From assembly GCF_030503875.2 (NCBI RefSeq), contig NZ_CP129968.2, forward strand, positions 1,886,001 to 1,950,000: 64,000 nt of DNA, read 5' to 3'. The notes below the pieces were generated by a model. The model was not told the origin of the DNA, did not search any database, and saw only the letters and a list, made by a program, of their open reading frames with translations. Both the position numbers and the translations under genes were made by a program. The stretch comes from Marivirga arenosa. GTDB taxonomy: Bacteria > Bacteroidota > Bacteroidia > Cytophagales > Cyclobacteriaceae. Of this stretch, positions 1 through 64,000 are shown one piece after another. Position 1 is the stretch's first letter; every line of letters begins with the position of its first letter.

Positions 1-3000
1 AACTCTCCAATTCTTAAAGCCTCAGATGAGGATGATTCAAGATTTTCTAATTGATCAATCATAGCAGAACTTTTAGACAAGAGTCGTTCATAATTCTGAT
101 AATCTTTTTTTGCAATAATCAATCGTTGACTTCTCTCATAATTCTGCCAATCGATTGTCGATTTTTGTATTTCTTTTTCAATTTTTAATTCTTGAATGTT
201 TCCTTTCACATTATTGTAGAAGATTGGTATACTTAATCCAATCTGGAAGCTTTGAAATCCAGTTATATTATTCAAACTTTGATTCACGTATCCTACATAG
301 GCTTCAGGAAAATACTGTGCTTTACTTACTTTGATTGAACTACTAATCGTTTTCATCTGCTGTTTATTTCTGAGAGTAAAGGCAGGATCAAGAGTCAATG
401 AATCAAGAGAATTACTCCATTCATATCTGCTATATTGACTGATGGAATCAGGTAGCTCATTACAAAAACAAAGCTGTTTCAAATTTTTAGTATTTTCGTT
501 TAAAAGCTTTTTTCCTTTTATTAATTCATTTTCAATACTCATTAATTGACCCGATATACTGAGGATTTCCAGCTTTCCACTCTCACCTTCTTCAATCATT
601 TCTTTAGCTTGTTTCATGCTTTTCTGTAAAAGATCCGATTGATCCTCTAAAAACCGTACTTGTCTTTTACTATATGTCCAGTTATTCCAAGCTTTTCTGA
701 TATCAGCAGCTACTTGTTTTTTAGCTAGATGATATTCTTTGTTTGCTAGTTCGATTTGATGATCCGCCATTTCGGATCTTCTAAAATTAGCAGGTACATT
801 TCCAATAGATTGTTGAATCGTCCAACTATTATCAATTAAAGGACCGTCTAACTGACCTCTTTGATAATTTATATTGGTGGAAGGAATTTGAAAAGCTTGG
901 GTTTTAAAACTTTTAGCCTGTTCTATTTTTAGTTGTGCATTGATCACATGAGGATTTTTTTCCATAGCATTAGTGATCATACTTTCTAAAACTTGAGGAT
1001 CATTTTTATCCTGTGCTTGTAACTCATGATTCAGTCCTGAAATACTCAGCAAGCATAGGATTATGATAGGTATAATCTTACCACTCATTTTTACTTTATT
1101 GATTAAATAATATAAAGCAGGCAGCACGACTAGCGTTAAAAAAGTAGCTGTAATTAATCCTCCAATTACTACTGTAGCCAATGGTTTTTGAACCTCTGCT
1201 CCGCTTGAAGTTGAAACAGCCATAGGTAAGAAACCTAAAGAAGCTACTAGTGCAGTCATGACAACAGGTCTTAAACGATCAGCACTTCCTTTTTTAATGA
1301 GTTTGATCAAGTCCATTTCTTTTTCTTCTGCTTTTAAGTCATTCAAATGACTGATTAATACAATTCCGTTTAATACGGCTACACCGAAAAGAGCGATGAA
1401 ACCTACTCCGGCAGAAATACTAAATGGCATGTCGCGTAACCATAAAGCTAAGACTCCGCCAATGGCTGATAGGGGTACGGCAACATAGATTAAAAGCGCA
1501 TATTTAATTTTACCAAAAGCAAAGTATAAGAGTATGAAAATCAGAGCTAAAGCTACCGGAACGGCTATAGATAAACGTTTACTTGCCTTTTCTAGAGTTT
1601 CAAACTGACCTCCATACTTAATAGAATAGCCCGGATCCATTTTGAGATTTTCATCTAATTTACTCTCAATATCTGCTACAAGTCCCGCAATATCACGGTC
1701 TCTAACATTCACACCTACTACTACTCTTCTGCGAGTATCATCTCTGGAGATCTGTAGTGGACCTTCTTGATATTCCCATGAAGCCACCTCTGATAAAGGA
1801 ATAATTGTGCCATCTTTGCTTTTAATAGTAAGCTGATCTAGGTTTATGGAATTTCTGAAAGATTCACTCAATCTCACTACTAATTCAAACTTTCTTTCTC
1901 CTTCAAAAACAAATCCTGCATTTTCACCAGCATATGAGGCTCTTACAATACTGTTTAATTCTTCAATAGAAACGCCATATTGAGCGGCTTTCCTTCTATT
2001 GTATGAGATAACCCATTGTGCTAAACCTTCAGTTTGCTCTACTTTCACATCAGCTGCACCCGGTACTTCTTTTATGATAGCGGAAGCTTGTGCGCCATAA
2101 TCTGCCAATTTCTGTAAGTCTTCGCCATATATTTTGATAGCAATATCTGATTTTGCTCCTGTAATTAATTCATTAAAGCGAAGTTGAATAGGTTGCGTGA
2201 ATTCAAATACAGCAGTAGGTATTACTGCGAGTTTCTCTTCCATCTTTTCGATCAAATCAAAACGATTTTCACCATTCACCCATTCATCCTTTGGCTTCAA
2301 AATGATCATAATATCTGCTAATTCGATTGACATCGGGTCAGTCGGGACTTCAGCCGTACCAATTTTTGAGACCACAGACTCTACTTCCGGGAAATTATCT
2401 AATAGGATTTGTTCAGCTTTGGTACTGGTGGCAATACTCTGCTCAAGTGAACTCCCCGGTGGTAAAGTCATTTGCATGGCTAAATCACCCTCTCCTAATT
2501 GCGGGATAAATTCCGAACCCATTTTGGTGAAGATGAAAATGGAACCTCCTAATAATATTGCAGATAAAGCAACAGTCATTTTTGGGTTTTTTAATGAAGT
2601 GTTTAGTACAGGTTTATAAGCTGCTTTTAGTTTTAATATGATCTTATCTGCAAAGGTGACTTGCTCTTTGATTTTCTTTTTCAAGAATAAGGCAGTCATC
2701 ATAGGTACATAGGTCATGGACAAAATCATCGCACCAATAATGGCAAAGCTCACCGTTTGTGCCATAGGTCTGAAAGTTTTACCTTCAATTCCTGTTAAAC
2801 TTAAAATAGGTAGGAAGACTACTAAAATAATCAGTACCCCAAAAGCGGCAGATTTGTAAATTTTCTGCGATGCATTAATTACTACTTCATCCATTTCAGA
2901 TTGACTTAACTGCTTGCCAATATGGACAGTAAAGAGAATGTGAAGAATACTTTCAACAATAATAACAGCACCATCTACTACTATACCAAAATCTATAGCT

Positions 3001-4190
3001 CCTAATGACATGAGGTTAGCTGAAACATCAAAGATGTTCATCATAATGAAAGCAAATAGTAATGAGAGCGGTATAATGGAGGCTACAATCAGACCTGCTC
3101 TGAAATTACCTAGCAACAATATCAAAACAAATATTACGATTATACCACCTTCCAATAAATTGGTTTTAACAGTGTTAATAGCTCTTCCAACTAAATCTGA
3201 TCTGTCAAGATAAGGCCTGATTTTCACCCCTTCTGGTAACGATTTTTGGACTTCAGCCACTCTAGCATTTACTGCTTCTAATGTTTTTGATGAATTTGCA
3301 CCCTTCAGCATTAAGGTGATGCCTCCAACCGCTTCGCCTTCTCCATCTTTAGTCATGGCACCAAAACGTTTTGCATTTCCGAACTGAACAGTTCCAATAT
3401 CTTTTATAAGAACTGGTGATTTCGGGTCATCTTTAACCAAGGTATTACGGATATCATCCAGGTCTACCATCATGCCCTCTGTTCTTACGTAATAGGCGTT
3501 TTGATTTTTTTCTATATAACTTCCTCCAGAATTCTCATTGTTAAGTTGAAGGGCAGACGTTACTTCTTGAAAAGTAACCCCTTGTTGCGCCATTAATGAA
3601 GGATTAATTGCAACTTCATATTGCTTAAGAAATCCACCAAAAGAACTTACTTCTACAATTCCCTTAATTCCGGATAGTTGTCTTTTCACAATCCAGTCTT
3701 GGATTGTCCGGAGCTCCATAGGAGAGTACTGCCCTTTATGTTCATCATCCACCTCTAATGTATATTGGTAGATTTCACCCAAACCAGTTGTGATGGGCAT
3801 TAATTCAGGAGCTCCCAATTTTGAAGGGATTTCACCACTTACAATATTGATTTGTTCCTGAACATATTGTCTTGTATCCAGTAAAGGTACATGCTCTTCA
3901 AATACGATGGTCACTACCGATAATCCATATTTCGAGATCGATCGGATTTCTTCAATCATCGGAATATTGGCCATTGAAATTTCAATGGGATAGGTAATGA
4001 ATTGTTCTACTTCTTGTGCTGATAGTGAAGGACTTACCGTGACTACTTGCACTTGATTATTGGTAATATCAGGGACTGCATTTACAGAAAGCTGATTCAT
4101 TGAATATATACCGCCACCAATTAAAGCGATTACTCCAAAGAACACGATCAATTTGTTCTTTATGGAGAAAGAAATAATTTTTTGAAACAT
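1..4190 (-). CDS. CzcA/CusA-type heavy-metal RND efflux pump fused to a TolC-family outer-membrane factor (3' end outside window)
   Basis: The frame is open from ATG at 4190 to the window edge (at least 1396 residues). Residues 1-1030 are a complete inner-membrane HME-RND transporter that exports divalent metals or Cu/Ag using the proton gradient. The TM4 signature DFGIVVDGAVIIVE lies at 400-413; D400, D406 and E413 have the spacing of the proton-relay acidic residues of CzcA, which points to Zn/Co/Cd rather than CusA-type specificity. After the last TM helix the same frame runs through Met1035 into a hydrophobic stretch ending in LQAQ, which looks like a retained signal peptide, and then into a TolC-like periplasmic coiled-coil domain. 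RND-TolC fusions are known in Bacteroidota. The small gene at 4242-4646 lies 51 bp upstream. Fusion proteins of this type are usually about 1440 residues, so little is missing. Confidence 0.93.
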   Translation of the reverse strand, partial: MFQKIISFSIKNKLIVFFGVIALIGGGIYSMNQLSVNAVPDITNNQVQVVTVSPSLSAQEVEQFITYPIEISMANIPMIEEIRSISKYGLSVVTIVFEEHVPLLDTRQYVQEQINIVSGEIPSKLGAPELMPITTGLGEIYQYTLEVDDEHKGQYSPMELRTIQDWIVKRQLSGIKGIVEVSSFGGFLKQYEVAINPSLMAQQGVTFQEVTSALQLNNENSGGSYIEKNQNAYYVRTEGMMVDLDDIRNTLVKDDPKSPVLIKDIGTVQFGNAKRFGAMTKDGEGEAVGGITLMLKGANSSKTLEAVNARVAEVQKSLPEGVKIRPYLDRSDLVGRAINTVKTNLLEGGIIVIFVLILLLGNFRAGLIVASIIPLSLLFAFIMMNIFDVSANLMSLGAIDFGIVVDGAVIIVESILHILFTVHIGKQLSQSEMDEVVINASQKIYKSAAFGVLIILVVFLPILSLTGIEGKTFRPMAQTVSFAIIGAMILSMTYVPMMTALFLKKKIKEQVTFADKIILKLKAAYKPVLNTSLKNPKMTVALSAILLGGSIFIFTKMGSEFIPQLGEGDLAMQMTLPPGSSLEQSIATSTKAEQILLDNFPEVESVVSKIGTAEVPTDPMSIELADIMIILKPKDEWVNGENRFDLIEKMEEKLAVIPTAVFEFTQPIQLRFNELITGAKSDIAIKIYGEDLQKLADYGAQASAIIKEVPGAADVKVEQTEGLAQWVISYNRRKAAQYGVSIEELNSIVRASYAGENAGFVFEGERKFELVVRLSESFRNSINLDQLTIKSKDGTIIPLSEVASWEYQEGPLQISRDDTRRRVVVGVNVRDRDIAGLVADIESKLDENLKMDPGYSIKYGGQFETLEKASKRLSIAVPVALALIFILLYFAFGKIKYALLIYVAVPLSAIGGVLALWLRDMPFSISAGVGFIALFGVAVLNGIVLISHLNDLKAEEKEMDLIKLIKKGSADRLRPVVMTALVASLGFLPMAVSTSSGAEVQKPLATVVIGGLITATFLTLVVLPALYYLINKVKMSGKIIPIIILCLLSISGLNHELQAQDKNDPQVLESMITNAMEKNPHVINAQLKIEQAKSFKTQAFQIPSTNINYQRGQLDGPLIDNSWTIQQSIGNVPANFRRSEMADHQIELANKEYHLAKKQVAADIRKAWNNWTYSKRQVRFLEDQSDLLQKSMKQAKEMIEEGESGKLEILSISGQLMSIENELIKGKKLLNENTKNLKQLCFCNELPDSISQYSRYEWSNSLDSLTLDPAFTLRNKQQMKTISSSIKVSKAQYFPEAYVGYVNQSLNNITGFQSFQIGLSIPIFYNNVKGNIQELKIEKEIQKSTIDWQNYERSQRLIIAKKDYQNYERLLSKSSAMIDQLENLESSSSEALRIGE

Positions 4191-4241
4191 GAAATGTTAT
4201 TTGATTATTTAAGAAATAAATAAATAAATGTGAACGAATTC

Positions 4242-4646
4242 TTAAATAAGGGAAGGGGGGCCTCTATAAGAGAAACTACTTTTGAATATAGATTGAATAA
4301 TTTTATCTTCAATCAGAAGTTGTATTGAATTATCATTTTCAATTTGTGAAAAATCGAAATCAATGATTGTAGGAACTAATAAAAATAAATCATTACTTGA
4401 CAGACTTTGTTGGCTCGCATGTTTGGCTAGTGCCGAATTGTTATTTTGATAATTGTCAAGGTGATTAGCTCCTAAATTAAGGTGAAAGCCAATTTTGAGT
4501 AAATCGATTGGAGATTTTACAGGTTCATTTCTGAGAATCTCATTAAGATTAAAGCCATTTTCACTATGATGATGAGGCACAAAGCTGTGTAGCAGTAAAA
4601 TATTTACCGATACAGTAATTAAAAATATGCCTAAAATTCTCCTCAT
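4242..4646 (-). CDS. Small exported protein with HHH motif, upstream of metal efflux pump
   Basis: The 134-residue product has an N-terminal hydrophobic segment (about residues 4-22), followed at once by the short motif PHHHSENGF, so it is probably exported or anchored in the inner membrane. It has no cysteine and is not a lipoprotein. I do not recognise a named family. It sits 51 bp upstream of the RND-TolC fusion on the same strand and is probably its operon partner. Small His-containing exported proteins next to HME-RND pumps often act as periplasmic metal binders or sensors; that role is inference here. The C-terminal half is rich in Ile, Asp, Gln and Asn and shows no clear motif. Confidence 0.6.
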   Translation of the reverse strand: MRRILGIFLITVSVNILLLHSFVPHHHSENGFNLNEILRNEPVKSPIDLLKIGFHLNLGANHLDNYQNNNSALAKHASQQSLSSNDLFLLVPTIIDFDFSQIENDNSIQLLIEDKIIQSIFKSSFSYRGPPSLI

Positions 4647-4651
4647 TGATA

Positions 4652-4659
4652 CAAATGTA
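4652..4659 (-). promoter_or_regulatory. Candidate -7 box TACATTTG for the metal-efflux operon
   Basis: The minus strand reads TACATTTG, an exact match to the Bacteroidota consensus TAnnTTTG, only five bases before the ATG at 4646. With the usual -7 to start-site distance, transcription would begin at or near the start codon and give a leaderless mRNA. No good TTTG -33 element is present at 19-22 bp, so this is tentative. Confidence 0.35.
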
Positions 4660-4732
4660 AAACTTTATAATGATACGTTACTATTTAAAGTATAGTTTTA
4701 ATAATCTGATAATTTTGAAAGAGATAAAAATA

Positions 4733-4760
4733 AAAGCATCCGCTTAAATACGGATGCTTT
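4733..4760 (-). terminator. Rho-independent terminator after valS
   Basis: A perfect 10-bp inverted repeat (AAAGCATCCG / CGGATGCTTT) with an 8-nt loop lies about 20 bp past the valS stop. On the minus strand it is followed by a T-rich run, as expected of an intrinsic terminator. Confidence 0.85.
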
Positions 4761-4780
4761 AAAGTGAGATAGATATTTTA

Positions 4781-7408
4781 TCAACCTAAATTGGCAAGGC
4801 TTTCCTCAAGGGTTTTTATTCTGGCTTCAGCATCTGCTTGTTTTTTCTTCTCCATTTCAACCACTTTTTCTGGGGCATTACTCACAAATCTTTCATTTTC
4901 AAGCTTCTTTTGTACACTTTTAAGGAAACCTTTAGTGTAATCAAGCTCTTTTTGAATTTCTTCCTTCTCTTTTTCAACATCAATGGCACCTTCCATAGGA
5001 ACGAAACACTCATCTGATCCAATAAAGAAACTAACAGCTTGATCAATTTTAGTATTGGTGAACTCTAGTGATTCAATATTTGCTAGTTTGTTAATAACAG
5101 AGATATACTCTTGATAAATCATTTCGTCATTAGTCTTCACAAATAACTTTAAAGCGTCTTTTGGAGAAATACCTTTCGAAGCTCTTATATTTCTAATCTG
5201 TGAAACTAATTCAAATGTTAATTTCAAATCTCCTAATATAGACTTGTCATAATCCTTTTCTATTGGCCAGTGATTCACAATTACACAATCCTTAGCATCT
5301 CTTTCAGTAATTTGATGCCAAATCTCCTCCGTAAGGAAAGGCATAAATGGATGAAGTATAGTTAAGATATCTTCGAAGAATTTGATCGTAGCCTCATAAG
5401 AATTTTTATCTATAGCTTCTCCATATGGTGGTTTTACGATTTCTAGATAGTAAGAACAGAAATCATCCCAGATCAATTTATAGGTAGTCATTAAAGCATC
5501 AGAAATTCTGAATTTGCTAAAATGATCATTGATTTCTCTTAAAGCATCCTGGAATCGAGCTTCAAACCAATCGATTGCTTTCATGGCTTCAATTGGAGTA
5601 TCCTTTTCGGTAACTTCTAATCCTTCAATTAATCTAAAGGCATTCCATATTTTATTACCGAAATTCCATCCTTGTTCGCAAAGCTTTTCTTCAAATAATA
5701 AATCATTTCCGGCAGCCGCAGAAAGCAATAACCCAACTCTAACGCCATCAGCACCATGCTTATCAATCAAGGCTAAGGCATCAGGAGAATTGCCTAATTG
5801 CTTAGACATTTTTCTGCCTTTTTCATCTCTAACAATTCCAGTCAGGTACACATTTTTGAAAGGTAGTTCTCCCTTAAATTCATAGCCGGCTATGATCATA
5901 CGGGCTACCCAGAAAAACAGAATATCAGGACCCGTTACCAAATCATTGGTAGGGTAATAGTAATTGAAATCTTCATTATCGGGATCTTTGAAACCGTCAA
6001 AAACAGAGATTGGCCACAGCCAAGAGCTAAACCAAGTATCTAAAACATCCTCATCTTGTTTTAAATCTTCGATTTTTAAGTCTTGATTGCCTGATTTCTC
6101 TTTCGCTAATTGTAAAGCTTTATCAGCATTTTCTGCCACTACAAAATCACCATCCGGAAGAAAATAAGCTGGTATTCTTTGTCCCCACCATAACTGACGT
6201 GAGATACACCAATCTCTTACATTTTCCATCCAATGTTTGTAGGTGTTTTTAAACTTAGGTGGAATTAGTTTGATGTTATCATTCATCACATTCTCATAGG
6301 CAGGCTTTACCAATTCCTCCATTTTCACAAACCATTGTGTAGAGAGTTTCGGCTCAATAACTGCATCTGTTCTTTCAGAATGACCAACATTATTGGTATA
6401 ATCTTCTTCTTTCTCTAATTGATCAACTTCTTTTAAAAGCTTGGCAATTTTCTTCCTGGCTACAAAACGATCTTCGCCAACTAGGATTTGAGCTTTTTCA
6501 TTTAGCTTACCATTATCATCAATAATGTCAATTACTTCTAAATTATGGCGTAAACCAATTTCGTGATCATTAATATCATGAGCAGGGGTAACTTTTAAGC
6601 AACCTGTTCCAAATTCCATATCAACATAATCATCTTCCACAATTGGAATGGCTTTATTAATTAATGGAATGATTGCTTTTTTACCTTTCAGATGATGGAA
6701 TCTATCATCATTTGGGTTGATACAGATGGCAGCATCCGCCATAATTGTTTCTGGTCGAGTAGTGGCGATAACCAAATAATCATCACTACCTTCAATTTGA
6801 TACCGGATGTGGTAAAGCTTACCATTTACCTCTTTAAAGTTTACTTCATCATCGGCTAAGGCAGTTTTTCCTTCAGGATCCCAGTTTACCATTCTGGTTC
6901 CTCTGTAGATGTATCCCTTTTTGTAAAGATCAACAAAAACCTCAATTACAGCCGCTGACATATCTTCTTCCATGGTGAATCGCTCACGATCCCAGTCACA
7001 AGAGGCACCTAGCTTTTTGAGCTGTTGTAGGATAATACCACCATATTTTTCTTTCCATTCCCAGGCATGTTTCATGAATTCATCTCTTGTGATTTCATTT
7101 TTATTGATGCCCTTCTCTTTCAACATCTTTACTACTTTAGCTTCGGTGGCAATAGAAGCATGGTCCATACCCGGCACCCAACATGCTTCTTTTCCTTGCA
7201 TCCTGGCTCTTCGAATCAAAACATCCTGAATCGTGTTATTCATCATATGCCCCATATGTAATACACCAGTGACATTTGGCGGTGGAATAACAATGGTGTA
7301 AGGCTCTTTTTTCGGATCTGGTTTTGAAGCAAAGAATTTTTGTTCCATCCAGTGTTTATACCATTTGTCTTCTATATCAGAAGGGTTGTATTTTGTTGCC
7401 AGTGACAT
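4781..7408 (-). CDS. valS: Valyl-tRNA synthetase
   Basis: Class I aminoacyl-tRNA synthetase of 875 residues, normal for the family, charging tRNA-Val in the cytoplasm. The HIGH motif is HMGH at residues 51-54 after PPPNVTGVL. The CP1 editing domain is visible (TTRPETIMAD, VTPAHDINDHEIG). The KMSKS loop is KMSKQ at 533-537, with Gln replacing the final Ser. The anticodon-binding domain is followed by a C-terminal coiled-coil arm rich in Lys and Glu, typical of bacterial ValRS. It is probably transcribed alone, from a TAATTTTG box just upstream to the hairpin at 4733-4760. The protein is complete. Confidence 0.98.
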   Translation of the reverse strand: MSLATKYNPSDIEDKWYKHWMEQKFFASKPDPKKEPYTIVIPPPNVTGVLHMGHMMNNTIQDVLIRRARMQGKEACWVPGMDHASIATEAKVVKMLKEKGINKNEITRDEFMKHAWEWKEKYGGIILQQLKKLGASCDWDRERFTMEEDMSAAVIEVFVDLYKKGYIYRGTRMVNWDPEGKTALADDEVNFKEVNGKLYHIRYQIEGSDDYLVIATTRPETIMADAAICINPNDDRFHHLKGKKAIIPLINKAIPIVEDDYVDMEFGTGCLKVTPAHDINDHEIGLRHNLEVIDIIDDNGKLNEKAQILVGEDRFVARKKIAKLLKEVDQLEKEEDYTNNVGHSERTDAVIEPKLSTQWFVKMEELVKPAYENVMNDNIKLIPPKFKNTYKHWMENVRDWCISRQLWWGQRIPAYFLPDGDFVVAENADKALQLAKEKSGNQDLKIEDLKQDEDVLDTWFSSWLWPISVFDGFKDPDNEDFNYYYPTNDLVTGPDILFFWVARMIIAGYEFKGELPFKNVYLTGIVRDEKGRKMSKQLGNSPDALALIDKHGADGVRVGLLLSAAAGNDLLFEEKLCEQGWNFGNKIWNAFRLIEGLEVTEKDTPIEAMKAIDWFEARFQDALREINDHFSKFRISDALMTTYKLIWDDFCSYYLEIVKPPYGEAIDKNSYEATIKFFEDILTILHPFMPFLTEEIWHQITERDAKDCVIVNHWPIEKDYDKSILGDLKLTFELVSQIRNIRASKGISPKDALKLFVKTNDEMIYQEYISVINKLANIESLEFTNTKIDQAVSFFIGSDECFVPMEGAIDVEKEKEEIQKELDYTKGFLKSVQKKLENERFVSNAPEKVVEMEKKKQADAEARIKTLEESLANLG

Positions 7409-7450
7409 ATATGAATTATTTTATTCTAATTTTTTATATAAAATGAATCG

Positions 7451-7458
7451 CAAAATTA
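7451..7458 (-). promoter_or_regulatory. Candidate -7 box TAATTTTG for valS
   Basis: The minus strand reads TAATTTTG, an exact TAnnTTTG match, 42 bp before the valS ATG at 7408. No clear -33 element is present. Confidence 0.4.
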
Positions 7459-7495
7459 AGCAATTCAATAATTTTTATTGAGGGATAATGAATAA

Positions 7496-7523
7496 AAAAG
7501 CTTTTCCAATCATAAAAGCTTTT
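7496..7523 (-). terminator. Hairpin terminator after fumarylacetoacetase
   Basis: Two AAAAGCTTTT blocks (7496-7505 and 7514-7523) pair across an 8-nt loop. On the minus strand the hairpin is followed by TTTTTATT. It is weak (only two G-C pairs), so confidence is moderate. Confidence 0.5.
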
Positions 7524-7536
7524 TGTAATGATAGTA

Positions 7537-7628
7537 ACACCCCCACAGCCCCCTCAAGGGGGCAGGGTTGTTAAAATGACATTGTTTTGAACTGGATTTC
7601 TATCCCCTTGAGGGGATTATAGGGGTGT
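7537..7628. repeat. Intergenic inverted repeat built on CCCCTCAAGGGG
   Basis: The left arm (7537-7562) and the reverse complement of the right arm (7603-7628) both begin ACACCCC and both end with the palindromic core CCCCTCAAGGGG. About 40 bp of AT-rich DNA separates them. Each arm can also fold by itself. Intergenic elements with this core are scattered through many Bacteroidota genomes (recollection, not checked here). It lies between fahA and valS just after the fahA stop and could help termination or be a small mobile repeat. Confidence 0.65.
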
Positions 7629-7633
7629 AAAAA

Positions 7634-8908
7634 TTACTTCGCAGGAAGTAATTCAGTTCTAACTTCACCAAAACCAATTCTTACACCATTCTTTTCTCCA
7701 TGGCCTCGCATAATCACAGTGTCATGATCATTGATGAATTTACGTACTGATCCATCAGGCATTTCAACAGGTTTTGTTCCTCTCCAACTAATTTCAAGCA
7801 TAGAACCATAAGAGGAAGGATCATTTCCGCTGATAGTACCTGAAGCGTAAACATCACCAGTATTGATATTACAACCATTCACCGTTTGATGGGCTAATTG
7901 TTGTACTACATTCCAGTACATGTATTTAAAGTTGGAATTCGTTACTACTTTTTCTTCTGAATCTTTCGGTTTGATTCCTACTTGAAGGTCAATGTCAAAA
8001 TGGTAATCTCCTGTAAATTTTAAGTAGGGTAGAACTTCAGGTTCTTGTTTTGGACCTGCTATTCTAAAGGGTTCTAATGCTTCCATCGTAACAATCCAAG
8101 GTGACATAGAAGAACCAAAATTCTTCGCAAGAAATGGGCCTAGTGGTACATATTCCCATTTTTGAATATCTCTTGCAGACCAATCATTAAATAAGGTAAA
8201 GCCAAATATATGCTCTTCTGCCTCTTCTGTAGAAATTGAATCTCCTAATTCATTTTCACCACATGTGATAAATGCCATTTCCAATTCGAAATCAACTAAT
8301 TTAGCCGGCCCAAAATCTGGTTTTTCTGCATCTTGAGCAATCGTTTGACCTTTTGGTCTGTGTAAAGGAGTACCTGAAATCACAATAGAAGAGGCTCTGC
8401 CATGATAACCTACCGGGATGTGTTTCCAGTTCGGTAATAATGCATTATCAGGATCACGAAACATAGTACCTACATTAGTCGCATGTGATTCTGATGAATA
8501 AAAATCTGTATAATCGCCAACCTGAATAGGTAAATGCATAGTGGCTTTTTCCATTGGAACTAAGGCCTTAGCTTTTAGTTGGTCATTCGATTGAAGTTCT
8601 TGATTATCAACTTGAAGAAGCTCTGAAATTCTCTCTCTTACAGAAATGGTGATTTTTTTACCTAAATCCATGAAATCATTCAACACTGCTTTGTCAAAAA
8701 TTCTGTCTGGTAAATTCAGATCATTGAATAATTGCGCGGATTGAATTTCAGTTAAGTCCAAAATATGATTTCCTATTGCTACACCTGCGCGCGCTGATTT
8801 TTCAGCAGTAGAAAATATACCATAAGGTAGGTTTTGAATAGGGAAATCTGAGTCTTTTGGTACTTCCACCCAGCTTTTTAAAGCTGGATTATTCGCTTTA
8901 TACGTCAT
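7634..8908 (-). CDS. fahA: Fumarylacetoacetase
   Basis: The 424-residue enzyme cleaves 4-fumarylacetoacetate to fumarate and acetoacetate, the last step of tyrosine and homogentisate breakdown. The two-domain FAH architecture is complete. Residues matching the characterised mammalian active site are visible: Asp in DYTDFY, the catalytic His in SHATN, the paired Glu in DFELEMAF, Asp in FNDWSARDIQ, and Glu in SMLEISWRGTK. Other genes of the pathway (hmgA, hppD) are not in the window. It is followed by an inverted repeat and a weak terminator hairpin. Confidence 0.96.
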   Translation of the reverse strand: MTYKANNPALKSWVEVPKDSDFPIQNLPYGIFSTAEKSARAGVAIGNHILDLTEIQSAQLFNDLNLPDRIFDKAVLNDFMDLGKKITISVRERISELLQVDNQELQSNDQLKAKALVPMEKATMHLPIQVGDYTDFYSSESHATNVGTMFRDPDNALLPNWKHIPVGYHGRASSIVISGTPLHRPKGQTIAQDAEKPDFGPAKLVDFELEMAFITCGENELGDSISTEEAEEHIFGFTLFNDWSARDIQKWEYVPLGPFLAKNFGSSMSPWIVTMEALEPFRIAGPKQEPEVLPYLKFTGDYHFDIDLQVGIKPKDSEEKVVTNSNFKYMYWNVVQQLAHQTVNGCNINTGDVYASGTISGNDPSSYGSMLEISWRGTKPVEMPDGSVRKFINDHDTVIMRGHGEKNGVRIGFGEVRTELLPAK

Positions 8909-9437
8909 ATTAAAAAGTCGTTTTTGTAGTCAGAAATTTTGAAATGCTAATATCTGAAAATTTGAGCAAAGGGGAAAGGAGAGGAGTAGTTAGTTAGGAG
9001 CTGGGAGATTGAAGTTAGTTTGCGATGTCAATTACTAACATCTGATTATTAGTGCTTAAAAAGTACCATTTGAATTATTCGTCCAGTCATTCTAATATTT
9101 GTTTAGTAGCTATTGCAAATCCGGTCTGACTTTCGTCTGACCTATTGAAGCATCCAATCTATTGAAAATATAATTTGAGAAAAGGAAGGAGAGCTAGTTA
9201 AAATTTAGAAGAGGGTTGTGTAGTGGTAAGTATGATGTTTGGTGTTGAGCAGTAGCGTATTTAATGCAATTAGTTACTAATTATTAATTCTTAATTCATA
9301 ATTATTTTAATCCAACCATTCTACAAATTCGTATGTCTAAACAGGTATAGGAAAGGAAAATATGCTGTTTTAAAGTATTTTTCGATCAAATGTAATATTT
9401 AGAGGACTGTTCCTTACCTATTGTATAATTAAGTTCT
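8909..9437. other. Non-coding stretch with decayed direct repeat
   Basis: I see no convincing gene or RNA here. An A/G-rich motif is present twice in imperfect form (about 8955-8993 and 9171-9200, sharing AATTTGAG then an AAAGGA/GGAGAG-like run), which suggests a decayed duplication. The right part, near 9275-9310, is very AT-rich (TTAATTCTTAATTC-like). Confidence 0.4.
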
Positions 9438-9445
9438 TATTTTTG
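9438..9445 (+). promoter_or_regulatory. Candidate -7 box TATTTTTG for the 1937-residue T9SS protein
   Basis: TATTTTTG is an exact TAnnTTTG match 67 bp before the ATG at 9513. The -33 element is not clear. Confidence 0.4.
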
Positions 9446-9512
9446 TTAATTAGAATAAATGAAGCTAATTGATTAGGGTTATTTTAGATTGGCGGATTTT
9501 AAAGAATTAATT

Positions 9513-12500
9513 ATGAAGAAATTTTTATTTTCTATATTGTTTTTTGTTGGGCTTACTTCAATATCGTTTTCTCAAAGTGTAGGAGATTTCCAAACTCGCC
9601 AATCAGGAAATTGGAATGATAGCGATACTTGGGAAGAGTGGACGGGCTCTAGTTGGGATAATACAGCTAATACGCCTACAAGTGCTGATGGTGTTATATC
9701 TATTTTGAACTCTCATATAATTACAATATCAGCTTCTGTTACAACAGATCAAACATATATTAAGTCTGGTGGCCAAATTACAATAAATTCAGGCAATGTA
9801 TTCACAGCAGCTGCTGGTCCTGGAGATGACTTAACAATAGAATCTGGAGGAATACTTCAAAACAATGGAACATTGACAATTCAAAGGATTGTTAGCCCTC
9901 CACCACCAAGACTTGGGTTAATAAGGGTTTTAGGTACGTTAATTCAAAACTCGGGAGCTTCAATCTCTAATGCAGCTACATCTTCTTTATTATTTGGTGC
10001 CAATAGTATTTATCGACATAATCAAGATGCTGGAACTATCCCAACATCCACATGGAACATTTCTTCAACAGTTGAAATTACTGGAGTCGTAAATGTTAAA
10101 CCATCAGGATTAGGACAGTCTTTCGGTAATTTCAGATGGGACTGCTCTTCTCAAGGAGCATTTGTTGATTTAGAAGGGGCATTGACCACGGTAAATGGTG
10201 ATTTTACAATGTTGGATAACGCTTTTTGGGGCGTTTATTTATCATCGGTGACTGACTACACAATGAATGTTGGAGGAGATTTTAGAGTAAGTGGTGGTAC
10301 TGCATATTTAGGATTTAATAGTGCAAATATTGGTAATTTAGTTATAGGTGGGGATTTGATTTTTGAAAATGGTGCATTTATAGATCATAGTTTCGATGGA
10401 GATATAAATTTTGATATATCTGGAAATGTTCTTTATAATAATGCATCTGTTAATATTGGCTATGGTGGATCTTCTACAGTGACATATAATATTAATGGCG
10501 ATCTAACCATATCTTCAAGTACTATTTCAAATCAATCTGCAAGTAATGGATTAATTAATTTTATTGGTTCGGGTAATCAAAATATTAGCGGAGTAATTGA
10601 TTTTGGTAATTTTGATTTTATTATTGGAAGTAATTCAAATGTAATAATACCAGATGGTAGTTATTTAAGCGGTGCAGTAAGTTTGACTACTAATACAGGT
10701 GGAAAACTAACTGTAGGGTCTGTTGCTGCTAACGGTGCAATACAAACTGGAACAACTTCGGGAAATATCAGAGTCTCAGGAACTAGAACTTTCAATTCGG
10801 GTTCTACAATCGAATACAATGGAACAGCAACTCAAGCTCTGGGTAATGGCTTTCCATCCTCAGGAGTAAATTTAATTGTTAATAACACAGGAGGCGGAGT
10901 AAACATGAATTCAGATGTAACCATTGCTTCAGGCCGAACTTTAACACTCACAGAAGGAACCCTTAATATTGGCGATGGAAATTTATTAACACTTAATGGT
11001 AATGTAGTCACTACAAATGGAGGTATATCCGGGGGAGCTCTTTCTGATTTAACCATCGGTGGTACAGGAGCATTTGGAACCTTAGGATTTGTAGGTACTC
11101 AAGAATTAAGAAATTTCACTATCAATAGAACTTCATCTGGTACAATTATACTAGGAGGAGATTTAACGGTTTTAGGTGATTTAACTCAAACAGATGGAGA
11201 CTTATTACTTAATGGGAATCAATTAACGATTAATAGTAATTATTCTCAAGCGGGTGGCAGCTTAATATCCAATTCTGCTTCTTCCTTGATCGTGAATGGT
11301 GCTGGGACATTACCAACTAGCTTATCATTTTCAGGTGATATTAATACAATTACTTTAAATAGAGCTTTAGCTACTCTTAATACGGGTGCTTCAGGTTTTA
11401 CCTTATCTAACTTGAACTTATATTCTGGTACGCTTGATGGAACAGCCATAAGCATAGCGGATGGCGGATTTGTTGAAAGAAGAGCTTCAGGATCACTAAC
11501 TAATGCCCTTATTCCAACAGGAACTTACAGTTTGCTATATAATAATAGTAGTTTGATGACCTCAGGACCTGAATTACATCCCACGGCTATTAACGATTTG
11601 ACAAAAACAGGAACATCTACCTTAACAGTTGCTAGTGATTTTGATGTAAATGGTGTACTTACATTATCAAATGGAGCATTCGATGCAGGTGCTAACATAA
11701 TTTCATTAAATGGAGACTTTGTATCTAATGCAGCTTCAACCTTGACTAGTGCTACTGTTACCTTTGATGGGACTACAAATTTATCGGGTGGTACAGCTCC
11801 AACTTTTGGTAATATTACAGTTAATGGAGTATTTAACCCTACTTCAAACTTAAATGTTAATGGTGATATAACGAATAATGGCACTTTAAATAGTTCAGGA
11901 GGTTTATTGACACTTAATGGAACTTCAATTTTAGGTGGTGCTAATCCAATTACTATAAATGATTTAACAATAGGAGCGAGTGGAGATGTAACTGCAAATG
12001 CAGCTGCTGATTTACAAATCAATGGTAATTTTACCAATAATGGTTTGTTTGATGGTAATTCTGGTACTGTTGTCTTTGGGGGTACAACCACTATATCTGG
12101 ATCAGTTCCTAATTTTGCTAGCATTCGGGTTGATGGCACTTTAAATGCACCAGCTTCCTTAAATATTAACGGTGATTTTACTGTTAATGGTACTTTCAAT
12201 GATAATGATGGAATTATTAATTTAACAGATGGCAATATTGCGGGCGGTTCTGCTTTTAATATCCATACATTAAATGCAAATGGAGCTATAAACAATAATA
12301 ATACTGGAGGAGTAAATATTGAAGATGGTATTACAATTGGGGCAAGCACAACTTTTGACCTAGATGGAGGAGGTTCAGGTGTGATGACATTATTATCAAC
12401 TCCTTCTAAAGATGCTTTTATAGGTGAGGTACCAAGTGGTTCAAGTATATCAGGTAATATCAATATCCAAAGAGCAATTTACACAGTTGGAGGAGATGGA

Positions 12501-15326
12501 AGAGGTTATCATATTGTGGGCTTTCCTGCCACTGGAGTTACTGTTGCTGATATCCAGGAAGAAATATCTATTACGGGCCCTTTTACCGGTTCTAGTGCTT
12601 GTCCAACCGCAGGATGTACGTATTCTATTTATGCGTATAATGAGGCAGCGGCAGGGGCTGGTGTTTTTGATGATGGGTATACTGGTTTTCCCGCTTCTGG
12701 AAACGGAGAATCGTTTACGAATGGAGAAGGATATTATATATTTAATTATGCAGGAGAACCTTCGTCTGGAATCATAGAAGGTAATGGTGCTGTTTTCTCA
12801 GGTAATTTCTCCACCACCCTATCTAGAGGAGCATCGGCAGATGCAGGTTGGCATATGGTTTCTAATCCTTATCCAGCGGCAACTGATTGGTCCCAATGGG
12901 ATGCCTCAAATATAGCTGGTGGAACTGCATATTTATATAACCCTGGTTCTGGGAATTATATTGCTTTGGATGGTTTAACTCAGCAATTAATAGGGCAAGG
13001 TCAAGGATTCTTTGTAAGAGCCATTAGCAATGGTGTTAGTTTAAGTACAACAGAGGCATCCAAAGTAACGGGTACAACACCTACTTACTATAGAACTTTA
13101 CCTCAAGAAAGATTTGAGATTATCTTAAAGACACCTGATTATGATGATATAACTATTGTTTCATTTAATCAGAATGCGACAGACAATTACGAACCGAAAT
13201 ACGATGCAGTTAGGTTATTAAATACATATGAGACAATTTCTACTTTAACAGAAGATAATGAAATGGTTAAAGTAAATAGATTAGCTCCGGTAACCAATTC
13301 TTCAAATTGTAGCAGATCAATAAAACTGAACTTGGAACAAATGGTAGTAGGAGATGACTATGCATTAGATTTCACTGGAATTAGTACTGTAAGTACTCAA
13401 GAATTGATTTTAAAAGATAACTTTCTTGCTACTGAAAGCATTATTACCGATAATTTAGTCTATAACTTTCAGGTAGCGGATGAGGTAGCTTCAAAAGGTT
13501 CTGATAGATTTGAAATTATATTAAATTCTAATCAACCGTCACAAATATCAACTGTTAGTGATGATGTTTGTCCTCAGCAAAATGCTACCATTGTACTACA
13601 AAATACTGAATCCTTTGTAAACTATTTGATTTCAAAAGGGGATGAAGTTGTAGCTTCTGTTGAAGGAAACGGTGCTGATGCAAATGTTGACATATCAACT
13701 GAATTATTAGCAAGTTCAATTAATGATTTTACAATTCAAGCCTTTGTAAGTGGTTGTGATACTACCAATGTTGGAAACGCTCAAGTTCAAGTTTATGATG
13801 AATTGATTTTAAATCAAGAAGTAAGTGGTTCTTCAATTTGTAGTTATGATAATCAAGCTTCTTTCAGTATTAAGACTCAATTAGGAGCTAATTATTATAT
13901 TCTTGATGGGCAAGATACACTGCAATCAGTAAATGGGACAGGTGGTATTTACGATGGCTTTATTTCAGTTAAAGATCTTAACTCAGGTCTTAATGAATTT
14001 ACGATAGCTGCTGAAAAGGATGCTTGTCAAAGCGGTACTTTACAATCAACATTAGAAATTAAATATCAAGATTTAGTAATTGATGAGAATATTGCTTTTG
14101 AATCAAATGATATTTGTATTGATAATTCTGCTTCCATAGATTTCACTGGTCAATCAGGTGTTACTTATAGTGTGTTTCAAAATGGATCATTAATAACCAA
14201 TATTGAAGGAGATGGTACGAATCAATCTATAATAATTGATAAAACAGAATTGAGTTCAGGATCTAATGAATTTACAATGAAAGCTTCCTATGGTAGCTGT
14301 TCAGAGTTCGAATTTAGTGATAAAGTAATCATTAATGTTGAGGAAGAAATTGTTCCAGATCTAGATATCACCAATGCGAATAGCTGTGGTAGTGGAGTGG
14401 CATCTGTCATAATTAATAACGCACAGAACGGTAAAACCTATACCTTTGTATCAGGAGAAGAAGCCATTGTTTCAAAGCAAGCTTCCCAAGATGGTGAATT
14501 AATCATTGAAGTACCTGTCACTAGTTTAACTACAGGCTTGAATCAATTCGATATTTTAATTGAAGGACAAAATTGTACATCCTTAAATGCAAATCAGGTA
14601 GCTTCGGTAAATTATGTTGAATCTGCTATTATTGATCAAGTTGATGATTACAGTATATGTTTAAATGAAACCTTAACCATTGATTTGTCGGCTAATGTGG
14701 ACATGGATAATTATCAGTTATTTTTAGGTGATGAATTATTAGCTGAAACAAATGAAGCTAGAATATCTATATCTCCAGAGGAAACAACTACTTATACCTT
14801 AACGGGTTCTACAACAAATAGCTGTGAAGTAAATTCAATAAACTTCACAGTTGAAGTGACTAATATTTCTAAACCAGGTATTTTAGCTTTCAATAATGTT
14901 TTAGAAAGCTCAATAGAAGGAGATTCCTATCAATGGTACCTGAATGGAGAATCATTAGAGGATGAAACCAACAAATTGATAGTAGTTTCAGAAAAAGGTG
15001 ATTATGAGGTAGTAGTAACGCAAGTTAATTGTTCTGCTACAAGTGATGTTTATACTTTCGATCAGGAAATTTTAAAAGCTAATGAATTGCTGGAAAATTC
15101 AATCAATCTTTACCCGAATCCAGTAAGTGAAAAAATCTTTATTGATTTAAATACTATTAATTCAGTAAATATTACTATTTTCACCCTTGAAGGTAAGTTT
15201 ATTGATAGTTTTAAATTAGAAAAATCTCAAACTGAATTGGATATGACTAAATATTCAAATGGTACTTATTTAATGCAGTTTGAATCCGATAAAGGGAGTA
15301 TCACGAAAAGAATAATTAAGCAGTAA
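9513..15326 (+). CDS. Large T9SS-secreted beta-repeat surface protein
   Basis: I start it at ATG 9513 (1937 residues), because from there the product opens with a textbook signal peptide (MKKFLFSILFF...SFSQ); a TTG 24 bp upstream would only add polar residues ahead of it. Residues about 30-960 are low-complexity beta-rich repeats full of NG, GG and LTING-like turns, consistent with a beta-solenoid. About 980-1170 is a module with GWHMVSNPYPAATDW, often found before T9SS tails. Five or so Ig-like modules with paired Cys follow (about 1330-1850). The last ~75 residues are a type A Por sorting domain (NLYPNPVSEKIFID ... GTYLMQF ... KRIIKQ). It should cross the outer membrane through T9SS and be attached to or released from the surface. 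A 63-residue PID-CTERM-like gene follows after 29 bp. Ligand and role are unknown. Confidence 0.9.
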   Translation: MKKFLFSILFFVGLTSISFSQSVGDFQTRQSGNWNDSDTWEEWTGSSWDNTANTPTSADGVISILNSHIITISASVTTDQTYIKSGGQITINSGNVFTAAAGPGDDLTIESGGILQNNGTLTIQRIVSPPPPRLGLIRVLGTLIQNSGASISNAATSSLLFGANSIYRHNQDAGTIPTSTWNISSTVEITGVVNVKPSGLGQSFGNFRWDCSSQGAFVDLEGALTTVNGDFTMLDNAFWGVYLSSVTDYTMNVGGDFRVSGGTAYLGFNSANIGNLVIGGDLIFENGAFIDHSFDGDINFDISGNVLYNNASVNIGYGGSSTVTYNINGDLTISSSTISNQSASNGLINFIGSGNQNISGVIDFGNFDFIIGSNSNVIIPDGSYLSGAVSLTTNTGGKLTVGSVAANGAIQTGTTSGNIRVSGTRTFNSGSTIEYNGTATQALGNGFPSSGVNLIVNNTGGGVNMNSDVTIASGRTLTLTEGTLNIGDGNLLTLNGNVVTTNGGISGGALSDLTIGGTGAFGTLGFVGTQELRNFTINRTSSGTIILGGDLTVLGDLTQTDGDLLLNGNQLTINSNYSQAGGSLISNSASSLIVNGAGTLPTSLSFSGDINTITLNRALATLNTGASGFTLSNLNLYSGTLDGTAISIADGGFVERRASGSLTNALIPTGTYSLLYNNSSLMTSGPELHPTAINDLTKTGTSTLTVASDFDVNGVLTLSNGAFDAGANIISLNGDFVSNAASTLTSATVTFDGTTNLSGGTAPTFGNITVNGVFNPTSNLNVNGDITNNGTLNSSGGLLTLNGTSILGGANPITINDLTIGASGDVTANAAADLQINGNFTNNGLFDGNSGTVVFGGTTTISGSVPNFASIRVDGTLNAPASLNINGDFTVNGTFNDNDGIINLTDGNIAGGSAFNIHTLNANGAINNNNTGGVNIEDGITIGASTTFDLDGGGSGVMTLLSTPSKDAFIGEVPSGSSISGNINIQRAIYTVGGDGRGYHIVGFPATGVTVADIQEEISITGPFTGSSACPTAGCTYSIYAYNEAAAGAGVFDDGYTGFPASGNGESFTNGEGYYIFNYAGEPSSGIIEGNGAVFSGNFSTTLSRGASADAGWHMVSNPYPAATDWSQWDASNIAGGTAYLYNPGSGNYIALDGLTQQLIGQGQGFFVRAISNGVSLSTTEASKVTGTTPTYYRTLPQERFEIILKTPDYDDITIVSFNQNATDNYEPKYDAVRLLNTYETISTLTEDNEMVKVNRLAPVTNSSNCSRSIKLNLEQMVVGDDYALDFTGISTVSTQELILKDNFLATESIITDNLVYNFQVADEVASKGSDRFEIILNSNQPSQISTVSDDVCPQQNATIVLQNTESFVNYLISKGDEVVASVEGNGADANVDISTELLASSINDFTIQAFVSGCDTTNVGNAQVQVYDELILNQEVSGSSICSYDNQASFSIKTQLGANYYILDGQDTLQSVNGTGGIYDGFISVKDLNSGLNEFTIAAEKDACQSGTLQSTLEIKYQDLVIDENIAFESNDICIDNSASIDFTGQSGVTYSVFQNGSLITNIEGDGTNQSIIIDKTELSSGSNEFTMKASYGSCSEFEFSDKVIINVEEEIVPDLDITNANSCGSGVASVIINNAQNGKTYTFVSGEEAIVSKQASQDGELIIEVPVTSLTTGLNQFDILIEGQNCTSLNANQVASVNYVESAIIDQVDDYSICLNETLTIDLSANVDMDNYQLFLGDELLAETNEARISISPEETTTYTLTGSTTNSCEVNSINFTVEVTNISKPGILAFNNVLESSIEGDSYQWYLNGESLEDETNKLIVVSEKGDYEVVVTQVNCSATSDVYTFDQEILKANELLENSINLYPNPVSEKIFIDLNTINSVNITIFTLEGKFIDSFKLEKSQTELDMTKYSNGTYLMQFESDKGSITKRIIKQ

Positions 15327-15355
15327 GAATAACTGCATTTGAATAGGGAATACAA

Positions 15356-15547
15356 ATGAATTATAAAATAGTATTATCAATCGTTTTCATGGTTTTATTT
15401 GTTGGGATTTATGCTGCAATTGCACAGCCTGGCCCACCACCGCCACCACCAGATAGTAATCCTGTACCCATTACAGGTATAGAATACTTAATTGCTGCTG
15501 GTGCTGCATTTGGCGCTAAAAAACTATACGATAAAAAGAAAAAATAA
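15356..15547 (+). CDS. 63-residue secreted protein with PID-CTERM-like C-terminal anchor
   Basis: The layout is an N-terminal signal sequence (to about residue 23, ending AIAQ), a proline tract (PGPPPPPPDSNP), then VPITGIEYLIAAGAAFGAKK and a lysine-rich end (YDKKKK). A Pro segment, a short hydrophobic Ala/Gly helix beginning PI-x-G and a basic tail match the PID-CTERM type of Bacteroidota sorting tail as I recall it. Such tails are thought to be recognised by an exosortase-like enzyme or to act as a membrane anchor. It lies 29 bp after the large T9SS protein and 20 bp before a strong terminator, so the two genes probably form one operon. The function is unknown. Confidence 0.65.
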   Translation: MNYKIVLSIVFMVLFVGIYAAIAQPGPPPPPPDSNPVPITGIEYLIAAGAAFGAKKLYDKKKK

Positions 15548-15566
15548 TCTTTAAAACTTTAATTAC

Positions 15567-15594
15567 AAGGTCTGTTCATAAACAGACCTTTTTT
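15567..15594. terminator. Bidirectional terminator between the PID-CTERM-like gene and priA
   Basis: A perfect 10-bp stem (AAGGTCTGTT / AACAGACCTT) with a 4-nt loop is followed by a T run on the plus strand. The priA stop codon lies inside that T run at 15593-15595, so the hairpin serves both converging units. Confidence 0.88.
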
Positions 15595-18115
15595 ATTGAG
15601 GATCTACATCATAAATAACTCTAATCTTTCTGAAATGTGCATTTTCATTAAGTTTTTCAACAATAGATTTTATCCCCTCTTTTGTTGATTCTAAGGGATA
15701 TCCTTTTTCTAATTTGATCCATATTTCCATATGATAAATATTTCTAATTTTAGAAATAAGTGGTTCGTGTGGAGCTAACACTCTTTGATTTCCTAGCTGA
15801 ATTACCAAGGATTCATAGAGCATTGTAGCAGATTGATAAACATTCTGAGATTCCGATCCCTTTAAAATGATTTTAATTAATCTACAGAAAGGTGGGTAGA
15901 AGAAAGCTTGTCTTTCATTTAACTGTAGTTGATAAAAACCCTCATAATCATATTTTAATAGATAATCAAAAAGAGGATGTTTATGCTGAAAGCTTTGAAT
16001 TAAAACTTTTCCATCTTTATTAGTTCTTCCAGCTCTTCCACTAACTTGAAGCATCATCTGAAATGCACGTTCATGGGCTCTAAAATCAGGATAATACATC
16101 ATTCTATCTGCATCTACAATTCCAACCAAACTCACCTTTTCAAAATCCAGCCCTTTTGTGACCATTTGCGTACCTATCAAAATTTGAGTTTCACCACTTT
16201 CAAAGGCTTCTATGATTTGATTATAGGAATATTTCTTTTTGGTAGTATCTCTATCCATTCTTTGGATTTTAACATCAGATAGTTGCAGTTTTAGATCATC
16301 TTCTATTTTTTCAGTACCAAAGCCTTTCATAACCAATGCACTAGATTCACAGTTTAAGCAAGCATTAGGGCTTTTTTGTTTATAACCACAATAATGGCAT
16401 TTAAGCTCATGTTGATGCATATGATAGGTTAGACTCACCGAGCAATTTTCACACTCTGCTATCCATCCGCAGGTTTCGCATTGTAAATAGGGTGCATAAC
16501 CTCTTCTGTTTTGAAATATAATGGCTTGATTACCTTTACTAATTTCTTCCTCAAGAGCAGTTAAAAATACATGGCTAAAGTCATCTTTCACCAACTTTTT
16601 AGCCTTTTGTTTTTTCATATCAATTACCTGAATTTCCGGCATTTTTCCCTCACCAAATCTTTCAGTTAACTGCGTTAAGCCATATTTGCCATTTAAAGCA
16701 TTATAATAGCTTTCATAGGAAGGTGTTGCAGAACCTAAAATAAGTTTAGCCTGATGAATTTTAGCTAAAACTACAGCGGTATCACGTGCATGATACCGTG
16801 GGGCAGGATCAAACTGCTTATAACTGCTTTCATGCTCCTCATCTACTACAAGCAATGATAGATTGTTGAATGGAAGTAAAATGGATGAGCGAACACCAAT
16901 TACAAAATTAATCTTTCCTTCTGCTACACCTTTCCATACTTCCACGCGCTCTGCATCAGAGAATTTAGAATGATAAATACCCACTTGATCACCAAAAATT
17001 TTTCTCACCCTTTGGATCATTTGGGTGGTGATCGCTATTTCGGGCAATAAAAATAAAGCTTGCGATCCACTTTCAATTACTTCTTTAATAAGGGAAAGAT
17101 AAATTTCAGTTTTACCACTGCCCGTAATACCATGAAGAAGCGCCACATCCTTTTTGTTAAATATATCATTGATCTCTGATCTACATTTTTCTTGTGCTTC
17201 ACTTAACGTAATCTCATGATCAATAAATTCTTGTCTGTTTAGGTAATCTAATCTTGAAACGATGATTTCAAATTCTTCAAATATTTTATTTTTTATTAAT
17301 GTATTAATGGAAGAAATTGAAAAGCTTTCTTCTTTTAAAAGACTTTTTGGGATGCCTTCCTCATTTTTATCTATTTCATTGAAAATAGGGACAGATTGAA
17401 GGTATTTTAAAAGAACATCTAATTGCTTAGGTTTTTTATCCAATTCCTGCATAAGAGAATTAAGTTTGGCTTCTTCTAGCCATTCTTTTTTTAACCTTAG
17501 TCTCTTTTCAGTTTTGGGTTTGTAACGTTCTTGTATTTGCTCTATTAAAATGATGACCTGTTTATTAAGCAATTCTTTAATTAAATAGCTGATTTGCTTT
17601 GTATTTGTTATTTCAAGCAATTGCTGATAGGAGAGTAGGCCTTCTTTTTCCAATACATTAATTACCACACTCTCTATTTCACTGAAAATATGAGGGGAGT
17701 CTTCTTTGTTAAAAGCAGGGTTTAATTGGATTTTTGATTCACTACTTAATTTTAGCCCTGATGGCAAGCCTACATTTAAAACTTCTCCTTCAGTTGCCAT
17801 ATAATATTGAGCAATCCATCCAAAAAGCTTTAATTGTTGATTGCTGATGATAGGATAATCATCGAGTACTTCTAAAACATATTTTGCCTCATAATCTTCA
17901 GGGGCATTATGATGAACATCAGTAATAATTCCGCTTATGATTTTCTTTTTTCCAAAAGGGACAATTACTCTAACTCCAACTTGAATCTGATTTTCGCTAT
18001 TTCTCGCTACTCTATATGTAAAAGTTTTTGGTACAGGTATTGGTAATAATACTTGTACAAAGAAAGTTTTTTCTAAACTATCTTCCTCAACCGTATTCAA
18101 GCTAAGTTGACTCAT
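15593..18115 (-). CDS. priA: Primosomal protein N' (replication restart helicase PriA)
   Basis: This 840-residue SF2 helicase reloads the replisome at stalled forks. The N-terminal 3'-DNA-binding domain ([29 protein letters not shown]) is followed by Walker [10 protein letters not shown] (about 327-336), a DEEH box in [12 protein letters not shown] (about 424), a zinc module with four CxxC pairs (CETC, CENC, CHYC, CLNC), and helicase motif [10 protein letters not shown]. It is somewhat longer than E. coli PriA (732) because of an insertion between the DNA-binding and helicase domains, common in Bacteroidota. Its ATG overlaps the stop of the upstream YyaL-like gene (ATGA), indicating translational coupling. 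Confidence 0.97.
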
Positions 18116-20139
18116 TTACTTAGTAAAGCTATAGCATCTTCGGAAGTAAAAACGGGATATTGACAAGCATTATTTTCGCAAACATATATACTTGTTTTAG
18201 TATTAATAATTTCTTTACCTTTCCAAACCAACTCATCATTATTTTCTTCCTCTATAGCCATGCAAAATGCATTAGGTAAATAGTGTTGCCACAATTCCCT
18301 TTGAATTTTTTTAGCATCTTTACCCACAATCACTACATCATAACATGGGTATGATTTTAAAATAAAAGCAGAAGCCCAATTTGACAAGAATTTTGGTTCT
18401 CGGGCTATTAGATGTTGAGTTTGTTTTAACATCTCATTCGAAATGTCTGTAAATGCAGAATTTCCTTTCAGAATCCCTAACCAATGCAGATTTTGAATCA
18501 TGATTGAATTAGAAGATGGAATTACATTATCAAAAATCTCTTTTTTTCTGGCTATTAAAGTTTCACTATTTTTATCTGTGTAGAAGAATAATTTTTCCTT
18601 TTCATCATAAAAATTTTCAATCGTATAGTTTGCCAGCTTTTCAGCAAAATTGAGAACCTTTAAATCCGATGTGATTTCAAATAAAGAAATTAGAGCCTGT
18701 ATAGTTAGGGCATAGTCTTCTAAATACGCTTTAATTTTCGCTTGATCATTTTTAAAGCTTCTATAAAGCAAAGTTCCATCCCATACGAATTCACTTAAGA
18801 AAACAAAGTTGTCGAGTGCAATTGCTTTGTACTTTTCGTCCTTGTGAGCTTTATAGGCATCACAGAGTCCTTTAAGTTGTAAAGCATTCCATCCAGTTAG
18901 AATTTTATCATCTAATGCTGGTCTTATTCTTTCCTCTCTTTGATCTAATAATTTATCTTTAACGCTATTGAAGGTTTCTTTAAAGTTAGAACTGTCCAAG
19001 TTTTCAGCTTTGCAAAAAGACTCAATGGAAGTATGTCGAAAAAGAATATTAACTCCATTCTCCCAATTACCTTCTTTTTCAACATTGAGAAATTTTAAAA
19101 CAGGCTCTTCATTTTCATTTATATGATTTTTAAGCTCATTATAAGTCCAGGTATAGAACTTCCCTTCAACACCTTCAGAATCGGCATCGAGAGCGGAATA
19201 GAATCTGCAATTAGGATCCATCAGTTCTCTTACCATGAATTTTATACTGTCTTCAAATACTTCTTTGAAATATGGGTTTTTAGTGAACCTATAAGCATCT
19301 GCATATAAACTTATCAATTGCCCGTTGTCATATAACATTTTCTCAAAATGAGGAGCAAACCATTCCGCATCAACAGAATAGCGAGCAAAACCACCACCAA
19401 TCTGATCATAGATTCCTCCATCAGCCATTGATTCTAATGTTAATTCCAATGCTTTTTTAGCTTCAGGGTTTTTGCTGTGAAAAGCATATTGAGTTAAAAA
19501 TTGCCATATAACTGGCATTGGAAATTTAGGAGCTCCTAAGGTACCTCCATTATCCCAATCAAAGCTTTCACTAAGCTTTTGATAGGCCTGAATCAACACG
19601 CTATTATCAAAATTATGATCTTTATTTATACCGAGGTTTAGCTTTTCTACTTCAGATACATTTAGTGCTTTCGAGAATTTATCTGCCGATTCAGCTAACT
19701 GCTTTCTACTATTTTGAAAGGCTATGGCTACTTTATCTAATATCTCAAGCCATTTATGCTTAGGAAAATAAGTACCACCATAAAAAGGTTTTTGATCAGG
19801 CATTAGAAATACATTCAGAGGCCAGCCGCCATTTAACCCCATATTTTGAATGGCATCCATGTAAATCTGGTCTATATCGGGCCTTTCTTCTCTATCTAGC
19901 TTAATACAGATATAGTTTTCATTCATCACATTAGCTACCTCATTATCTTCAAAACTTTCATGCTCCATTACGTGGCACCAGTGACAAGCAGCATAGCCAA
20001 TACTTAATAAAATAGGTTTATCTTCCGCTCTAGCTCGATTTAAAGCTTCTTCATTCCATGCCTGCCATTCAACCGGATTGTAGGCATGTTGTAATAGATA
20101 CGGGCTCGTTTCGTGGATAAGCTTATTGGGTTTTGGCAT
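18112..20139 (-). CDS. YyaL/SSP411-family thioredoxin-domain protein (DUF255)
   Basis: The 675-residue protein matches the YyaL / spermatogenesis-associated protein 20 family: an N-terminal thioredoxin-like domain ([21 protein letters not shown], then [12 protein letters not shown] and GGWPLNVFL) followed by an (alpha/alpha)6 barrel resembling N-acylglucosamine epimerases. The Cys pair in ACHWCHVM is intact. Biochemical function is not settled in bacteria. It overlaps the upstream GSCFA gene by 17 bp and priA by 4 bp, in the operon pfkA-GSCFA-yyaL-priA. Confidence 0.93.
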
Positions 20140-21112
20140 TCTCTAATTCTTTTTCAACATGTTCAATTTCAGCTTCTACATTTCCCATTACTGAAAATCT
20201 ATTTAATTTCTTTTGAAGTGCTTCCAAAAACTGAATATGCTCTTCTGATCCTGGGTTCATCACTCTGTGGTTTAAGTCATTTTTTATCGACTGCCATTTA
20301 TCACAATACGCAAACAAAGGTTCTGAAAAGAAAGTCTCTCTAAACCGTTGCCAAATAAAATTCCGAGCTACATTGTTAGGGTGAATCATATCTTCAGCAT
20401 AAAACCTATAGTCTCTTAAATCATCCAACATTAATTCAAAAGATGGAAAATAATAGGTCTTTTCTAAAGATTTTTTGATTTTATGAGCAGCTAATCTTAA
20501 GATGGATTTACTTAACATATTTTCTGGTATACCATCTTTAATATGCCGCACTGGGCTAACCGTTAATATTATTCTTAAATCAGGATTTTTTTCTTTTAAG
20601 AGTTTTAACGTGGCATTCACTTCGCTGATAATTTCATCCAACTCCAATAATTCCTTATTGAAATTTTGAGATGGTAACTTATGGCAGTTAGCTATAATTT
20701 CCTGAGTTTTCTCATATCTATAAACCCAAGCTGTTCCAAAGGTTAAGATCAATACTTTCGAACTTTCTAAATAATCTTTTAGCTTTGCTGAAGCTTCTCT
20801 AATGCCCTCTTTGAGCTCTATAAGATTTTTCTTACCGAAGATAGAATGTGCATCTAAATGATTGTAAATGTCTCTGTTTTCAATGATATGATCTTCTCTA
20901 AGATCCTCATCATTTAGAGCTGCTTTGATTAGTCTCATTTGAGAAATGGGATTATAAATAATTCCATATGGATTACTTAATATATCCATTTTCATTTCCT
21001 CAAATCGACTTCCGATATGATCTGCAAAACAACTTCCTATGGAAGTAATTCTATCATGAGGATGTATTTTTTCCTCAGTTGGTTTTATTTCAATTGTGGT
21101 TTTTAATTCCAT
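20123..21112 (-). CDS. GSCFA-domain protein (SGNH-hydrolase-like)
   Basis: The 329-residue protein carries the family-naming motif [14 protein letters not shown] near residues 25-38, where Ser would be the nucleophile of an SGNH/GDSL-like fold. A C-terminal block ([17 protein letters not shown]) supplies the Asp/His pair. GSCFA proteins are common in Bacteroidota and proteobacteria and are suspected polysaccharide O-acyl esterases or transferases; the substrate is unknown. It has no signal peptide, so it is cytoplasmic. It is 18 bp downstream of pfkA and overlaps the following YyaL-like gene by 17 bp. Confidence 0.88.
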
Positions 21113-21130
21113 TTCCCTATTCGAAATATT

Positions 21131-22102
21131 TTAGACGCTCAACACTTTTACCATATGAATTAATTCCTGATTAAGGGGTTTGTTTTTAGTAATACTATCT
21201 TCAAATGAAGTATAGACTAACTTGTCATTTATTATGCCAGCCATAACATTTTTCTTTCCCTTCATTAAGCCTTCTATTGCACCTAATCCTAAACGGCTAG
21301 CCAATATCCTATCTTGAGCACTAGGAGAGCCACCTCTTTGTATATGGCCTAAAATTGAAACTTTTATATCTTTCTGAGCAATTTTCTTTTTAACCTTCTC
21401 AGCTATTTCCATGGCATTTCCTTCTTCATCTCCTTCTGCTACCACAACAATAGATGAGGTTTTATGTCTAGCCCAGCCTTCTTGAAGAGTGCTTATAACC
21501 TCTTTTATGCTAGTTGAAGTTTCAGGAACCATTACTAATTCAGCTCCTCCGCCAATTCCCGACCTGATAGCAATATAGCCAGAATCACGCCCCATAACTT
21601 CGATAAAGAATAGCCTATTATGAGAGTCAGCAGTATCTCTTATTTTATCAATTGCACCTAAAGCAGTATTAACTGCTGTATCGAAACCAATAGTATAATC
21701 AGTACCATAGAGATCATTATCTATAGTTCCGGGAGCGCCTACGGTTGGAATTTGATATTCATCATAGAAAATTTTAGCTCCTGTAAAGGTGCCATCTCCA
21801 CCAATTGTAATTAGTCCTTCTATACCTAATTTAGTCAATTGATCATATGCTTTTTTACGGCCTTCTTTGGTTTTGAACTCTTCACTTCTTGCTGATTTAA
21901 GAATAGTTCCTCCTTTTTGAATAATGTTACTTACTGAATGAGAATTCATCTTTACAATATCTCCTTCAATCATGCCGTCATAACCTCTATATATGCCGTA
22001 AATCTCTATCCCATGATAGATGGCCCCTCGTACTGCCGCTCTTAAACATGCATTCATTCCTGGTGCATCACCTCCGGAGGTCATTATTGCTACTTTCTTC
22101 AT
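21131..22102 (-). CDS. pfkA: ATP-dependent 6-phosphofructokinase
   Basis: The 323-residue glycolytic enzyme phosphorylates fructose-6-phosphate. The N-terminal phosphate loop is SGGDAPGMN (9-17). GGDGT lies at 101-105 with Gly104, which marks ATP rather than pyrophosphate use (PPi enzymes carry Asp there). The catalytic loop PGTIDND is at 124-130, with Asp128 as the base. MGRDSGYIA and the C-terminal QRGGSPSAQDR block are present. It is the first gene of a four-gene operon; a TTCCAA-TAT-TTGGAA palindrome lies 25 bp upstream of the start. Confidence 0.98.
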   Translation of the reverse strand: MKKVAIMTSGGDAPGMNACLRAAVRGAIYHGIEIYGIYRGYDGMIEGDIVKMNSHSVSNIIQKGGTILKSARSEEFKTKEGRKKAYDQLTKLGIEGLITIGGDGTFTGAKIFYDEYQIPTVGAPGTIDNDLYGTDYTIGFDTAVNTALGAIDKIRDTADSHNRLFFIEVMGRDSGYIAIRSGIGGGAELVMVPETSTSIKEVISTLQEGWARHKTSSIVVVAEGDEEGNAMEIAEKVKKKIAQKDIKVSILGHIQRGGSPSAQDRILASRLGLGAIEGLMKGKKNVMAGIINDKLVYTSFEDSITKNKPLNQELIHMVKVLSV

Positions 22103-22126
22103 TTATACCGTATTTATAATAAATAA

Positions 22127-22141
22127 TTCCAATATTTGGAA
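22127..22141. promoter_or_regulatory. Palindrome TTCCAA-TAT-TTGGAA upstream of pfkA
   Basis: A perfect 6+3+6 inverted repeat sits 25 bp before the pfkA ATG, in the 173-bp divergent gap with the sugar aminotransferase gene. The size and position fit a dimeric repressor or activator site. No specific regulator is identified. Confidence 0.4.
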
Positions 22142-22275
22142 CTGCTAATGATATTTAACCAATTTAGTAAAATTAATCGCTCATTCATTTGAAAACAGAT
22201 TTAAAGTTGGAAAAGCATGTCTTTTAATGCAAATAAAAATTACTATATCTTTAAACTATTCTTAAAATTCACAAG

Positions 22276-23364
22276 ATGACTTACGATTATATTCCATTCA
22301 TAAAGTTGAATAATCAAAATCAGGATTTGATGTCAGTTTTACAAAAAGTTGTGAATAAAGGGGTGTTTATGAATGGTGAATATCATCAAAAATTTAAACT
22401 AGCATTTGCCAGGTATTTAAATGTAGAAAATGTAATCCTTACCGCTAATTGTACGGATTCTCTTGAGATCATTTTGAGAAGTATCAATATTTCACCTAAT
22501 GATGAAGTTATTACTGCGGCATTTAGCTGGTATTCTGATGCTTCAGTTGTTAAAATTGTGGGTGCTAAATTGGTTTTTTGTGATATCAATCCAGCTCATT
22601 TTATGATGGATTTTAATCATTTAAAATCATTGATAAACTCTAACACTAAAGCTATAATTTTACCTCATTTATTCGGTCAAGTTCATCCTGAAATTGAAGC
22701 AATAGCTTCTTTTTGCAAAGAAAATGGAATCCTATTAATTGAGGATTGTGCTCAAGCACATGGGGCCAGTTTAAATGAAATTAAAGCTGGAGCCTTTGGT
22801 GATATAGCAGCATTCAGCTTTTATCCGACCAAAAATTTAGGAGCGTTAGGGGATGGGGGAGCTATTGTAACGAATGATCAAGATTTGGCAGAAAGTTGCT
22901 ATCTGTGGGCCAATCATGGTCAAATAAAACGTGATGAACATATTCAGTTAGGCCGAAATAGTAGAATGGATGAGCTTCAAGCAGCAATTTTACAATCAAA
23001 ATTACCAGACTTAGATGCTGAAAATCAAAAACGGATTGAGTTTGCAAAAATCTATCAAGATATATTAAGGCAATTAAATGGAATTTCATTGCCTATTCAT
23101 TCAGAAGGTCATGTTTACCATCAGTTTGTAATTAAAACAGAAAAAAGAGATAGTCTAAAAAGCCACTTAAAGAATAAAGGTATAGAAACTCAAATTCACT
23201 ATCCTAATGCAATTTCAGATATGGATGTTTTTGACCGTTCAACATCTTGTCCAAATGCAACTAATATAGCAGACATAGTATTGTCATTACCGATTCATCC
23301 CAATCACACAAAAGAAGAAATAAAATATGTAGCCAATGCCATTTTAACTTATTTTAAGACTTAA
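22276..23364 (+). CDS. DegT/DnrJ/EryC1/StrS-family PLP sugar aminotransferase
   Basis: The 362-residue protein aminates a nucleotide-linked ketosugar for surface polysaccharide synthesis. The fold-type I features are in order: the substrate loop at the N-terminus (FIKLNNQN), Asp157 in LLIEDCAQAHGA, which contacts the PLP ring nitrogen, and the Schiff-base Lys186 in SFYPTKNLGALGDGG. The C-terminal THYP-like substrate block is IHYPNAI. It ends 11 bp inside the 3' end of the convergent flippase gene, also a glycan gene. The exact sugar (3-amino or 4-amino) cannot be read from the sequence. Confidence 0.93.
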   Translation: MTYDYIPFIKLNNQNQDLMSVLQKVVNKGVFMNGEYHQKFKLAFARYLNVENVILTANCTDSLEIILRSINISPNDEVITAAFSWYSDASVVKIVGAKLVFCDINPAHFMMDFNHLKSLINSNTKAIILPHLFGQVHPEIEAIASFCKENGILLIEDCAQAHGASLNEIKAGAFGDIAAFSFYPTKNLGALGDGGAIVTNDQDLAESCYLWANHGQIKRDEHIQLGRNSRMDELQAAILQSKLPDLDAENQKRIEFAKIYQDILRQLNGISLPIHSEGHVYHQFVIKTEKRDSLKSHLKNKGIETQIHYPNAISDMDVFDRSTSCPNATNIADIVLSLPIHPNHTKEEIKYVANAILTYFKT

Positions 23365-24838
23365 ACTTATCTTTAATTGGTTTTATAATTGTGTCTATCT
23401 CTTTTGAAGGTTTAAATATCAACATCAATAACCCAAAAATTATGGATGCGATTACACTTAAATAAATAGCATTTAGAATACCATCTTCAAATTGAGGGAT
23501 ATAATTCAAGATTACAAAACTAATAACAGTTATGGCTATTGCACTGACTGTATGAATTGAGAATGGCTGAAAATGTAATTTATGATAGATAAAAATCATT
23601 TTCATCAGGTTATATAAAAATATTGAAAAAAGTGTGGCTAATGCTGCACCTATTAAACCAAATTCAGGTATTAAAATGGCATTAAAAAGTACAGTTAAGG
23701 CCGCTAGAATTAGAACAAAGTAAATATTACTTTTATAGTATTTTGATGAAATAATGATTTCTGAATTTACTCCAAACGCCATCAAGATGAGCTTACTAAT
23801 TCCTATTACTACGGCAACTAATTTCCCATCGATATAATCATCGCCTTTCGGCATGATGGCATAAATGTTATCCAAATTGATTACCACAAGTATGAATACA
23901 AAACCTCCGAGAATCAACTGGTTTATACTACTCTGTTTATAAATTTTCTTCACCTCATCGATTCTTTCATTTTCAAAAGCATTAGCAATTATAGCATCTG
24001 ACATTTGAGATATACTTCTTCTCGGGATTTCAATTACTGTACCCATGAAAAAAGCTATTACATAAATTGCATTGTAACTAGTCCCCATGAAACCAGTAAC
24101 CATGAGTTGATCTATTTGAAATACAATGACTGATCCAACAGCCCCAGCCATTATAAAAACCATGTATTTCAGCATTTCTTTTACAAAAGGTTTTTTAAGC
24201 TGAAAAATCGAAAAATTGAAATGCAATTGTTTTTTTAACAACAAAATAACAACTAAAACTACTAGACTTACAGCATAAGAAATCACAATATATTTGAGGA
24301 ACCATTCAAATGAAATTATGTCGAAGAAGTAAAGCAAAGCTAAAATACCACTAGAGGCTTTTAAAAAGATCTCTCTCATGAAAGTGGGGATAATCACATT
24401 TAACTGGGCTTTATAATAGGCTTCTATTATAGATATATAAACCAGAATAACCGCTAAACTAATAATCAACCAATATTGATGTACTAAATCGGAAGCGTTT
24501 TTTTGAAAAAAACTGAAAACCCAATCATCTACTAATTGAAATAATAGAATAAATAACAGAATAGTGAAAAATCCTAATATTAGTACAAAAGTAAAAAACC
24601 TGCCTGCTGCTTTCGGACTAGTATTAAATCGAGGAAAATACCTTAAAGTACTACGTGGTAGTCCTAATTGAGCAAATGGAGATAAAATAATAGCCATTGA
24701 TATTACGGCTCTAAATAATCCCAATTCTTCTTGAGTAAGAAATTTCGGAAACACGATCATTGTGGTGAATGCCCCAATGGCAACTCCTATATAATTGATG
24801 ACTGAAGCATATGCACTTTGCTTAATGATTATTCCCAC
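23354..24838 (-). CDS. Wzx-like polysaccharide flippase (MOP/MATE superfamily)
   Basis: The 494-residue integral membrane protein has about 14 hydrophobic helices. The N-terminal pattern (IIKQSAYASVINYIGVAIGA ... FLTQEELGLFRAV) is typical of lipopolysaccharide/O-antigen flippases, which move undecaprenyl-linked oligosaccharide across the inner membrane. Its 3' end overlaps the convergent sugar aminotransferase by 11 bp, and no terminator lies between them, so the two transcripts are antisense at their ends. No other polysaccharide genes are nearby, so this is a split or minimal glycan locus. Confidence 0.88.
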   Translation of the reverse strand: MGIIIKQSAYASVINYIGVAIGAFTTMIVFPKFLTQEELGLFRAVISMAIILSPFAQLGLPRSTLRYFPRFNTSPKAAGRFFTFVLILGFFTILLFILLFQLVDDWVFSFFQKNASDLVHQYWLIISLAVILVYISIIEAYYKAQLNVIIPTFMREIFLKASSGILALLYFFDIISFEWFLKYIVISYAVSLVVLVVILLLKKQLHFNFSIFQLKKPFVKEMLKYMVFIMAGAVGSVIVFQIDQLMVTGFMGTSYNAIYVIAFFMGTVIEIPRRSISQMSDAIIANAFENERIDEVKKIYKQSSINQLILGGFVFILVVINLDNIYAIMPKGDDYIDGKLVAVVIGISKLILMAFGVNSEIIISSKYYKSNIYFVLILAALTVLFNAILIPEFGLIGAALATLFSIFLYNLMKMIFIYHKLHFQPFSIHTVSAIAITVISFVILNYIPQFEDGILNAIYLSVIASIIFGLLMLIFKPSKEIDTIIKPIKDKFKS

Positions 24839-24947
24839 TCTTTAAATCTTATTTAAACTAAACCGAAATTTAGGTAGTTGATTATAATAAAATGCTATTA
24901 TACTGAGCATTTATCTTTTATTGAAATTGAATAGGTATAAATAAATC

Positions 24948-24978
24948 TTTTAGCTGAATTTTACATTGATTAGTTTTG
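24948..24978 (+). promoter_or_regulatory. Candidate promoter for HMG-CoA lyase (TTTT-N19-TAGTTTTG)
   Basis: TAGTTTTG at 24971-24978 is an exact TAnnTTTG match and has a TTTT (one mismatch from TTTG) 19 bp upstream. It ends only four bases before the ATG at 24983, so the transcript would be leaderless or nearly so. Confidence 0.45.
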
Positions 24979-24982
24979 GCAT

Positions 24983-25852
24983 ATGGAAACGAAAAATCAA
25001 AATATTAAACTTATAGAATGTCCTAGAGATGCTATGCAAGGCCTGCATGACTTTATCCCTACGGATAAAAAAATAAATTATTTAAATCAATTACTAAAAG
25101 TAGGTTTTGATACCATTGATGCCGGAAGTTTTGTGTCTCCTAAAGCCATTCCTCAAATGCGTGACAGTGCTGAGGTATTTGATTCAATAAATTGGCAAGA
25201 TTCTCAATCTAAATTATTGGCTATTATTGCCAATCAAAGAGGAGCATCTGATGCAGTGAAGTTTGATCATATTTCATACTTGGGTTATCCATTATCTCTT
25301 TCGGAAACATTTCAACAAAGAAATACTAAAAGGTCAATTGCAACAGCATTAGAAGATTTAGCCCAAATTCAGGAGCTATCTATGGCTCACTCTAAAACAC
25401 TCGTTGTTTATTTGTCAATGGGTTTCGGTAATCCTTATGGCGATCCTTATGATGCTAGCTTTGTACAAGATTTTGTGGAAAAGCTGGATAAGATGAACGT
25501 TAAAGTGATTTCTTTATCTGACACAATAGGGGTTTCAAATCCAGAAAACATTTCGTGGATCTTTAATCAACTTATTCCTAAATATCCTCACATAGAATTC
25601 GGAGCTCATTTGCATAGTAATCCAGCTACAATATGGGAAAAGGTCGAAGCAGCTTATACTTCGGGCTGTCGCAGGTTTGATGGTGCAATAAAAGGATTTG
25701 GAGGATGCCCTATGGCTAAGGATGATTTAGTGGGGAATATGGTGACGGAAGATATGGTAGCCTACTTTAATAAGAACAATATTGAATTAGGATTAGATCA
25801 AGAGGCTTTTGCGAAAGCACAAGAGTTAGCTCTTGAGGTATTTCCTTCGTAA
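24983..25852 (+). CDS. Hydroxymethylglutaryl-CoA lyase
   Basis: The 289-residue TIM-barrel enzyme is predicted to split HMG-CoA into acetyl-CoA and acetoacetate (leucine breakdown). The N-terminal loop is ECPRDAMQG, with Arg15 and metal-binding Asp16; most HMG-CoA lyases read RDGLQ. The metal histidines are His209 and His211 in GAHLHSNP, and the catalytic Cys242 is in GGCPMAKDDLVGN. The start is set by ATG 24983. Other leucine-pathway genes are absent nearby. A related HMGL-like aldolase activity cannot be excluded, but Cys242 and the GGCP block favour the lyase. Confidence 0.88.
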   Translation: METKNQNIKLIECPRDAMQGLHDFIPTDKKINYLNQLLKVGFDTIDAGSFVSPKAIPQMRDSAEVFDSINWQDSQSKLLAIIANQRGASDAVKFDHISYLGYPLSLSETFQQRNTKRSIATALEDLAQIQELSMAHSKTLVVYLSMGFGNPYGDPYDASFVQDFVEKLDKMNVKVISLSDTIGVSNPENISWIFNQLIPKYPHIEFGAHLHSNPATIWEKVEAAYTSGCRRFDGAIKGFGGCPMAKDDLVGNMVTEDMVAYFNKNNIELGLDQEAFAKAQELALEVFPS

Positions 25853-25857
25853 GAAAA

Positions 25858-25887
25858 AAATGGGTGTGTAAAAAATACCACCCATTT
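25858..25887. terminator. Bidirectional terminator (AAATGGGTG / CACCCATTT)
   Basis: A 9-bp perfect stem with a 12-nt loop stands between the convergent HMG-CoA lyase and acidic-protein genes, flanked by A-rich DNA on one side and T/A-rich DNA on the other. Confidence 0.75.
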
Positions 25888-25890
25888 AAT

Positions 25891-26121
25891 TTAAAAATCT
25901 TCTAAATCTACGTCAAGATCATCTTCGAATTCATAGTCACTGTCTTCTTGATCGTAGCCATCATCGATTTTAAATCGCCAATTGTCGTCATCCTCCTCAT
26001 CATCTGATAATTTGATGTCATCGGTATCACCATCATCAAAATAATCATCTGAGAGATCATCATAGTCATTGTCATCGTATTCGTCAAATTCTGCGAAATC
26101 CGATACTTCATTAAGTGCCAT
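25891..26121 (-). CDS. Extremely acidic 76-residue protein
   Basis: About half of the residues are Asp or Glu, spread along the whole length in runs such as YDDNDYDDLSDDYFDDGD, with a few aromatic residues between them. There is no signal peptide or TM segment. I do not recognise a named family. The gene has its own ATG and lies just downstream of coaD and before a terminator. Such proteins can mimic DNA, buffer cations or bind basic partners (compare the acidic tail of the RNA polymerase delta subunit); this is inference. A second frame is also open over 67 codons but gives a Met/Thr-rich product without sense. Confidence 0.7.
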   Translation of the reverse strand: MALNEVSDFAEFDEYDDNDYDDLSDDYFDDGDTDDIKLSDDEEDDDNWRFKIDDGYDQEDSDYEFEDDLDVDLEDF

Positions 26122-26226
26122 TTTTAAGTTGCATTTATATGACGAAATGTAACGTATTTTAAAATAGCTTGTATATTTTTTGAGAAGTTTTTTTAAAATT
26201 TATTAGAGAAATATGAAGAGCTAATC

Positions 26227-26688
26227 TTAATCTAATTTATAGGGCAAAAATTCATTTACTTCGCCTTTGAATTTATGTACTTCCCTAATAATAGTTGAGC
26301 TTATAGCTGCATATTCAGGAGATGTAATTAAAAATACAGACTCTAAACTCTCGTTTAGATATTTGTTAACTTGCGATATACTATTTTCATATTCAAAATC
26401 AGTTGTATTTCTCAAACCTCTTAATAAAAAACCTGCATTAAGTTCTTTAGCTAGGGTAGAAGTAAGTTTATTGTAAACGATAACCTTAACTCTTGGCTCT
26501 GATTTGAAAGTTTCTTCAAGTTTATCAATCATCAAATCGATATCGAAGTATCGATTTTGTTTTTTTGAATTGTAGCCAATAGCAATTATTATCTCATCAA
26601 ATATCTTTAAGCCTCTTTGTACAATATCATGATGACCTTTAGTAAAAGGATCAAATGATCCTGGGAAAATTGCTATTCTTTTAGACAT
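26227..26688 (-). CDS. coaD: Phosphopantetheine adenylyltransferase
   Basis: The 153-residue enzyme makes dephospho-CoA from 4'-phosphopantetheine and ATP, the fourth step of CoA synthesis. The nucleotidyltransferase motif GSFDPFTKGHHD is at 10-21 and the C-terminal ISSTIIREV block is present. It starts 2 bp after the stop of the DUF3822 gene, so the two are co-transcribed. Length is normal and the protein is complete. Confidence 0.97.
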   Translation of the reverse strand: MSKRIAIFPGSFDPFTKGHHDIVQRGLKIFDEIIIAIGYNSKKQNRYFDIDLMIDKLEETFKSEPRVKVIVYNKLTSTLAKELNAGFLLRGLRNTTDFEYENSISQVNKYLNESLESVFLITSPEYAAISSTIIREVHKFKGEVNEFLPYKLD

Positions 26689-26690
26689 GC

Positions 26691-27578
26691 TTATAGGTTG
26701 AAATAGTTTCCAAAAACATCAAAATATTGATGTTCAGGTATTTCGTCAAATTTAAATCCAAAGTTTAATTTAGAAGTTCTATTGCCTACTTCTAAAACAG
26801 GAAAATTCTTTTTTAAGGCTTCAAAATGTGAGGAATCTTTCTTAATATAACCCCACACTTTTATGATACCTTCTTTTTTAAGGATTTTAAATTCATGGCA
26901 GATGAGGTTGATATACTTAATATACTCCTCGAATTTTTGGATTTTAAATGAATTAAAGTAAACCAATTTACCATTATTAGTTACTGCTGCATGAAGATAG
27001 AATCTATCAATATACAATGATAGTTCATTTTCATTGGCAAAAGGAGGGTTCGATAAAACAGCATTCACCAGCATGCCACTTTGGTGAGTAACTCTAATTT
27101 TGCTGTTTACGTAAATTGATCTAATAAATTTTAAAACTTCCTTTTGGTAGGTAAAGATGTTTACAGAATCGTTACTGTTTACTTTGTAATATCCAACTGA
27201 GTCAGAAGATTGAACTTCACAATTCATTTTGAGAATGGCTCTCGCATTATCCTTAGAAAAATAGGATAGGGGAGCCAAGCAATATTTTGGATTCTTGAAG
27301 CAAAGTACTACTTCTTTCCAAAAGCCCACCATAAGGAGATGATGCTCATCAAAAAGTGCTTTTAATACTTGCACTTTTTGATGTTCATCTTCAGTTTTTG
27401 TTAAACTATAATCTTCAAGAATTAATACTCTGTCAGATTTGATGTCAATGACGGCTACTTGTAAATCTCTATCTCCAATCTCTAATACTAAACAGTATTG
27501 TTCGATTTTGTCAATAGAAAACTTATCGTCCTTGACCTTTTTGAGTGATTTAAATACTTTTTCTTTAGTAATATCCAA
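26691..27578 (-). CDS. DUF3822-family protein (actin-like fold predicted)
   Basis: The 295-residue cytoplasmic protein resembles the Bacteroidota DUF3822 family, which usually sits next to coaD and/or the 16S rRNA methyltransferase gene rsmD. The N-terminal stretch (LVLEIGDRDLQVAVIDIKSDRVLILEDY is the pattern) alternates beta strands like the first lobe of an ASKHA/actin-like fold. Function is unknown. It lies 4 bp after the pilin-like gene and 2 bp before coaD. rsmD itself is not in this cluster. The family call rests on pattern and neighbourhood. Confidence 0.75.
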   Translation of the reverse strand: MDITKEKVFKSLKKVKDDKFSIDKIEQYCLVLEIGDRDLQVAVIDIKSDRVLILEDYSLTKTEDEHQKVQVLKALFDEHHLLMVGFWKEVVLCFKNPKYCLAPLSYFSKDNARAILKMNCEVQSSDSVGYYKVNSNDSVNIFTYQKEVLKFIRSIYVNSKIRVTHQSGMLVNAVLSNPPFANENELSLYIDRFYLHAAVTNNGKLVYFNSFKIQKFEEYIKYINLICHEFKILKKEGIIKVWGYIKKDSSHFEALKKNFPVLEVGNRTSKLNFGFKFDEIPEHQYFDVFGNYFNL

Positions 27579-27582
27579 AATA

Positions 27583-28155
27583 TTATTCCCAGTTACCAGC
27601 TGTTGTTACTTCTGACCGTGATCCTACTCTTAAAGCTTTGTCATTATTATCCTTTCTTCTTTTAGGATTAATAGGGCTAGGATCTTTTACTTCAAATACG
27701 TCAACTTTCACTGAACCTTTTATGATTTTATCAGCAAAAATCTCAAATTTTTCTTTAGAACCAGGTTTGTATGGTAATCTATCTAATTTGAAATTTTCAA
27801 TATCAGCATATAAAGAATCAAAAACAGGCATAGTACCTAATGTGTCAATATTGATTACAACACTGTCACCACCATATTCTCTAGGAATAATTGTTTCAGA
27901 TCTTTCTGTGATGTAAAAGTCACCAGAATCAATGAAGTTTATTAATTTATCCCAGTCGCTAGTATATTCACCATTTACCCTTTGGTAGGCGATCATACCA
28001 GAACGGATCTGCTTCAATTTTTCAATTACTCGAGCTTCTTCTCTTTTTATTCTTTTTTCTTGTTGAATATCATATGCTATGCTGTCTACAAAAAAGTAGG
28101 CTATCACAATTGCTGCTATGAAGAAAACTATTGATAAAATCTTTGTTTTACTCAT
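27583..28155 (-). CDS. Membrane-anchored pilin-like protein of unknown function
   Basis: The 190-residue protein has one N-terminal TM helix (about residues 5-25), directly followed by a charged amphipathic helix (EKRIKREEARVIEKLKQIR) and GMIAYQRVNGEYTSDWDKLINFI. This order, a hydrophobic helix running into a helix that ends in a YxxxNGxYtsdwdkL motif, resembles type II secretion major pseudopilins (GspG), but no prepilin peptidase site (G-F/T-x4-E) precedes the helix. It is co-transcribed with DUF3822 and coaD. The rest is beta-rich and periplasmic. I give no function. Confidence 0.7.
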   Translation of the reverse strand: MSKTKILSIVFFIAAIVIAYFFVDSIAYDIQQEKRIKREEARVIEKLKQIRSGMIAYQRVNGEYTSDWDKLINFIDSGDFYITERSETIIPREYGGDSVVINIDTLGTMPVFDSLYADIENFKLDRLPYKPGSKEKFEIFADKIIKGSVKVDVFEVKDPSPINPKRRKDNNDKALRVGSRSEVTTAGNWE

Positions 28156-28194
28156 CTTTCTATTTTTTCTCTATTTAGAAATTATTTTAAAATG

Positions 28195-28704
28195 CTATTT
28201 TATGGAATTATTCACAAATTTAAAATATCCTTTAAGATTTAAAACTTCTTGGGGTTTATTTATTCCAATAAACATATTGTGAAGATAGTCTCTTTCTGTG
28301 TTTTTTAATTTTTTTTCATCAAAAAATGCTAATTCACTTAAAATTTGCTGCTTTCCCATTTCAGGATCTTTTCCTAATTTAAGTATTCCTCCTGTCTTTT
28401 CCACCTCATAAAACAATTCAATTGCATGAATACTTTCATTAATAAATTCATTCACAAACAGCAGCTTAATTACTTTAATATTTAAAGCGGTTTCTTCCTT
28501 AAACTCTCTAATTAAATTTTTTTCAGCGTCTTGTCCAAATTCTAAACCTCCGCCTGGTGGCGACCATAGAAATTCTCTTTTGCCCACACCATCATGTTTC
28601 AATAATAATATTTTTTCATTTTCTATTAATATGCCAGCAACACGAACTCTTATCTTACCTCCAAACTTTTGATTTATACTTTCCTTTGGGTTTGCACTCA
28701 TCAA
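28195..28704 (-). CDS. NUDIX hydrolase
   Basis: The 169-residue protein hydrolyses a nucleoside diphosphate linked to another group; the substrate is unknown. The Nudix box reads GGLEFGQDAEKNLIREFKEE followed by TAL: the REFKEE metal-binding core is intact, but the first conserved Glu is Gln (GQ for GE) and the late Gly is Ala (EETAL). Both changes occur in active members. The beta strand RVRVAGILIENEKILLLKH precedes the box. It is divergent from the thioesterase gene, whose promoter overlaps its 5' end. Confidence 0.88.
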   Translation of the reverse strand: MMSANPKESINQKFGGKIRVRVAGILIENEKILLLKHDGVGKREFLWSPPGGGLEFGQDAEKNLIREFKEETALNIKVIKLLFVNEFINESIHAIELFYEVEKTGGILKLGKDPEMGKQQILSELAFFDEKKLKNTERDYLHNMFIGINKPQEVLNLKGYFKFVNNSIK

Positions 28705-28718
28705 TATGCTTATATTTG
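28685..28718 (+). promoter_or_regulatory. Promoter for thioesterase-helicase unit (TTTG-N22-TATATTTG)
   Basis: TATATTTG at 28711-28718 is an exact TAnnTTTG match with TTTG 22 bp upstream at 28685-28688. Transcription would start about 20 bp before the ATG at 28744. The -33 part lies inside the start of the divergent NUDIX gene. Confidence 0.5.
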
Positions 28719-28743
28719 TGAATATTTTTTGAATTTAAACAAA

Positions 28744-29205
28744 ATGCTGGAAAATACGGTGGAAAACGACTTTAAGTTAAGAGTAGAGAAGTTTCTTGAA
28801 AGACAAGAATTCATGAAACATATTGGTTTCGATTTGTCTGTTATAGAAGAGGGTAGAACAGAAGGGTGGCTAGATATTAAACAAATTCATAAACAACAAA
28901 AAGGTTTAGTTCATGGTGGAGTTACAGCTACTATTGCCGATATAGTAGCAGGTTTTGCAGCTTATACTACGGTTCCTATGGATTGCCATGTGGTTACTGC
29001 AGAAATAAAAGTTTCTTATTTTAAAGCAGGAACTGGGGAAAAGCTTCATGCAATCGGAACTGTGATTAAAAAAGGTAGGAAATTGAATTTTTGCGAAGCT
29101 GAAATTTATGCTGTAGAAGGTGATAAAAAGAGTTTAATTGCTAAAGCCACTACTACTATGGCTGTAATTACTCCACAAGATATCAATCATAAAATGAATG
29201 CCTAA
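28744..29205 (+). CDS. PaaI-type hotdog thioesterase
   Basis: I start it at ATG 28744 (153 residues) because the hotdog domain begins a few residues later and a promoter box ends at 28718; the open frame upstream would add 25 residues through that promoter. The family motif HGG is at 57-59 in KGLVHGGVTATIAD, with the catalytic Asp66. The enzyme likely hydrolyses an acyl-CoA (PaaI/YdiI group); the acyl chain is unknown. Its last eight bases overlap the start of the helicase gene. Confidence 0.88.
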   Translation: MLENTVENDFKLRVEKFLERQEFMKHIGFDLSVIEEGRTEGWLDIKQIHKQQKGLVHGGVTATIADIVAGFAAYTTVPMDCHVVTAEIKVSYFKAGTGEKLHAIGTVIKKGRKLNFCEAEIYAVEGDKKSLIAKATTTMAVITPQDINHKMNA

Positions 29206-30604
29206 GGCATCACAAATCATAAGGTCGAAATTTCCTTTTGAGCCTACCTCAAGTCAGTCTCAATTTTTTAAACTGTTAGATACATTTTTTGATATTGATG
29301 ATGCTGATAGGCCCATCATGCTTTTAAAAGGTTACGCTGGTACAGGTAAAACTACTATTGTCAGCGCATTAGTGAAATTTTTACCGCTTTTTAACTATAA
29401 ATACGTTTTGATGGCGCCCACAGGACGTGCGGCTAAGGTAATGAGTAATTACTCGAAGCGTTTGGCTTTTACTATTCATAAAAAGATTTATCGTCAGAAA
29501 AATGAAATAGGGAGCGGAGATCTTAATTTTTCATTACAAAAAAATTACCATGAACATACTCTTTTCATAATCGATGAAGCGAGTATGCTTTCCGATGATA
29601 AAGGTTTTGGTAATAGTAGTTTACTTGATGATGTGGTGAATTATGTTTTTCAAAATCCTGGAAATAGAATTTTATTTATAGGGGATGATGCCCAACTTCC
29701 TCCTGTAGGTAAATCGAATAGTGCAGGATTAGATGCTAATTTCTTACGGACTAGCTATAGATCAGAAGTAGTAGAATCTATTTTGACTGAAGTGATGAGG
29801 CAGGCTGAAGGTTCTGGGATTTTATATAATGCCACTTTATTAAGAGCTCAACTTTCACAAAAGGATTTTAAAATTCAATTCAGAACTCAAGCTTTCAAAG
29901 ATATTTTTAAGATGACAGGGGAGCGGCTTGAGGATGGTTTGCGTTATTCATATGATAAATACGGTATTGAGAATACTGCTATTATATGTAGGAGTAATAA
30001 AATGGCAGTACAATACAATGAGTATATTAGGAGACAAATTCATTTTATGGAAGGCGAGCTTGAAGCGGGGGATTTTTTAATGATTGTGCGTAATAATTAT
30101 GTTTACCAAACAGAAGACACACCCGGTGGGTTTTTAGCCAATGGTGACTTTATGGAAGTCGTTAAAGTCATAAATTTTGAGGAGATGTACGGATTGAGAT
30201 TTGCAGACCTTGAAATACGACTAACTGATTATGAAGATCATCCTAATTTACAAGTGAAAGTAATTTTAGATACACTACATGCAAATAGTCCGTCTTTAAG
30301 TAATGAGGATTATTTGAATTTGTATAATCAGGTAGCAGAAGATTATATGGATTTATCTTCCAAAACAGAAAGGAAGGCAGCGATTAAGAAAGATCCGTAT
30401 TTAAATGCTCTCCAAATTAAATTTGCTTATGCTTTAACTTGCCATAAATCTCAAGGGGGGCAATGGAAGTCAGTTTTCGTAGATCAGGGTTATTTAACGG
30501 ATGAAATGATTAATAAGGAATATATTAGGTGGTTGTACACTGCTATCACTAGATCAACAGAAGAACTGTTTTTAGTTAATTTTCATCCAAAATTTTATAA
30601 TTAA
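29198..30604 (+). CDS. RecD-like ATP-dependent DNA helicase (SF1B)
   Basis: The 468-residue helicase has Walker A GYAGTGKTT at 45-53, motif Ia APTGRAAKVM, a DEAS Walker B in FIIDEASML, motif III GDDAQLPPVG, and a C-terminal UvrD_C_2 block with HKSQGGQWKSVFVDQ and YTAITRSTEELFLV. This is the 5'-3' RecD/Pif1-like group without the long N-terminal domain of RecD2, a form common in Bacteroidota. RecB and RecC are not nearby. Its start overlaps the thioesterase stop by 8 bp, so both are translated from one message. Confidence 0.9.
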   Translation: MPKASQIIRSKFPFEPTSSQSQFFKLLDTFFDIDDADRPIMLLKGYAGTGKTTIVSALVKFLPLFNYKYVLMAPTGRAAKVMSNYSKRLAFTIHKKIYRQKNEIGSGDLNFSLQKNYHEHTLFIIDEASMLSDDKGFGNSSLLDDVVNYVFQNPGNRILFIGDDAQLPPVGKSNSAGLDANFLRTSYRSEVVESILTEVMRQAEGSGILYNATLLRAQLSQKDFKIQFRTQAFKDIFKMTGERLEDGLRYSYDKYGIENTAIICRSNKMAVQYNEYIRRQIHFMEGELEAGDFLMIVRNNYVYQTEDTPGGFLANGDFMEVVKVINFEEMYGLRFADLEIRLTDYEDHPNLQVKVILDTLHANSPSLSNEDYLNLYNQVAEDYMDLSSKTERKAAIKKDPYLNALQIKFAYALTCHKSQGGQWKSVFVDQGYLTDEMINKEYIRWLYTAITRSTEELFLVNFHPKFYN

Positions 30605-30708
30605 GCTTATTCTAAATTTGAATTACTCCAATTCCTGAATATAATAAGGCATCATTTTTCCGATTATTTCGTAACTTTACTTAACAAAATAAATTAAATA
30701 CTTAAATC

Positions 30709-31107
30709 ATGAGAAAGGCATTATTATTTTTCGCATCATTTTTCATCTTAAGTGCAGCAATTGCACAAAGCACTGAGAGTGCAAATGGTCCAGAAATTAC
30801 GTTTGAAGAGAAAAGTCATGACTTTGGTGATATTTCACAAGGTGATGTAGTAGAACATGTATTCAAGTTTGAAAATACTGGTAAACAACCTTTGATTATA
30901 TCTAATGTTAAAACAACCTGTGGTTGTACTGTACCTAGTTATCCTAGAGGTGAAGCAATTGCACCAGGTGAAACTGGCGAAATCACTGTTAAATTTAACA
31001 GTAGAGGTAAAATGGGGAGACAAAATAAAATTGTTAGAATTGTCTCGAATATAGGTGAGGAGAGAAGTGTGAGGATTACTACCAACGTATTACCAAAAGA
31101 TTCTTAA
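30709..31107 (+). CDS. DUF1573-family exported protein
   Basis: The 132-residue product has an N-terminal signal peptide (cleavage near AIAQ, residue 20) and one DUF1573 domain: ITFEEKSHDFGDISQG, FENTGKQPLIISNVKTTCGC and a run ending in KFNSRGKMG. The fold is Ig-like (ASH/MSP type) and the conserved TCGC pair is present. Such proteins are abundant in the Bacteroidota periplasm and their function is unclear. A near-consensus TAACTTTA box lies at about 30671, and a strong terminator follows. Confidence 0.92.
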   Translation: MRKALLFFASFFILSAAIAQSTESANGPEITFEEKSHDFGDISQGDVVEHVFKFENTGKQPLIISNVKTTCGCTVPSYPRGEAIAPGETGEITVKFNSRGKMGRQNKIVRIVSNIGEERSVRITTNVLPKDS

Positions 31108-31131
31108 TTTAGATTTTAAATATCAAAAAAA

Positions 31132-31164
31132 AAAGGCTGTTTCAAGAGAAACAGCCTTTTTTTT
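31132..31164. terminator. Bidirectional terminator between DUF1573 and DUF4097-like genes
   Basis: A perfect 12-bp stem (AAAGGCTGTTTC / GAAACAGCCTTT) with a 4-nt loop is flanked by an A10 run on one side and a T8 run on the other. It should stop transcription from both sides. Confidence 0.95.
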
Positions 31165-32224
31165 ACTCTCCGATTATCGTACATCCACCATAAGAAGTTT
31201 TGATTCGCATTGTTGTATTTGCTTGATTAGGCGTTTTTCCTATAGTTCCTTGATATGATTCCTCATTCATATCTTTTTCCTTCATGGTGAAGTTTACGTC
31301 TTGACTTTTCACGTTCAATTTTCCAAATGAGTGATCAGTGTCAAATTTAAAGTTAGATCCTTTTTCTAGAGTCAGTTCTGATTTTGAGAAGGAAGTATCA
31401 AGATTAAAGGATTTAATATCTTTACTTACTTGATTTATTTCTATTGTTCCACTGGCATATTCCGCATCTAAATTGAAATTATCAAAGATTGTGTCAATAG
31501 AGATACTACAGAATTCAGCATTTCCATCATAATCATTTACTTCACCAATTTCTAATTTCCCATACTCAACATCAAATTCAATTGTTGATACTTTACTTAT
31601 TTCAAGCTTTGAGAACTCTGATTTTAAAATTAATCGATCAGCACTTTGTAAGCTGAATTCATTAATATATTCTAAATCAAAATCACCTGAAGTAATTGAT
31701 TCTATATTAACTTTCCCGAATTCGTTTCTTAAATGCAATTCTTGCATAGAACCAGCCGTTAAATCACCATATTCAAGATTAATATCTGCTTTCCCTTTAT
31801 AATCGGTCATGAAAATATTGCCGAATTCATTTTTTAAAGACAAAGGATGGTTATCAGGCATTTTAATCTCATAATTAATTTTAAAACTCTTATTTTTTCT
31901 AGATGTGAAATTATATGATTTTAAATCAGTTTTGATTGATATTACAGCTGCAGATTCATTTGTTTTTAAATCTATTTTATCCAGTATATCACTAATTTCC
32001 TTGTCGGAGAATCCTTCGGATTCAAGCTTTATTGATACATCTATTGAGTTGTTATCCCATGTTACCAAGTTAATATTTCCGAAGTTACTACTTACTTCTA
32101 ATTTAGTATTTTTACTTGCAGGCGTATATGATTTTTTCAAAATCTCATTTTGCTGACTTTGAGCAAAGGAAATTGTATTACACAATAAAAGTGCAATCAT
32201 TATAATTTTAAATCGATATTTCAT
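31163..32224 (-). CDS. Exported DUF4097-like beta-repeat protein, last gene of ECF operon
   Basis: The 353-residue protein has a signal peptide (about 1-21, ending FAQ) followed by repeated short beta strands of the pattern LxLxxEFGxLxIxxV (for example LRNEFGKVNIESI, SEFSKLEISKV), which suggests a right-handed beta-helix of the DUF4097 type. It overlaps the anti-sigma-like gene by 17 bp and is probably co-expressed. A cell-envelope role is likely, but no activity can be assigned. Its ~25-residue periodicity is visible through most of the sequence. Confidence 0.78.
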   Translation of the reverse strand: MKYRFKIIMIALLLCNTISFAQSQQNEILKKSYTPASKNTKLEVSSNFGNINLVTWDNNSIDVSIKLESEGFSDKEISDILDKIDLKTNESAAVISIKTDLKSYNFTSRKNKSFKINYEIKMPDNHPLSLKNEFGNIFMTDYKGKADINLEYGDLTAGSMQELHLRNEFGKVNIESITSGDFDLEYINEFSLQSADRLILKSEFSKLEISKVSTIEFDVEYGKLEIGEVNDYDGNAEFCSISIDTIFDNFNLDAEYASGTIEINQVSKDIKSFNLDTSFSKSELTLEKGSNFKFDTDHSFGKLNVKSQDVNFTMKEKDMNEESYQGTIGKTPNQANTTMRIKTSYGGCTIIGE

Positions 32225-32750
32225 TGTTTTCTTGTTTTTCGTTTTTACTATATTCCTGTAACTCTTGCAAGATGTTCAGTTTCTGTTCAAGGATTTCAAT
32301 CTGTGTTTGCAAGTTTTGAATCATGGCATTCACCAACTGAGGATGAGCACCTTGATTTTTAATTTGACTTTTTAAATCCTTGTATTTCTTATTTAATGCT
32401 GCTAAATCCGTTTTAACTGATAGATTATTTTGCTTTGATAATTCATTTATCTTTGCTTTTTTTTCAGTAATATTTATTTGATAATAATTTTCAATTTCAG
32501 CAAATGGCTTATTGTTATAAGTTATTTGCTCTAATTGATTTATTTTATCTGTTAGAATTGCACGATCATAAATTAACCATCCTATAACAAGTAGCATTGC
32601 AATACTAGCTGCCACCATCCATCCAGGATGTCTATCTTTCTTTTTATTAATTTTTGCTTCTAATTGATCCCAATTCTTATCTAGATCAAAATCTGCTTCA
32701 AATTGATTTCTATTATGATTAATAAATTGCTCTAACTTGTCCTTTTTCAT
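32208..32750 (-). CDS. Anti-sigma-factor-like single-pass membrane protein
   Basis: The 180-residue protein has a cytoplasmic N-terminal segment with FDLDKNWDQLEAKIN, one TM helix (about residues 43-62), and a long periplasmic coiled coil rich in Lys, Gln and Leu. The layout and position directly after an ECF sigma factor (32-bp overlap) fit an anti-sigma factor, although no zinc HxxxCxxC motif is present. It overlaps the following DUF4097-like gene by 17 bp, so all three genes are translationally coupled. Confidence 0.75.
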   Translation of the reverse strand: MKKDKLEQFINHNRNQFEADFDLDKNWDQLEAKINKKKDRHPGWMVAASIAMLLVIGWLIYDRAILTDKINQLEQITYNNKPFAEIENYYQINITEKKAKINELSKQNNLSVKTDLAALNKKYKDLKSQIKNQGAHPQLVNAMIQNLQTQIEILEQKLNILQELQEYSKNEKQENNEISI

Positions 32751-33288
32751 AATCTTGTATGAAAGTTTTAATTTTCTTTTTCGCTCTGTGAAATTGTGAC
32801 TTAGATGTGTTTTCAGATATATCTAAAATTTCAGCAATTTCTTTATGCTCATATCCTTCAAATAAATAAAGGCTGGCCACTGTTCTAAAACCTGATGGAA
32901 GGTTTAAAATAGCTTCTTTTACCATGTCCACTCTTAATTCAATATCCTCCCAATCAATATCTTCCTCTTCAACAATACTTTTGTTTTCTAGATCATCCAT
33001 TAACCATCTGCTTTCTTTTCTTAAATAGTCAAGTGACTGGTTAACTACTATTCTTTTTAACCAAGCTCCAAAAGTGGCTTGGTAATCAAATTGATTAATT
33101 TTATAAAATGCTTTGATAAATGCTTCTTGTAAAATGTCTTCGGTGATATTACTATCCCGTAAAATCCTAAATGCTACATTATACATTGATTTAGCATAAA
33201 GCATATATAAATCTTTGAAAGCAGCATGACTACCATGCTTACACTTTTCAATTAATTCTTTATGGATATTAATATCTATATTCTCCAA
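32719..33288 (-). CDS. ECF-family RNA polymerase sigma factor
   Basis: The 189-residue protein has sigma region 2 (AFKDLYMLYAKSMYNVA and DILQEAFIKAFYKI, about 19-75) and region 4 (LPSGFRTVASLYLFEGYEHK then EIAEILDISENTSKSQFHRA, about 130-175). Regions 1.1 and 3 are absent, as in the ECF class. It heads a three-gene envelope-stress-type operon with overlaps of 32 and 17 bp. The target promoters cannot be predicted from the window. A TATATTTA-like box lies about 50 bp upstream. Confidence 0.95.
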   Translation of the reverse strand: MENIDINIHKELIEKCKHGSHAAFKDLYMLYAKSMYNVAFRILRDSNITEDILQEAFIKAFYKINQFDYQATFGAWLKRIVVNQSLDYLRKESRWLMDDLENKSIVEEEDIDWEDIELRVDMVKEAILNLPSGFRTVASLYLFEGYEHKEIAEILDISENTSKSQFHRAKKKIKTFIQDYEKGQVRAIY

Positions 33289-33362
33289 TTCTTTTAATTC
33301 TGCCCTAATGACTTAATTAAATATAAGTAGTTGCACGGAAAATAATTTTTTTTCAAAAAAAA

Positions 33363-33388
33363 AAGGCAAGTCCATATGGACTTGCCTT
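33363..33388 (-). terminator. Terminator after pdhB
   Basis: AAGGCAAGTCCAT-ATGGACTTGCCTT is a perfect 26-bp palindrome 28 bp past the pdhB stop, followed on the minus strand by a T10 run. It also shields the ECF operon from read-through. Confidence 0.93.
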
Positions 33389-33415
33389 CAAAATCTATTG
33401 GAATAACTTATAGTA

Positions 33416-34396
33416 TTAGTCTAGGTACATTACTTTCCTTAATGCTTTGATCGTTCTTTCTTTATTAGGAATAACAGCTTCCAATAAGGTAGGAGCATAA
33501 GAAACTGGGACATCTAAACTATTAACACGTAAAATTGGGGCGTCCAAATAATCAAATACAGTTTTTTGAATGTTGAATGCTAAATCTCCTGATATAGAAG
33601 CTAATGGCCATGCTTCTTCTACCACTACACACCTATTTGTTTTTTTAACCGATTCAAAGATGGTAGCATAATCAATAGGCCTCACTGTTCTCAAATCAAT
33701 GACTTCAATAGAATGCCCCTCTTTTTCCATCTCTTCAGCTGCAGCATGAGCTACTTTCATCATTTTACCAAAAGAAATTAACGTAGCATCACTTCCTTCT
33801 TTAGTGATTTTAGCTTTTCCAATTTCTTCTAAATATTCTGATTCAGGAACTTCTCCTTTATCACCATACATTAATTCTGATTCCATAAAGATAACGGGAT
33901 CATCATCTCTAATAGCAGATTTTAAAAGTCCTTTAGCATCGTATGGATTTGAAGGAATTACTACTTTTAAACCTGGAGTATTTGCATACCAGTTTTCAAA
34001 GTTTTGCGAATGTTGTGATGCTAATTGACCCGCATTACCTGTTGGACCTCTAAATACCATTGGAACATTAAACTGTCCACCAGACATATTTAGCATTTTT
34101 GCTGCTGAATTTATTACCTGATCTATTGCAACCAATGAAAAGTTAAAAGTCATGAATTCAATTATAGGTCTAGTGCCATTCATAGCTGCACCAACACCAA
34201 TACCGGCAAAACCTAACTCAGTAATAGGAGTATCTATTACTCTTTTAGGGCCGAATTCATCTAACATTCCTTGTGTTACTTTATAGGCACCATTATATTC
34301 AGCAACCTCTTCTCCCATAATGAAAACGTTTTCATCACGTCTCATTTCCTCAGACATTGCCTCATTAAGTGCTTCTCTAAACTGAATTTCTCTCAT
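33416..34396 (-). CDS. pdhB: Pyruvate dehydrogenase E1 component, beta subunit
   Basis: The 326-residue protein is the beta subunit of the thiamine-dependent E1 of the pyruvate dehydrogenase complex. The N-terminal block MREIQFREALNEAM and EEVAEYNGAYKVTQG carries the Glu that activates ThDP. GPTGNAGQLASQHSQNFE and VVIPSNPYDAKGLL follow, with a C-terminal transketolase domain ending in RKVMYLD. The gene stands alone, bounded by hairpins; the alpha subunit and E2 genes are elsewhere. A branched-chain ketoacid specificity is less likely given the PDH-type C-terminus. Confidence 0.95.
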   Translation of the reverse strand: MREIQFREALNEAMSEEMRRDENVFIMGEEVAEYNGAYKVTQGMLDEFGPKRVIDTPITELGFAGIGVGAAMNGTRPIIEFMTFNFSLVAIDQVINSAAKMLNMSGGQFNVPMVFRGPTGNAGQLASQHSQNFENWYANTPGLKVVIPSNPYDAKGLLKSAIRDDDPVIFMESELMYGDKGEVPESEYLEEIGKAKITKEGSDATLISFGKMMKVAHAAAEEMEKEGHSIEVIDLRTVRPIDYATIFESVKKTNRCVVVEEAWPLASISGDLAFNIQKTVFDYLDAPILRVNSLDVPVSYAPTLLEAVIPNKERTIKALRKVMYLD

Positions 34397-34557
34397 CTAT
34401 CTTGAAATTTTACAGGGTAAAAATAGTTATTCAACTTTCAATTACCAACTCAATCCTTAGTGTTCATTAACTTTTCTTTTCTATATAAAGTTTAGAATAA
34501 TTTAAAAGTTAATTAGAAGCTAAAATTTCTGGTAAATCTAAAATTATGTGCAAAAAA

Positions 34558-34584
34558 AAAGCACTCGCTATTTAGCGAATGCTT
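34558..34584 (-). terminator. Terminator after the OmpA/TPR lipoprotein gene
   Basis: AAAGCACTCGCTA and TTTAGCGAATGCTTT pair with one mismatch about 24 bp past the stop. On the minus strand a T9 run follows. Confidence 0.88.
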
Positions 34585-34607
34585 TCAAAATTATTTATTA
34601 GAAATAA

Positions 34608-36413
34608 TTATTTTAATGCATTTCTGAAAGTTTCATTTGCTGCAAAGTTAGCAAATTCAAGATCAGAAAGTGCTTTTGATTTTAAATCAGCGTCAGCAGC
34701 AACTGCATCTTTTAAGTGGCTGATTACATCACCTTCTTTACCTAATCTTGCGCTAGCAACAGCTGCTAAATAATGAGCATGAGCGTGAACACCTTCACCA
34801 GAAGTTTTTCCTGCAACTTCTTCTAAAGTGCTTACTGCATTCTCATAATTACCTTGAAGAACTAATGCTAAACCTTTGTTGAACATGTTAACTTCTGAGT
34901 CAGCAGTATTTTTAAGTGAAGTAGAAGCTTCGCTGTAGTCACCCATCATGATTTCTAAAGCACCTTTAACGCCCATTAAACCTCTTTCATTTTCGCTGCT
35001 TAATGTCATTTCGTTAGCTTTAGTAGCTGCATCATATGCTTTCTCATAGTTTCCTTGCATGGCGTAAGCAGTAGCTAAGTTTGCATAAGCTTCAGCATTT
35101 TCTTTCTTCTTATTAGAAATTTCAAATTGAGTAACTGCTTGCTCTACTAATGTAGTCATTTCATTACCATCTGCTTCCATAGCTAATTCTAAGTGAACAG
35201 CACCGTAATTGTTGTGAGCAACTGAGCTATTGTCATTTTTCTTGGTAGCAGCTTTGAAAATAGCAGCTTTTTCTTCTAATGAAGGAGTCATGCTAGCAGC
35301 ATACATTAATTCTTCTAATGAAAGAGTATCAGCAGAAACTTCCTCAGCAGCAATTTGCTTAGCTAAAACAGAAATCTCAGCATCAGTCTTTTTCTCTTTT
35401 ACTGTTAGAACTTCAGTTTTAGCAGCTCTTAAATCAGGATAGATATCTTTGAATACTTGTTTGTAAGTAGATAATTTTTGTAATCTATCTTCTTTTTCTT
35501 CAAAGCTACCAGAACCGTTTACAATTTGAGTATACTCGCTTTTTTGAGCATCAGTAATTCCATCATATTCTGCTAAAGCTTTTTTGAAATCAGTCCAATC
35601 TTCAACAACTGGCTTTAATATAAATTCAATTGAATCCGCCATTCCTTTGTAGTCATAACGTCTCATTTGTCTTCTATAGTAATCTTCAATTGCTTTTGCT
35701 CTATCTTCAGATAAGTTACTGTTGATTCTTTCTGGACCTTCAGGAGAGTGAGTACCTGTAATAGTTACAGTTCTTGTAACGTTTTTGTCAGCAATGAAAG
35801 CATTGAATTTTTTACCTCTATCACTTCTTAATTCAGATGATTTTAGAACTGATCTTCCTTGGTCAAAATAGAAATTAACATTAGTAGGGATTAATTCCTC
35901 TTTGTTATTATATCCGTGATCAGCATAAGCAGCATGATAAGACGGCATAACTAATTGAGAAGTTCTGATTAATCCAGTTGCATATGGTTTTCTATCAGTA
36001 GAAGCGGATTTTCCATTTTTTTCAATAGTAGCTGTACCTTGCATAACTAGTTCACCATTTACATTCATACCTTCTTCATAGTCGAATGCAAATTCTTTGC
36101 TAGTTCTAACAGGCTCAGTATCACTATTAGGGAAATCAGCTTTGACGAAATCAACTGCGTCTAACGCAATTTCTTTATCGCCATATACATAGTAAGGATT
36201 TACAGTATAAGTAATTCCATCTTTAAGCATTTTAGACGGTAATTGGAAATCAACCGTAAATGCTACCTCGTCACCGTGAAGTTCAAGAGGATTTGGAGTT
36301 ACATCGATAGCTTGTTCTTCAGCGGCTTGCATCATCTTATTCAATGCACAACCAGAAAAAGTTAATGTTCCTAAAAGAACAGCTGCGTAAAATAATTGTC
36401 TCATTTGATTCAT
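34608..36413 (-). CDS. Outer-membrane lipoprotein with central OmpA-like domain and C-terminal TPRs
   Basis: The 601-residue protein starts with a lipoprotein signal (lipidated Cys22 in LTFSGC). Residues about 40-190 are beta-rich and of unknown family. A peptidoglycan-binding OmpA-like domain follows (FYFDQGRSVLKSSELRSDRG, TGTHSPEGPERINSNLSEDR, about 190-260) and is interrupted or extended by a helical insertion. The C-terminal ~210 residues are TPR repeats (AHNNYGAVHLELAM, AYANLATAYAMQGNYEKAYD). OmpA domains are usually C-terminal, so having TPRs after it is unusual. It probably ties the outer membrane to peptidoglycan and scaffolds partners. A promoter (TTG-N20-TAATTTCG) lies upstream. Confidence 0.85.
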   Translation of the reverse strand: MNQMRQLFYAAVLLGTLTFSGCALNKMMQAAEEQAIDVTPNPLELHGDEVAFTVDFQLPSKMLKDGITYTVNPYYVYGDKEIALDAVDFVKADFPNSDTEPVRTSKEFAFDYEEGMNVNGELVMQGTATIEKNGKSASTDRKPYATGLIRTSQLVMPSYHAAYADHGYNNKEELIPTNVNFYFDQGRSVLKSSELRSDRGKKFNAFIADKNVTRTVTITGTHSPEGPERINSNLSEDRAKAIEDYYRRQMRRYDYKGMADSIEFILKPVVEDWTDFKKALAEYDGITDAQKSEYTQIVNGSGSFEEKEDRLQKLSTYKQVFKDIYPDLRAAKTEVLTVKEKKTDAEISVLAKQIAAEEVSADTLSLEELMYAASMTPSLEEKAAIFKAATKKNDNSSVAHNNYGAVHLELAMEADGNEMTTLVEQAVTQFEISNKKKENAEAYANLATAYAMQGNYEKAYDAATKANEMTLSSENERGLMGVKGALEIMMGDYSEASTSLKNTADSEVNMFNKGLALVLQGNYENAVSTLEEVAGKTSGEGVHAHAHYLAAVASARLGKEGDVISHLKDAVAADADLKSKALSDLEFANFAANETFRNALK

Positions 36414-36439
36414 TATTTGATTAAGTTTGGAAGTTAATG

Positions 36440-36470
36440 CGAAATTATACTTATATTAGAACTATTCCAA
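36440..36470 (-). promoter_or_regulatory. Candidate promoter for OmpA/TPR gene (TTG-N20-TAATTTCG)
   Basis: On the minus strand TTG (36470-36468) is followed after 20 bp by TAATTTCG (36447-36440), one mismatch from TAnnTTTG, 26 bp before the ATG at 36413. Confidence 0.45.
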
Positions 36471-36558
36471 TGTATTTAGTAAATTTAAGAAAAGATTTTT
36501 AATTTTATCGAAATATTAACGTAGCATTTGCTGTAATTGTTTAGTTTAAAGGGATATT

Positions 36559-36774
36559 ATGAAAAAAGTTCAAAAATTCATCGAAAATCAGGCCTTTGGT
36601 GTATGCACAAGATTGGGTGAAATGATGGATCTCCCTAGTTCTCACATAAGGATATTTTTTATTTATTCTTCTTTTTTAACATTTGGGTCTCCCATTTTAC
36701 TTTATTTAGCTTTAGCATTTATACGTGATGTGAGAAAAATGTTAAGAAGAGGACGATCTAAATGGTATTATTAA
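36559..36774 (+). CDS. PspC-domain membrane protein
   Basis: The 71-residue protein fits the short PspC family: a conserved N-terminal GVCTRLGEMMDLPSSHIRI block followed by two close hydrophobic segments and a basic C-terminus (RKMLRRGRSKW). PspC proteins sit in the inner membrane and take part in the phage-shock/envelope-stress response. No PspA or PspB gene is near. The MFS gene starts 28 bp later on the same strand. Confidence 0.85.
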   Translation: MKKVQKFIENQAFGVCTRLGEMMDLPSSHIRIFFIYSSFLTFGSPILLYLALAFIRDVRKMLRRGRSKWYY

Positions 36775-36802
36775 TTTTAATTAATTGAACTACAGGTTCT
36801 TA

Positions 36803-37957
36803 ATGGTTCATTTTTTTAAGCATTCTTTATTGAGGTCAAGATTAGCTATTAGTACTATTTTTTTCTGTTATGGCTTAACCTTTGCAAGTTGGGCGGCTCG
36901 AATACCAACAATTCAAGAAAACTTTAATCTTTCTGAAGCTCAATTAGGTACTTTATTATTAATGTTACCTATTGGTTCTTTTATTTCATTACCTATTGCG
37001 GGAGCTTTAGTTGCCAAATGGAATAGTTTTATAGTCACTCGTTTTGCCATTATTCTTTATCTCCTTTCCTTAGTTATTATCTCGTTTATCGATAATATTT
37101 ATATGTTAGGGATATTACTATTCTTTTTTGGAGGAATGGGCAATATGGTAAATATAGCGATCAATACTCAAGCAGTAAATCTAGAAAAAGAGTATAACAG
37201 AAATATCATGGCAAGCTTTCATGGAATGTGGAGCTTGGCTGGTTTTTTTGGTGCAATCATAGGAGCTTACATGATAGGTGCTGATATTTTGTTACAATAT
37301 CATTACATAATTATTTTTTCAACTAGTGTAATTGCGGCTATAATAAGTTTTAAGTACTTACTAAACGCAGATGCAGACCAAGATACCGACAAACCCATCT
37401 TTGCTATTCCGGATAAGTCACTTTTATTGCTAGGGTTTATCGCATTTTCCTCTATGATGTGTGAAGGGACAATGTTTGATTGGAGTGGCATATATTATAA
37501 GGATATAGTGAAAGCTCCTAATGAAATTTTAGGGCTAGCCTATACTTTTTTTATGGTAAGTATGGCGGGGGTTCGGTTTATTGCGGATTACTTCACTAGT
37601 AAAGTCGGAGTTAAAAAAGTCATTTTTATTAGCGGTATATTAAATTTTTCCGGTATGTTATTATTAGTTTTAATCCCAGGAAAAATCATTTCATTAGTAG
37701 CTTTTTTTATTGTTGGTGCGGGTGTGTCCTCTGTTATTCCTTTATCCTTTAGTTTAGCAGGGAAAACAAAAAAAATGAATTCAGGAGTGGCATTAGCTGC
37801 AGTTTCTACTATGGGCTTTTTCGGCTTCTTGATTGGCCCACCTCTAATAGGATATTTAGCTTCATGGTTAAACCTAAGAGCATCATTTTCATTTATTGCC
37901 TTAATGGCACTATCAGTAGCTTTACTAGCTACTCAAATTAAAAGCTCTCAAAATTGA
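36803..37957 (+). CDS. MFS transporter (YbjJ-like)
   Basis: I choose ATG 36803 (384 residues) over an in-frame TTG 18 bp upstream. The protein has 12 hydrophobic helices; ASWAARIPTIQENFNLSEAQLG between TM1 and TM2 and AINTQAVNLEKEYNR plus ASFHGMWSLAGFFGA are typical of the YbjJ branch of the major facilitator superfamily. The substrate is unknown. It follows a PspC-like gene by 28 bp and ends 7 bp before the convergent alkB-type gene, with no terminator between them. Confidence 0.9.
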   Translation: MVHFFKHSLLRSRLAISTIFFCYGLTFASWAARIPTIQENFNLSEAQLGTLLLMLPIGSFISLPIAGALVAKWNSFIVTRFAIILYLLSLVIISFIDNIYMLGILLFFFGGMGNMVNIAINTQAVNLEKEYNRNIMASFHGMWSLAGFFGAIIGAYMIGADILLQYHYIIIFSTSVIAAIISFKYLLNADADQDTDKPIFAIPDKSLLLLGFIAFSSMMCEGTMFDWSGIYYKDIVKAPNEILGLAYTFFMVSMAGVRFIADYFTSKVGVKKVIFISGILNFSGMLLLVLIPGKIISLVAFFIVGAGVSSVIPLSFSLAGKTKKMNSGVALAAVSTMGFFGFLIGPPLIGYLASWLNLRASFSFIALMALSVALLATQIKSSQN

Positions 37958-37964
37958 GATTACA

Positions 37965-39044
37965 TCATACAGCTTTTAAATTATTCCATTTTTGAAGTCT
38001 TGGATTCATAATTTTGAACCATAAAGGAGGAAAATGAGCTAATAAAATCATACTAGGATAACCAGCGGGTAGCTGAGGTGCATTTTCATAATTATCTAAT
38101 ACTTGATATCTTTTTATTGCATTATAATGATGATCTGAATGTCTCTGTAATTGAAATAGAAAGAAGTTACTCATCAGGTGATTTGCATTCCATGAATGGT
38201 GAGGTGCCACTCTTTCATATCTGGCTTCATCAATTTTTTTTCTTCTTAAACCATAATGCTCAACATAATTTACTGCTTCAAGTAGAGAAAAGGCTAAAAT
38301 GCTTTGAGCAAAAAAGAATACAAAGGGTATGATAGTAAAGTAACCAATGTATGCGCTTATAAGGGTTGTAATGAAAGCTGCAAAAATAAAAGGTAAGATA
38401 GTGAACCAAATCATTTGATTATGAATGGAGAATCGAGAAATGTTCTTTCTATCTAATCTTTTGTTTTCAATTTTCCATGCACTTAAGTAGCCTTGAGAAA
38501 TGGATCTCCACCAAAAGGCGTAAAAGTTTTCATTTTCTCTGCTTGTTGCAGGATCTTCGGGTGTTGATACTCTTACATGATGCCCTTTATTATGCTCAAT
38601 ATAAAAATGCATGTAACTTACAGTCATAAGGAGTACCTTACTATAAAATCGCTCTAATTTTGATTTTTTGTGGCCTAGCTCATGAGCCACAGTAATGCCA
38701 ATACCTCCAGTTGATAATGAAACTGCTATAGTAAAGGTAATCATTTCAAATATGCTTAAGGTATGAGTTGTAACTGACCACATAGCCCAAATTAAAAAAG
38801 CAAGTTGGAAATAAGTCCAACAATAGGTAATGAATCGATAATAGAAATCATTGGCAACTTTGCTCACTGCACTTTTAGGTATATTCTTATAATCTTTACC
38901 TATTGCAGCATCCAAAACTGGTATAAATGCATATACAAAAATTAAGGTAGATAGGTTTGCAATACCCCCGATGTAAAACCCTGCAATCGTGAAGGATGGG
39001 ATAATAAATGCACTAAAAAAGCCAATTTTTCTTAACCAATTCAT
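37965..39044 (-). CDS. alkB: AlkB-type alkane 1-monooxygenase
   Basis: The 359-residue membrane di-iron enzyme has about six TM helices and all family His boxes: HELGHKKS, EHNKGHHVRVSTPEDPA, the AlkB hallmark NYVEHYGLRRKK, and LQRHSDHHYNA. Known members hydroxylate terminal carbons of medium-chain n-alkanes; fatty-acid-related substrates are possible in Bacteroidota. Rubredoxin and rubredoxin reductase genes are not adjacent, so electrons must come from partners encoded elsewhere. Confidence 0.9.
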   Translation of the reverse strand: MNWLRKIGFFSAFIIPSFTIAGFYIGGIANLSTLIFVYAFIPVLDAAIGKDYKNIPKSAVSKVANDFYYRFITYCWTYFQLAFLIWAMWSVTTHTLSIFEMITFTIAVSLSTGGIGITVAHELGHKKSKLERFYSKVLLMTVSYMHFYIEHNKGHHVRVSTPEDPATSRENENFYAFWWRSISQGYLSAWKIENKRLDRKNISRFSIHNQMIWFTILPFIFAAFITTLISAYIGYFTIIPFVFFFAQSILAFSLLEAVNYVEHYGLRRKKIDEARYERVAPHHSWNANHLMSNFFLFQLQRHSDHHYNAIKRYQVLDNYENAPQLPAGYPSMILLAHFPPLWFKIMNPRLQKWNNLKAV

Positions 39045-39121
39045 TTTGAGATATTTTCTATCTAAAATAGTAGAAATGAATTAATTAAACAATTAGTAGA
39101 ATGCTTAATGAATTTTAAATC

Positions 39122-39700
39122 TTAATATCTGGAGATTAAGAAATCTTTAAATTCTTGTGTATTGAAATTACTCATCCCTTCAGTTTCAAACACAATCTCT
39201 CCATTTTTAATAACATAAGAACTAGGTAGTACTCTTGAGCTAAGCTGGTCAAAGCCCTTAACTTCAGTGTAAATAGGCAGGTCATATTCCTTTTTATCCA
39301 TGAAGCGAATTGCTTTATTAAAATCTTGATCTTTAGAAATCAAAAGAAAAACCACATTTGGATCTGACTTAACTTGTTGATAGAGTTTATTTATATGAGG
39401 TAATTCTCCCAAACAAGGTGGACACCAAGTTGCCCAATAGTTGATAAATATGGTTTTATCGGATAGCTCTTCACTATTTATTATCGTCCCATCTGAAGAT
39501 TTTAATATACCGTTAAAGTTAAAAGTTACAGCCTCTTTCTGGTCTAAATCTGGTGTAATCAAATGTGTGGATAATAGTAAGGATTGAATTTTACCAATAA
39601 CAGGTGTATGAAGGCCTGTTAAGTATAAGGTTCCAAAAACTGCAATCATTACAGCCCAGCTAATTAATTCCTTTTTCCAATTAAACTTTTTATTCGTCAT
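39122..39700 (-). CDS. TlpA-like membrane-anchored thioredoxin
   Basis: The 192-residue protein has one N-terminal TM helix (about residues 12-28) and a periplasmic thioredoxin fold of the TlpA/ResA type. The redox motif is WCPPC (Trp92, Cys93, Cys96) in INYWATWCPPCLGELP. The cis-proline region is SYVIKNGEIVF, with the Pro in LPSSY. It probably reduces disulfides in exported proteins. It overlaps the Vms1-like gene by 11 bp, so the two are coupled. Confidence 0.92.
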   Translation of the reverse strand: MTNKKFNWKKELISWAVMIAVFGTLYLTGLHTPVIGKIQSLLLSTHLITPDLDQKEAVTFNFNGILKSSDGTIINSEELSDKTIFINYWATWCPPCLGELPHINKLYQQVKSDPNVVFLLISKDQDFNKAIRFMDKKEYDLPIYTEVKGFDQLSSRVLPSSYVIKNGEIVFETEGMSNFNTQEFKDFLISRY

Positions 39701-40358
39701 CTATATTCATTAATAAATCTGTTACTTCTTTATTATACGTGCTTTCATAAAATATTTCCACTGAAATTAGATATTTATGAATTTGCAATAAATTATCAAA
39801 ATTAGCCTCAGGAATATGTTTAGGGATTTTGTAAATTCTTTCATCTTCCTTTTCAATAGCGGCATTTTCTCTATTAAATAGAAAGGGGAATAAAGTTTTA
39901 TTACAACTTAGTGCAATTCTATCAATGTTATAATACTCCAACCATTCATTCAATTTATCATTTATTTCATTAAAGAAATGATCTGTGCTTGCCAGCCTTA
40001 CCCTTGAGCCTGCTTTTGATTTCCCTTTAGTTTTAAGGTGTTTAATTTGGCTTTTACCTTGTTTTTGTCGGACCATATAAGCTTTAAAGGATTTATGCTC
40101 AATTATTTGGTCGGATTCTGATACTGCAAGAGAAGCTTCACCTGCATGTACAAGAATGATTATAAAAGTCGATTCTTTTAAAACGTTATTATCGATATTA
40201 AATGAAAATGGAAACCTGATTTTAATATCGGTATTAGCTAATTGAATTAAATTTTTATTTTTCAGGAAGGATTCAATATTATAGTTTTCAACTATTCTTT
40301 TGATTAAAGTTTCTAGTTGATTCTCGTCTAAAAAATATGAAGTGCTTAATTCCTGCAT
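39690..40358 (-). CDS. Vms1/ANKZF1-like (VLRF1-type) peptidyl-tRNA release factor homologue
   Basis: The 222-residue cytoplasmic protein carries the block MVRQKQGKSQ (95-104), then GKSKAGSRVRLASTDHFFNE (112-131). This parallels the yeast Vms1 loop KQGGSQ followed by an AGSSLRRYNE-like segment, where the loop Gln cleaves peptidyl-tRNA on stalled 60S subunits. The equivalent residue here is Gln104. The N-terminal part has beta strands (STFIIILVHAGEASLAV) expected of the eRF1-domain-2-like RNase H fold. The zinc-finger, ankyrin and VIM parts of Vms1 are absent. It likely works in ribosome rescue, but has also been ignored as hypothetical in many genomes. It is flanked by a TlpA-like gene (11-bp overlap) and a class III aminotransferase. 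Family call from motif memory. Confidence 0.72.
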   Translation of the reverse strand: MQELSTSYFLDENQLETLIKRIVENYNIESFLKNKNLIQLANTDIKIRFPFSFNIDNNVLKESTFIIILVHAGEASLAVSESDQIIEHKSFKAYMVRQKQGKSQIKHLKTKGKSKAGSRVRLASTDHFFNEINDKLNEWLEYYNIDRIALSCNKTLFPFLFNRENAAIEKEDERIYKIPKHIPEANFDNLLQIHKYLISVEIFYESTYNKEVTDLLMNIDDE

Positions 40359-40393
40359 TCGGTTACATTACCATATCAATGAAGATAATTTGG

Positions 40394-41584
40394 TTATATT
40401 GATTTCTTAATCGCATTATTGATCACTTCACAAGCAGTATTTATTTCATCATCATTAATGGTTAGGGGAGGAGCTATTCGGAAGCTATCTGGACAAGATA
40501 AAAACCAAAAACAAATGACCCCATTTTTCAAGCATTCCTGAACTATTTTTGATACAATTTCAGCTGAGTCAAATTCGATTGCAAACATCATCCCTATTCT
40601 TCTAATCTCTTTTATAGCGGGATGACGTATTGAATCCTCAAATATTTTCCCTTTTCTTTCCACATCCTCAAGAAATCCATCCTCTAGTATCACCTCTAAT
40701 GTAGCAGCTGCAGCAGCACAACTAACTGGATTACCTCCAAAAGTATTAATATGGCCAAGCATAGGATTCTTGGTAAATAGATCCATATACTCCTTTTTGG
40801 CTATGAAAGCACCTAATGGTAAACCACCTCCTAATGCTTTAGCAGTACACAATATATCTGGTTCTACATCAAAATGTTCAAATGCGAATAATTTCCCAGT
40901 CCTTCCAATTCCAGATTGAATTTCATCCATGATTAGTATCGTACCGGTTTCATTGCATTTTTTTCTCAGTGCTTTTAGAAAATTCTGTTGTGGAATTCTA
41001 ACTCCTGCGTCACCTTGTATTGTTTCTATAATTACACAAGCTGTTTTAGTTGTAATTCTGTCTAAACCTTCAAAATCATTAAGTTTTAGAAATCCTACAT
41101 CGGGAAGCAGGGGTCTAAATCTATATTTCTTATTTTCATTAGATGAAATGCTTAACGCACCATGAGTACTGCCATGGTAAGCTCCTTTAAATGATAATAA
41201 TTCTGTCCTCCCAGTTATTCTTTTTGCTAGTTTTAGTGCTCCCTCAATTGATTCAGCCCCACTATTGCAGAAATAAACACTATTTAGATGGGAGGGAAGG
41301 TGTGAAGTTAAAGTCTTTGCTAATTGGTTTACGGAGGATTGCACATACTCTCCGTAAACCATAGTATGTAGGTGTTTATCTACTTGCGATTTTATAGCTT
41401 CTATTACTTTAGGATGTTGATGTCCTAAATTACTAACTGCAACTCCTGAGATTAAATCCATATAGGATTTTCCGTTTTTATCATATAGATAAACTCCTTT
41501 TGCTTTTTCAATTTCAATTAGAAATGGAAAGGGCGAAGTTTGTGCAATATGATTTAGAAATATTTGTTGTTCGGTCTGTTGCAA
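40394..41584 (-). CDS. Class III PLP aminotransferase (acetylornithine/ornithine type)
   Basis: The 396-residue enzyme is a fold-type I, class III aminotransferase: YLYDKNGKSYMDLISGVAV, the PLP phosphate loop FCNSGAESIEGALKLA, LIMDEIQSGIGRTG with the PLP Asp, and the Schiff-base Lys in CTAKALGGGLPLGAF. It most resembles acetylornithine/ornithine-type aspartate aminotransferase-family proteins. No arginine-synthesis genes are near, so the substrate is open. It is 10 bp downstream of the acyl-CoA-binding protein gene and 35 bp before the Vms1-like gene. Confidence 0.9.
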   Translation of the reverse strand: MQQTEQQIFLNHIAQTSPFPFLIEIEKAKGVYLYDKNGKSYMDLISGVAVSNLGHQHPKVIEAIKSQVDKHLHTMVYGEYVQSSVNQLAKTLTSHLPSHLNSVYFCNSGAESIEGALKLAKRITGRTELLSFKGAYHGSTHGALSISSNENKKYRFRPLLPDVGFLKLNDFEGLDRITTKTACVIIETIQGDAGVRIPQQNFLKALRKKCNETGTILIMDEIQSGIGRTGKLFAFEHFDVEPDILCTAKALGGGLPLGAFIAKKEYMDLFTKNPMLGHINTFGGNPVSCAAAAATLEVILEDGFLEDVERKGKIFEDSIRHPAIKEIRRIGMMFAIEFDSAEIVSKIVQECLKNGVICFWFLSCPDSFRIAPPLTINDDEINTACEVINNAIKKSI

Positions 41585-41594
41585 TTTCTAATTA

Positions 41595-41855
41595 TTAAGC
41601 AGAAGCTAACGTATCAACTAATTCAATATAGGCTTTCATAGCGTCTTCTGATGACATTCCTTTTAGTTCAGCCCAAGCATCGTATTTTGCAATGGCTTTA
41701 AAATCGAAGCCGCCTGGTCTTTCTCCACTTACATCACCTTCGTCACCTTGTTTATAAAAGGCATATAATTTTAGTAACTCTTCATTTGAAGGTCTTTCTT
41801 TAATATCTGTTTTTGACCTTTCAGCGGCCTTTTTGAAATCATCTTGTAAACTCAT
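41595..41855 (-). CDS. Acyl-CoA-binding protein (ACBP)
   Basis: The 86-residue four-helix protein matches the ACBP family over its full length: LLKLYAFYKQGDEGD (28-42), RPGGFDFKAIAKYDAWAELK (46-65) and AMKAYIELV (72-80). The acyl-CoA contacts Tyr31, Lys35, Lys57 and Tyr76 are present; the usual KW before DAW is KY here. ACBPs bind long-chain acyl-CoA in the cytosol. The family is mainly eukaryotic but known in some bacteria. It lies between gltA and a class III aminotransferase. Confidence 0.95.
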   Translation of the reverse strand: MSLQDDFKKAAERSKTDIKERPSNEELLKLYAFYKQGDEGDVSGERPGGFDFKAIAKYDAWAELKGMSSEDAMKAYIELVDTLASA

Positions 41856-41888
41856 TGTATATATTTTAAAATTCGCGTAAAATTAAAA

Positions 41889-41916
41889 AAGTCAACCTAT
41901 TTTCATAGATTGACTT
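41889..41916 (-). terminator. Terminator after gltA
   Basis: AAGTCAACCTA and TAGATTGACTT pair with one mismatch and a 6-nt loop about 25 bp past the gltA stop. The minus strand then runs into TTTTTTAATT. Confidence 0.8.
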
Positions 41917-41940
41917 CAGATATAATTTTATATTATTCTA

Positions 41941-43227
41941 TTATCTATTGCTGATATCAACATAAGGTCTTAAGTTATGACCTGTATAAACCTGTCTTGG
42001 TCTTCCAATTGGTTCATTATTTTCTCTCATTTCTTTCCACTGAGCGATCCAACCTGGTAATCTACCTAATGCAAACATAACTGTAAACATTTCTGTAGGA
42101 ATGCCCATTGCACGATAAATTATACCTGAATAGAAATCTACATTAGGGTATAATTTCTTTTCAACAAAATATTCATCTTTCAGAGCAATTTCTTCTAATT
42201 CCTTTGCAATATTTAATAACGGATCGTTTACTCCTAATTGCTCTAATACATCATCAGCTGCTTTTTTGATGATTTTTGCTCTAGGGTCAAAGTTTTTGTA
42301 AACTCTATGTCCGAATCCCATTAATCTAAATGGATCATTTTTATCTTTAGCTTTTGCAATGAATTTAGCAGTATCACCACCAGCCTTTTGAATTTGCTCT
42401 AACATTTCCAATACAGCTTGGTTTGCTCCACCATGTAATGGCCCCCAAAGAGCATTAATACCTGCAGATATAGATGCATATAAACTAGCTTGAGAACTAC
42501 CTACAACTCTTACTGTAGAAGTAGAACAGTTTTGTTCATGATCTGCATGTAAAATTAATAATGTGTCTAGTGCTTTCGCTACAACAGGATTCACCTCATA
42601 TTTCTCTGCAGGTAATCCAAACATCATTTTTAAGAAATTTGAACAATAATCAAGATTATTATCTGGATAATTTACAGGATGCCCAACTTGATTTTTATAC
42701 GCCCAAGCAGCAAAAGTTGGCATCTTTGAAATAATTCTGATAATACTTAAGTCCACTTCATCAGCAGATCTATTAGGATCTAATGACTCAGGGTAAAAAG
42801 CAGTTTGAGAACAAACTAATGAAGATAAAACACCCATTGGGTGTGCATTAGAAGGGAATCCATCTAATATCTTTTTAATATCTTCATGAACTAAAGTATG
42901 TGTAGTGATATCTTTCTGGAAATTTTCTAATTGAGTTTTAGATGGTAATTCACCGTAAATCAACAAATAAGAAACTTCTAAAAATGATGATTTTTCAGCA
43001 AGTTCTTCAATTGAATATCCTCTGTATCTAAGTTTACCTTCCTCACCATTTAAAAAAGTAATAGCACTTTTTGTAGATCCAGTATTTTTAAAACCAGGGT
43101 CAATAGTAATTAAACCACTTCCCGCTCTTAATTTACTAATATCTATTGCTATCTCATTTTCTGAGCCTTCAACAATGGGTAAGTCGTAATCTTTTCCTGC
43201 GTATGATAATTTTGCGTGATCTGACAT
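41941..43227 (-). CDS. gltA: Citrate synthase
   Basis: The 428-residue enzyme condenses acetyl-CoA and oxaloacetate, the entry step of the TCA cycle. Its length and N-terminal beta domain are of the type II (hexameric, NADH-sensitive) class. Catalytic blocks are HADHEQNCSTSTVRVVGSSQ, LWGPLHGGANQAVLEM, MGFGHRVYKNFDPRA and FYSGIIYRAMGIPTEMFT, holding the two active-site His and the Asp. It is read alone, with an inverted repeat and a TAAGTTTT box in its upstream region and a terminator after it. Confidence 0.98.
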   Translation of the reverse strand: MSDHAKLSYAGKDYDLPIVEGSENEIAIDISKLRAGSGLITIDPGFKNTGSTKSAITFLNGEEGKLRYRGYSIEELAEKSSFLEVSYLLIYGELPSKTQLENFQKDITTHTLVHEDIKKILDGFPSNAHPMGVLSSLVCSQTAFYPESLDPNRSADEVDLSIIRIISKMPTFAAWAYKNQVGHPVNYPDNNLDYCSNFLKMMFGLPAEKYEVNPVVAKALDTLLILHADHEQNCSTSTVRVVGSSQASLYASISAGINALWGPLHGGANQAVLEMLEQIQKAGGDTAKFIAKAKDKNDPFRLMGFGHRVYKNFDPRAKIIKKAADDVLEQLGVNDPLLNIAKELEEIALKDEYFVEKKLYPNVDFYSGIIYRAMGIPTEMFTVMFALGRLPGWIAQWKEMRENNEPIGRPRQVYTGHNLRPYVDISNR

Positions 43228-43301
43228 GTATATTCTAATTATATTAAATGTTGAAACAATGAATTATTTATTCACGAAATTAATTAAAAAAATAATTTTA
43301 T

Positions 43302-43329
43302 AAAACTTAGAGTGCTAACAGTTGTTAGC
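43302..43329 (-). promoter_or_regulatory. gltA promoter with operator-like inverted repeat
   Basis: GCTAACA-GT-TGTTAGC (43314-43329) is a perfect 7+2+7 inverted repeat. On the minus strand it lies 4 bp ahead of TAAGTTTT (43309-43302), one mismatch from the TAnnTTTG -7 box, so it would cover the promoter spacer. It is 87 bp before the gltA ATG. Confidence 0.42.
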
Positions 43330-43354
43330 CGACATTAAATCATTTCTTGAAATA

Positions 43355-43413
43355 ACGCCTTTAGCCTAATATGGTTTTGAAAAATCTAGAGTTTTTCAAA
43401 AGAATAAAGGCGT
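43355..43413 (-). terminator. Two-tier hairpin terminator after the giant adhesin gene
   Basis: An outer stem (ACGCCTTTA 43355-43363 with TAAAGGCGT 43405-43413) encloses an inner perfect 10-bp stem (TTTTGAAAAA / TTTTTCAAAA, 7-nt loop). It begins 5 bp past the stop of the giant gene. No long T run follows, so it may stabilise the 3' end as well as stop transcription. Confidence 0.65.
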
Positions 43414-43417
43414 ATAA

Positions 43418-46400
43418 TTAATCTAGTATTACTACTTTCTTTCTTGTGAGATTTCCTGATAAAGTTTTTGTAATTATATGGTACACACCAGAAGAAACCC
43501 CATTTAAATTCAGTTCTTTATGATTCGTTCCTCTCAATGCTTTCGTATTTAAAATCACTTTACCATTCATGTCTACTACAAATATTTCTAGCTCTGATTT
43601 TAAACTTTGATTAAAGTTTAGATTTACAATTCCTGAACTTGGGTTAGGATAAAGGTCAAGATTGATATTCTCTAAAGCATTTGAATTACTAGTAATTTTT
43701 GAAGATTGTTTAAATTGATTTATGTTGGTAATGTCAATTTCGAAAACACTATTCGATAATCTGTCCTGAACCACAGTTATTATAGCTAAGTCTGTATTAG
43801 TATAGAGTGGCTCAACCAACCATTCATAAGTACTTACTACGGTTTCATTTAAATCATCTAATTCAACTCCGTTTATATTTGGTAGTATTTGTCTGACAAT
43901 GTTATTAAGCCCATTCGAAGTAGTGGATTTTTCAATTACAAAGAAATAAGACACCATATTTCTGGTAGTATCAGTATTTGGTCTTAAAGTAGCATCAAAA
44001 CTAATAGTGCTTTCACCAACTTCTTCATTAATGATGATGTCAACTAAATTAGTTGGTTCCAATAATGACCTTCTAGTTATTTTTCTCGAGAATTCTTCTG
44101 TTAATCCCTCTGAATTAAATATTGAGGTATTAAATCTTTCTCCATCAATAACGATTTTAGGGCTTTCCTCAATACTGTATATACTTGCTCTAGCATCCAT
44201 TTGAACTGAATTTCTCAGATTCACCGAATCAGGATCCGGAATTGATATGTGGAAGTTGATTGGTAATATGTCATTAGCTATACCAGTACTATTAAGATTT
44301 TGAACATTTGCTCTGTTTGAGGTATAATTTGTTGCATTTAGATTAGTGAAGTTCTCTATTAATACCAATTTTTGTCTTTCTCCAACATAGAAGTTGTCAA
44401 TAGCCATACCAGTAGGATCACTATTTAATAAAGTACCTTTAAAGTTAATTCTAAATTTAACGCTTGCAAGATTTGTAATTTCATCTTCATCTATGGTATG
44501 AGCTACTCTTACCCAATTTCTTTCTTCACCGATAAAATACCAAGCATAGTTTAATGGGTTTGCATTTTGTCCACCAATGGCAGATATGTTTGTAGTATTA
44601 TACCAATTTAATTCATCTTCAACTGCTCCTAAAATATTCCAAGTAGAACCTCCATCAATTGAATATTCAACTGTAGCTCCTGCTCTAAAGCTATCATCTA
44701 CATCTAACCACATATCAAACGCAATCATTGGCTTTTCAAGAGAAGTTAAGTCGAATGAAGGACCTTCTAAATATGAGTCTTCATTTTCATAATATCCAAA
44801 GTTTCCGTTAGCAGCAGTTTTCCAGAAGTTACCTGGATTAATATTGTCATTATTACCTATAAAGGCACCATTTGCTGATCCATACGTCCATGAACTTAAG
44901 CTGTCATTTACTGTATTATTTGTTGTCCATCCTCCAGCATTATTATCAAAAGTTTCATAATATGGATAGGTGTTGATTGCGGGTACAATAGCCACTGTTT
45001 TGGAAATGGTTTCAGTACATCCTAATAAGGTTTCAATAGTTAATTGAACTTGATATGATCCTGCAGTTTGATAATTAAAACTCGGGTTTTCTAATGAAGA
45101 TATATCCGTATCAATTCCTGGAATACCAAAATCCCAGCTGTATGAAATTATTGAATCAGCACCATCTAATACAGATTGATTCCTAAATTCGGTAGGGGTT
45201 TCACCTGGATTACTAGTTTTAGTATTTGTAAATGAGAAATCTACATTTTGAATATTTCCTACATTGATAGAAGTAGTAGTTTCAAATGTACAACCCAATG
45301 CGGTTGTTCCTATTATAGTAATATTTTTTACTCCTGCTGAATTAAACTGTTCAATTTGACCCTCTTCATAAATTCTGTTAGGCGAATTTTCATATTCTAA
45401 TTGGAATGAGATTAATGAATCTTGAGCACTATCATAACCAGGATTTATGAAAATTTGAACTGCATTATCAATTTCGCATAAGTTTTGATAATCAATTGTA
45501 ATTTGTGGTTCAGGAATTCTATATAATGTTTTGGTTGTTTCAGCTAAACAACTTGTAGCATCCTCAAACACTGTATACGTAATATCAACAGTATCTTGAT
45601 TCAGAACTTCTGATGAAGCTGCATTGAAATATGGTATCCCTCCTAAGATTTCTATACCAGGGCCAGTGAATGTACCCCCAGTTTGATCTGGATCTAATTC
45701 AATGAATGCATTTGAACAAAAGAACCCATTACTATCATCCGTTTCCATATCAAAATTAGAATTCGGTCCGTTTGTAACTTCTACTATAACTTCATCTGTG
45801 TTTACACAACCATTTGGATTAGTATAAGAATATGTTAATGTATATGGGCCACCAACAGTTGCAATAGTTGGATCGAAATCAAAGGTTCCATCACCATTGT
45901 TAACTACTCCTCTTCCACTAAATACTCCTCCTGAAGGCGTAGCTGTAAGTTCTTGTAATCCATTTCTGATACAATATAAATCGTTAGGGAATAGATTTTC
46001 TGTAATTGCGACATTAGGTAATGTATTAACTGCAAATGTTATTTCATCAAATGCAGTTCCACAAGGTCCCGCAACACCCGATCCGTCAGGATCATTTGCA
46101 GTAAATCTTAAAGTTACATCTAAACCATATTCGTTTGGATCAGGAATATAAGTTGTAGTAGGGGATGAGGTAGATGTAAATGTTCCTTCACCACCACTCC
46201 ATACACCACTTGAAGCACCATTAAGTAATTGGGCTTCTACTATTGCATTATCTCCTTCACATATATCAGCTATTGGAATGATGTCGATAATTGCATTTGG
46301 ATTAACAATTACATCTATGACCTTCGAATCTCCGGTGCACGTTCCGTCTAAGAACCTAGTGTTTAATGTGTATTGAATTACATCACTTTCTCCAGAGATT

Positions 46401-49400
46401 GTATTGGATAAGTTTCCTGAAACCGTTGTACCTACTCCATCTGTTGCTCCGGATGAATTTGGTGATACTGTCCATACAAATTCAACATTGGTAAGATTAT
46501 TTACAAAATTAATTGGCAAATCAAAGTCCTGACCACTACATACATAATATTCGTCTCTAATATTATCGAATTTAATTTCTGGTCTAACAATTATAGTTAA
46601 TTCCTCACTGTTGGCAGTTGCTAAGCAACTGCTATTTTTAGGGGTGATTTCATAAACAACTTCTTGATTAACACCTGAAGTATTGACTAAATCAAGAGAT
46701 ATATTACCAGTTCCTGACGGGGTCAATCCGTTTACAACGGAAGTGTTTCCTGAAATTAAATTCCATTCAAAATCAGCGGAAGGAATACTTGCAGTAGGTA
46801 CAAAATCAAATGTTTCATTTGAACAAACAGTGTAATCAAAATTAGAATTTGTCATTACAGGGTTAGGCAGTACAGTTACCGTGATTGTTTTTGTTGGCCC
46901 TGTGCATCCATTTGCACCATCTTGAGTAGGAATTACTGTAATAATGGCAACATTATCTGAAGAATTAGATGGATTATTTGCAGTAAAGCCTGATGGAGTT
47001 ATAGATTGATTTGTAGATCCAGAAGGAAATGCAATTCCAATAGTAGTATTATCTATTGACCAATCGAAGGTAGTGGTTCCTCCGACATTATCAATAAAAT
47101 CAATATTTACATTTTCACCATCACAGAATGTAACATCAGTATTCTGAATAACGGGTCTAGGGTTAGAAGTGATTTTGAAAGAATCAGCTATGCTTAAGCA
47201 TCCATTTCTTACTGAGTAATATTTTACATACCCTTCAATAGGAGCTCCAGTTTGATTGTCTGCTAAATCAAAACCAGGGAAGTTTCCAGTTCCCGTAGTA
47301 GGTGTAGCATCTCCAATTAATGCAGGATTTGTAATTTCCCAATTAAAGGTTCCAGTACCTGAACTATGAGTAAAGGTTCTTGGGCTTACTGCTGAAGGGA
47401 AACATAATATTGGCTCATCTGCTTCAGAATTAACTACTGGTCTATCTTTTAATGTCAGATTAATACTTTTAATTGTAGTACATCCATTCTGAGTTGCAGA
47501 TAATGTAATAACCCCAATTTTATCAGTACCACTTGTATTTATTGAACTAGTAAATTCTATTTTCCCATCGATAATGCTTATACCGCCTTGTACTAAGGTT
47601 GGATCATCAATATTTACATTTAATATAGGATTTGTAACATCTACAGTGAAAGGTATTGATGCGAATTCTTCCGAACAAAGACTAATACTGTTAGCTGCTG
47701 ATATTACTGGAGTTTGCTTAATTGTCAATGTTATTTCATCAAATACATCACTACATAAACCAGCATTTGACCCAGTTAATCTCAAGGTTATTGGACCGCT
47801 AGTATAATCATCTGATCCTGGATCATAAATCGGTCTTAAGGCAGTATCATCATCAAATGAACCAGCTCCATCTGTTGTCCATGTTAAATCATCAGCACTC
47901 GACTGGCTAGGAGGAGTAGCAATACTTGCTAAATCTAATACGTCTCCATCACATATTTCAACACTACTTGAAACACCACCGCCAGCATCTAAAACGATTT
48001 GTGGATCAACCGTAAAATCAACTTGTGCGACATCAAAGCAATTGGTAGTAGGTAAGATTACTTTCGCATAGTAAATTGAATTGTTTACCACTGATACTGC
48101 TGTTTCATCAGGAACAAGGGTTCCTAAACTACTATTAGAATACCACTCAATTGTAACACCTGTTTCGCTAGTTACAAAATTGTTATAAGAGGTTAAATCT
48201 ACTATTACACTTCCACCACCAGCAGTAGTTTCACAGAATGCGTCTGAAGTATTTGTAACAATAGGTAAACCTCTAACATTAATTGTTTTTGTAATAGTAT
48301 CATTACTGCAGCTAGTAGTTGAAATTGCAATAAATTCAAAAATCACATCTCCCTGATAAGTACCATTTGGTGTAAATGTTGCTTCATATACTCCTGCATT
48401 ATTAGTGGTTGCTGAAAGGCTACCGGAAGTTTCTGCATTCGGGTCAGGTTGTCCTGATTGTATAATCCATTGACCTGTTGAGGCTCCACTATTGATAGTT
48501 CCTCCTAAAACGATCGGTTCAGTTTCACAAACTGCATTTCCTGTAGGAGCTAAAGAGGCTTGAGCAGGTTCATCAATTGAAACATCTACTGTATAGGTAT
48601 TATCTCCACAAGGTCCACCAGTGTTAGGATCATTAGCAGTGAATTGGAAAGTGATGATGGTATTGAAATCTGCGGCATCCGGAGTATAAGTAGCCGTAGT
48701 CACCCCAGCAGTAGTATTGGAAGCAGACAGATTAGCTGCATTACCATTCGTGATTACATCCCATTGTCCGTCAATAGCAGAACCACCAAGGGTAGCATCA
48801 AGATCGAAGTTAGCATCTCCACAAGTACTAAAGTTTGCAGGAATTACCGCAGTTGGGTTTTCAAATACATCAAAAGTAAATACTTCTATAGTTGATGAAC
48901 AAGTATTAGAAGTAAAAGCCTCAAATTCGGCAGTAACTGTACCATAGGCTGTAGTAGATGGAGTGAAAGTAGTAGTCCAATCGCCAGCATTATTAGTAGT
49001 GGCCCCAATACTTCCAATAGTAGCACCGCCTGTAATAGTCCAGTTTCCACTGGTAGCCCCACCTCCAATATTTGCAATAAGATCTAATGTTTGAGTTTCA
49101 CATATTTCAGTTCCTATAGCATTTGTAATAGTAGCGGTAGCAGGAGCATCAATTATAAAATCTACTGTTTGACTTACACTTCCACAAGTATTAGCAGGGT
49201 TATTTGTAGTTAAAGTAAAAGTTACAGTATTCCCGATATCTGCAACTGTAGGGTTATAATCAGCTGTAACCGTACTACCCGTAGTAGAAATATTGGTTAA
49301 AGACCCATTACCATTTTCAGACCAAGAAGCTCCAGTAGCAGAACCAGAGAAGTCACCAGAAACCGTAATCGTTGAGTTTTGACATATATTTACAGGAGCA

Positions 49401-52400
49401 GTTGAAATACTTACACCTGCAGGTTCATCAATTGAAACATCTACAGTATAGGTATTATCTCCACAAGGTCCACCAGTGTTAGGATCAGTGGCAGTGAATT
49501 GGAAAGTGATGATGGTATTGAAATCTGCGGCATCCGGAGTATAAGTAGCCGTAGTCACCCCAGCAGTAGTATTGGAAGCAGACAGGTTAGCTGCATTACC
49601 ATTCGTGATTACATCCCATTGTCCGTCAATAGCAGAACCACCAAGGGTAGCATCAAGATCGAAGTTAGCATCTCCACAAGTACTAAAGTTTGCAGGAATT
49701 ACCGCAGTTGGGTTTTCAAATACATCAAAAGTAAATACTTCTATAGTTGATGAACAAGTATTAGAAGTAAATGCCTCAAATTCGGCAGTAACTGTACCAT
49801 AGGCAGTAGTAGATGGAGTGAAAGTAGTAGTCCAATTGCCAGCATTATTAGTAGTGGCCCCAATACTTCCAATAGTAGCACCGCCTGTAATAGTCCAGTT
49901 TCCACTAGTAGCCCCACCTCCAATATTTGCAATAAGATCTAATGTTTGAGTTTCACATATTTCAGTTCCTATAGCATTTGTAATAGTAGCGGTAGCAGGA
50001 GCATCAATTATAAAATCTACTGTTTGACTTACACTTCCACAAGTATTAGCAGGGTTATTTGTAGTTAAAGTAAAAGTTACAGTATTCCCGATATCTGCAA
50101 CTGTAGGGTTATAATCAGCTGTAACCGTACTACCCGTAGTAGAAATATTGGTTAAAGACCCATTACCATTTTCAGACCAAGAAGCTCCAGTAGCAGAACC
50201 AGAGAAGTCACCAGAAACCGTAATCGTTGAGTTTTGACATATATTTACAGGAGCAGTTGAAATACTTACACCTGCAGGTTCATCAATTGAAACATCTACA
50301 GTATAGGTATTATCTCCACAAGGTCCACCAGTGTTAGGATCAGTGGCAGTGAATTGGAAAGTGATGATGGTATTGAAATCTGCGGCATCCGGAGTATAAG
50401 TAGCCGTAGTCACCCCAGCAGTAGTATTGGAAGCAGACAGATTAGCTGCATTACCATTCGTGATTACATCCCATTGTCCGTCAATAGCAGAACCACCAAG
50501 GGTAGCATCAAGATCGAAGTTAGCATCTCCACAAGTACTAAAGTTTGCAGGAATTACCGCAGTTGGGTTTTCAAATACATCAAAGGTATAAGTTTTAAAA
50601 TTTGAAGCACAACTATTTATTGTAGCAGCTTCAAACTGGGCAGTAACTGTACCATAAGCAGTACCAGAAGGGGTAAATGTAGTAGTCCAGTTTCCTGCAT
50701 TATTTGTAGTTGGACTTATTGTACCTATTGAACCACCTCCAGTAATAGTCCAGCTACCACTTGATGCACCACCGCCAATGGTAGCTGTAAGATCTAATGT
50801 TTGAGTTTCACAGATTTCAGTTATGCTTGTTGTGATATTTGATGTTGGTAATTGAACTACATCAAATAGATTAATATCTTTTACTGCTACACATCCATTA
50901 GGACTTGTATAAGTTACTTCTATTTCAATTATACCTAATCCTGCAACTGTTGCATCAAAGTTTGACCCTGTTACTCCTGGTCCTGTAAAAGAGAAGGATC
51001 CACCTGCCGGAGTCGCACTTAGACCTAAAGAATTTAAATCAACAGTGTTTTCATTTTCACATACTTCAACAGGAGGGAAGACATTATTTATAACTGGTTT
51101 TGGATATAATGTAATAGAGAATGTAGTGGTAACTGGTGACGTACAAATAGCATTTGAAGTTGATACTGTAATATTAGTTACCAAATTTGCTCCTGAATTA
51201 TTTGGCCCCGCTACGAATGTCATAGCGTTACCACCATTTGTAGGGTTTCCTACTAGGGTATTATCCGCGGTCCATGTAATATTATCCGTTCCTGATAGGG
51301 TACTAAAATCAATATCAACTAATTCTCCTGAACAAACAAAAAGGTTTGTTGGAGTAGGTGCGAATTGTGGAGCTACATTATTAGTTAGAGTAACTTCATC
51401 AAATGTATCTGTACAACTTCCATTTGAGATTGTCCAACGCAGGGTAGCTGAAGTACCTGCCGCTATTCCTGATACTGTTGATATTGCTGAAGATGGGGTA
51501 TTAATTGTAGCTGTTCCCGATATTAAAGTCCAAACACCTGATCCTGTAGCAGGAGGACTATTTGCTGCTAATGTAAAGTTACTATTTTCACAATTAATCT
51601 GATCTGTACCTGCATTTGCTACTATTTGCGGATCAGGTTGAGTAAGAGTTACTGGTATAGTAGTTATAGCACAAGCATTTGCATCTGTTATATCAATATC
51701 ATAGTTACCGGCCGCTAAGTTGTTAAAGCGATAGGTAGCGCCTGGTTGGGTTTGAGTAGCCGAAGCATCTCCACTTAGGGTGAATGTATAGTTGCCAGTA
51801 CCACCAGCTGCGGTTACTTCAATGAATCCATCGGTTTCGCCATTACAGCTAATGTTAAATGTATTATATATACTTACTGTAGTAGAGGCTGAGAGTAATG
51901 TTGGCTCATTAAGGGTATAAGAAGCAGAACTGGTACAACCGTTTCCATCGGTGATAGTTACATCGTAGGTACCAGCCGTTAAACCAGATTGATCTTGATC
52001 GGTGGCTACCAATCCACTACCATCGGCAGTAGACCAAGCGTAGGTATAAGCGCCTTCACCTCCAGCAGGAGTAAGGTTAATTTCTCCAGTAGCGGCACTG
52101 TTGCAGTCTACATCAGTTAGAACAGCAGCTTGAGTAAGTGGTGTAGGTTCTGTTAGGGTATAACTTGTAGAAGTACTACATCCATTAGCATCAGTAACAG
52201 TAAGGTCATAAGTACCAGCTGTTAGTCCAGTTTGGTCTTGATCGGTAGCCACGAGTCCGCTACCATCTGTGGTAGACCAAGCGTACGTATAGGCTCCTTC
52301 ACCTCCAGATACGGAGATAGCGATCGATCCATTGGCATCGCCATTACAGTTAAGTTCAAATCCTCCGGTAGTAGAAGAACTCAAGGCATCCAGAGAAATG

Positions 52401-55400
52401 GCTAAAGGAGAAGGTTCAGTAATGGTATAGGATTCAGTGATGGTACAACCGTTGTCATCGGTGATGTCCACATCATAGGTGCCAGCAGAAAGTCCGATTT
52501 GATCTTGTGAGTTAGCATTTACACCGGAACCATCAGCAGTAGACCAGCTGTAGGTATAGGGAGGAGTTCCTCCTGATACGGTAATATCGATCGATCCATC
52601 AAGGTCTCCATTGCAATCCAGGTTAAAGCCCGTTCCAGTAGAAGTACTCAGGCTAGCGATGGCAGAAATAGCATCAGGCTCATTAATAGTATAAGAAGCA
52701 GAACTGGTACAACCGTTTCCATCGGTGATAGTTACATCGTAGGTACCAGCCGTTAAACCAGATTGATCTTGATCGGTGGCTACCAATCCACTACCATCGG
52801 CAGTAGACCAAGCGTAGGTATAAGCGCCTTCACCTCCAGCAGGAGTAAGGTTAATTTCTCCAGTAGCGGCACTGTTGCAGTCTACATCAGTTAGAACAGC
52901 AGCTTGAGTAAGTGGTGTAGGTTCTGTTAGGGTATAGCTTGTAGAAGTACTACATCCATTAGCATCAGTAACAGTAAGGTCATAAGTACCAGCTGTTAGT
53001 CCAGTTTGGTCTTGATCGGTAGCCACGAGTCCGCTACCATCTGCGGTAGACCAGCTGTATGTATACGCCCCTTCACCTCCAGATACGGAGATAGCGATCG
53101 ATCCATTGGCATCGCCATTACAGTTAAGTTCAAATCCTCCGGTAGTAGAAGAACTCAAGGCATCCAGAGAAATGGCTAAAGGAGAAGGTTCAGTAATGGT
53201 ATAGGATTCAGTGATGGTACAACCGTTGTCATCGGTGATGTCGACCTGATAAGTACCAGCAGAAAGTCCGATTTGATCTTGTGAGTTAGCATTTACGCCA
53301 GATCCATCAGCAGTAGACCAGCTGTAGGTATAGGGAGGAGTTCCTCCTGATAGGGTAATGTCGATCGATCCATCAAGGTCTCCATTGCAATCCAGGTTAA
53401 AGCCCGTTCCGGTAGAAGTACTCAGGCTAGCGGTAGCAGAAATAGCATCAGGCTCATTAATGGTATAAGAAGCAGAACTGGTACAACCGTTTCCATCGGT
53501 GATAGTTACATCGTAGGTACCAGCCGTTAAACCAGATTGATCTTGATCGGTGGCTACCAATCCACTACCATCGGCAGTAGACCAAGCGTAGGTATAAGCG
53601 CCTTCACCTCCAGCAGGAGTAAGGTTAATTTCTCCAGTAGCGGCACTGTTGCAGTCTACATCAGTTAGAACAGCAGCTTGAGTAAGTGGTGTAGGTTCTG
53701 TTAGGGTATAACTTGTAGAAGTACTACATCCATTAGCATCAGTAACAGTAAGGTCATAAGTACCAGCTGTTAGTCCAGTTTGGTCTTGATCGGTAGCCAC
53801 GAGTCCGCTACCATCTGTGGTAGACCAAGCGTACGTATAGGCTCCTTCACCTCCAGATACGGAGATAGCGATCGATCCATTGGCATCGCCATTACAGTTA
53901 AGTTCAAATCCTCCGGTAGTAGAAGAACTCAAGGCATCCAGAGAAATGGCTAAAGGAGAAGGTTCAGTAATGGTATAGGATTCAGTGATGGTACAACCGT
54001 TGTCATCGGTGATGTCCACATCATAGGTGCCAGCAGAAAGTCCGATTTGATCTTGTGAGTTAGCATTTACACCGGAACCATCAGCAGTAGACCAGCTGTA
54101 GGTATAGGGAGGAGTTCCTCCTGATACGGTAATATCGATCGATCCATCAAGGTCTCCATTGCAATCCAGGTTAAAGCCCGTTCCAGTAGAAGTACTCAGG
54201 CTAGCGATGGCAGAAATAGCATCAGGCTCATTAATAGTATAAGAAGCAGAACTGGTACAACCGTTTCCATCGGTGATAGTTACATCGTAGGTACCAGCCG
54301 TTAAACCAGATTGATCTTGATCGGTGGCTACCAATCCACTACCATCGGCAGTAGACCAAGCGTAGGTATAAGCGCCTTCACCTCCAGCAGGAGTAAGGTT
54401 AATTTCTCCAGTAGCGGCACTGTTGCAGTCTACATCAGTTAGAACAGCAGCTTGAGTAAGTGGTGTAGGTTCTGTTAGGGTATAACTTGTAGAAGTACTA
54501 CATCCATTAGCATCAGTAACAGTAAGGTCATAAGTACCAGCTGTTAGTCCAGTTTGGTCTTGATCGGTAGCCACGAGTCCGCTACCATCTGTGGTAGACC
54601 AAGCGTACGTATAGGCTCCTTCACCTCCAGATACGGAGATAGCGATCGATCCATTGGCATCGCCATTACAGTTAAGTTCAAATCCTCCGGTAGTAGAAGA
54701 ACTCAAGGCATCCAGAGAAATGGCTAAAGGAGAAGGTTCAGTAATGGTATAGGATTCAGTGATGGTACAACCGTTGTCATCGGTGATGTCCACATCATAG
54801 GTGCCAGCAGAAAGTCCGATTTGATCTTGTGAGTTAGCATTTACACCGGAACCATCAGCAGTAGACCAGCTGTAGGTATAGGGAGGAGTTCCTCCTGATA
54901 CGGTAATATCGATCGATCCATCAAGGTCTCCATTGCAATCCAGGTTAAAGCCCGTTCCAGTAGAAGTACTCAGGCTAGCGATGGCAGAAATAGCATCAGG
55001 CTCATTAATAGTATAAGAAGCAGAACTGGTACAACCGTTTCCATCGGTGATAGTTACATCGTAGGTACCAGCCGTTAAACCAGATTGATCTTGATCGGTG
55101 GCTACCAATCCACTACCATCGGCAGTAGACCAAGCGTAGGTATAAGCGCCTTCACCTCCAGCAGGAGTAAGGTTAATTTCTCCAGTAGCGGCACTGTTGC
55201 AGTCTACATCAGTTAGAACAGCAGCTTGAGTAAGTGGTGTAGGTTCTGTTAGGGTATAGCTTGTAGAAGTACTACATCCATTAGCATCAGTAACAGTAAG
55301 GTCATAAGTACCAGCTGTTAGTCCAGTTTGGTCTTGATCGGTAGCCACGAGTCCGCTACCATCTGCGGTAGACCAGCTGTATGTATACGCCCCTTCACCT

Positions 55401-58400
55401 CCAGATACGGAGATAGCGATCGATCCATTGGCATCGCCATTACAGTTAAGTTCAAATCCTCCGGTAGTAGAAGAACTCAAGGCATCCAGAGAAATGGCTA
55501 AAGGAGAAGGTTCAGTAATGGTATAGGATTCAGTGATGGTACAACCGTTGTCATCGGTGATGTCGACCTGATAAGTACCAGCAGAAAGTCCGATTTGATC
55601 TTGTGAGTTAGCATTTACGCCAGATCCATCAGCAGTAGACCAGCTGTAGGTATAGGGAGGAGTTCCTCCTGATAGGGTAATGTCGATCGATCCATCAAGG
55701 TCTCCATTGCAATCCAGGTTAAAGCCCGTTCCGGTAGAAGTACTCAGGCTAGCGGTAGCAGAAATAGCATCAGGCTCATTAATGGTATAAGAAGCAGAAC
55801 TGGTACAACCGTTTCCATCGGTGATAGTTACATCGTAGGTACCAGCCGTTAAACCAGATTGATCTTGATCGGTGGCTACCAATCCACTACCATCGGCAGT
55901 AGACCAAGCGTAGGTATAAGCGCCTTCCCCTCCAGCAGGAGTAAGGTTAATTTCTCCAGTAGCGGCACTGTTGCAGTCTACATCAGTTAGAACAGCAGAT
56001 TGAGTAAGTGGTGTAGGTTCTGTTAGGGTATAGCTTGTAGAAGTACTACATCCATTAGCATCAGTAACAGTAAGGTCATAAGTACCAGCTGTTAGTCCAG
56101 TTTGGTCTTGATCAGTAGCCACGAGTCCGCTACCATCTGCGGTAGACCAAGCGTACGTATAGGCTCCTTCACCTCCAGATACGGAGATAGCGATCGATCC
56201 ATTGGCATCGCCATTACAGTTAAGTTCAAATCCTCCGGTAGTAGAAGAACTCAAGGCATCCAGAGAAATGGCTAAAGGAGAAGGTTCAGTAATGGTATAG
56301 GATTCAGTGATGGTACAACCGTTGTCATCGGTGATGTCCACATCATAGGTGCCAGCAGAAAGTCCGATTTGATCTTGTGAGTTAGCATTTACGCCAGATC
56401 CATCAGCAGTAGACCAGCTGTAGGTATAGGGAGGAGTTCCTCCTGATAGGGTAATGTCGATCGATCCATCAAGGTCTCCATTGCAATCCAGGTTAAAGCC
56501 CGTTCCGGTAGAAGTACTCAGGCTAGCGGTAGCAGAAATAGAATTAGGGTTAGTTAATAAAATTTCATCAAATGAATCGGTACATGGGTTATTAGAAATT
56601 GTCCATCTTAATACAGCAGATGATCCTGCAGGTATACCGGATACAGTTGAACTATTAGAACTTGGAGAATTTATCGTAGCAGTACCACTTATTAATGTCC
56701 ATATGCCCGTTCCTATAACTGGATTATTTGCCGAAAGAGTAAAATTTCCTGAGCCAGCACAACTAATTTGATCAAAACCTGCATTAGCAACAGTAGGTAA
56801 TTGATTGATAGTAATAGTTTCAGTGTCAGTAAGGTCATCCGTACAGCTAGTGGTAGCATTAGTAGCACGAACAGTAATAGTTTCTGAACCATCACTTCCT
56901 AAGGCAGTATAGTCAAAGGCATTTGATGCAATGGTTATAGTTCCACCATTACCACCTACTGAAGATGAGAAAGCAGAATTACTTTGATCAAATAATTGAT
57001 AATTAACTCCGGATTGAGAGCCGTCAATAGTAAAAACCAATGAAGAACCATCGCACACTTCAGAAGCCGAAGGGGTTACAGTTAAAGTGTTGTTAGGTAA
57101 TGGATTAATAGTAACAGAAGTAGCAGCAGAAGGGCTACTAAAGCAAGAGGCAGTATTGTCTCCATTAGTAACTTCAACGGAATAGTTTCCGCTTTCAGAA
57201 ACAAGATTTAAGGAGATATCTCTTGTTGTTAAAGCGGGGACTAGAACACCATCTTTATACCATCTATAAGATCCCTCAGTAGAACCGGGAGCTAGAGAAG
57301 AGGTCAGAGTGATGGACCCCCCCTCACAAGTTGAGACACTTGGCCCTTGAAGAATAGTAGGGGCAGCCGGAGCATCCTCTACGGTAATTGTAATGCCTGC
57401 ATGCGTAGCAGAACAATTATTTCCATCAATACCTGTAACGGTGACCATATCACCATCAGCTAAAGAAGAAGTAGAATACGTATTAGAGGCAGAAGGACCT
57501 TGAACGGCAAGTCCGTTAACAAAAAATTGATAAGTAGCAGCTCCACCTGCGGTAAAAGTTATAGGGGAACCGTTACAAATTATATTATCAAGATCATCAC
57601 TATTTAATGATATAGTAGGTAATTGATTGATAGTAATAGTTTCAGTGTCAGCAAGGTCATCCGTACAGCTAGTGGTAGCATTAGTAGCACGAACAGTAAT
57701 AGTTTCTGAACCATCACTTCCTAAGGCAGTGTAGTCAAAGGCATTTGATGCAATGGTTATAGTTCCACCATTACCACCTACTGAAGATGAGAAAGCAGAA
57801 TTACTTTGATCAAATAATTGATAATTAACTCCGGATTGAGAGCCGTCAATAGTAAAAATCAATGAAGAACCATCACACACTTCAGTAGCCGAAGGGGTTA
57901 CAGTTAAAGTGTTGTTAGGTAATGGATTAATAGTAACAGAGGTAGCAGCAGAAGGGCTACTAAAGCAAGAGGCAGTATTGTCTCCATTAGTAACTTCAAC
58001 GGAATAGTTTCCGCTTTCAGAAACAAGATTTAAGGAGATATCTCGTGTTGTTAAAGCGGGGACTAGAACACCATCTTTATACCATCTATAAGATCCCTCA
58101 GTAGAACCGGGAGCTAGAGAAGAAGTCAGAGTGATGGCCCCCCCCTCACAAGTTGAGACACTTGGCCCTTGAAGAATAGTAGGGGCAGCCGGAGCATCCT
58201 CTACGGTAATTGTAATGCCTGCATGCGTAGCAGAACAATTATTTGCATTAATACCTGTAACGGTGACCATATCACCATCAGCTAAAGAAGAAGTAGAATA
58301 CGTATTAGAGGCAGAAGGACCTTGAACGGCAAGTCCGTTAACAAAAAATTGATAAGTAGCAGCTCCACCTGCGGTAAAAGTTATAGGGGAACCGTTACAA

Positions 58401-60664
58401 ATTATATTATCAAGATCATCACTATTTAATGATATAGTAGGTAATTGATTGATAGTAATAGTTTCAGTGTCAGCAAGGTCATCCGTACAGCTAGTGGTAG
58501 CATTAGTAGCACGAACAGTAATAGTTTCTGAACCATCACTTCCTAAGGCAGTATAGTCAAAGGCATTTGATGCAATGGTTATAGTTCCACCATTACCACC
58601 TACTGAAGATGAGAAAGCAGAATTACTTTGATCAAATAATTGATAATTAACTCCGGATTGAGAGCCGTCAATAGTAAAAACCAATGAAGAACCATCACAC
58701 ACTTCAGTAGCCGAAGGGGTTACAGTTAAAGTGTTGTTAGGTAATGGATTAATAGTAACAGAGGTAGCAGCAGAAGGGCTACTAAAGCAAGAGGCAGTAT
58801 TGTCTCCATTAGTAACTTCAACGGAATAGTTTCCGCTTTCAGAAACAAGATTTAAGGAGATATCTCGTGTTGTTAATGCGGGGACTAGAACACCATCTTT
58901 ATACCATCTATAAGATCCCTCAGTAGAACCGGGAGCTAGAGAAGAGGTCAGAGTGATGGACCCCCCCTCACAAGTTGAGACACTTGGCCCTTGAAGAATA
59001 GTAGGGGCAGCCGGAGCATCCTCTACGGTAATTGTAATGCCTGCATGCGTAGCAGAACAATTATTTCCATCAATACCTGTAACGGTGACCATATCACCAT
59101 CAGCTAAAGAAGAAGTAGAATACGTATTAGAGGCAGAAGGACCCTGAACGGCAAGTCCGTTAACAAAAAATTGATAAGTAGCAGCTCCACCTGCGGTAAA
59201 AGTTATAGGAGAACCGTTACAAATTATATTATCAAGATCATCACTAGCAAGAGTAACTGTAGGAGGATTGTTAATTGTAATATTATTAATGTTTTGAGGT
59301 GCAGATAATACTCCTTCACATCCTGTACTCAAAATGGTCACTAAAACAGAAACTGTTTCAGAGGTTCCTAAAGTACCGATATCAAAAGAATTTGTAGGAA
59401 TTATTATATCTCCACCATTTCCTACAATTTCTGAGCTTAAGGGATTGTTGGACTCATCAATTAATTGGTATTTATTAGTACTTTGAGTATTTGTTATTGT
59501 AAAGTTAAGAACACCTCCATCACATACTTCTGAAGCAGAGGGGGTGGTATTAGTAGTTATGGTGGTTGTATTAACAGAAGGATTAACCACTAAAGTAACC
59601 ATTGCAGGATCACTTTCACAGCCATTTGCAGAAGTTTCAGTTACATAAACAGTTGTAGTACCCGCTGTAGAGTTGTCAAAACCTATGTCTGCATTTATAG
59701 GTGATCCGCCAGTAGTTAAAACAGAAGTTAGGCCTGCATCATCATACCATGTAATAGTTCCTCCAGTACCGCTTGCTGACGGAGTTAGGAATGCTTCATT
59801 TAAGCATATTTCTTGGTTTTGGTTGGTTATTGTTGGTGCAGCAGGGAGAGCTTCAACAGTTATTTGTGCTGATGTAGATGTAACGATAGGCAAACAGGCA
59901 CCTGTAACTACAACGCGGTAATTGTAAGTATCAATGCTAATAGGAGCATTATTGATTTGAAGGGTGGAAGAAGTAAAATTACTATAAATTCCACCATCCA
60001 TACTTATATCAATATCTTCAAAACCTGCACCGCCACCAGCATCTCTTTGCCACTGATAACTTAATAAACCACCGGTAACTGATACTGTAAAAGCTGTATT
60101 TTCATTTTCACAAATTGCTTCTGATGATGGTTGACCAGTGATAGTTGGAGATTCAATACTACTTAATGATCCATGTAAAGTACCAAAAGGTGCACCATTT
60201 ACATTTAAGTCCGTACCTGTTGGAGAATCAACTCTAGTAATGTTTCCGGACGAGCCAGCAGTAATAGCTCTTACTTGAAAGTCCTGAAAGAAAATAGAAT
60301 TAATTTGACTAGTTGCATTAATTATTAGATTTACTTGCAACCAATTCGTTCCTCTATTTGTAGAGGAAGATGCATTAATATCTCCTCCAATGCCGGTAGC
60401 AGAAATGGTTCCACCTGTAGGTTTAAATTCAAAATTGGGGGGTAGTTCAATTCTGTAATACCTAGTATTGCCTGAGGTGTTGGGGAAGTCACCTGTATTA
60501 GTTTCAGTAATCTCTATATCAGGAAGACCATAATAACCACCATCTACACATATATTACTTAAATCAGCCTCAGTTATGGTAACTTGTGAATATGATTTAA
60601 AGCTCAATAATGTAAAGGAGCTAATGAGAAGTAAAACTTTTATATAAGTGTAAAACTGTTTCGT
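43418..60664 (-). CDS. Giant SprB-like repeat adhesin with T9SS sorting domain (probable ACG start)
   Basis: The product is about 5748 residues from ACG 60664, or 5729 from TTG 60607. Only the ACG start gives a signal peptide (ACG-KQFYTYIKVLLLISSFTLL ending KSYSQ); TTG would remove most of it. Order from the N-terminus: Ig-like modules, three 274-residue repeats, six 258-residue units each with three SprB repeats (GTYDVTITDGNGCT type) and one extra SprB repeat, Ig/PKD-like modules, about 2.4 copies of a 285-residue repeat, many further Ig-like modules, a PKD domain (SYSWDFG), a jelly-roll-like domain, an Omp28-like domain (VLIENFTN) without its Cys, and a C-terminal type A T9SS tail (LDLYPNPSSGIVNLN ... 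KKVVILD). It should be exported by T9SS and act as a cell-surface adhesin, as SprB does in gliding. Its upstream genes encode barrel, lipoprotein and WD40 partners. Confidence 0.9.
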   Translation of the reverse strand, partial: TKQFYTYIKVLLLISSFTLLSFKSYSQVTITEADLSNICVDGGYYGLPDIEITETNTGDFPNTSGNTRYYRIELPPNFEFKPTGGTISATGIGGDINASSSTNRGTNWLQVNLIINATSQINSIFFQDFQVRAITAGSSGNITRVDSPTGTDLNVNGAPFGTLHGSLSSIESPTITGQPSSEAICENENTAFTVSVTGGLLSYQWQRDAGGGAGFEDIDISMDGGIYSNFTSSTLQINNAPISIDTYNYRVVVTGACLPIVTSTSAQITVEALPAAPTITNQNQEICLNEAFLTPSASGTGGTITWYDDAGLTSVLTTGGSPINADIGFDNSTAGTTTVYVTETSANGCESDPAMVTLVVNPSVNTTTITTNTTPSASEVCDGGVLNFTITNTQSTNKYQLIDESNNPLSSEIVGNGGDIIIPTNSFDIGTLGTSETVSVLVTILSTGCEGVLSAPQNINNITINNPPTVTLASDDLDNIICNGSPITFTAGGAATYQFFVNGLAVQGPSASNTYSTSSLADGDMVTVTGIDGNNCSATHAGITITVEDAPAAPTILQGPSVSTCEGGSITLTSSLAPGSTEGSYRWYKDGVLVPALTTRDISLNLVSESGNYSVEVTNGDNTASCFSSPSAATSVTINPLPNNTLTVTPSATEVCDGSSLVFTIDGSQSGVNYQLFDQSNSAFSSSVGGNGGTITIASNAFDYTALGSDGSETITVRATNATTSCTDDLADTETITINQLPTISLNSDDLDNIICNGSPITFTAGGAATYQFFVNGLAVQGPSASNTYSTSSLADGDMVTVTGINANNCSATHAGITITVEDAPAAPTILQGPSVSTCEGGAITLTSSLAPGSTEGSYRWYKDGVLVPALTTRDISLNLVSESGNYSVEVTNGDNTASCFSSPSAATSVTINPLPNNTLTVTPSATEVCDGSSLIFTIDGSQSGVNYQLFDQSNSAFSSSVGGNGGTITIASNAFDYTALGSDGSETITVRATNATTSCTDDLADTETITINQLPTISLNSDDLDNIICNGSPITFTAGGAATYQFFVNGLAVQGPSASNTYSTSSLADGDMVTVTGIDGNNCSATHAGITITVEDAPAAPTILQGPSVSTCEGGSITLTSSLAPGSTEGSYRWYKDGVLVPALTTRDISLNLVSESGNYSVEVTNGDNTASCFSSPSAATSVTINPLPNNTLTVTPSASEVCDGSSLVFTIDGSQSGVNYQLFDQSNSAFSSSVGGNGGTITIASNAFDYTALGSDGSETITVRATNATTSCTDDLTDTETITINQLPTVANAGFDQISCAGSGNFTLSANNPVIGTGIWTLISGTATINSPSSNSSTVSGIPAGSSAVLRWTISNNPCTDSFDEILLTNPNSISATASLSTSTGTGFNLDCNGDLDGSIDITLSGGTPPYTYSWSTADGSGVNANSQDQIGLSAGTYDVDITDDNGCTITESYTITEPSPLAISLDALSSSTTGGFELNCNGDANGSIAISVSGGEGAYTYAWSTADGSGLVATDQDQTGLTAGTYDLTVTDANGCSTSTSYTLTEPTPLTQSAVLTDVDCNSAATGEINLTPAGGEGAYTYAWSTADGSGLVATDQDQSGLTAGTYDVTITDGNGCTSSASYTINEPDAISATASLSTSTGTGFNLDCNGDLDGSIDITLSGGTPPYTYSWSTADGSGVNANSQDQIGLSAGTYQVDITDDNGCTITESYTITEPSPLAISLDALSSSTTGGFELNCNGDANGSIAISVSGGEGAYTYSWSTADGSGLVATDQDQTGLTAGTYDLTVTDANGCSTSTSYTLTEPTPLTQAAVLTDVDCNSAATGEINLTPAGGEGAYTYAWSTADGSGLVATDQDQSGLTAGTYDVTITDGNGCTSSASYTINEPDAISAIASLSTSTGTGFNLDCNGDLDGSIDITVSGGTPPYTYSWSTADGSGVNANSQDQIGLSAGTYDVDITDDNGCTITESYTITEPSPLAISLDALSSSTTGGFELNCNGDANGSIAISVSGGEGAYTYAWSTTDGSGLVATDQDQTGLTAGTYDLTVTDANGCSTSTSYTLTEPTPLTQAAVLTDVDCNSAATGEINLTPAGGEGAYTYAWSTADGSGLVATDQDQSGLTAGTYDVTITDGNGCTSSASYTINEPDAISAIASLSTSTGTGFNLDCNGDLDGSIDITVSGGTPPYTYSWSTADGSGVNANSQDQIGLSAGTYDVDITDDNGCTITESYTITEPSPLAISLDALSSSTTGGFELNCNGDANGSIAISVSGGEGAYTYAWSTTDGSGLVATDQDQTGLTAGTYDLTVTDANGCSTSTSYTLTEPTPLTQAAVLTDVDCNSAATGEINLTPAGGEGAYTYAWSTADGSGLVATDQDQSGLTAGTYDVTITDGNGCTSSASYTINEPDAISATASLSTSTGTGFNLDCNGDLDGSIDITLSGGTPPYTYSWSTADGSGVNANSQDQIGLSAGTYQVDITDDNGCTITESYTITEPSPLAISLDALSSSTTGGFELNCNGDANGSIAISVSGGEGAYTYSWSTADGSGLVATDQDQTGLTAGTYDLTVTDANGCSTSTSYTLTEPTPLTQAAVLTDVDCNSAATGEINLTPAGGEGAYTYAWSTADGSGLVATDQDQSGLTAGTYDVTITDGNGCTSSASYTINEPDAISAIASLSTSTGTGFNLDCNGDLDGSIDITVSGGTPPYTYSWSTADGSGVNANSQDQIGLSAGTYDVDITDDNGCTITESYTITEPSPLAISLDALSSSTTGGFELNCNGDANGSIAISVSGGEGAYTYAWSTTDGSGLVATDQDQTGLTAGTYDLTVTDANGCSTSTSYTLTEPTPLTQAAVLTDVDCNSAATGEINLTPAGGEGAYTYAWSTADGSGLVATDQDQSGLTAGTYDVTITDGNGCTSSASYTLNEPTLLSASTTVSIYNTFNISCNGETDGFIEVTAAGGTGNYTFTLSGDASATQTQPGATYRFNNLAAGNYDIDITDANACAITTIPVTLTQPDPQIVANAGTDQINCENSNFTLAANSPPATGSGVWTLISGTATINTPSSAISTVSGIAAGTSATLRWTISNGSCTDTFDEVTLTNNVAPQFAPTPTNLFVCSGELVDIDFSTLSGTDNITWTADNTLVGNPTNGGNAMTFVAGPNNSGANLVTNITVSTSNAICTSPVTTTFSITLYPKPVINNVFPPVEVCENENTVDLNSLGLSATPAGGSFSFTGPGVTGSNFDATVAGLGIIEIEVTYTSPNGCVAVKDINLFDVVQLPTSNITTSITEICETQTLDLTATIGGGASSGSWTITGGGSIGTISPTTNNAGNWTTTFTPSGTAYGTVTAQFEAATINSCASNFKTYTFDVFENPTAVIPANFSTCGDANFDLDATLGGSAIDGQWDVITNGNAANLSASNTTAGVTTATYTPDAADFNTIITFQFTATDPNTGGPCGDNTYTVDVSIDEPAGVSISTAPVNICQNSTITVSGDFSGSATGASWSENGNGSLTNISTTGSTVTADYNPTVADIGNTVTFTLTTNNPANTCGSVSQTVDFIIDAPATATITNAIGTEICETQTLDLIANIGGGATSGNWTITGGATIGSIGATTNNAGNWTTTFTPSTTAYGTVTAEFEAFTSNTCSSTIEVFTFDVFENPTAVIPANFSTCGDANFDLDATLGGSAIDGQWDVITNGNAANLSASNTTAGVTTATYTPDAADFNTIITFQFTATDPNTGGPCGDNTYTVDVSIDEPAGVSISTAPVNICQNSTITVSGDFSGSATGASWSENGNGSLTNISTTGSTVTADYNPTVADIGNTVTFTLTTNNPANTCGSVSQTVDFIIDAPATATITNAIGTEICETQTLDLIANIGGGATSGNWTITGGATIGSIGATTNNAGDWTTTFTPSTTAYGTVTAEFEAFTSNTCSSTIEVFTFDVFENPTAVIPANFSTCGDANFDLDATLGGSAIDGQWDVITNGNAANLSASNTTAGVTTATYTPDAADFNTIITFQFTANDPNTGGPCGDNTYTVDVSIDEPAQASLAPTGNAVCETEPIVLGGTINSGASTGQWIIQSGQPDPNAETSGSLSATTNNAGVYEATFTPNGTYQGDVIFEFIAISTTSCSNDTITKTINVRGLPIVTNTSDAFCETTAGGGSVIVDLTSYNNFVTSETGVTIEWYSNSSLGTLVPDETAVSVVNNSIYYAKVILPTTNCFDVAQVDFTVDPQIVLDAGGGVSSSVEICDGDVLDLASIATPPSQSSADDLTWTTDGAGSFDDDTALRPIYDPGSDDYTSGPITLRLTGSNAGLCSDVFDEITLTIKQTPVISAANSISLCSEEFASIPFTVDVTNPILNVNIDDPTLVQGGISIIDGKIEFTSSINTSGTDKIGVITLSATQNGCTTIKSINLTLKDRPVVNSEADEPILCFPSAVSPRTFTHSSGTGTFNWEITNPALIGDATPTTGTGNFPGFDLADNQTGAPIEGYVKYYSVRNGCLSIADSFKITSNPRPVIQNTDVTFCDGENVNIDFIDNVGGTTTFDWSIDNTTIGIAFPSGSTNQSITPSGFTANNPSNSSDNVAIITVIPTQDGANGCTGPTKTITVTVLPNPVMTNSNFDYTVCSNETFDFVPTASIPSADFEWNLISGNTSVVNGLTPSGTGNISLDLVNTSGVNQEVVYEITPKNSSCLATANSEELTIIVRPEIKFDNIRDEYYVCSGQDFDLPINFVNNLTNVEFVWTVSPNSSGATDGVGTTVSGNLSNTISGESDVIQYTLNTRFLDGTCTGDSKVIDVIVNPNAIIDIIPIADICEGDNAIVEAQLLNGASSGVWSGGEGTFTSTSSPTTTYIPDPNEYGLDVTLRFTANDPDGSGVAGPCGTAFDEITFAVNTLPNVAITENLFPNDLYCIRNGLQELTATPSGGVFSGRGVVNNGDGTFDFDPTIATVGGPYTLTYSYTNPNGCVNTDEVIVEVTNGPNSNFDMETDDSNGFFCSNAFIELDPDQTGGTFTGPGIEILGGIPYFNAASSEVLNQDTVDITYTVFEDATSCLAETTKTLYRIPEPQITIDYQNLCEIDNAVQIFINPGYDSAQDSLISFQLEYENSPNRIYEEGQIEQFNSAGVKNITIIGTTALGCTFETTTSINVGNIQNVDFSFTNTKTSNPGETPTEFRNQSVLDGADSIISYSWDFGIPGIDTDISSLENPSFNYQTAGSYQVQLTIETLLGCTETISKTVAIVPAINTYPYYETFDNNAGGWTTNNTVNDSLSSWTYGSANGAFIGNNDNINPGNFWKTAANGNFGYYENEDSYLEGPSFDLTSLEKPMIAFDMWLDVDDSFRAGATVEYSIDGGSTWNILGAVEDELNWYNTTNISAIGGQNANPLNYAWYFIGEERNWVRVAHTIDEDEITNLASVKFRINFKGTLLNSDPTGMAIDNFYVGERQKLVLIENFTNLNATNYTSNRANVQNLNSTGIANDILPINFHISIPDPDSVNLRNSVQMDARASIYSIEESPKIVIDGERFNTSIFNSEGLTEEFSRKITRRSLLEPTNLVDIIINEEVGESTISFDATLRPNTDTTRNMVSYFFVIEKSTTSNGLNNIVRQILPNINGVELDDLNETVVSTYEWLVEPLYTNTDLAIITVVQDRLSNSVFEIDITNINQFKQSSKITSNSNALENINLDLYPNPSSGIVNLNFNQSLKSELEIFVVDMNGKVILNTKALRGTNHKELNLNGVSSGVYHIITKTLSGNLTRKKVVILD
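48567..50583 (-). repeat. 855-bp coding tandem repeat, about 2.4 copies
   Basis: Identical landmarks recur at 48644, 49499 and 50354 (period 855 bp, 285 residues). Copies differ at only a few bases over hundreds. Each encodes three Ig-like modules, including AVIPANFSTCGDANFDLD and ICETQTLDLIANIGGG. Confidence 0.95.
51903..56540 (-). repeat. 774-bp coding tandem repeat, six copies (18 SprB modules)
   Basis: One landmark (TACCAGCCGTTAAACC) recurs at 51970, 52744, 53518, 54292, 55066 and 55840, exactly 774 bp apart. Each unit encodes three SprB repeats of about 88, 89 and 81 residues. The units fall into two sequence variants (see findings). The array looks more GC-rich than the flanking genes. 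Confidence 0.97.
56792..59250 (-). repeat. 822-bp coding tandem repeat, three copies
   Basis: GGTAATTGATTGATAG recurs at 56796, 57618 and 58440 (period 822 bp, 274 residues). Each copy encodes Ig-like modules with LDNIICNGSPITF, STCEGG and TEVCDGSSL. A C7 or C8 run (G on the coding strand) is present once per copy. Confidence 0.95.
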
Positions 60665-60687
60665 AACTTTTTAATTTAATGTAACTT

Positions 60688-60719
60688 ACAATATAAACGT
60701 TTGGGGAGTAATTGACAAA
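60688..60719 (-). promoter_or_regulatory. Candidate promoter for the giant adhesin (TTTG-N20-TATATTGT)
   Basis: On the minus strand TTTG (60719-60716) is followed after 20 bp by TATATTGT (60695-60688), which shares TA and TT with TAnnTTTG but has two mismatches. It is 23 bp before the ACG start and after the stop of the lipoprotein gene, so the adhesin may have its own start in addition to operon read-through. Confidence 0.35.
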
Positions 60720-60743
60720 TTTATATGGAATAATAGAATTTTA

Positions 60744-62024
60744 CTAAAAATTAATCTTCATTAAACCAATAGCGGTCGAATTATTATCAAATGTTTTATG
60801 TGATAATATCACTAGGCTATTTCCACCTTCATTTACTATTTTTTGAATATCATAAAAACCAGTACTATTAAACATAAAATTTTGGCCTTCTAACTGAGTA
60901 CCAGATTGCGAAAATTTTAATAAGTAGGAAATATGATTGGCTGAACCTTCATCTATTGTTGAGATAATAATATTTCCATCACCATCTTCTGTTAAGCTAG
61001 TGATTTTATTGCCAAATTCAGAAAAAGAATAAATACTTTGAATCTCATTGTTATTTTTCCCATTGTAATCTTTAGAAATCAAAAATATAGAGTCATTATC
61101 TATATAGTTTCCAGCTATATAATTTTTCCCATTCGAGTGATATAGTATGTCCCCAAATTCTTCATTTTGGTCTGAACCTATATAAATAATTTCACTGGCG
61201 GTTGAATTTAAATCAGAATAAATATGCCAACTGATATTGTCAGATGAACCTGAAACGGATCCATTTGGGTTTTCACTAAAATTCTGACCTAATACTTCAT
61301 ATAATCTATTGGGGGTATTTCCCTTTCTTATTTTGAAATCTGTACTGTTATTAAAAACAATATCATCAGGTTTTTGCCTTATTGCTGTAATAATAGAATC
61401 ATTCTTATCATTGAAATCCATAGCAGTTAAATCGAAAATCTGTGTATATCTATTTAAGTTCCCACTTGAACTTTGTCTAATATTTCCTACACAAATAATA
61501 TTTGGAGGTAGAATTAGAAAGTCATTTAATTGCACTATTCGATTTTGATTGACTCCTAAAGTTTTTATTTCAGCAGACAAAGAGTCTTCAATATTTGCAT
61601 TAGAAGCTCTTGCAGGTATTCCATCTAAGTTCGTTTTAATTAATATATTTTGGTTAACATTAACTTGTGATTGATCAGTTCTACGATTTCCCATTATGTA
61701 AACTGAATTATCGGCCTCATTAAATTTGACACTTACGGCTTCATCATAGAAATCAGTGGTAATCTGATAGAGACTTCTTTGAAGTCCATTGTTAGCCACA
61801 TTAATTACTATAATATCAGAATTTTCTTCTGATTTTAAATTTCCTACAACTATATATCCTGTTGATTCTGGTTTACAGATAAAATCAATAGCTTCAACAT
61901 TTTCTGAAACAGCATATAATTTATCGAAACTAGGTAATTGTTCGCTTTCTAAGGCTTCAAAATTGCATGCTGAACATATCGCAAGTAACAGAAGAATAAT
62001 ATGTAAGAAATGTCTAGTTATCAT
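60744..62024 (-). CDS. Lipoprotein with predicted beta-propeller-like repeats
   Basis: The 426-residue protein begins with a lipoprotein-type signal (likely lipidated Cys20 in LAICSAC). The rest is made of repeated beta blocks such as GYIVVGNLKSEENSDIIVI, NSVYIMGNRR, KNYIAGNYI and GNIIISTIDEG, as in propeller proteins that read out as 'value stored in G-N'. I know no function for it. Its ATG overlaps the stop of the upstream barrel gene (ATGA), and the giant adhesin starts 79 bp downstream, so it is probably a surface or periplasmic partner of the adhesin. Confidence 0.75.
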   Translation of the reverse strand: MITRHFLHIILLLLAICSACNFEALESEQLPSFDKLYAVSENVEAIDFICKPESTGYIVVGNLKSEENSDIIVINVANNGLQRSLYQITTDFYDEAVSVKFNEADNSVYIMGNRRTDQSQVNVNQNILIKTNLDGIPARASNANIEDSLSAEIKTLGVNQNRIVQLNDFLILPPNIICVGNIRQSSSGNLNRYTQIFDLTAMDFNDKNDSIITAIRQKPDDIVFNNSTDFKIRKGNTPNRLYEVLGQNFSENPNGSVSGSSDNISWHIYSDLNSTASEIIYIGSDQNEEFGDILYHSNGKNYIAGNYIDNDSIFLISKDYNGKNNNEIQSIYSFSEFGNKITSLTEDGDGNIIISTIDEGSANHISYLLKFSQSGTQLEGQNFMFNSTGFYDIQKIVNEGGNSLVILSHKTFDNNSTAIGLMKINF

Positions 62025-63061
62025 TGAAAATTAAAGAAAGGGATATTAAATGTGAGATTCAATTGAAATACTAAATTTGCGATATCATCATCTTTCAAAA
62101 CCATCCCATTTAAAACTGTTGTTTTGACAGCCTCTTGCCTCGCTAAATCATTTAGATGGTTTCTAAAATAATTACTTACTCCTAATTTGACTTCGCCATA
62201 ATTTTCTCCAATTTTTATCATTGTCCCTATATTGGCATTAACAGCAAAATTAAAAATTGCTCTTCTGTCTAAAACACTTTCAGGACCTGCTATATTTTCT
62301 TCATCTACAGATTCAGAAAAGCCATTTATATAGTTCGATATTTGATAATTAAAATTCCCTCTTCCAGTAGCCCCTATTTCAACAAAAGGTTTCCATTGAT
62401 AAAAATCTTTCATATATCTTGCCATCAAATTTAAATTAATACCACTGTTTGAGCTTTGGTATTCGATTGTTGTGAAACTTCCATCTAACGATTCATTTCT
62501 TTCAAAGTATCCATATCTTTGATTTTGATATTGTAATTCTGCACCCACTACAATACTTTTCACCAAAGGATATAAATACTGAATCCCTATTTGTTCTAAA
62601 GAAAATTTTGGAATATAATTAGGAGCTTCGTTACCCAATGGATTAGTAGATCTGTAGTCAACAAGTCTAATGTAATTAAGATTAGTGCCAAAAGTCACTC
62701 CAATGAAATATTTTATGTCAGTATCTATACTATTATATAATGAATACAATTCAGATGGATCAACATTATCAATTACCTGATAATCTGTTTTAATATTTAA
62801 TAACTTAATTAGGGTAGATCTTGCCTTTTCTTGTTGGTTTATATTAATATAAGTAAGCGTTAAAAGCCTTAAGGCCACAATTTTTTGAGTTTTATCAAAG
62901 CCGTTTTCTAAACAATCGTTTAGTTTGCCTGGTACTGCGTATAGATTACCACTTGAATAATCTGCACGTGCCTCATTTAAATTTCTTTCACAACTAGACT
63001 GTGCAACTAATTGAATGGATGCTAAAACGATAAATGATATGGTGATTATAAAAATTTTCAT
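62021..63061 (-). CDS. Exported protein with TPR-like N-terminus and outer-membrane beta-barrel C-terminus
   Basis: The 346-residue protein has a signal peptide (cleavage near LVAQ, residue 21). Residues about 23-115 are helical and TPR-like (ALRLLTLTYININQQEKARS). From about 118 alternating strands (IGVTFGTNLNYIRL, VGAELQYQNQRYG, INLNLMARYMKDF, VFQLNLTFNIPFFNF) make a transmembrane barrel of the PorT/OmpW size, ending in an aromatic C-terminal strand. It overlaps both neighbours by 4 bp (ATGA). By position it may take the place of the PorP/SprF partners that accompany SprB-type adhesins; this is inference. Confidence 0.78.
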   Translation of the reverse strand: MKIFIITISFIVLASIQLVAQSSCERNLNEARADYSSGNLYAVPGKLNDCLENGFDKTQKIVALRLLTLTYININQQEKARSTLIKLLNIKTDYQVIDNVDPSELYSLYNSIDTDIKYFIGVTFGTNLNYIRLVDYRSTNPLGNEAPNYIPKFSLEQIGIQYLYPLVKSIVVGAELQYQNQRYGYFERNESLDGSFTTIEYQSSNSGINLNLMARYMKDFYQWKPFVEIGATGRGNFNYQISNYINGFSESVDEENIAGPESVLDRRAIFNFAVNANIGTMIKIGENYGEVKLGVSNYFRNHLNDLARQEAVKTTVLNGMVLKDDDIANLVFQLNLTFNIPFFNFQ

Positions 63062-64000
63062 CTTGCCGCATCTAGAAATTTACTTTCTTCAAATATTGGA
63101 TCATATTCTAAATCATCACCAATATATCTATCCCATTCTTCAGGAGTAATATCTCTGCTCATTTTTTCTTTCAAAGTTTCAGCAAGTAATTGACTTTTAA
63201 TAGGGTATAAGCGAAAAACTTGATCTTTACATCCAGCAAAAATATGAGATTCGTCCATAAGCGCAATAGCATTAACCCATGAACCAGGTTCATTTATAAT
63301 CATCGGAAATTCATCAGGATCATTTAAGTTCCATATACGAATAGTTCCTTTAGTACTTGCTGCAATTATTTGATTTTCTTTTTCATTAAAGGTGATATCA
63401 GTCATGATTTCTCCATCGCTACCTCTTAATGTAATTGAATTGGTTACATCATACTGATCATTAAGATAGAATAAATTAACCTGACCTGAGTTGTCACCAG
63501 CAGCTAAAATATTATTTCCAATTGACAGGGAATGTATATATCTATTATTTGAATCGCGTATAACTGTTTTACTCTCCTTAGAATTTAAATCCCATAGTTC
63601 AATTTTTCCATCCGTATTTCCAGTGGCCAAATAATCATTATTCAATAGTTCAATATCGTAAATTCTACTGTTTGTATTAAGGAAAGGTTCAATCCTATTA
63701 TTTGAAAATTTATAAATGTTATTATCAGAAGCTGAAAGATAGAAATCCGTACTGCCTTTAACAAAACTGATATCATAAGCATAGCTATCAGGTAGGCTGT
63801 ATTTTTTAACTTCTCTGATTCTATTAGAAACGTCAATAACATAAAAATCAGAACCATCTGTTAAGGCAACTAAACTTTTATTTTCTTCATCAACATAAAT
63901 TTTCTTGACAAAAACATTTTCTTCATCAAAAATAACTATGCTTCTGTTGGCAGTCATATTATCAACTTCCCATGCATTTATTCTTCCTGAAGTACCCGTT
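63058..64000 (-). CDS. WD40-repeat protein, C-terminal part (start outside window)
   Basis: The reading frame stays open to the window edge: upstream of Met at 63957 the codons give TGTSGRINAWEVDN, a WD40 strand pattern, so that Met is internal. Four to six WD-like blades are visible (GNTDGKIELWDLN, AAGDNSGQVNLFYL, STKGTIRIWNLND). The C-terminal tail ITPEEWDRYIGDDLEYDP resembles the L-T-x2-E-W-x2-Y ending of bacterial WD40 signalling proteins that often carry an N-terminal STAND NTPase, caspase or similar effector. The N-terminal domain cannot be seen. Its stop overlaps the start of the barrel gene (ATGA). Confidence 0.85.
   Translation of the reverse strand, partial: TGTSGRINAWEVDNMTANRSIVIFDEENVFVKKIYVDEENKSLVALTDGSDFYVIDVSNRIREVKKYSLPDSYAYDISFVKGSTDFYLSASDNNIYKFSNNRIEPFLNTNSRIYDIELLNNDYLATGNTDGKIELWDLNSKESKTVIRDSNNRYIHSLSIGNNILAAGDNSGQVNLFYLNDQYDVTNSITLRGSDGEIMTDITFNEKENQIIAASTKGTIRIWNLNDPDEFPMIINEPGSWVNAIALMDESHIFAGCKDQVFRLYPIKSQLLAETLKEKMSRDITPEEWDRYIGDDLEYDPIFEESKFLDAAR

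Follow-up and report, generated by a model that had tools for sequence, protein, structure and literature searches.

Seven genes of Marivirga arenosa, here denoted A to G, that lie in a row and end with a giant T9SS-exported surface protein, appear to form one functional module spanning the cell envelope. In the reading we favor, with a probability of roughly one half, a cytoplasmic switch made of a STAND NTPase and a TIR-like protein would be connected to a giant surface adhesin whose dosage would be restrained by an ACG start codon. The gene order, the domains, the type-A sorting signal of the adhesin and the conserved position of the ACG codon are direct observations, all at the sequence level. 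A literature search, mostly at the title and abstract level, returned no description that we recognized of this operon or its kin.

Layout of the locus

The window, that is, the entire stretch of DNA analyzed, comprises 64,000 nt (positions 1,886,001-1,950,000 of a 4.02-Mb contig) of the 4.05-Mb M. arenosa genome. The minus-strand order is A-B-C-D-E-F-G, with A, B, C and the N-terminal half of D located beyond the window edge, in the adjoining stretch of the chromosome (L002; adding 58,999 to a position in L002 gives the window numbering used in Table 1). A first-pass annotation of the window had placed the WD40 protein (D) at the head of the set, a place it does not hold, C, B and A all preceding it. 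The ATGA overlaps that the same annotation saw at D/E and E/F are borne out by the coordinates; 4-base overlaps also join A to B and B to C, and D starts with GTG immediately past the stop codon of C. The start codon of B is TTG, overlapping the stop of A, and by eye is similarly non-ATG in two relatives (G116 and G440). The 79-bp gap reported between F and the adhesin gene is correct if G starts at 60664, but the codon there is ACG, and the first canonical one is TTG at 60607.

Table 1. Features of the locus in window numbering
Feature	Position	Strand	Remarks
A, membrane-HEAT protein	70709-73243	-	844 aa
B, SiaA-like phosphatase	67530-70712 (L002:8531-11713)	-	1,060 aa
C, TIR-like protein	66163-67533	-	456 aa
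D, nSTAND1-TM-WD40 protein	63058-66162	-	1,034 aa; 63058..64000 (WD40 domain) in window
E, signal peptide, helical (TPR-like) N-domain and 8-strand outer-membrane barrel (model)	62021-63061	-	
E, Cys24 to Cys50	62912..62992	-	cysteine pair in 38/38 aligned E proteins
F, lipoprotein, beta-propeller by profile match	60744-62024	-	
G, giant T9SS type-A surface protein	43418..60664	-	5,748 aa if ACG-started
ACG at the G start-codon position	60662..60664	-	same position ACG in 9/10 genus genomes
ACG to first canonical start codon (TTG 60607-60605)	60605..60664	-	encodes signal-peptide n-region and hydrophobic core
Block TTTG-N20-TATATTG, resembling an imperfect Bacteroidota -33/-7 promoter	60689..60719	-	kept in most genus genomes
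T9SS type-A sorting domain of G	43427..43654	-	TIGR04183, 41.2 bits, cut-off 23
SiaC gene, upstream of and divergent to A	73401-73790		PF09345

Predicted cytoplasmic and inner-membrane proteins

Read past position 64000, the N-terminal half of D contains an nSTAND1 domain (PF20703, 303 bits, E 5.9e-90) and a single transmembrane (TM) helix (residues 503-521 by hydropathy, with KRLKRSK just before it), to which WD40 repeats are added according to Pfam. Under the positive-inside rule, hydropathy and charge suggest that the NTPase domain of D is cytoplasmic and its WD40 domain probably periplasmic. A tandem-repeat scan found one short array, also in D; the range of the tool is 500 bases, and the long repeats of G fall outside it.

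In the C protein of this locus, no Pfam family exceeds the cut-off, and a C paralogue in the same genome matches DUF4062 above the cut-off and TIR_2 below it. The structural model of C (pLDDT 84, pTM 0.57), like that of E a single-chain model, reads as three alpha/beta domains without TM segments, and a fold search yielded weak, partial matches only, with TIR domains among GTPases and others. On the sub-threshold TIR_2 match, DUF4062 and the weak fold matches, the three domains of C may be TIR-like. In five loci (L090, L095, L162, L166 and L173), C lies beside other genes without adjoining D to G; these lone copies are possibly remnants of the locus or represent a separate use of C.

In A, the HEAT match is below the cut-off in the copy from this locus and above it in a paralogue that adds a sub-threshold cNMP-binding match; 5 TM segments are predicted in the former and 12 in the latter.

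The barrel, the lipoprotein and the giant adhesin

The model of E (pLDDT 88) consists of a signal peptide, five helices and an 8-strand barrel, and its best fold match is OmpA (TM-score 0.58 for the target and 0.33 for the query); in a profile search, F. johnsoniae BamG matched weakly (E 0.0015). Of the earlier description of E as a barrel with a TPR front half, the barrel and the helices stand, and the label "TPR" reflects predicted helices only, given that no Pfam TPR model matched E. The two cysteines invariant in E are spaced 26 to 31 residues apart; they could staple the first helix pair or form a covalent link, by analogy with SprF and PorG, which are disulfide-linked to GldK (PMC12635249). 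F proteins are highly divergent (11-59% identity to F of the window); all 36 have Cys at the lipobox position, and the profile match is to the CylK beta-propeller (E 1e-20).

The identification of G as a SprB-like T9SS adhesin is confirmed by its SprB repeats (PF13573; 7 stretches in the first 2,000-aa piece and 12 in the second), Ig-like (Ig_7) and PKD domains, and Por_Secre_tail. The type-A model TIGR04183 exceeds the cut-off in the G protein of the window and in eight further complete ones, the scan having covered 8 of the 9 others (all except L142), and the type-B sorting model had no match at E up to 0.01 in the G proteins scanned. Because type-A signals are recognized by PorV (PMC12618676), PorV is the expected shuttle for G, and because this would leave the shuttle role to PorV and not to the neighboring barrel, a receptor or anchor role in the exposed complex is the likelier one for E and F. 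The PorP/SprF-type role suggested for E at first pass is unsupported, and we rejected E as a stand-in for SprF on three counts: the type-A signal of G, the 8 strands of the E model, and the lack of a match to PF11751 (PorP/SprF) in E, the genome encoding 10 PF11751 proteins with none at this locus. The N-termini of G appear, by eye, unrelated between genera. In one congener (G440:C1:3553447-3570930, L220-L221), the G frame is 5,828 aa long and has no T9SS tail at its end; it may be frameshifted, shortened or mis-assembled.

The phosphatase and SiaC genes

B contains a SpoIIE/PP2C domain (PF07228, over the cut-off) and a long predicted periplasmic part. Its best match among solved structures is 6k4e, labelled putative serine phosphatase (E 9.5e-32), and its match to full-length SiaA (NF038263) is partial, at 161 bits against a cut-off of 700 bits. 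The product of the SiaC gene (113.5 bits to PF09345) preserves, within an aligned NTSS motif, the Thr68 site that is phosphorylated in P. aeruginosa SiaC (PMC7647112). A divergent SiaC gene adjoins A in all 5 B-bearing loci scanned; in the sixth, the contig ends within the gene, which reads as the same protein. Genome-wide, there are 4 SiaC genes and 3 genes for DUF6272, which we take to be SiaB; all three of the latter are located elsewhere, two of them next to other SiaC genes, leaving no candidate SiaB-type kinase near the locus. Among the annotated genes A-G, there is no SiaD-like diguanylate cyclase.

Conservation and the two versions of the locus

C has matches in 86 of the 148 sampled genomes of the family, strong ones in 82 (E < 1e-50) and weak ones in the other 4 (E 2.5e-6 to 3.5e-15). 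In a class-wide sample of 295 genomes, 16 have C matches, the strong ones coming from 4 family members and 2 other genomes. One of these two, a member of another family (G339, locus L236), has A, a SpoIIE gene, C and D in place before the contig ends; the SpoIIE gene lies between A, which is full-length, and C (L236:4423-6510). This gene raises the possibility that B predates the family's B-bearing clade. In the second (L235), D was found and C was not recovered by the gene caller.

Gene order was counted in two sets of loci. The first consists of 40 family loci and that of the window; the 40 were picked for C and/or E hits, which biases the order counts, and three of the 41 (L079, L080 and L096) lack C and were excluded from them. 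In the 38 C-bearing loci, A or B lies upstream in 35, D is present in 36 of 38, E and F each in 36 of 36 (F being assigned by size and position alone in 2), and G in 34 of 36, one of the other two being cut by the locus end (L002, that of the window) and one lacking G (L082). The order C-D-E-F occurs in loci of 24 of the 25 genera fetched in this way, the window included. The second set, the best 80 of 153 matches to 14 C proteins from B-less loci, some of which share a genome, contains no B at all and thus samples the B-less version only. In its readable cases, the counts are 73/77 for A/C, 76/79 for D, 67/69 for E, 65/65 for F and 56/57 for G (at least 600 aa), and among these best 80 of 153 E is adjacent to F in 65/65 and F to G in 56/57. 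No large G follows F in L082, and in L157 a 415-aa frame is found there. The F-G gaps range from -92 to 351 bases and are mostly below 100. The first-pass suggestion of a self-contained module is strongly supported by this conservation of gene order, and the outcome named at first pass as refuting it, a gene order that differs in related genomes, is not what was seen.

Pairwise distances in C, D and E are correlated (r 0.72-0.88, 35 loci; maximum of 0.36 in 1,000 shuffles per pair). Organismal history being shared, these mirrored distances show common inheritance more than contact. B is present in six fetched loci of four genera, and these form one clade in each of the midpoint-rooted C, D and E trees (supports 1.0, 1.0 and 0.996). 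In all six, the order is A-B-C-D-E-F followed by a large G, which is cut by the end of the locus or contig in every case; in B-less loci, A is about 1,050 aa long. M. arenosa carries one locus of each version, the second copy being at G000:C1:559,235-564,808.

The start codon of G

The G frame of the window opens after TAA with AAA GTT ACG AAA CAG TTT and runs through a full signal peptide, and its first ATG, GTG or TTG, the TTG at 60607, is 19 codons past the ACG, inside the signal peptide. The locus is present in all 10 Marivirga genomes examined, and ACG aligns at this position in 9 of them; none of these nine has ATG, GTG or TTG from the upstream in-frame stop to at least 13 codons past the ACG. 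In the tenth (G438), the position is taken by CTG, and TTG occurs in frame 7 codons upstream. G437, one of the nine, belongs to the same species as the window; in the other seven, E is only 50-65% identical to that of the window, so the ACG codon outlasted much divergence. The codon invariably ends in G (9/9), and only 7.4% of Thr codons (113/1,525 in the genes counted) are ACG, an argument whose force is lowered by shared descent. As a point against the ACG start, eight of the nine have G at -3, a position at which initiation in F. johnsoniae is favored by A (PMC6847099); further upstream, the sequence is A-rich.

Judging from these sequences, G of Marivirga appears to start at ACG, a very poor start codon in model bacteria. 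A reconstruction of 61,358 ancestral AUG starts reports switches to GUG, UUG, CUG and AUU, and ACG is absent from the main text of that study (PMC5622118); our literature search on ACG or non-AUG bacterial starts, mostly at the title and abstract level, retrieved no such case that we recognized. Across the family, ATG is available in 88 of 94 G genes (78 of 84 distinct ones, ten G and twelve C proteins being common to both locus sets). Three have TTG or GTG only, two of these in B-bearing loci, and the three with none of the three codons are all from Marivirga.

As a control, syntenic genes were compared with those of G116 (38 reciprocal ORF pairs) and of G440 (55 pairs), the pairs including some antisense frames. 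Similarity begins before the first canonical codon in 8 and 18 pairs, respectively. G is flagged against G116 and not against G440, where the best alignment piece begins deep within the protein. By eye, the other flagged pairs look like antisense frames or like ATG or TTG starts with conservation extending into the bases before them; two that depend on TTG (26694-27605 and 32722-33312) are less clear-cut. As support for the ACG start, this control is suggestive only.

The main rival to ACG use is initiation at a near-cognate AUA, AUU or AUC a few codons downstream, or else after a frameshift, an explanation that we consider doubtful. AUU starts are known in bacteria; in eight of the nine genomes with ACG, an AUN (Ile) codon lies 7 codons past it, and a short signal peptide would remain. 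Against this stand the varying identity of the AUN codon, replaced by ACT in G116, compared with an ACG invariant in all nine, and the K-(H/Q/N)-x-Y pattern kept by the residues between the two codons, as though this segment were translated. A further point against it is that the spacer lacks ATG in 9 of the 10 genomes (G439 has one).

A promoter-like block lies upstream of the ACG. AAATTTG is kept in 8 of the 10 genus genomes and followed 20 bases on by TATATTG in 7 and by TATATTT in G440; in G439 and G438, the block is not kept. Compared with the Bacteroidota promoter consensus TTTG/TANNTTTG (PMC6847099), the -7 element is imperfect, and a sigma-70 scan is uninformative for Bacteroidota. The G gene of Marivirga may have its own promoter, which would make the adhesin partly independent of the upstream genes; if real, this promoter would leave a leader of about 20 bases, and G would not be driven solely by those genes.

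A proposed trans-envelope module and the alternatives

Under the proposed mechanism, C, with its three TIR-like domains, and the nSTAND1 half of D would sit in the cytoplasm; D would span the inner membrane once, its periplasmic WD40 domain meeting the helical N-domain of the barrel E; the lipoprotein F and the exported G would make up the outer part; and A would lie in the inner membrane and bear HEAT-like repeats. What is relayed inward to the STAND NTPase would be the state of the surface part (attachment, load or bound ligand); alternatively, the switch would govern the surface complex. In the B-bearing version, the phosphatase and the divergent SiaC would add a phospho-switch. In Marivirga, G would be kept at low dosage by ACG initiation, probably from its own promoter, and inefficient initiation would suit a protein of more than 5,700 residues that is needed in few copies. 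The topology, the contacts, the direction of signaling and the actual use of the ACG codon are what we infer here.

An export or anchoring apparatus, in which E and F carry or anchor G (compare SprF for SprB) and the cytoplasmic genes energize the process with no sensing, would account for the nearly constant adjacency of E, F and G and for a cysteine pair in E reminiscent of the GldK-linked SprF and PorG. We nevertheless consider it unlikely: G carries a signal of the type recognized by PorV, E is modelled as an OmpA-like barrel of 8 strands without a PF11751 match, and the STAND, TIR-like and phosphatase genes would be left unexplained. Our expectation is lower still for a conflict or defense system with D as the alarm, C as the TIR effector and the adhesin as the contact sensor. 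Although systems of that kind do contain nSTAND1, TIR-like and WD40 domains (compare PMC8195603, PMC10907252), the sole PADLOC match is to a homing-endonuclease model on the WD40 part of D (E 0.00066, with no stretch of its own), the TIR box of C has, by eye, no Glu common to all 38 sequences, and the C, D and E trees are mirrored, diverging together. It is very improbable that unrelated envelope genes merely came together by chance or through shared expression: Marivirga G may own a promoter, and shared species history can also yield mirrored trees, but stops and starts overlap, and the C-D-E-F order recurs across nearly all the fetched genera as well as in the loci selected by C.

A trans-envelope module is the reading we prefer. 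The first-pass annotation had offered a sensor or an assembly factor as the module's own component, and of the two the sensor fits better, with D as an nSTAND1 NTPase, its WD40 domain probably periplasmic, and B SiaA-like. The observation behind the proposed surface-adhesion module holds, and its interpretation is partly supported; the adhesin may also be transcribed from its own promoter.

Relationship to known systems

Like SprB/SprF of Flavobacterium johnsoniae, the locus encodes a giant T9SS-exported protein with SprB repeats beside an outer-membrane barrel; unlike in that system, the sorting signal is type A rather than type B, and the barrel, which in the model has 8 strands and a helical N-domain, does not match PF11751. 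No counterpart to the STAND, TIR-like or phosphatase genes is known to us in SprB/SprF. With SiaABCD of Pseudomonas aeruginosa, the locus shares a SiaA-like PP2C phosphatase, a SiaC with the Thr68 site and a tie to aggregation, but it lacks a SiaB-type gene and, among A-G, a SiaD-like gene, B has a long predicted periplasmic part, and the Sia genes are limited to the B-bearing version. The nSTAND conflict systems of multicellular bacteria likewise combine an nSTAND1 NTPase carrying WD40 repeats with a TIR-like partner, whereas here the protein spans the membrane and is kept together with outer-membrane and T9SS genes, and no killing effector is recognized. E as modelled resembles PorG, an 8-strand T9SS barrel, in strand number and in conserved cysteines on the (for E, presumed) periplasmic side; the cysteines of E are in the N-terminal helical domain, not in the C-tail.

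Extended to the entire family, the proposal would be a trans-envelope receptor in which a STAND NTPase and its TIR-like partner read the state of a giant T9SS adhesin through WD40 repeats and a barrel, the Marivirga adhesin gene being the first in bacteria known to our searches to have an ACG start shared across species, as a brake on synthesis. We advance this combined claim tentatively and would sooner expect it to fail than to hold. An ACG start kept across divergent species, if true, would break the usual start-codon rule of bacteria, and the locus is a concrete Bacteroidota candidate for signaling that connects a STAND NTPase with a surface adhesin.
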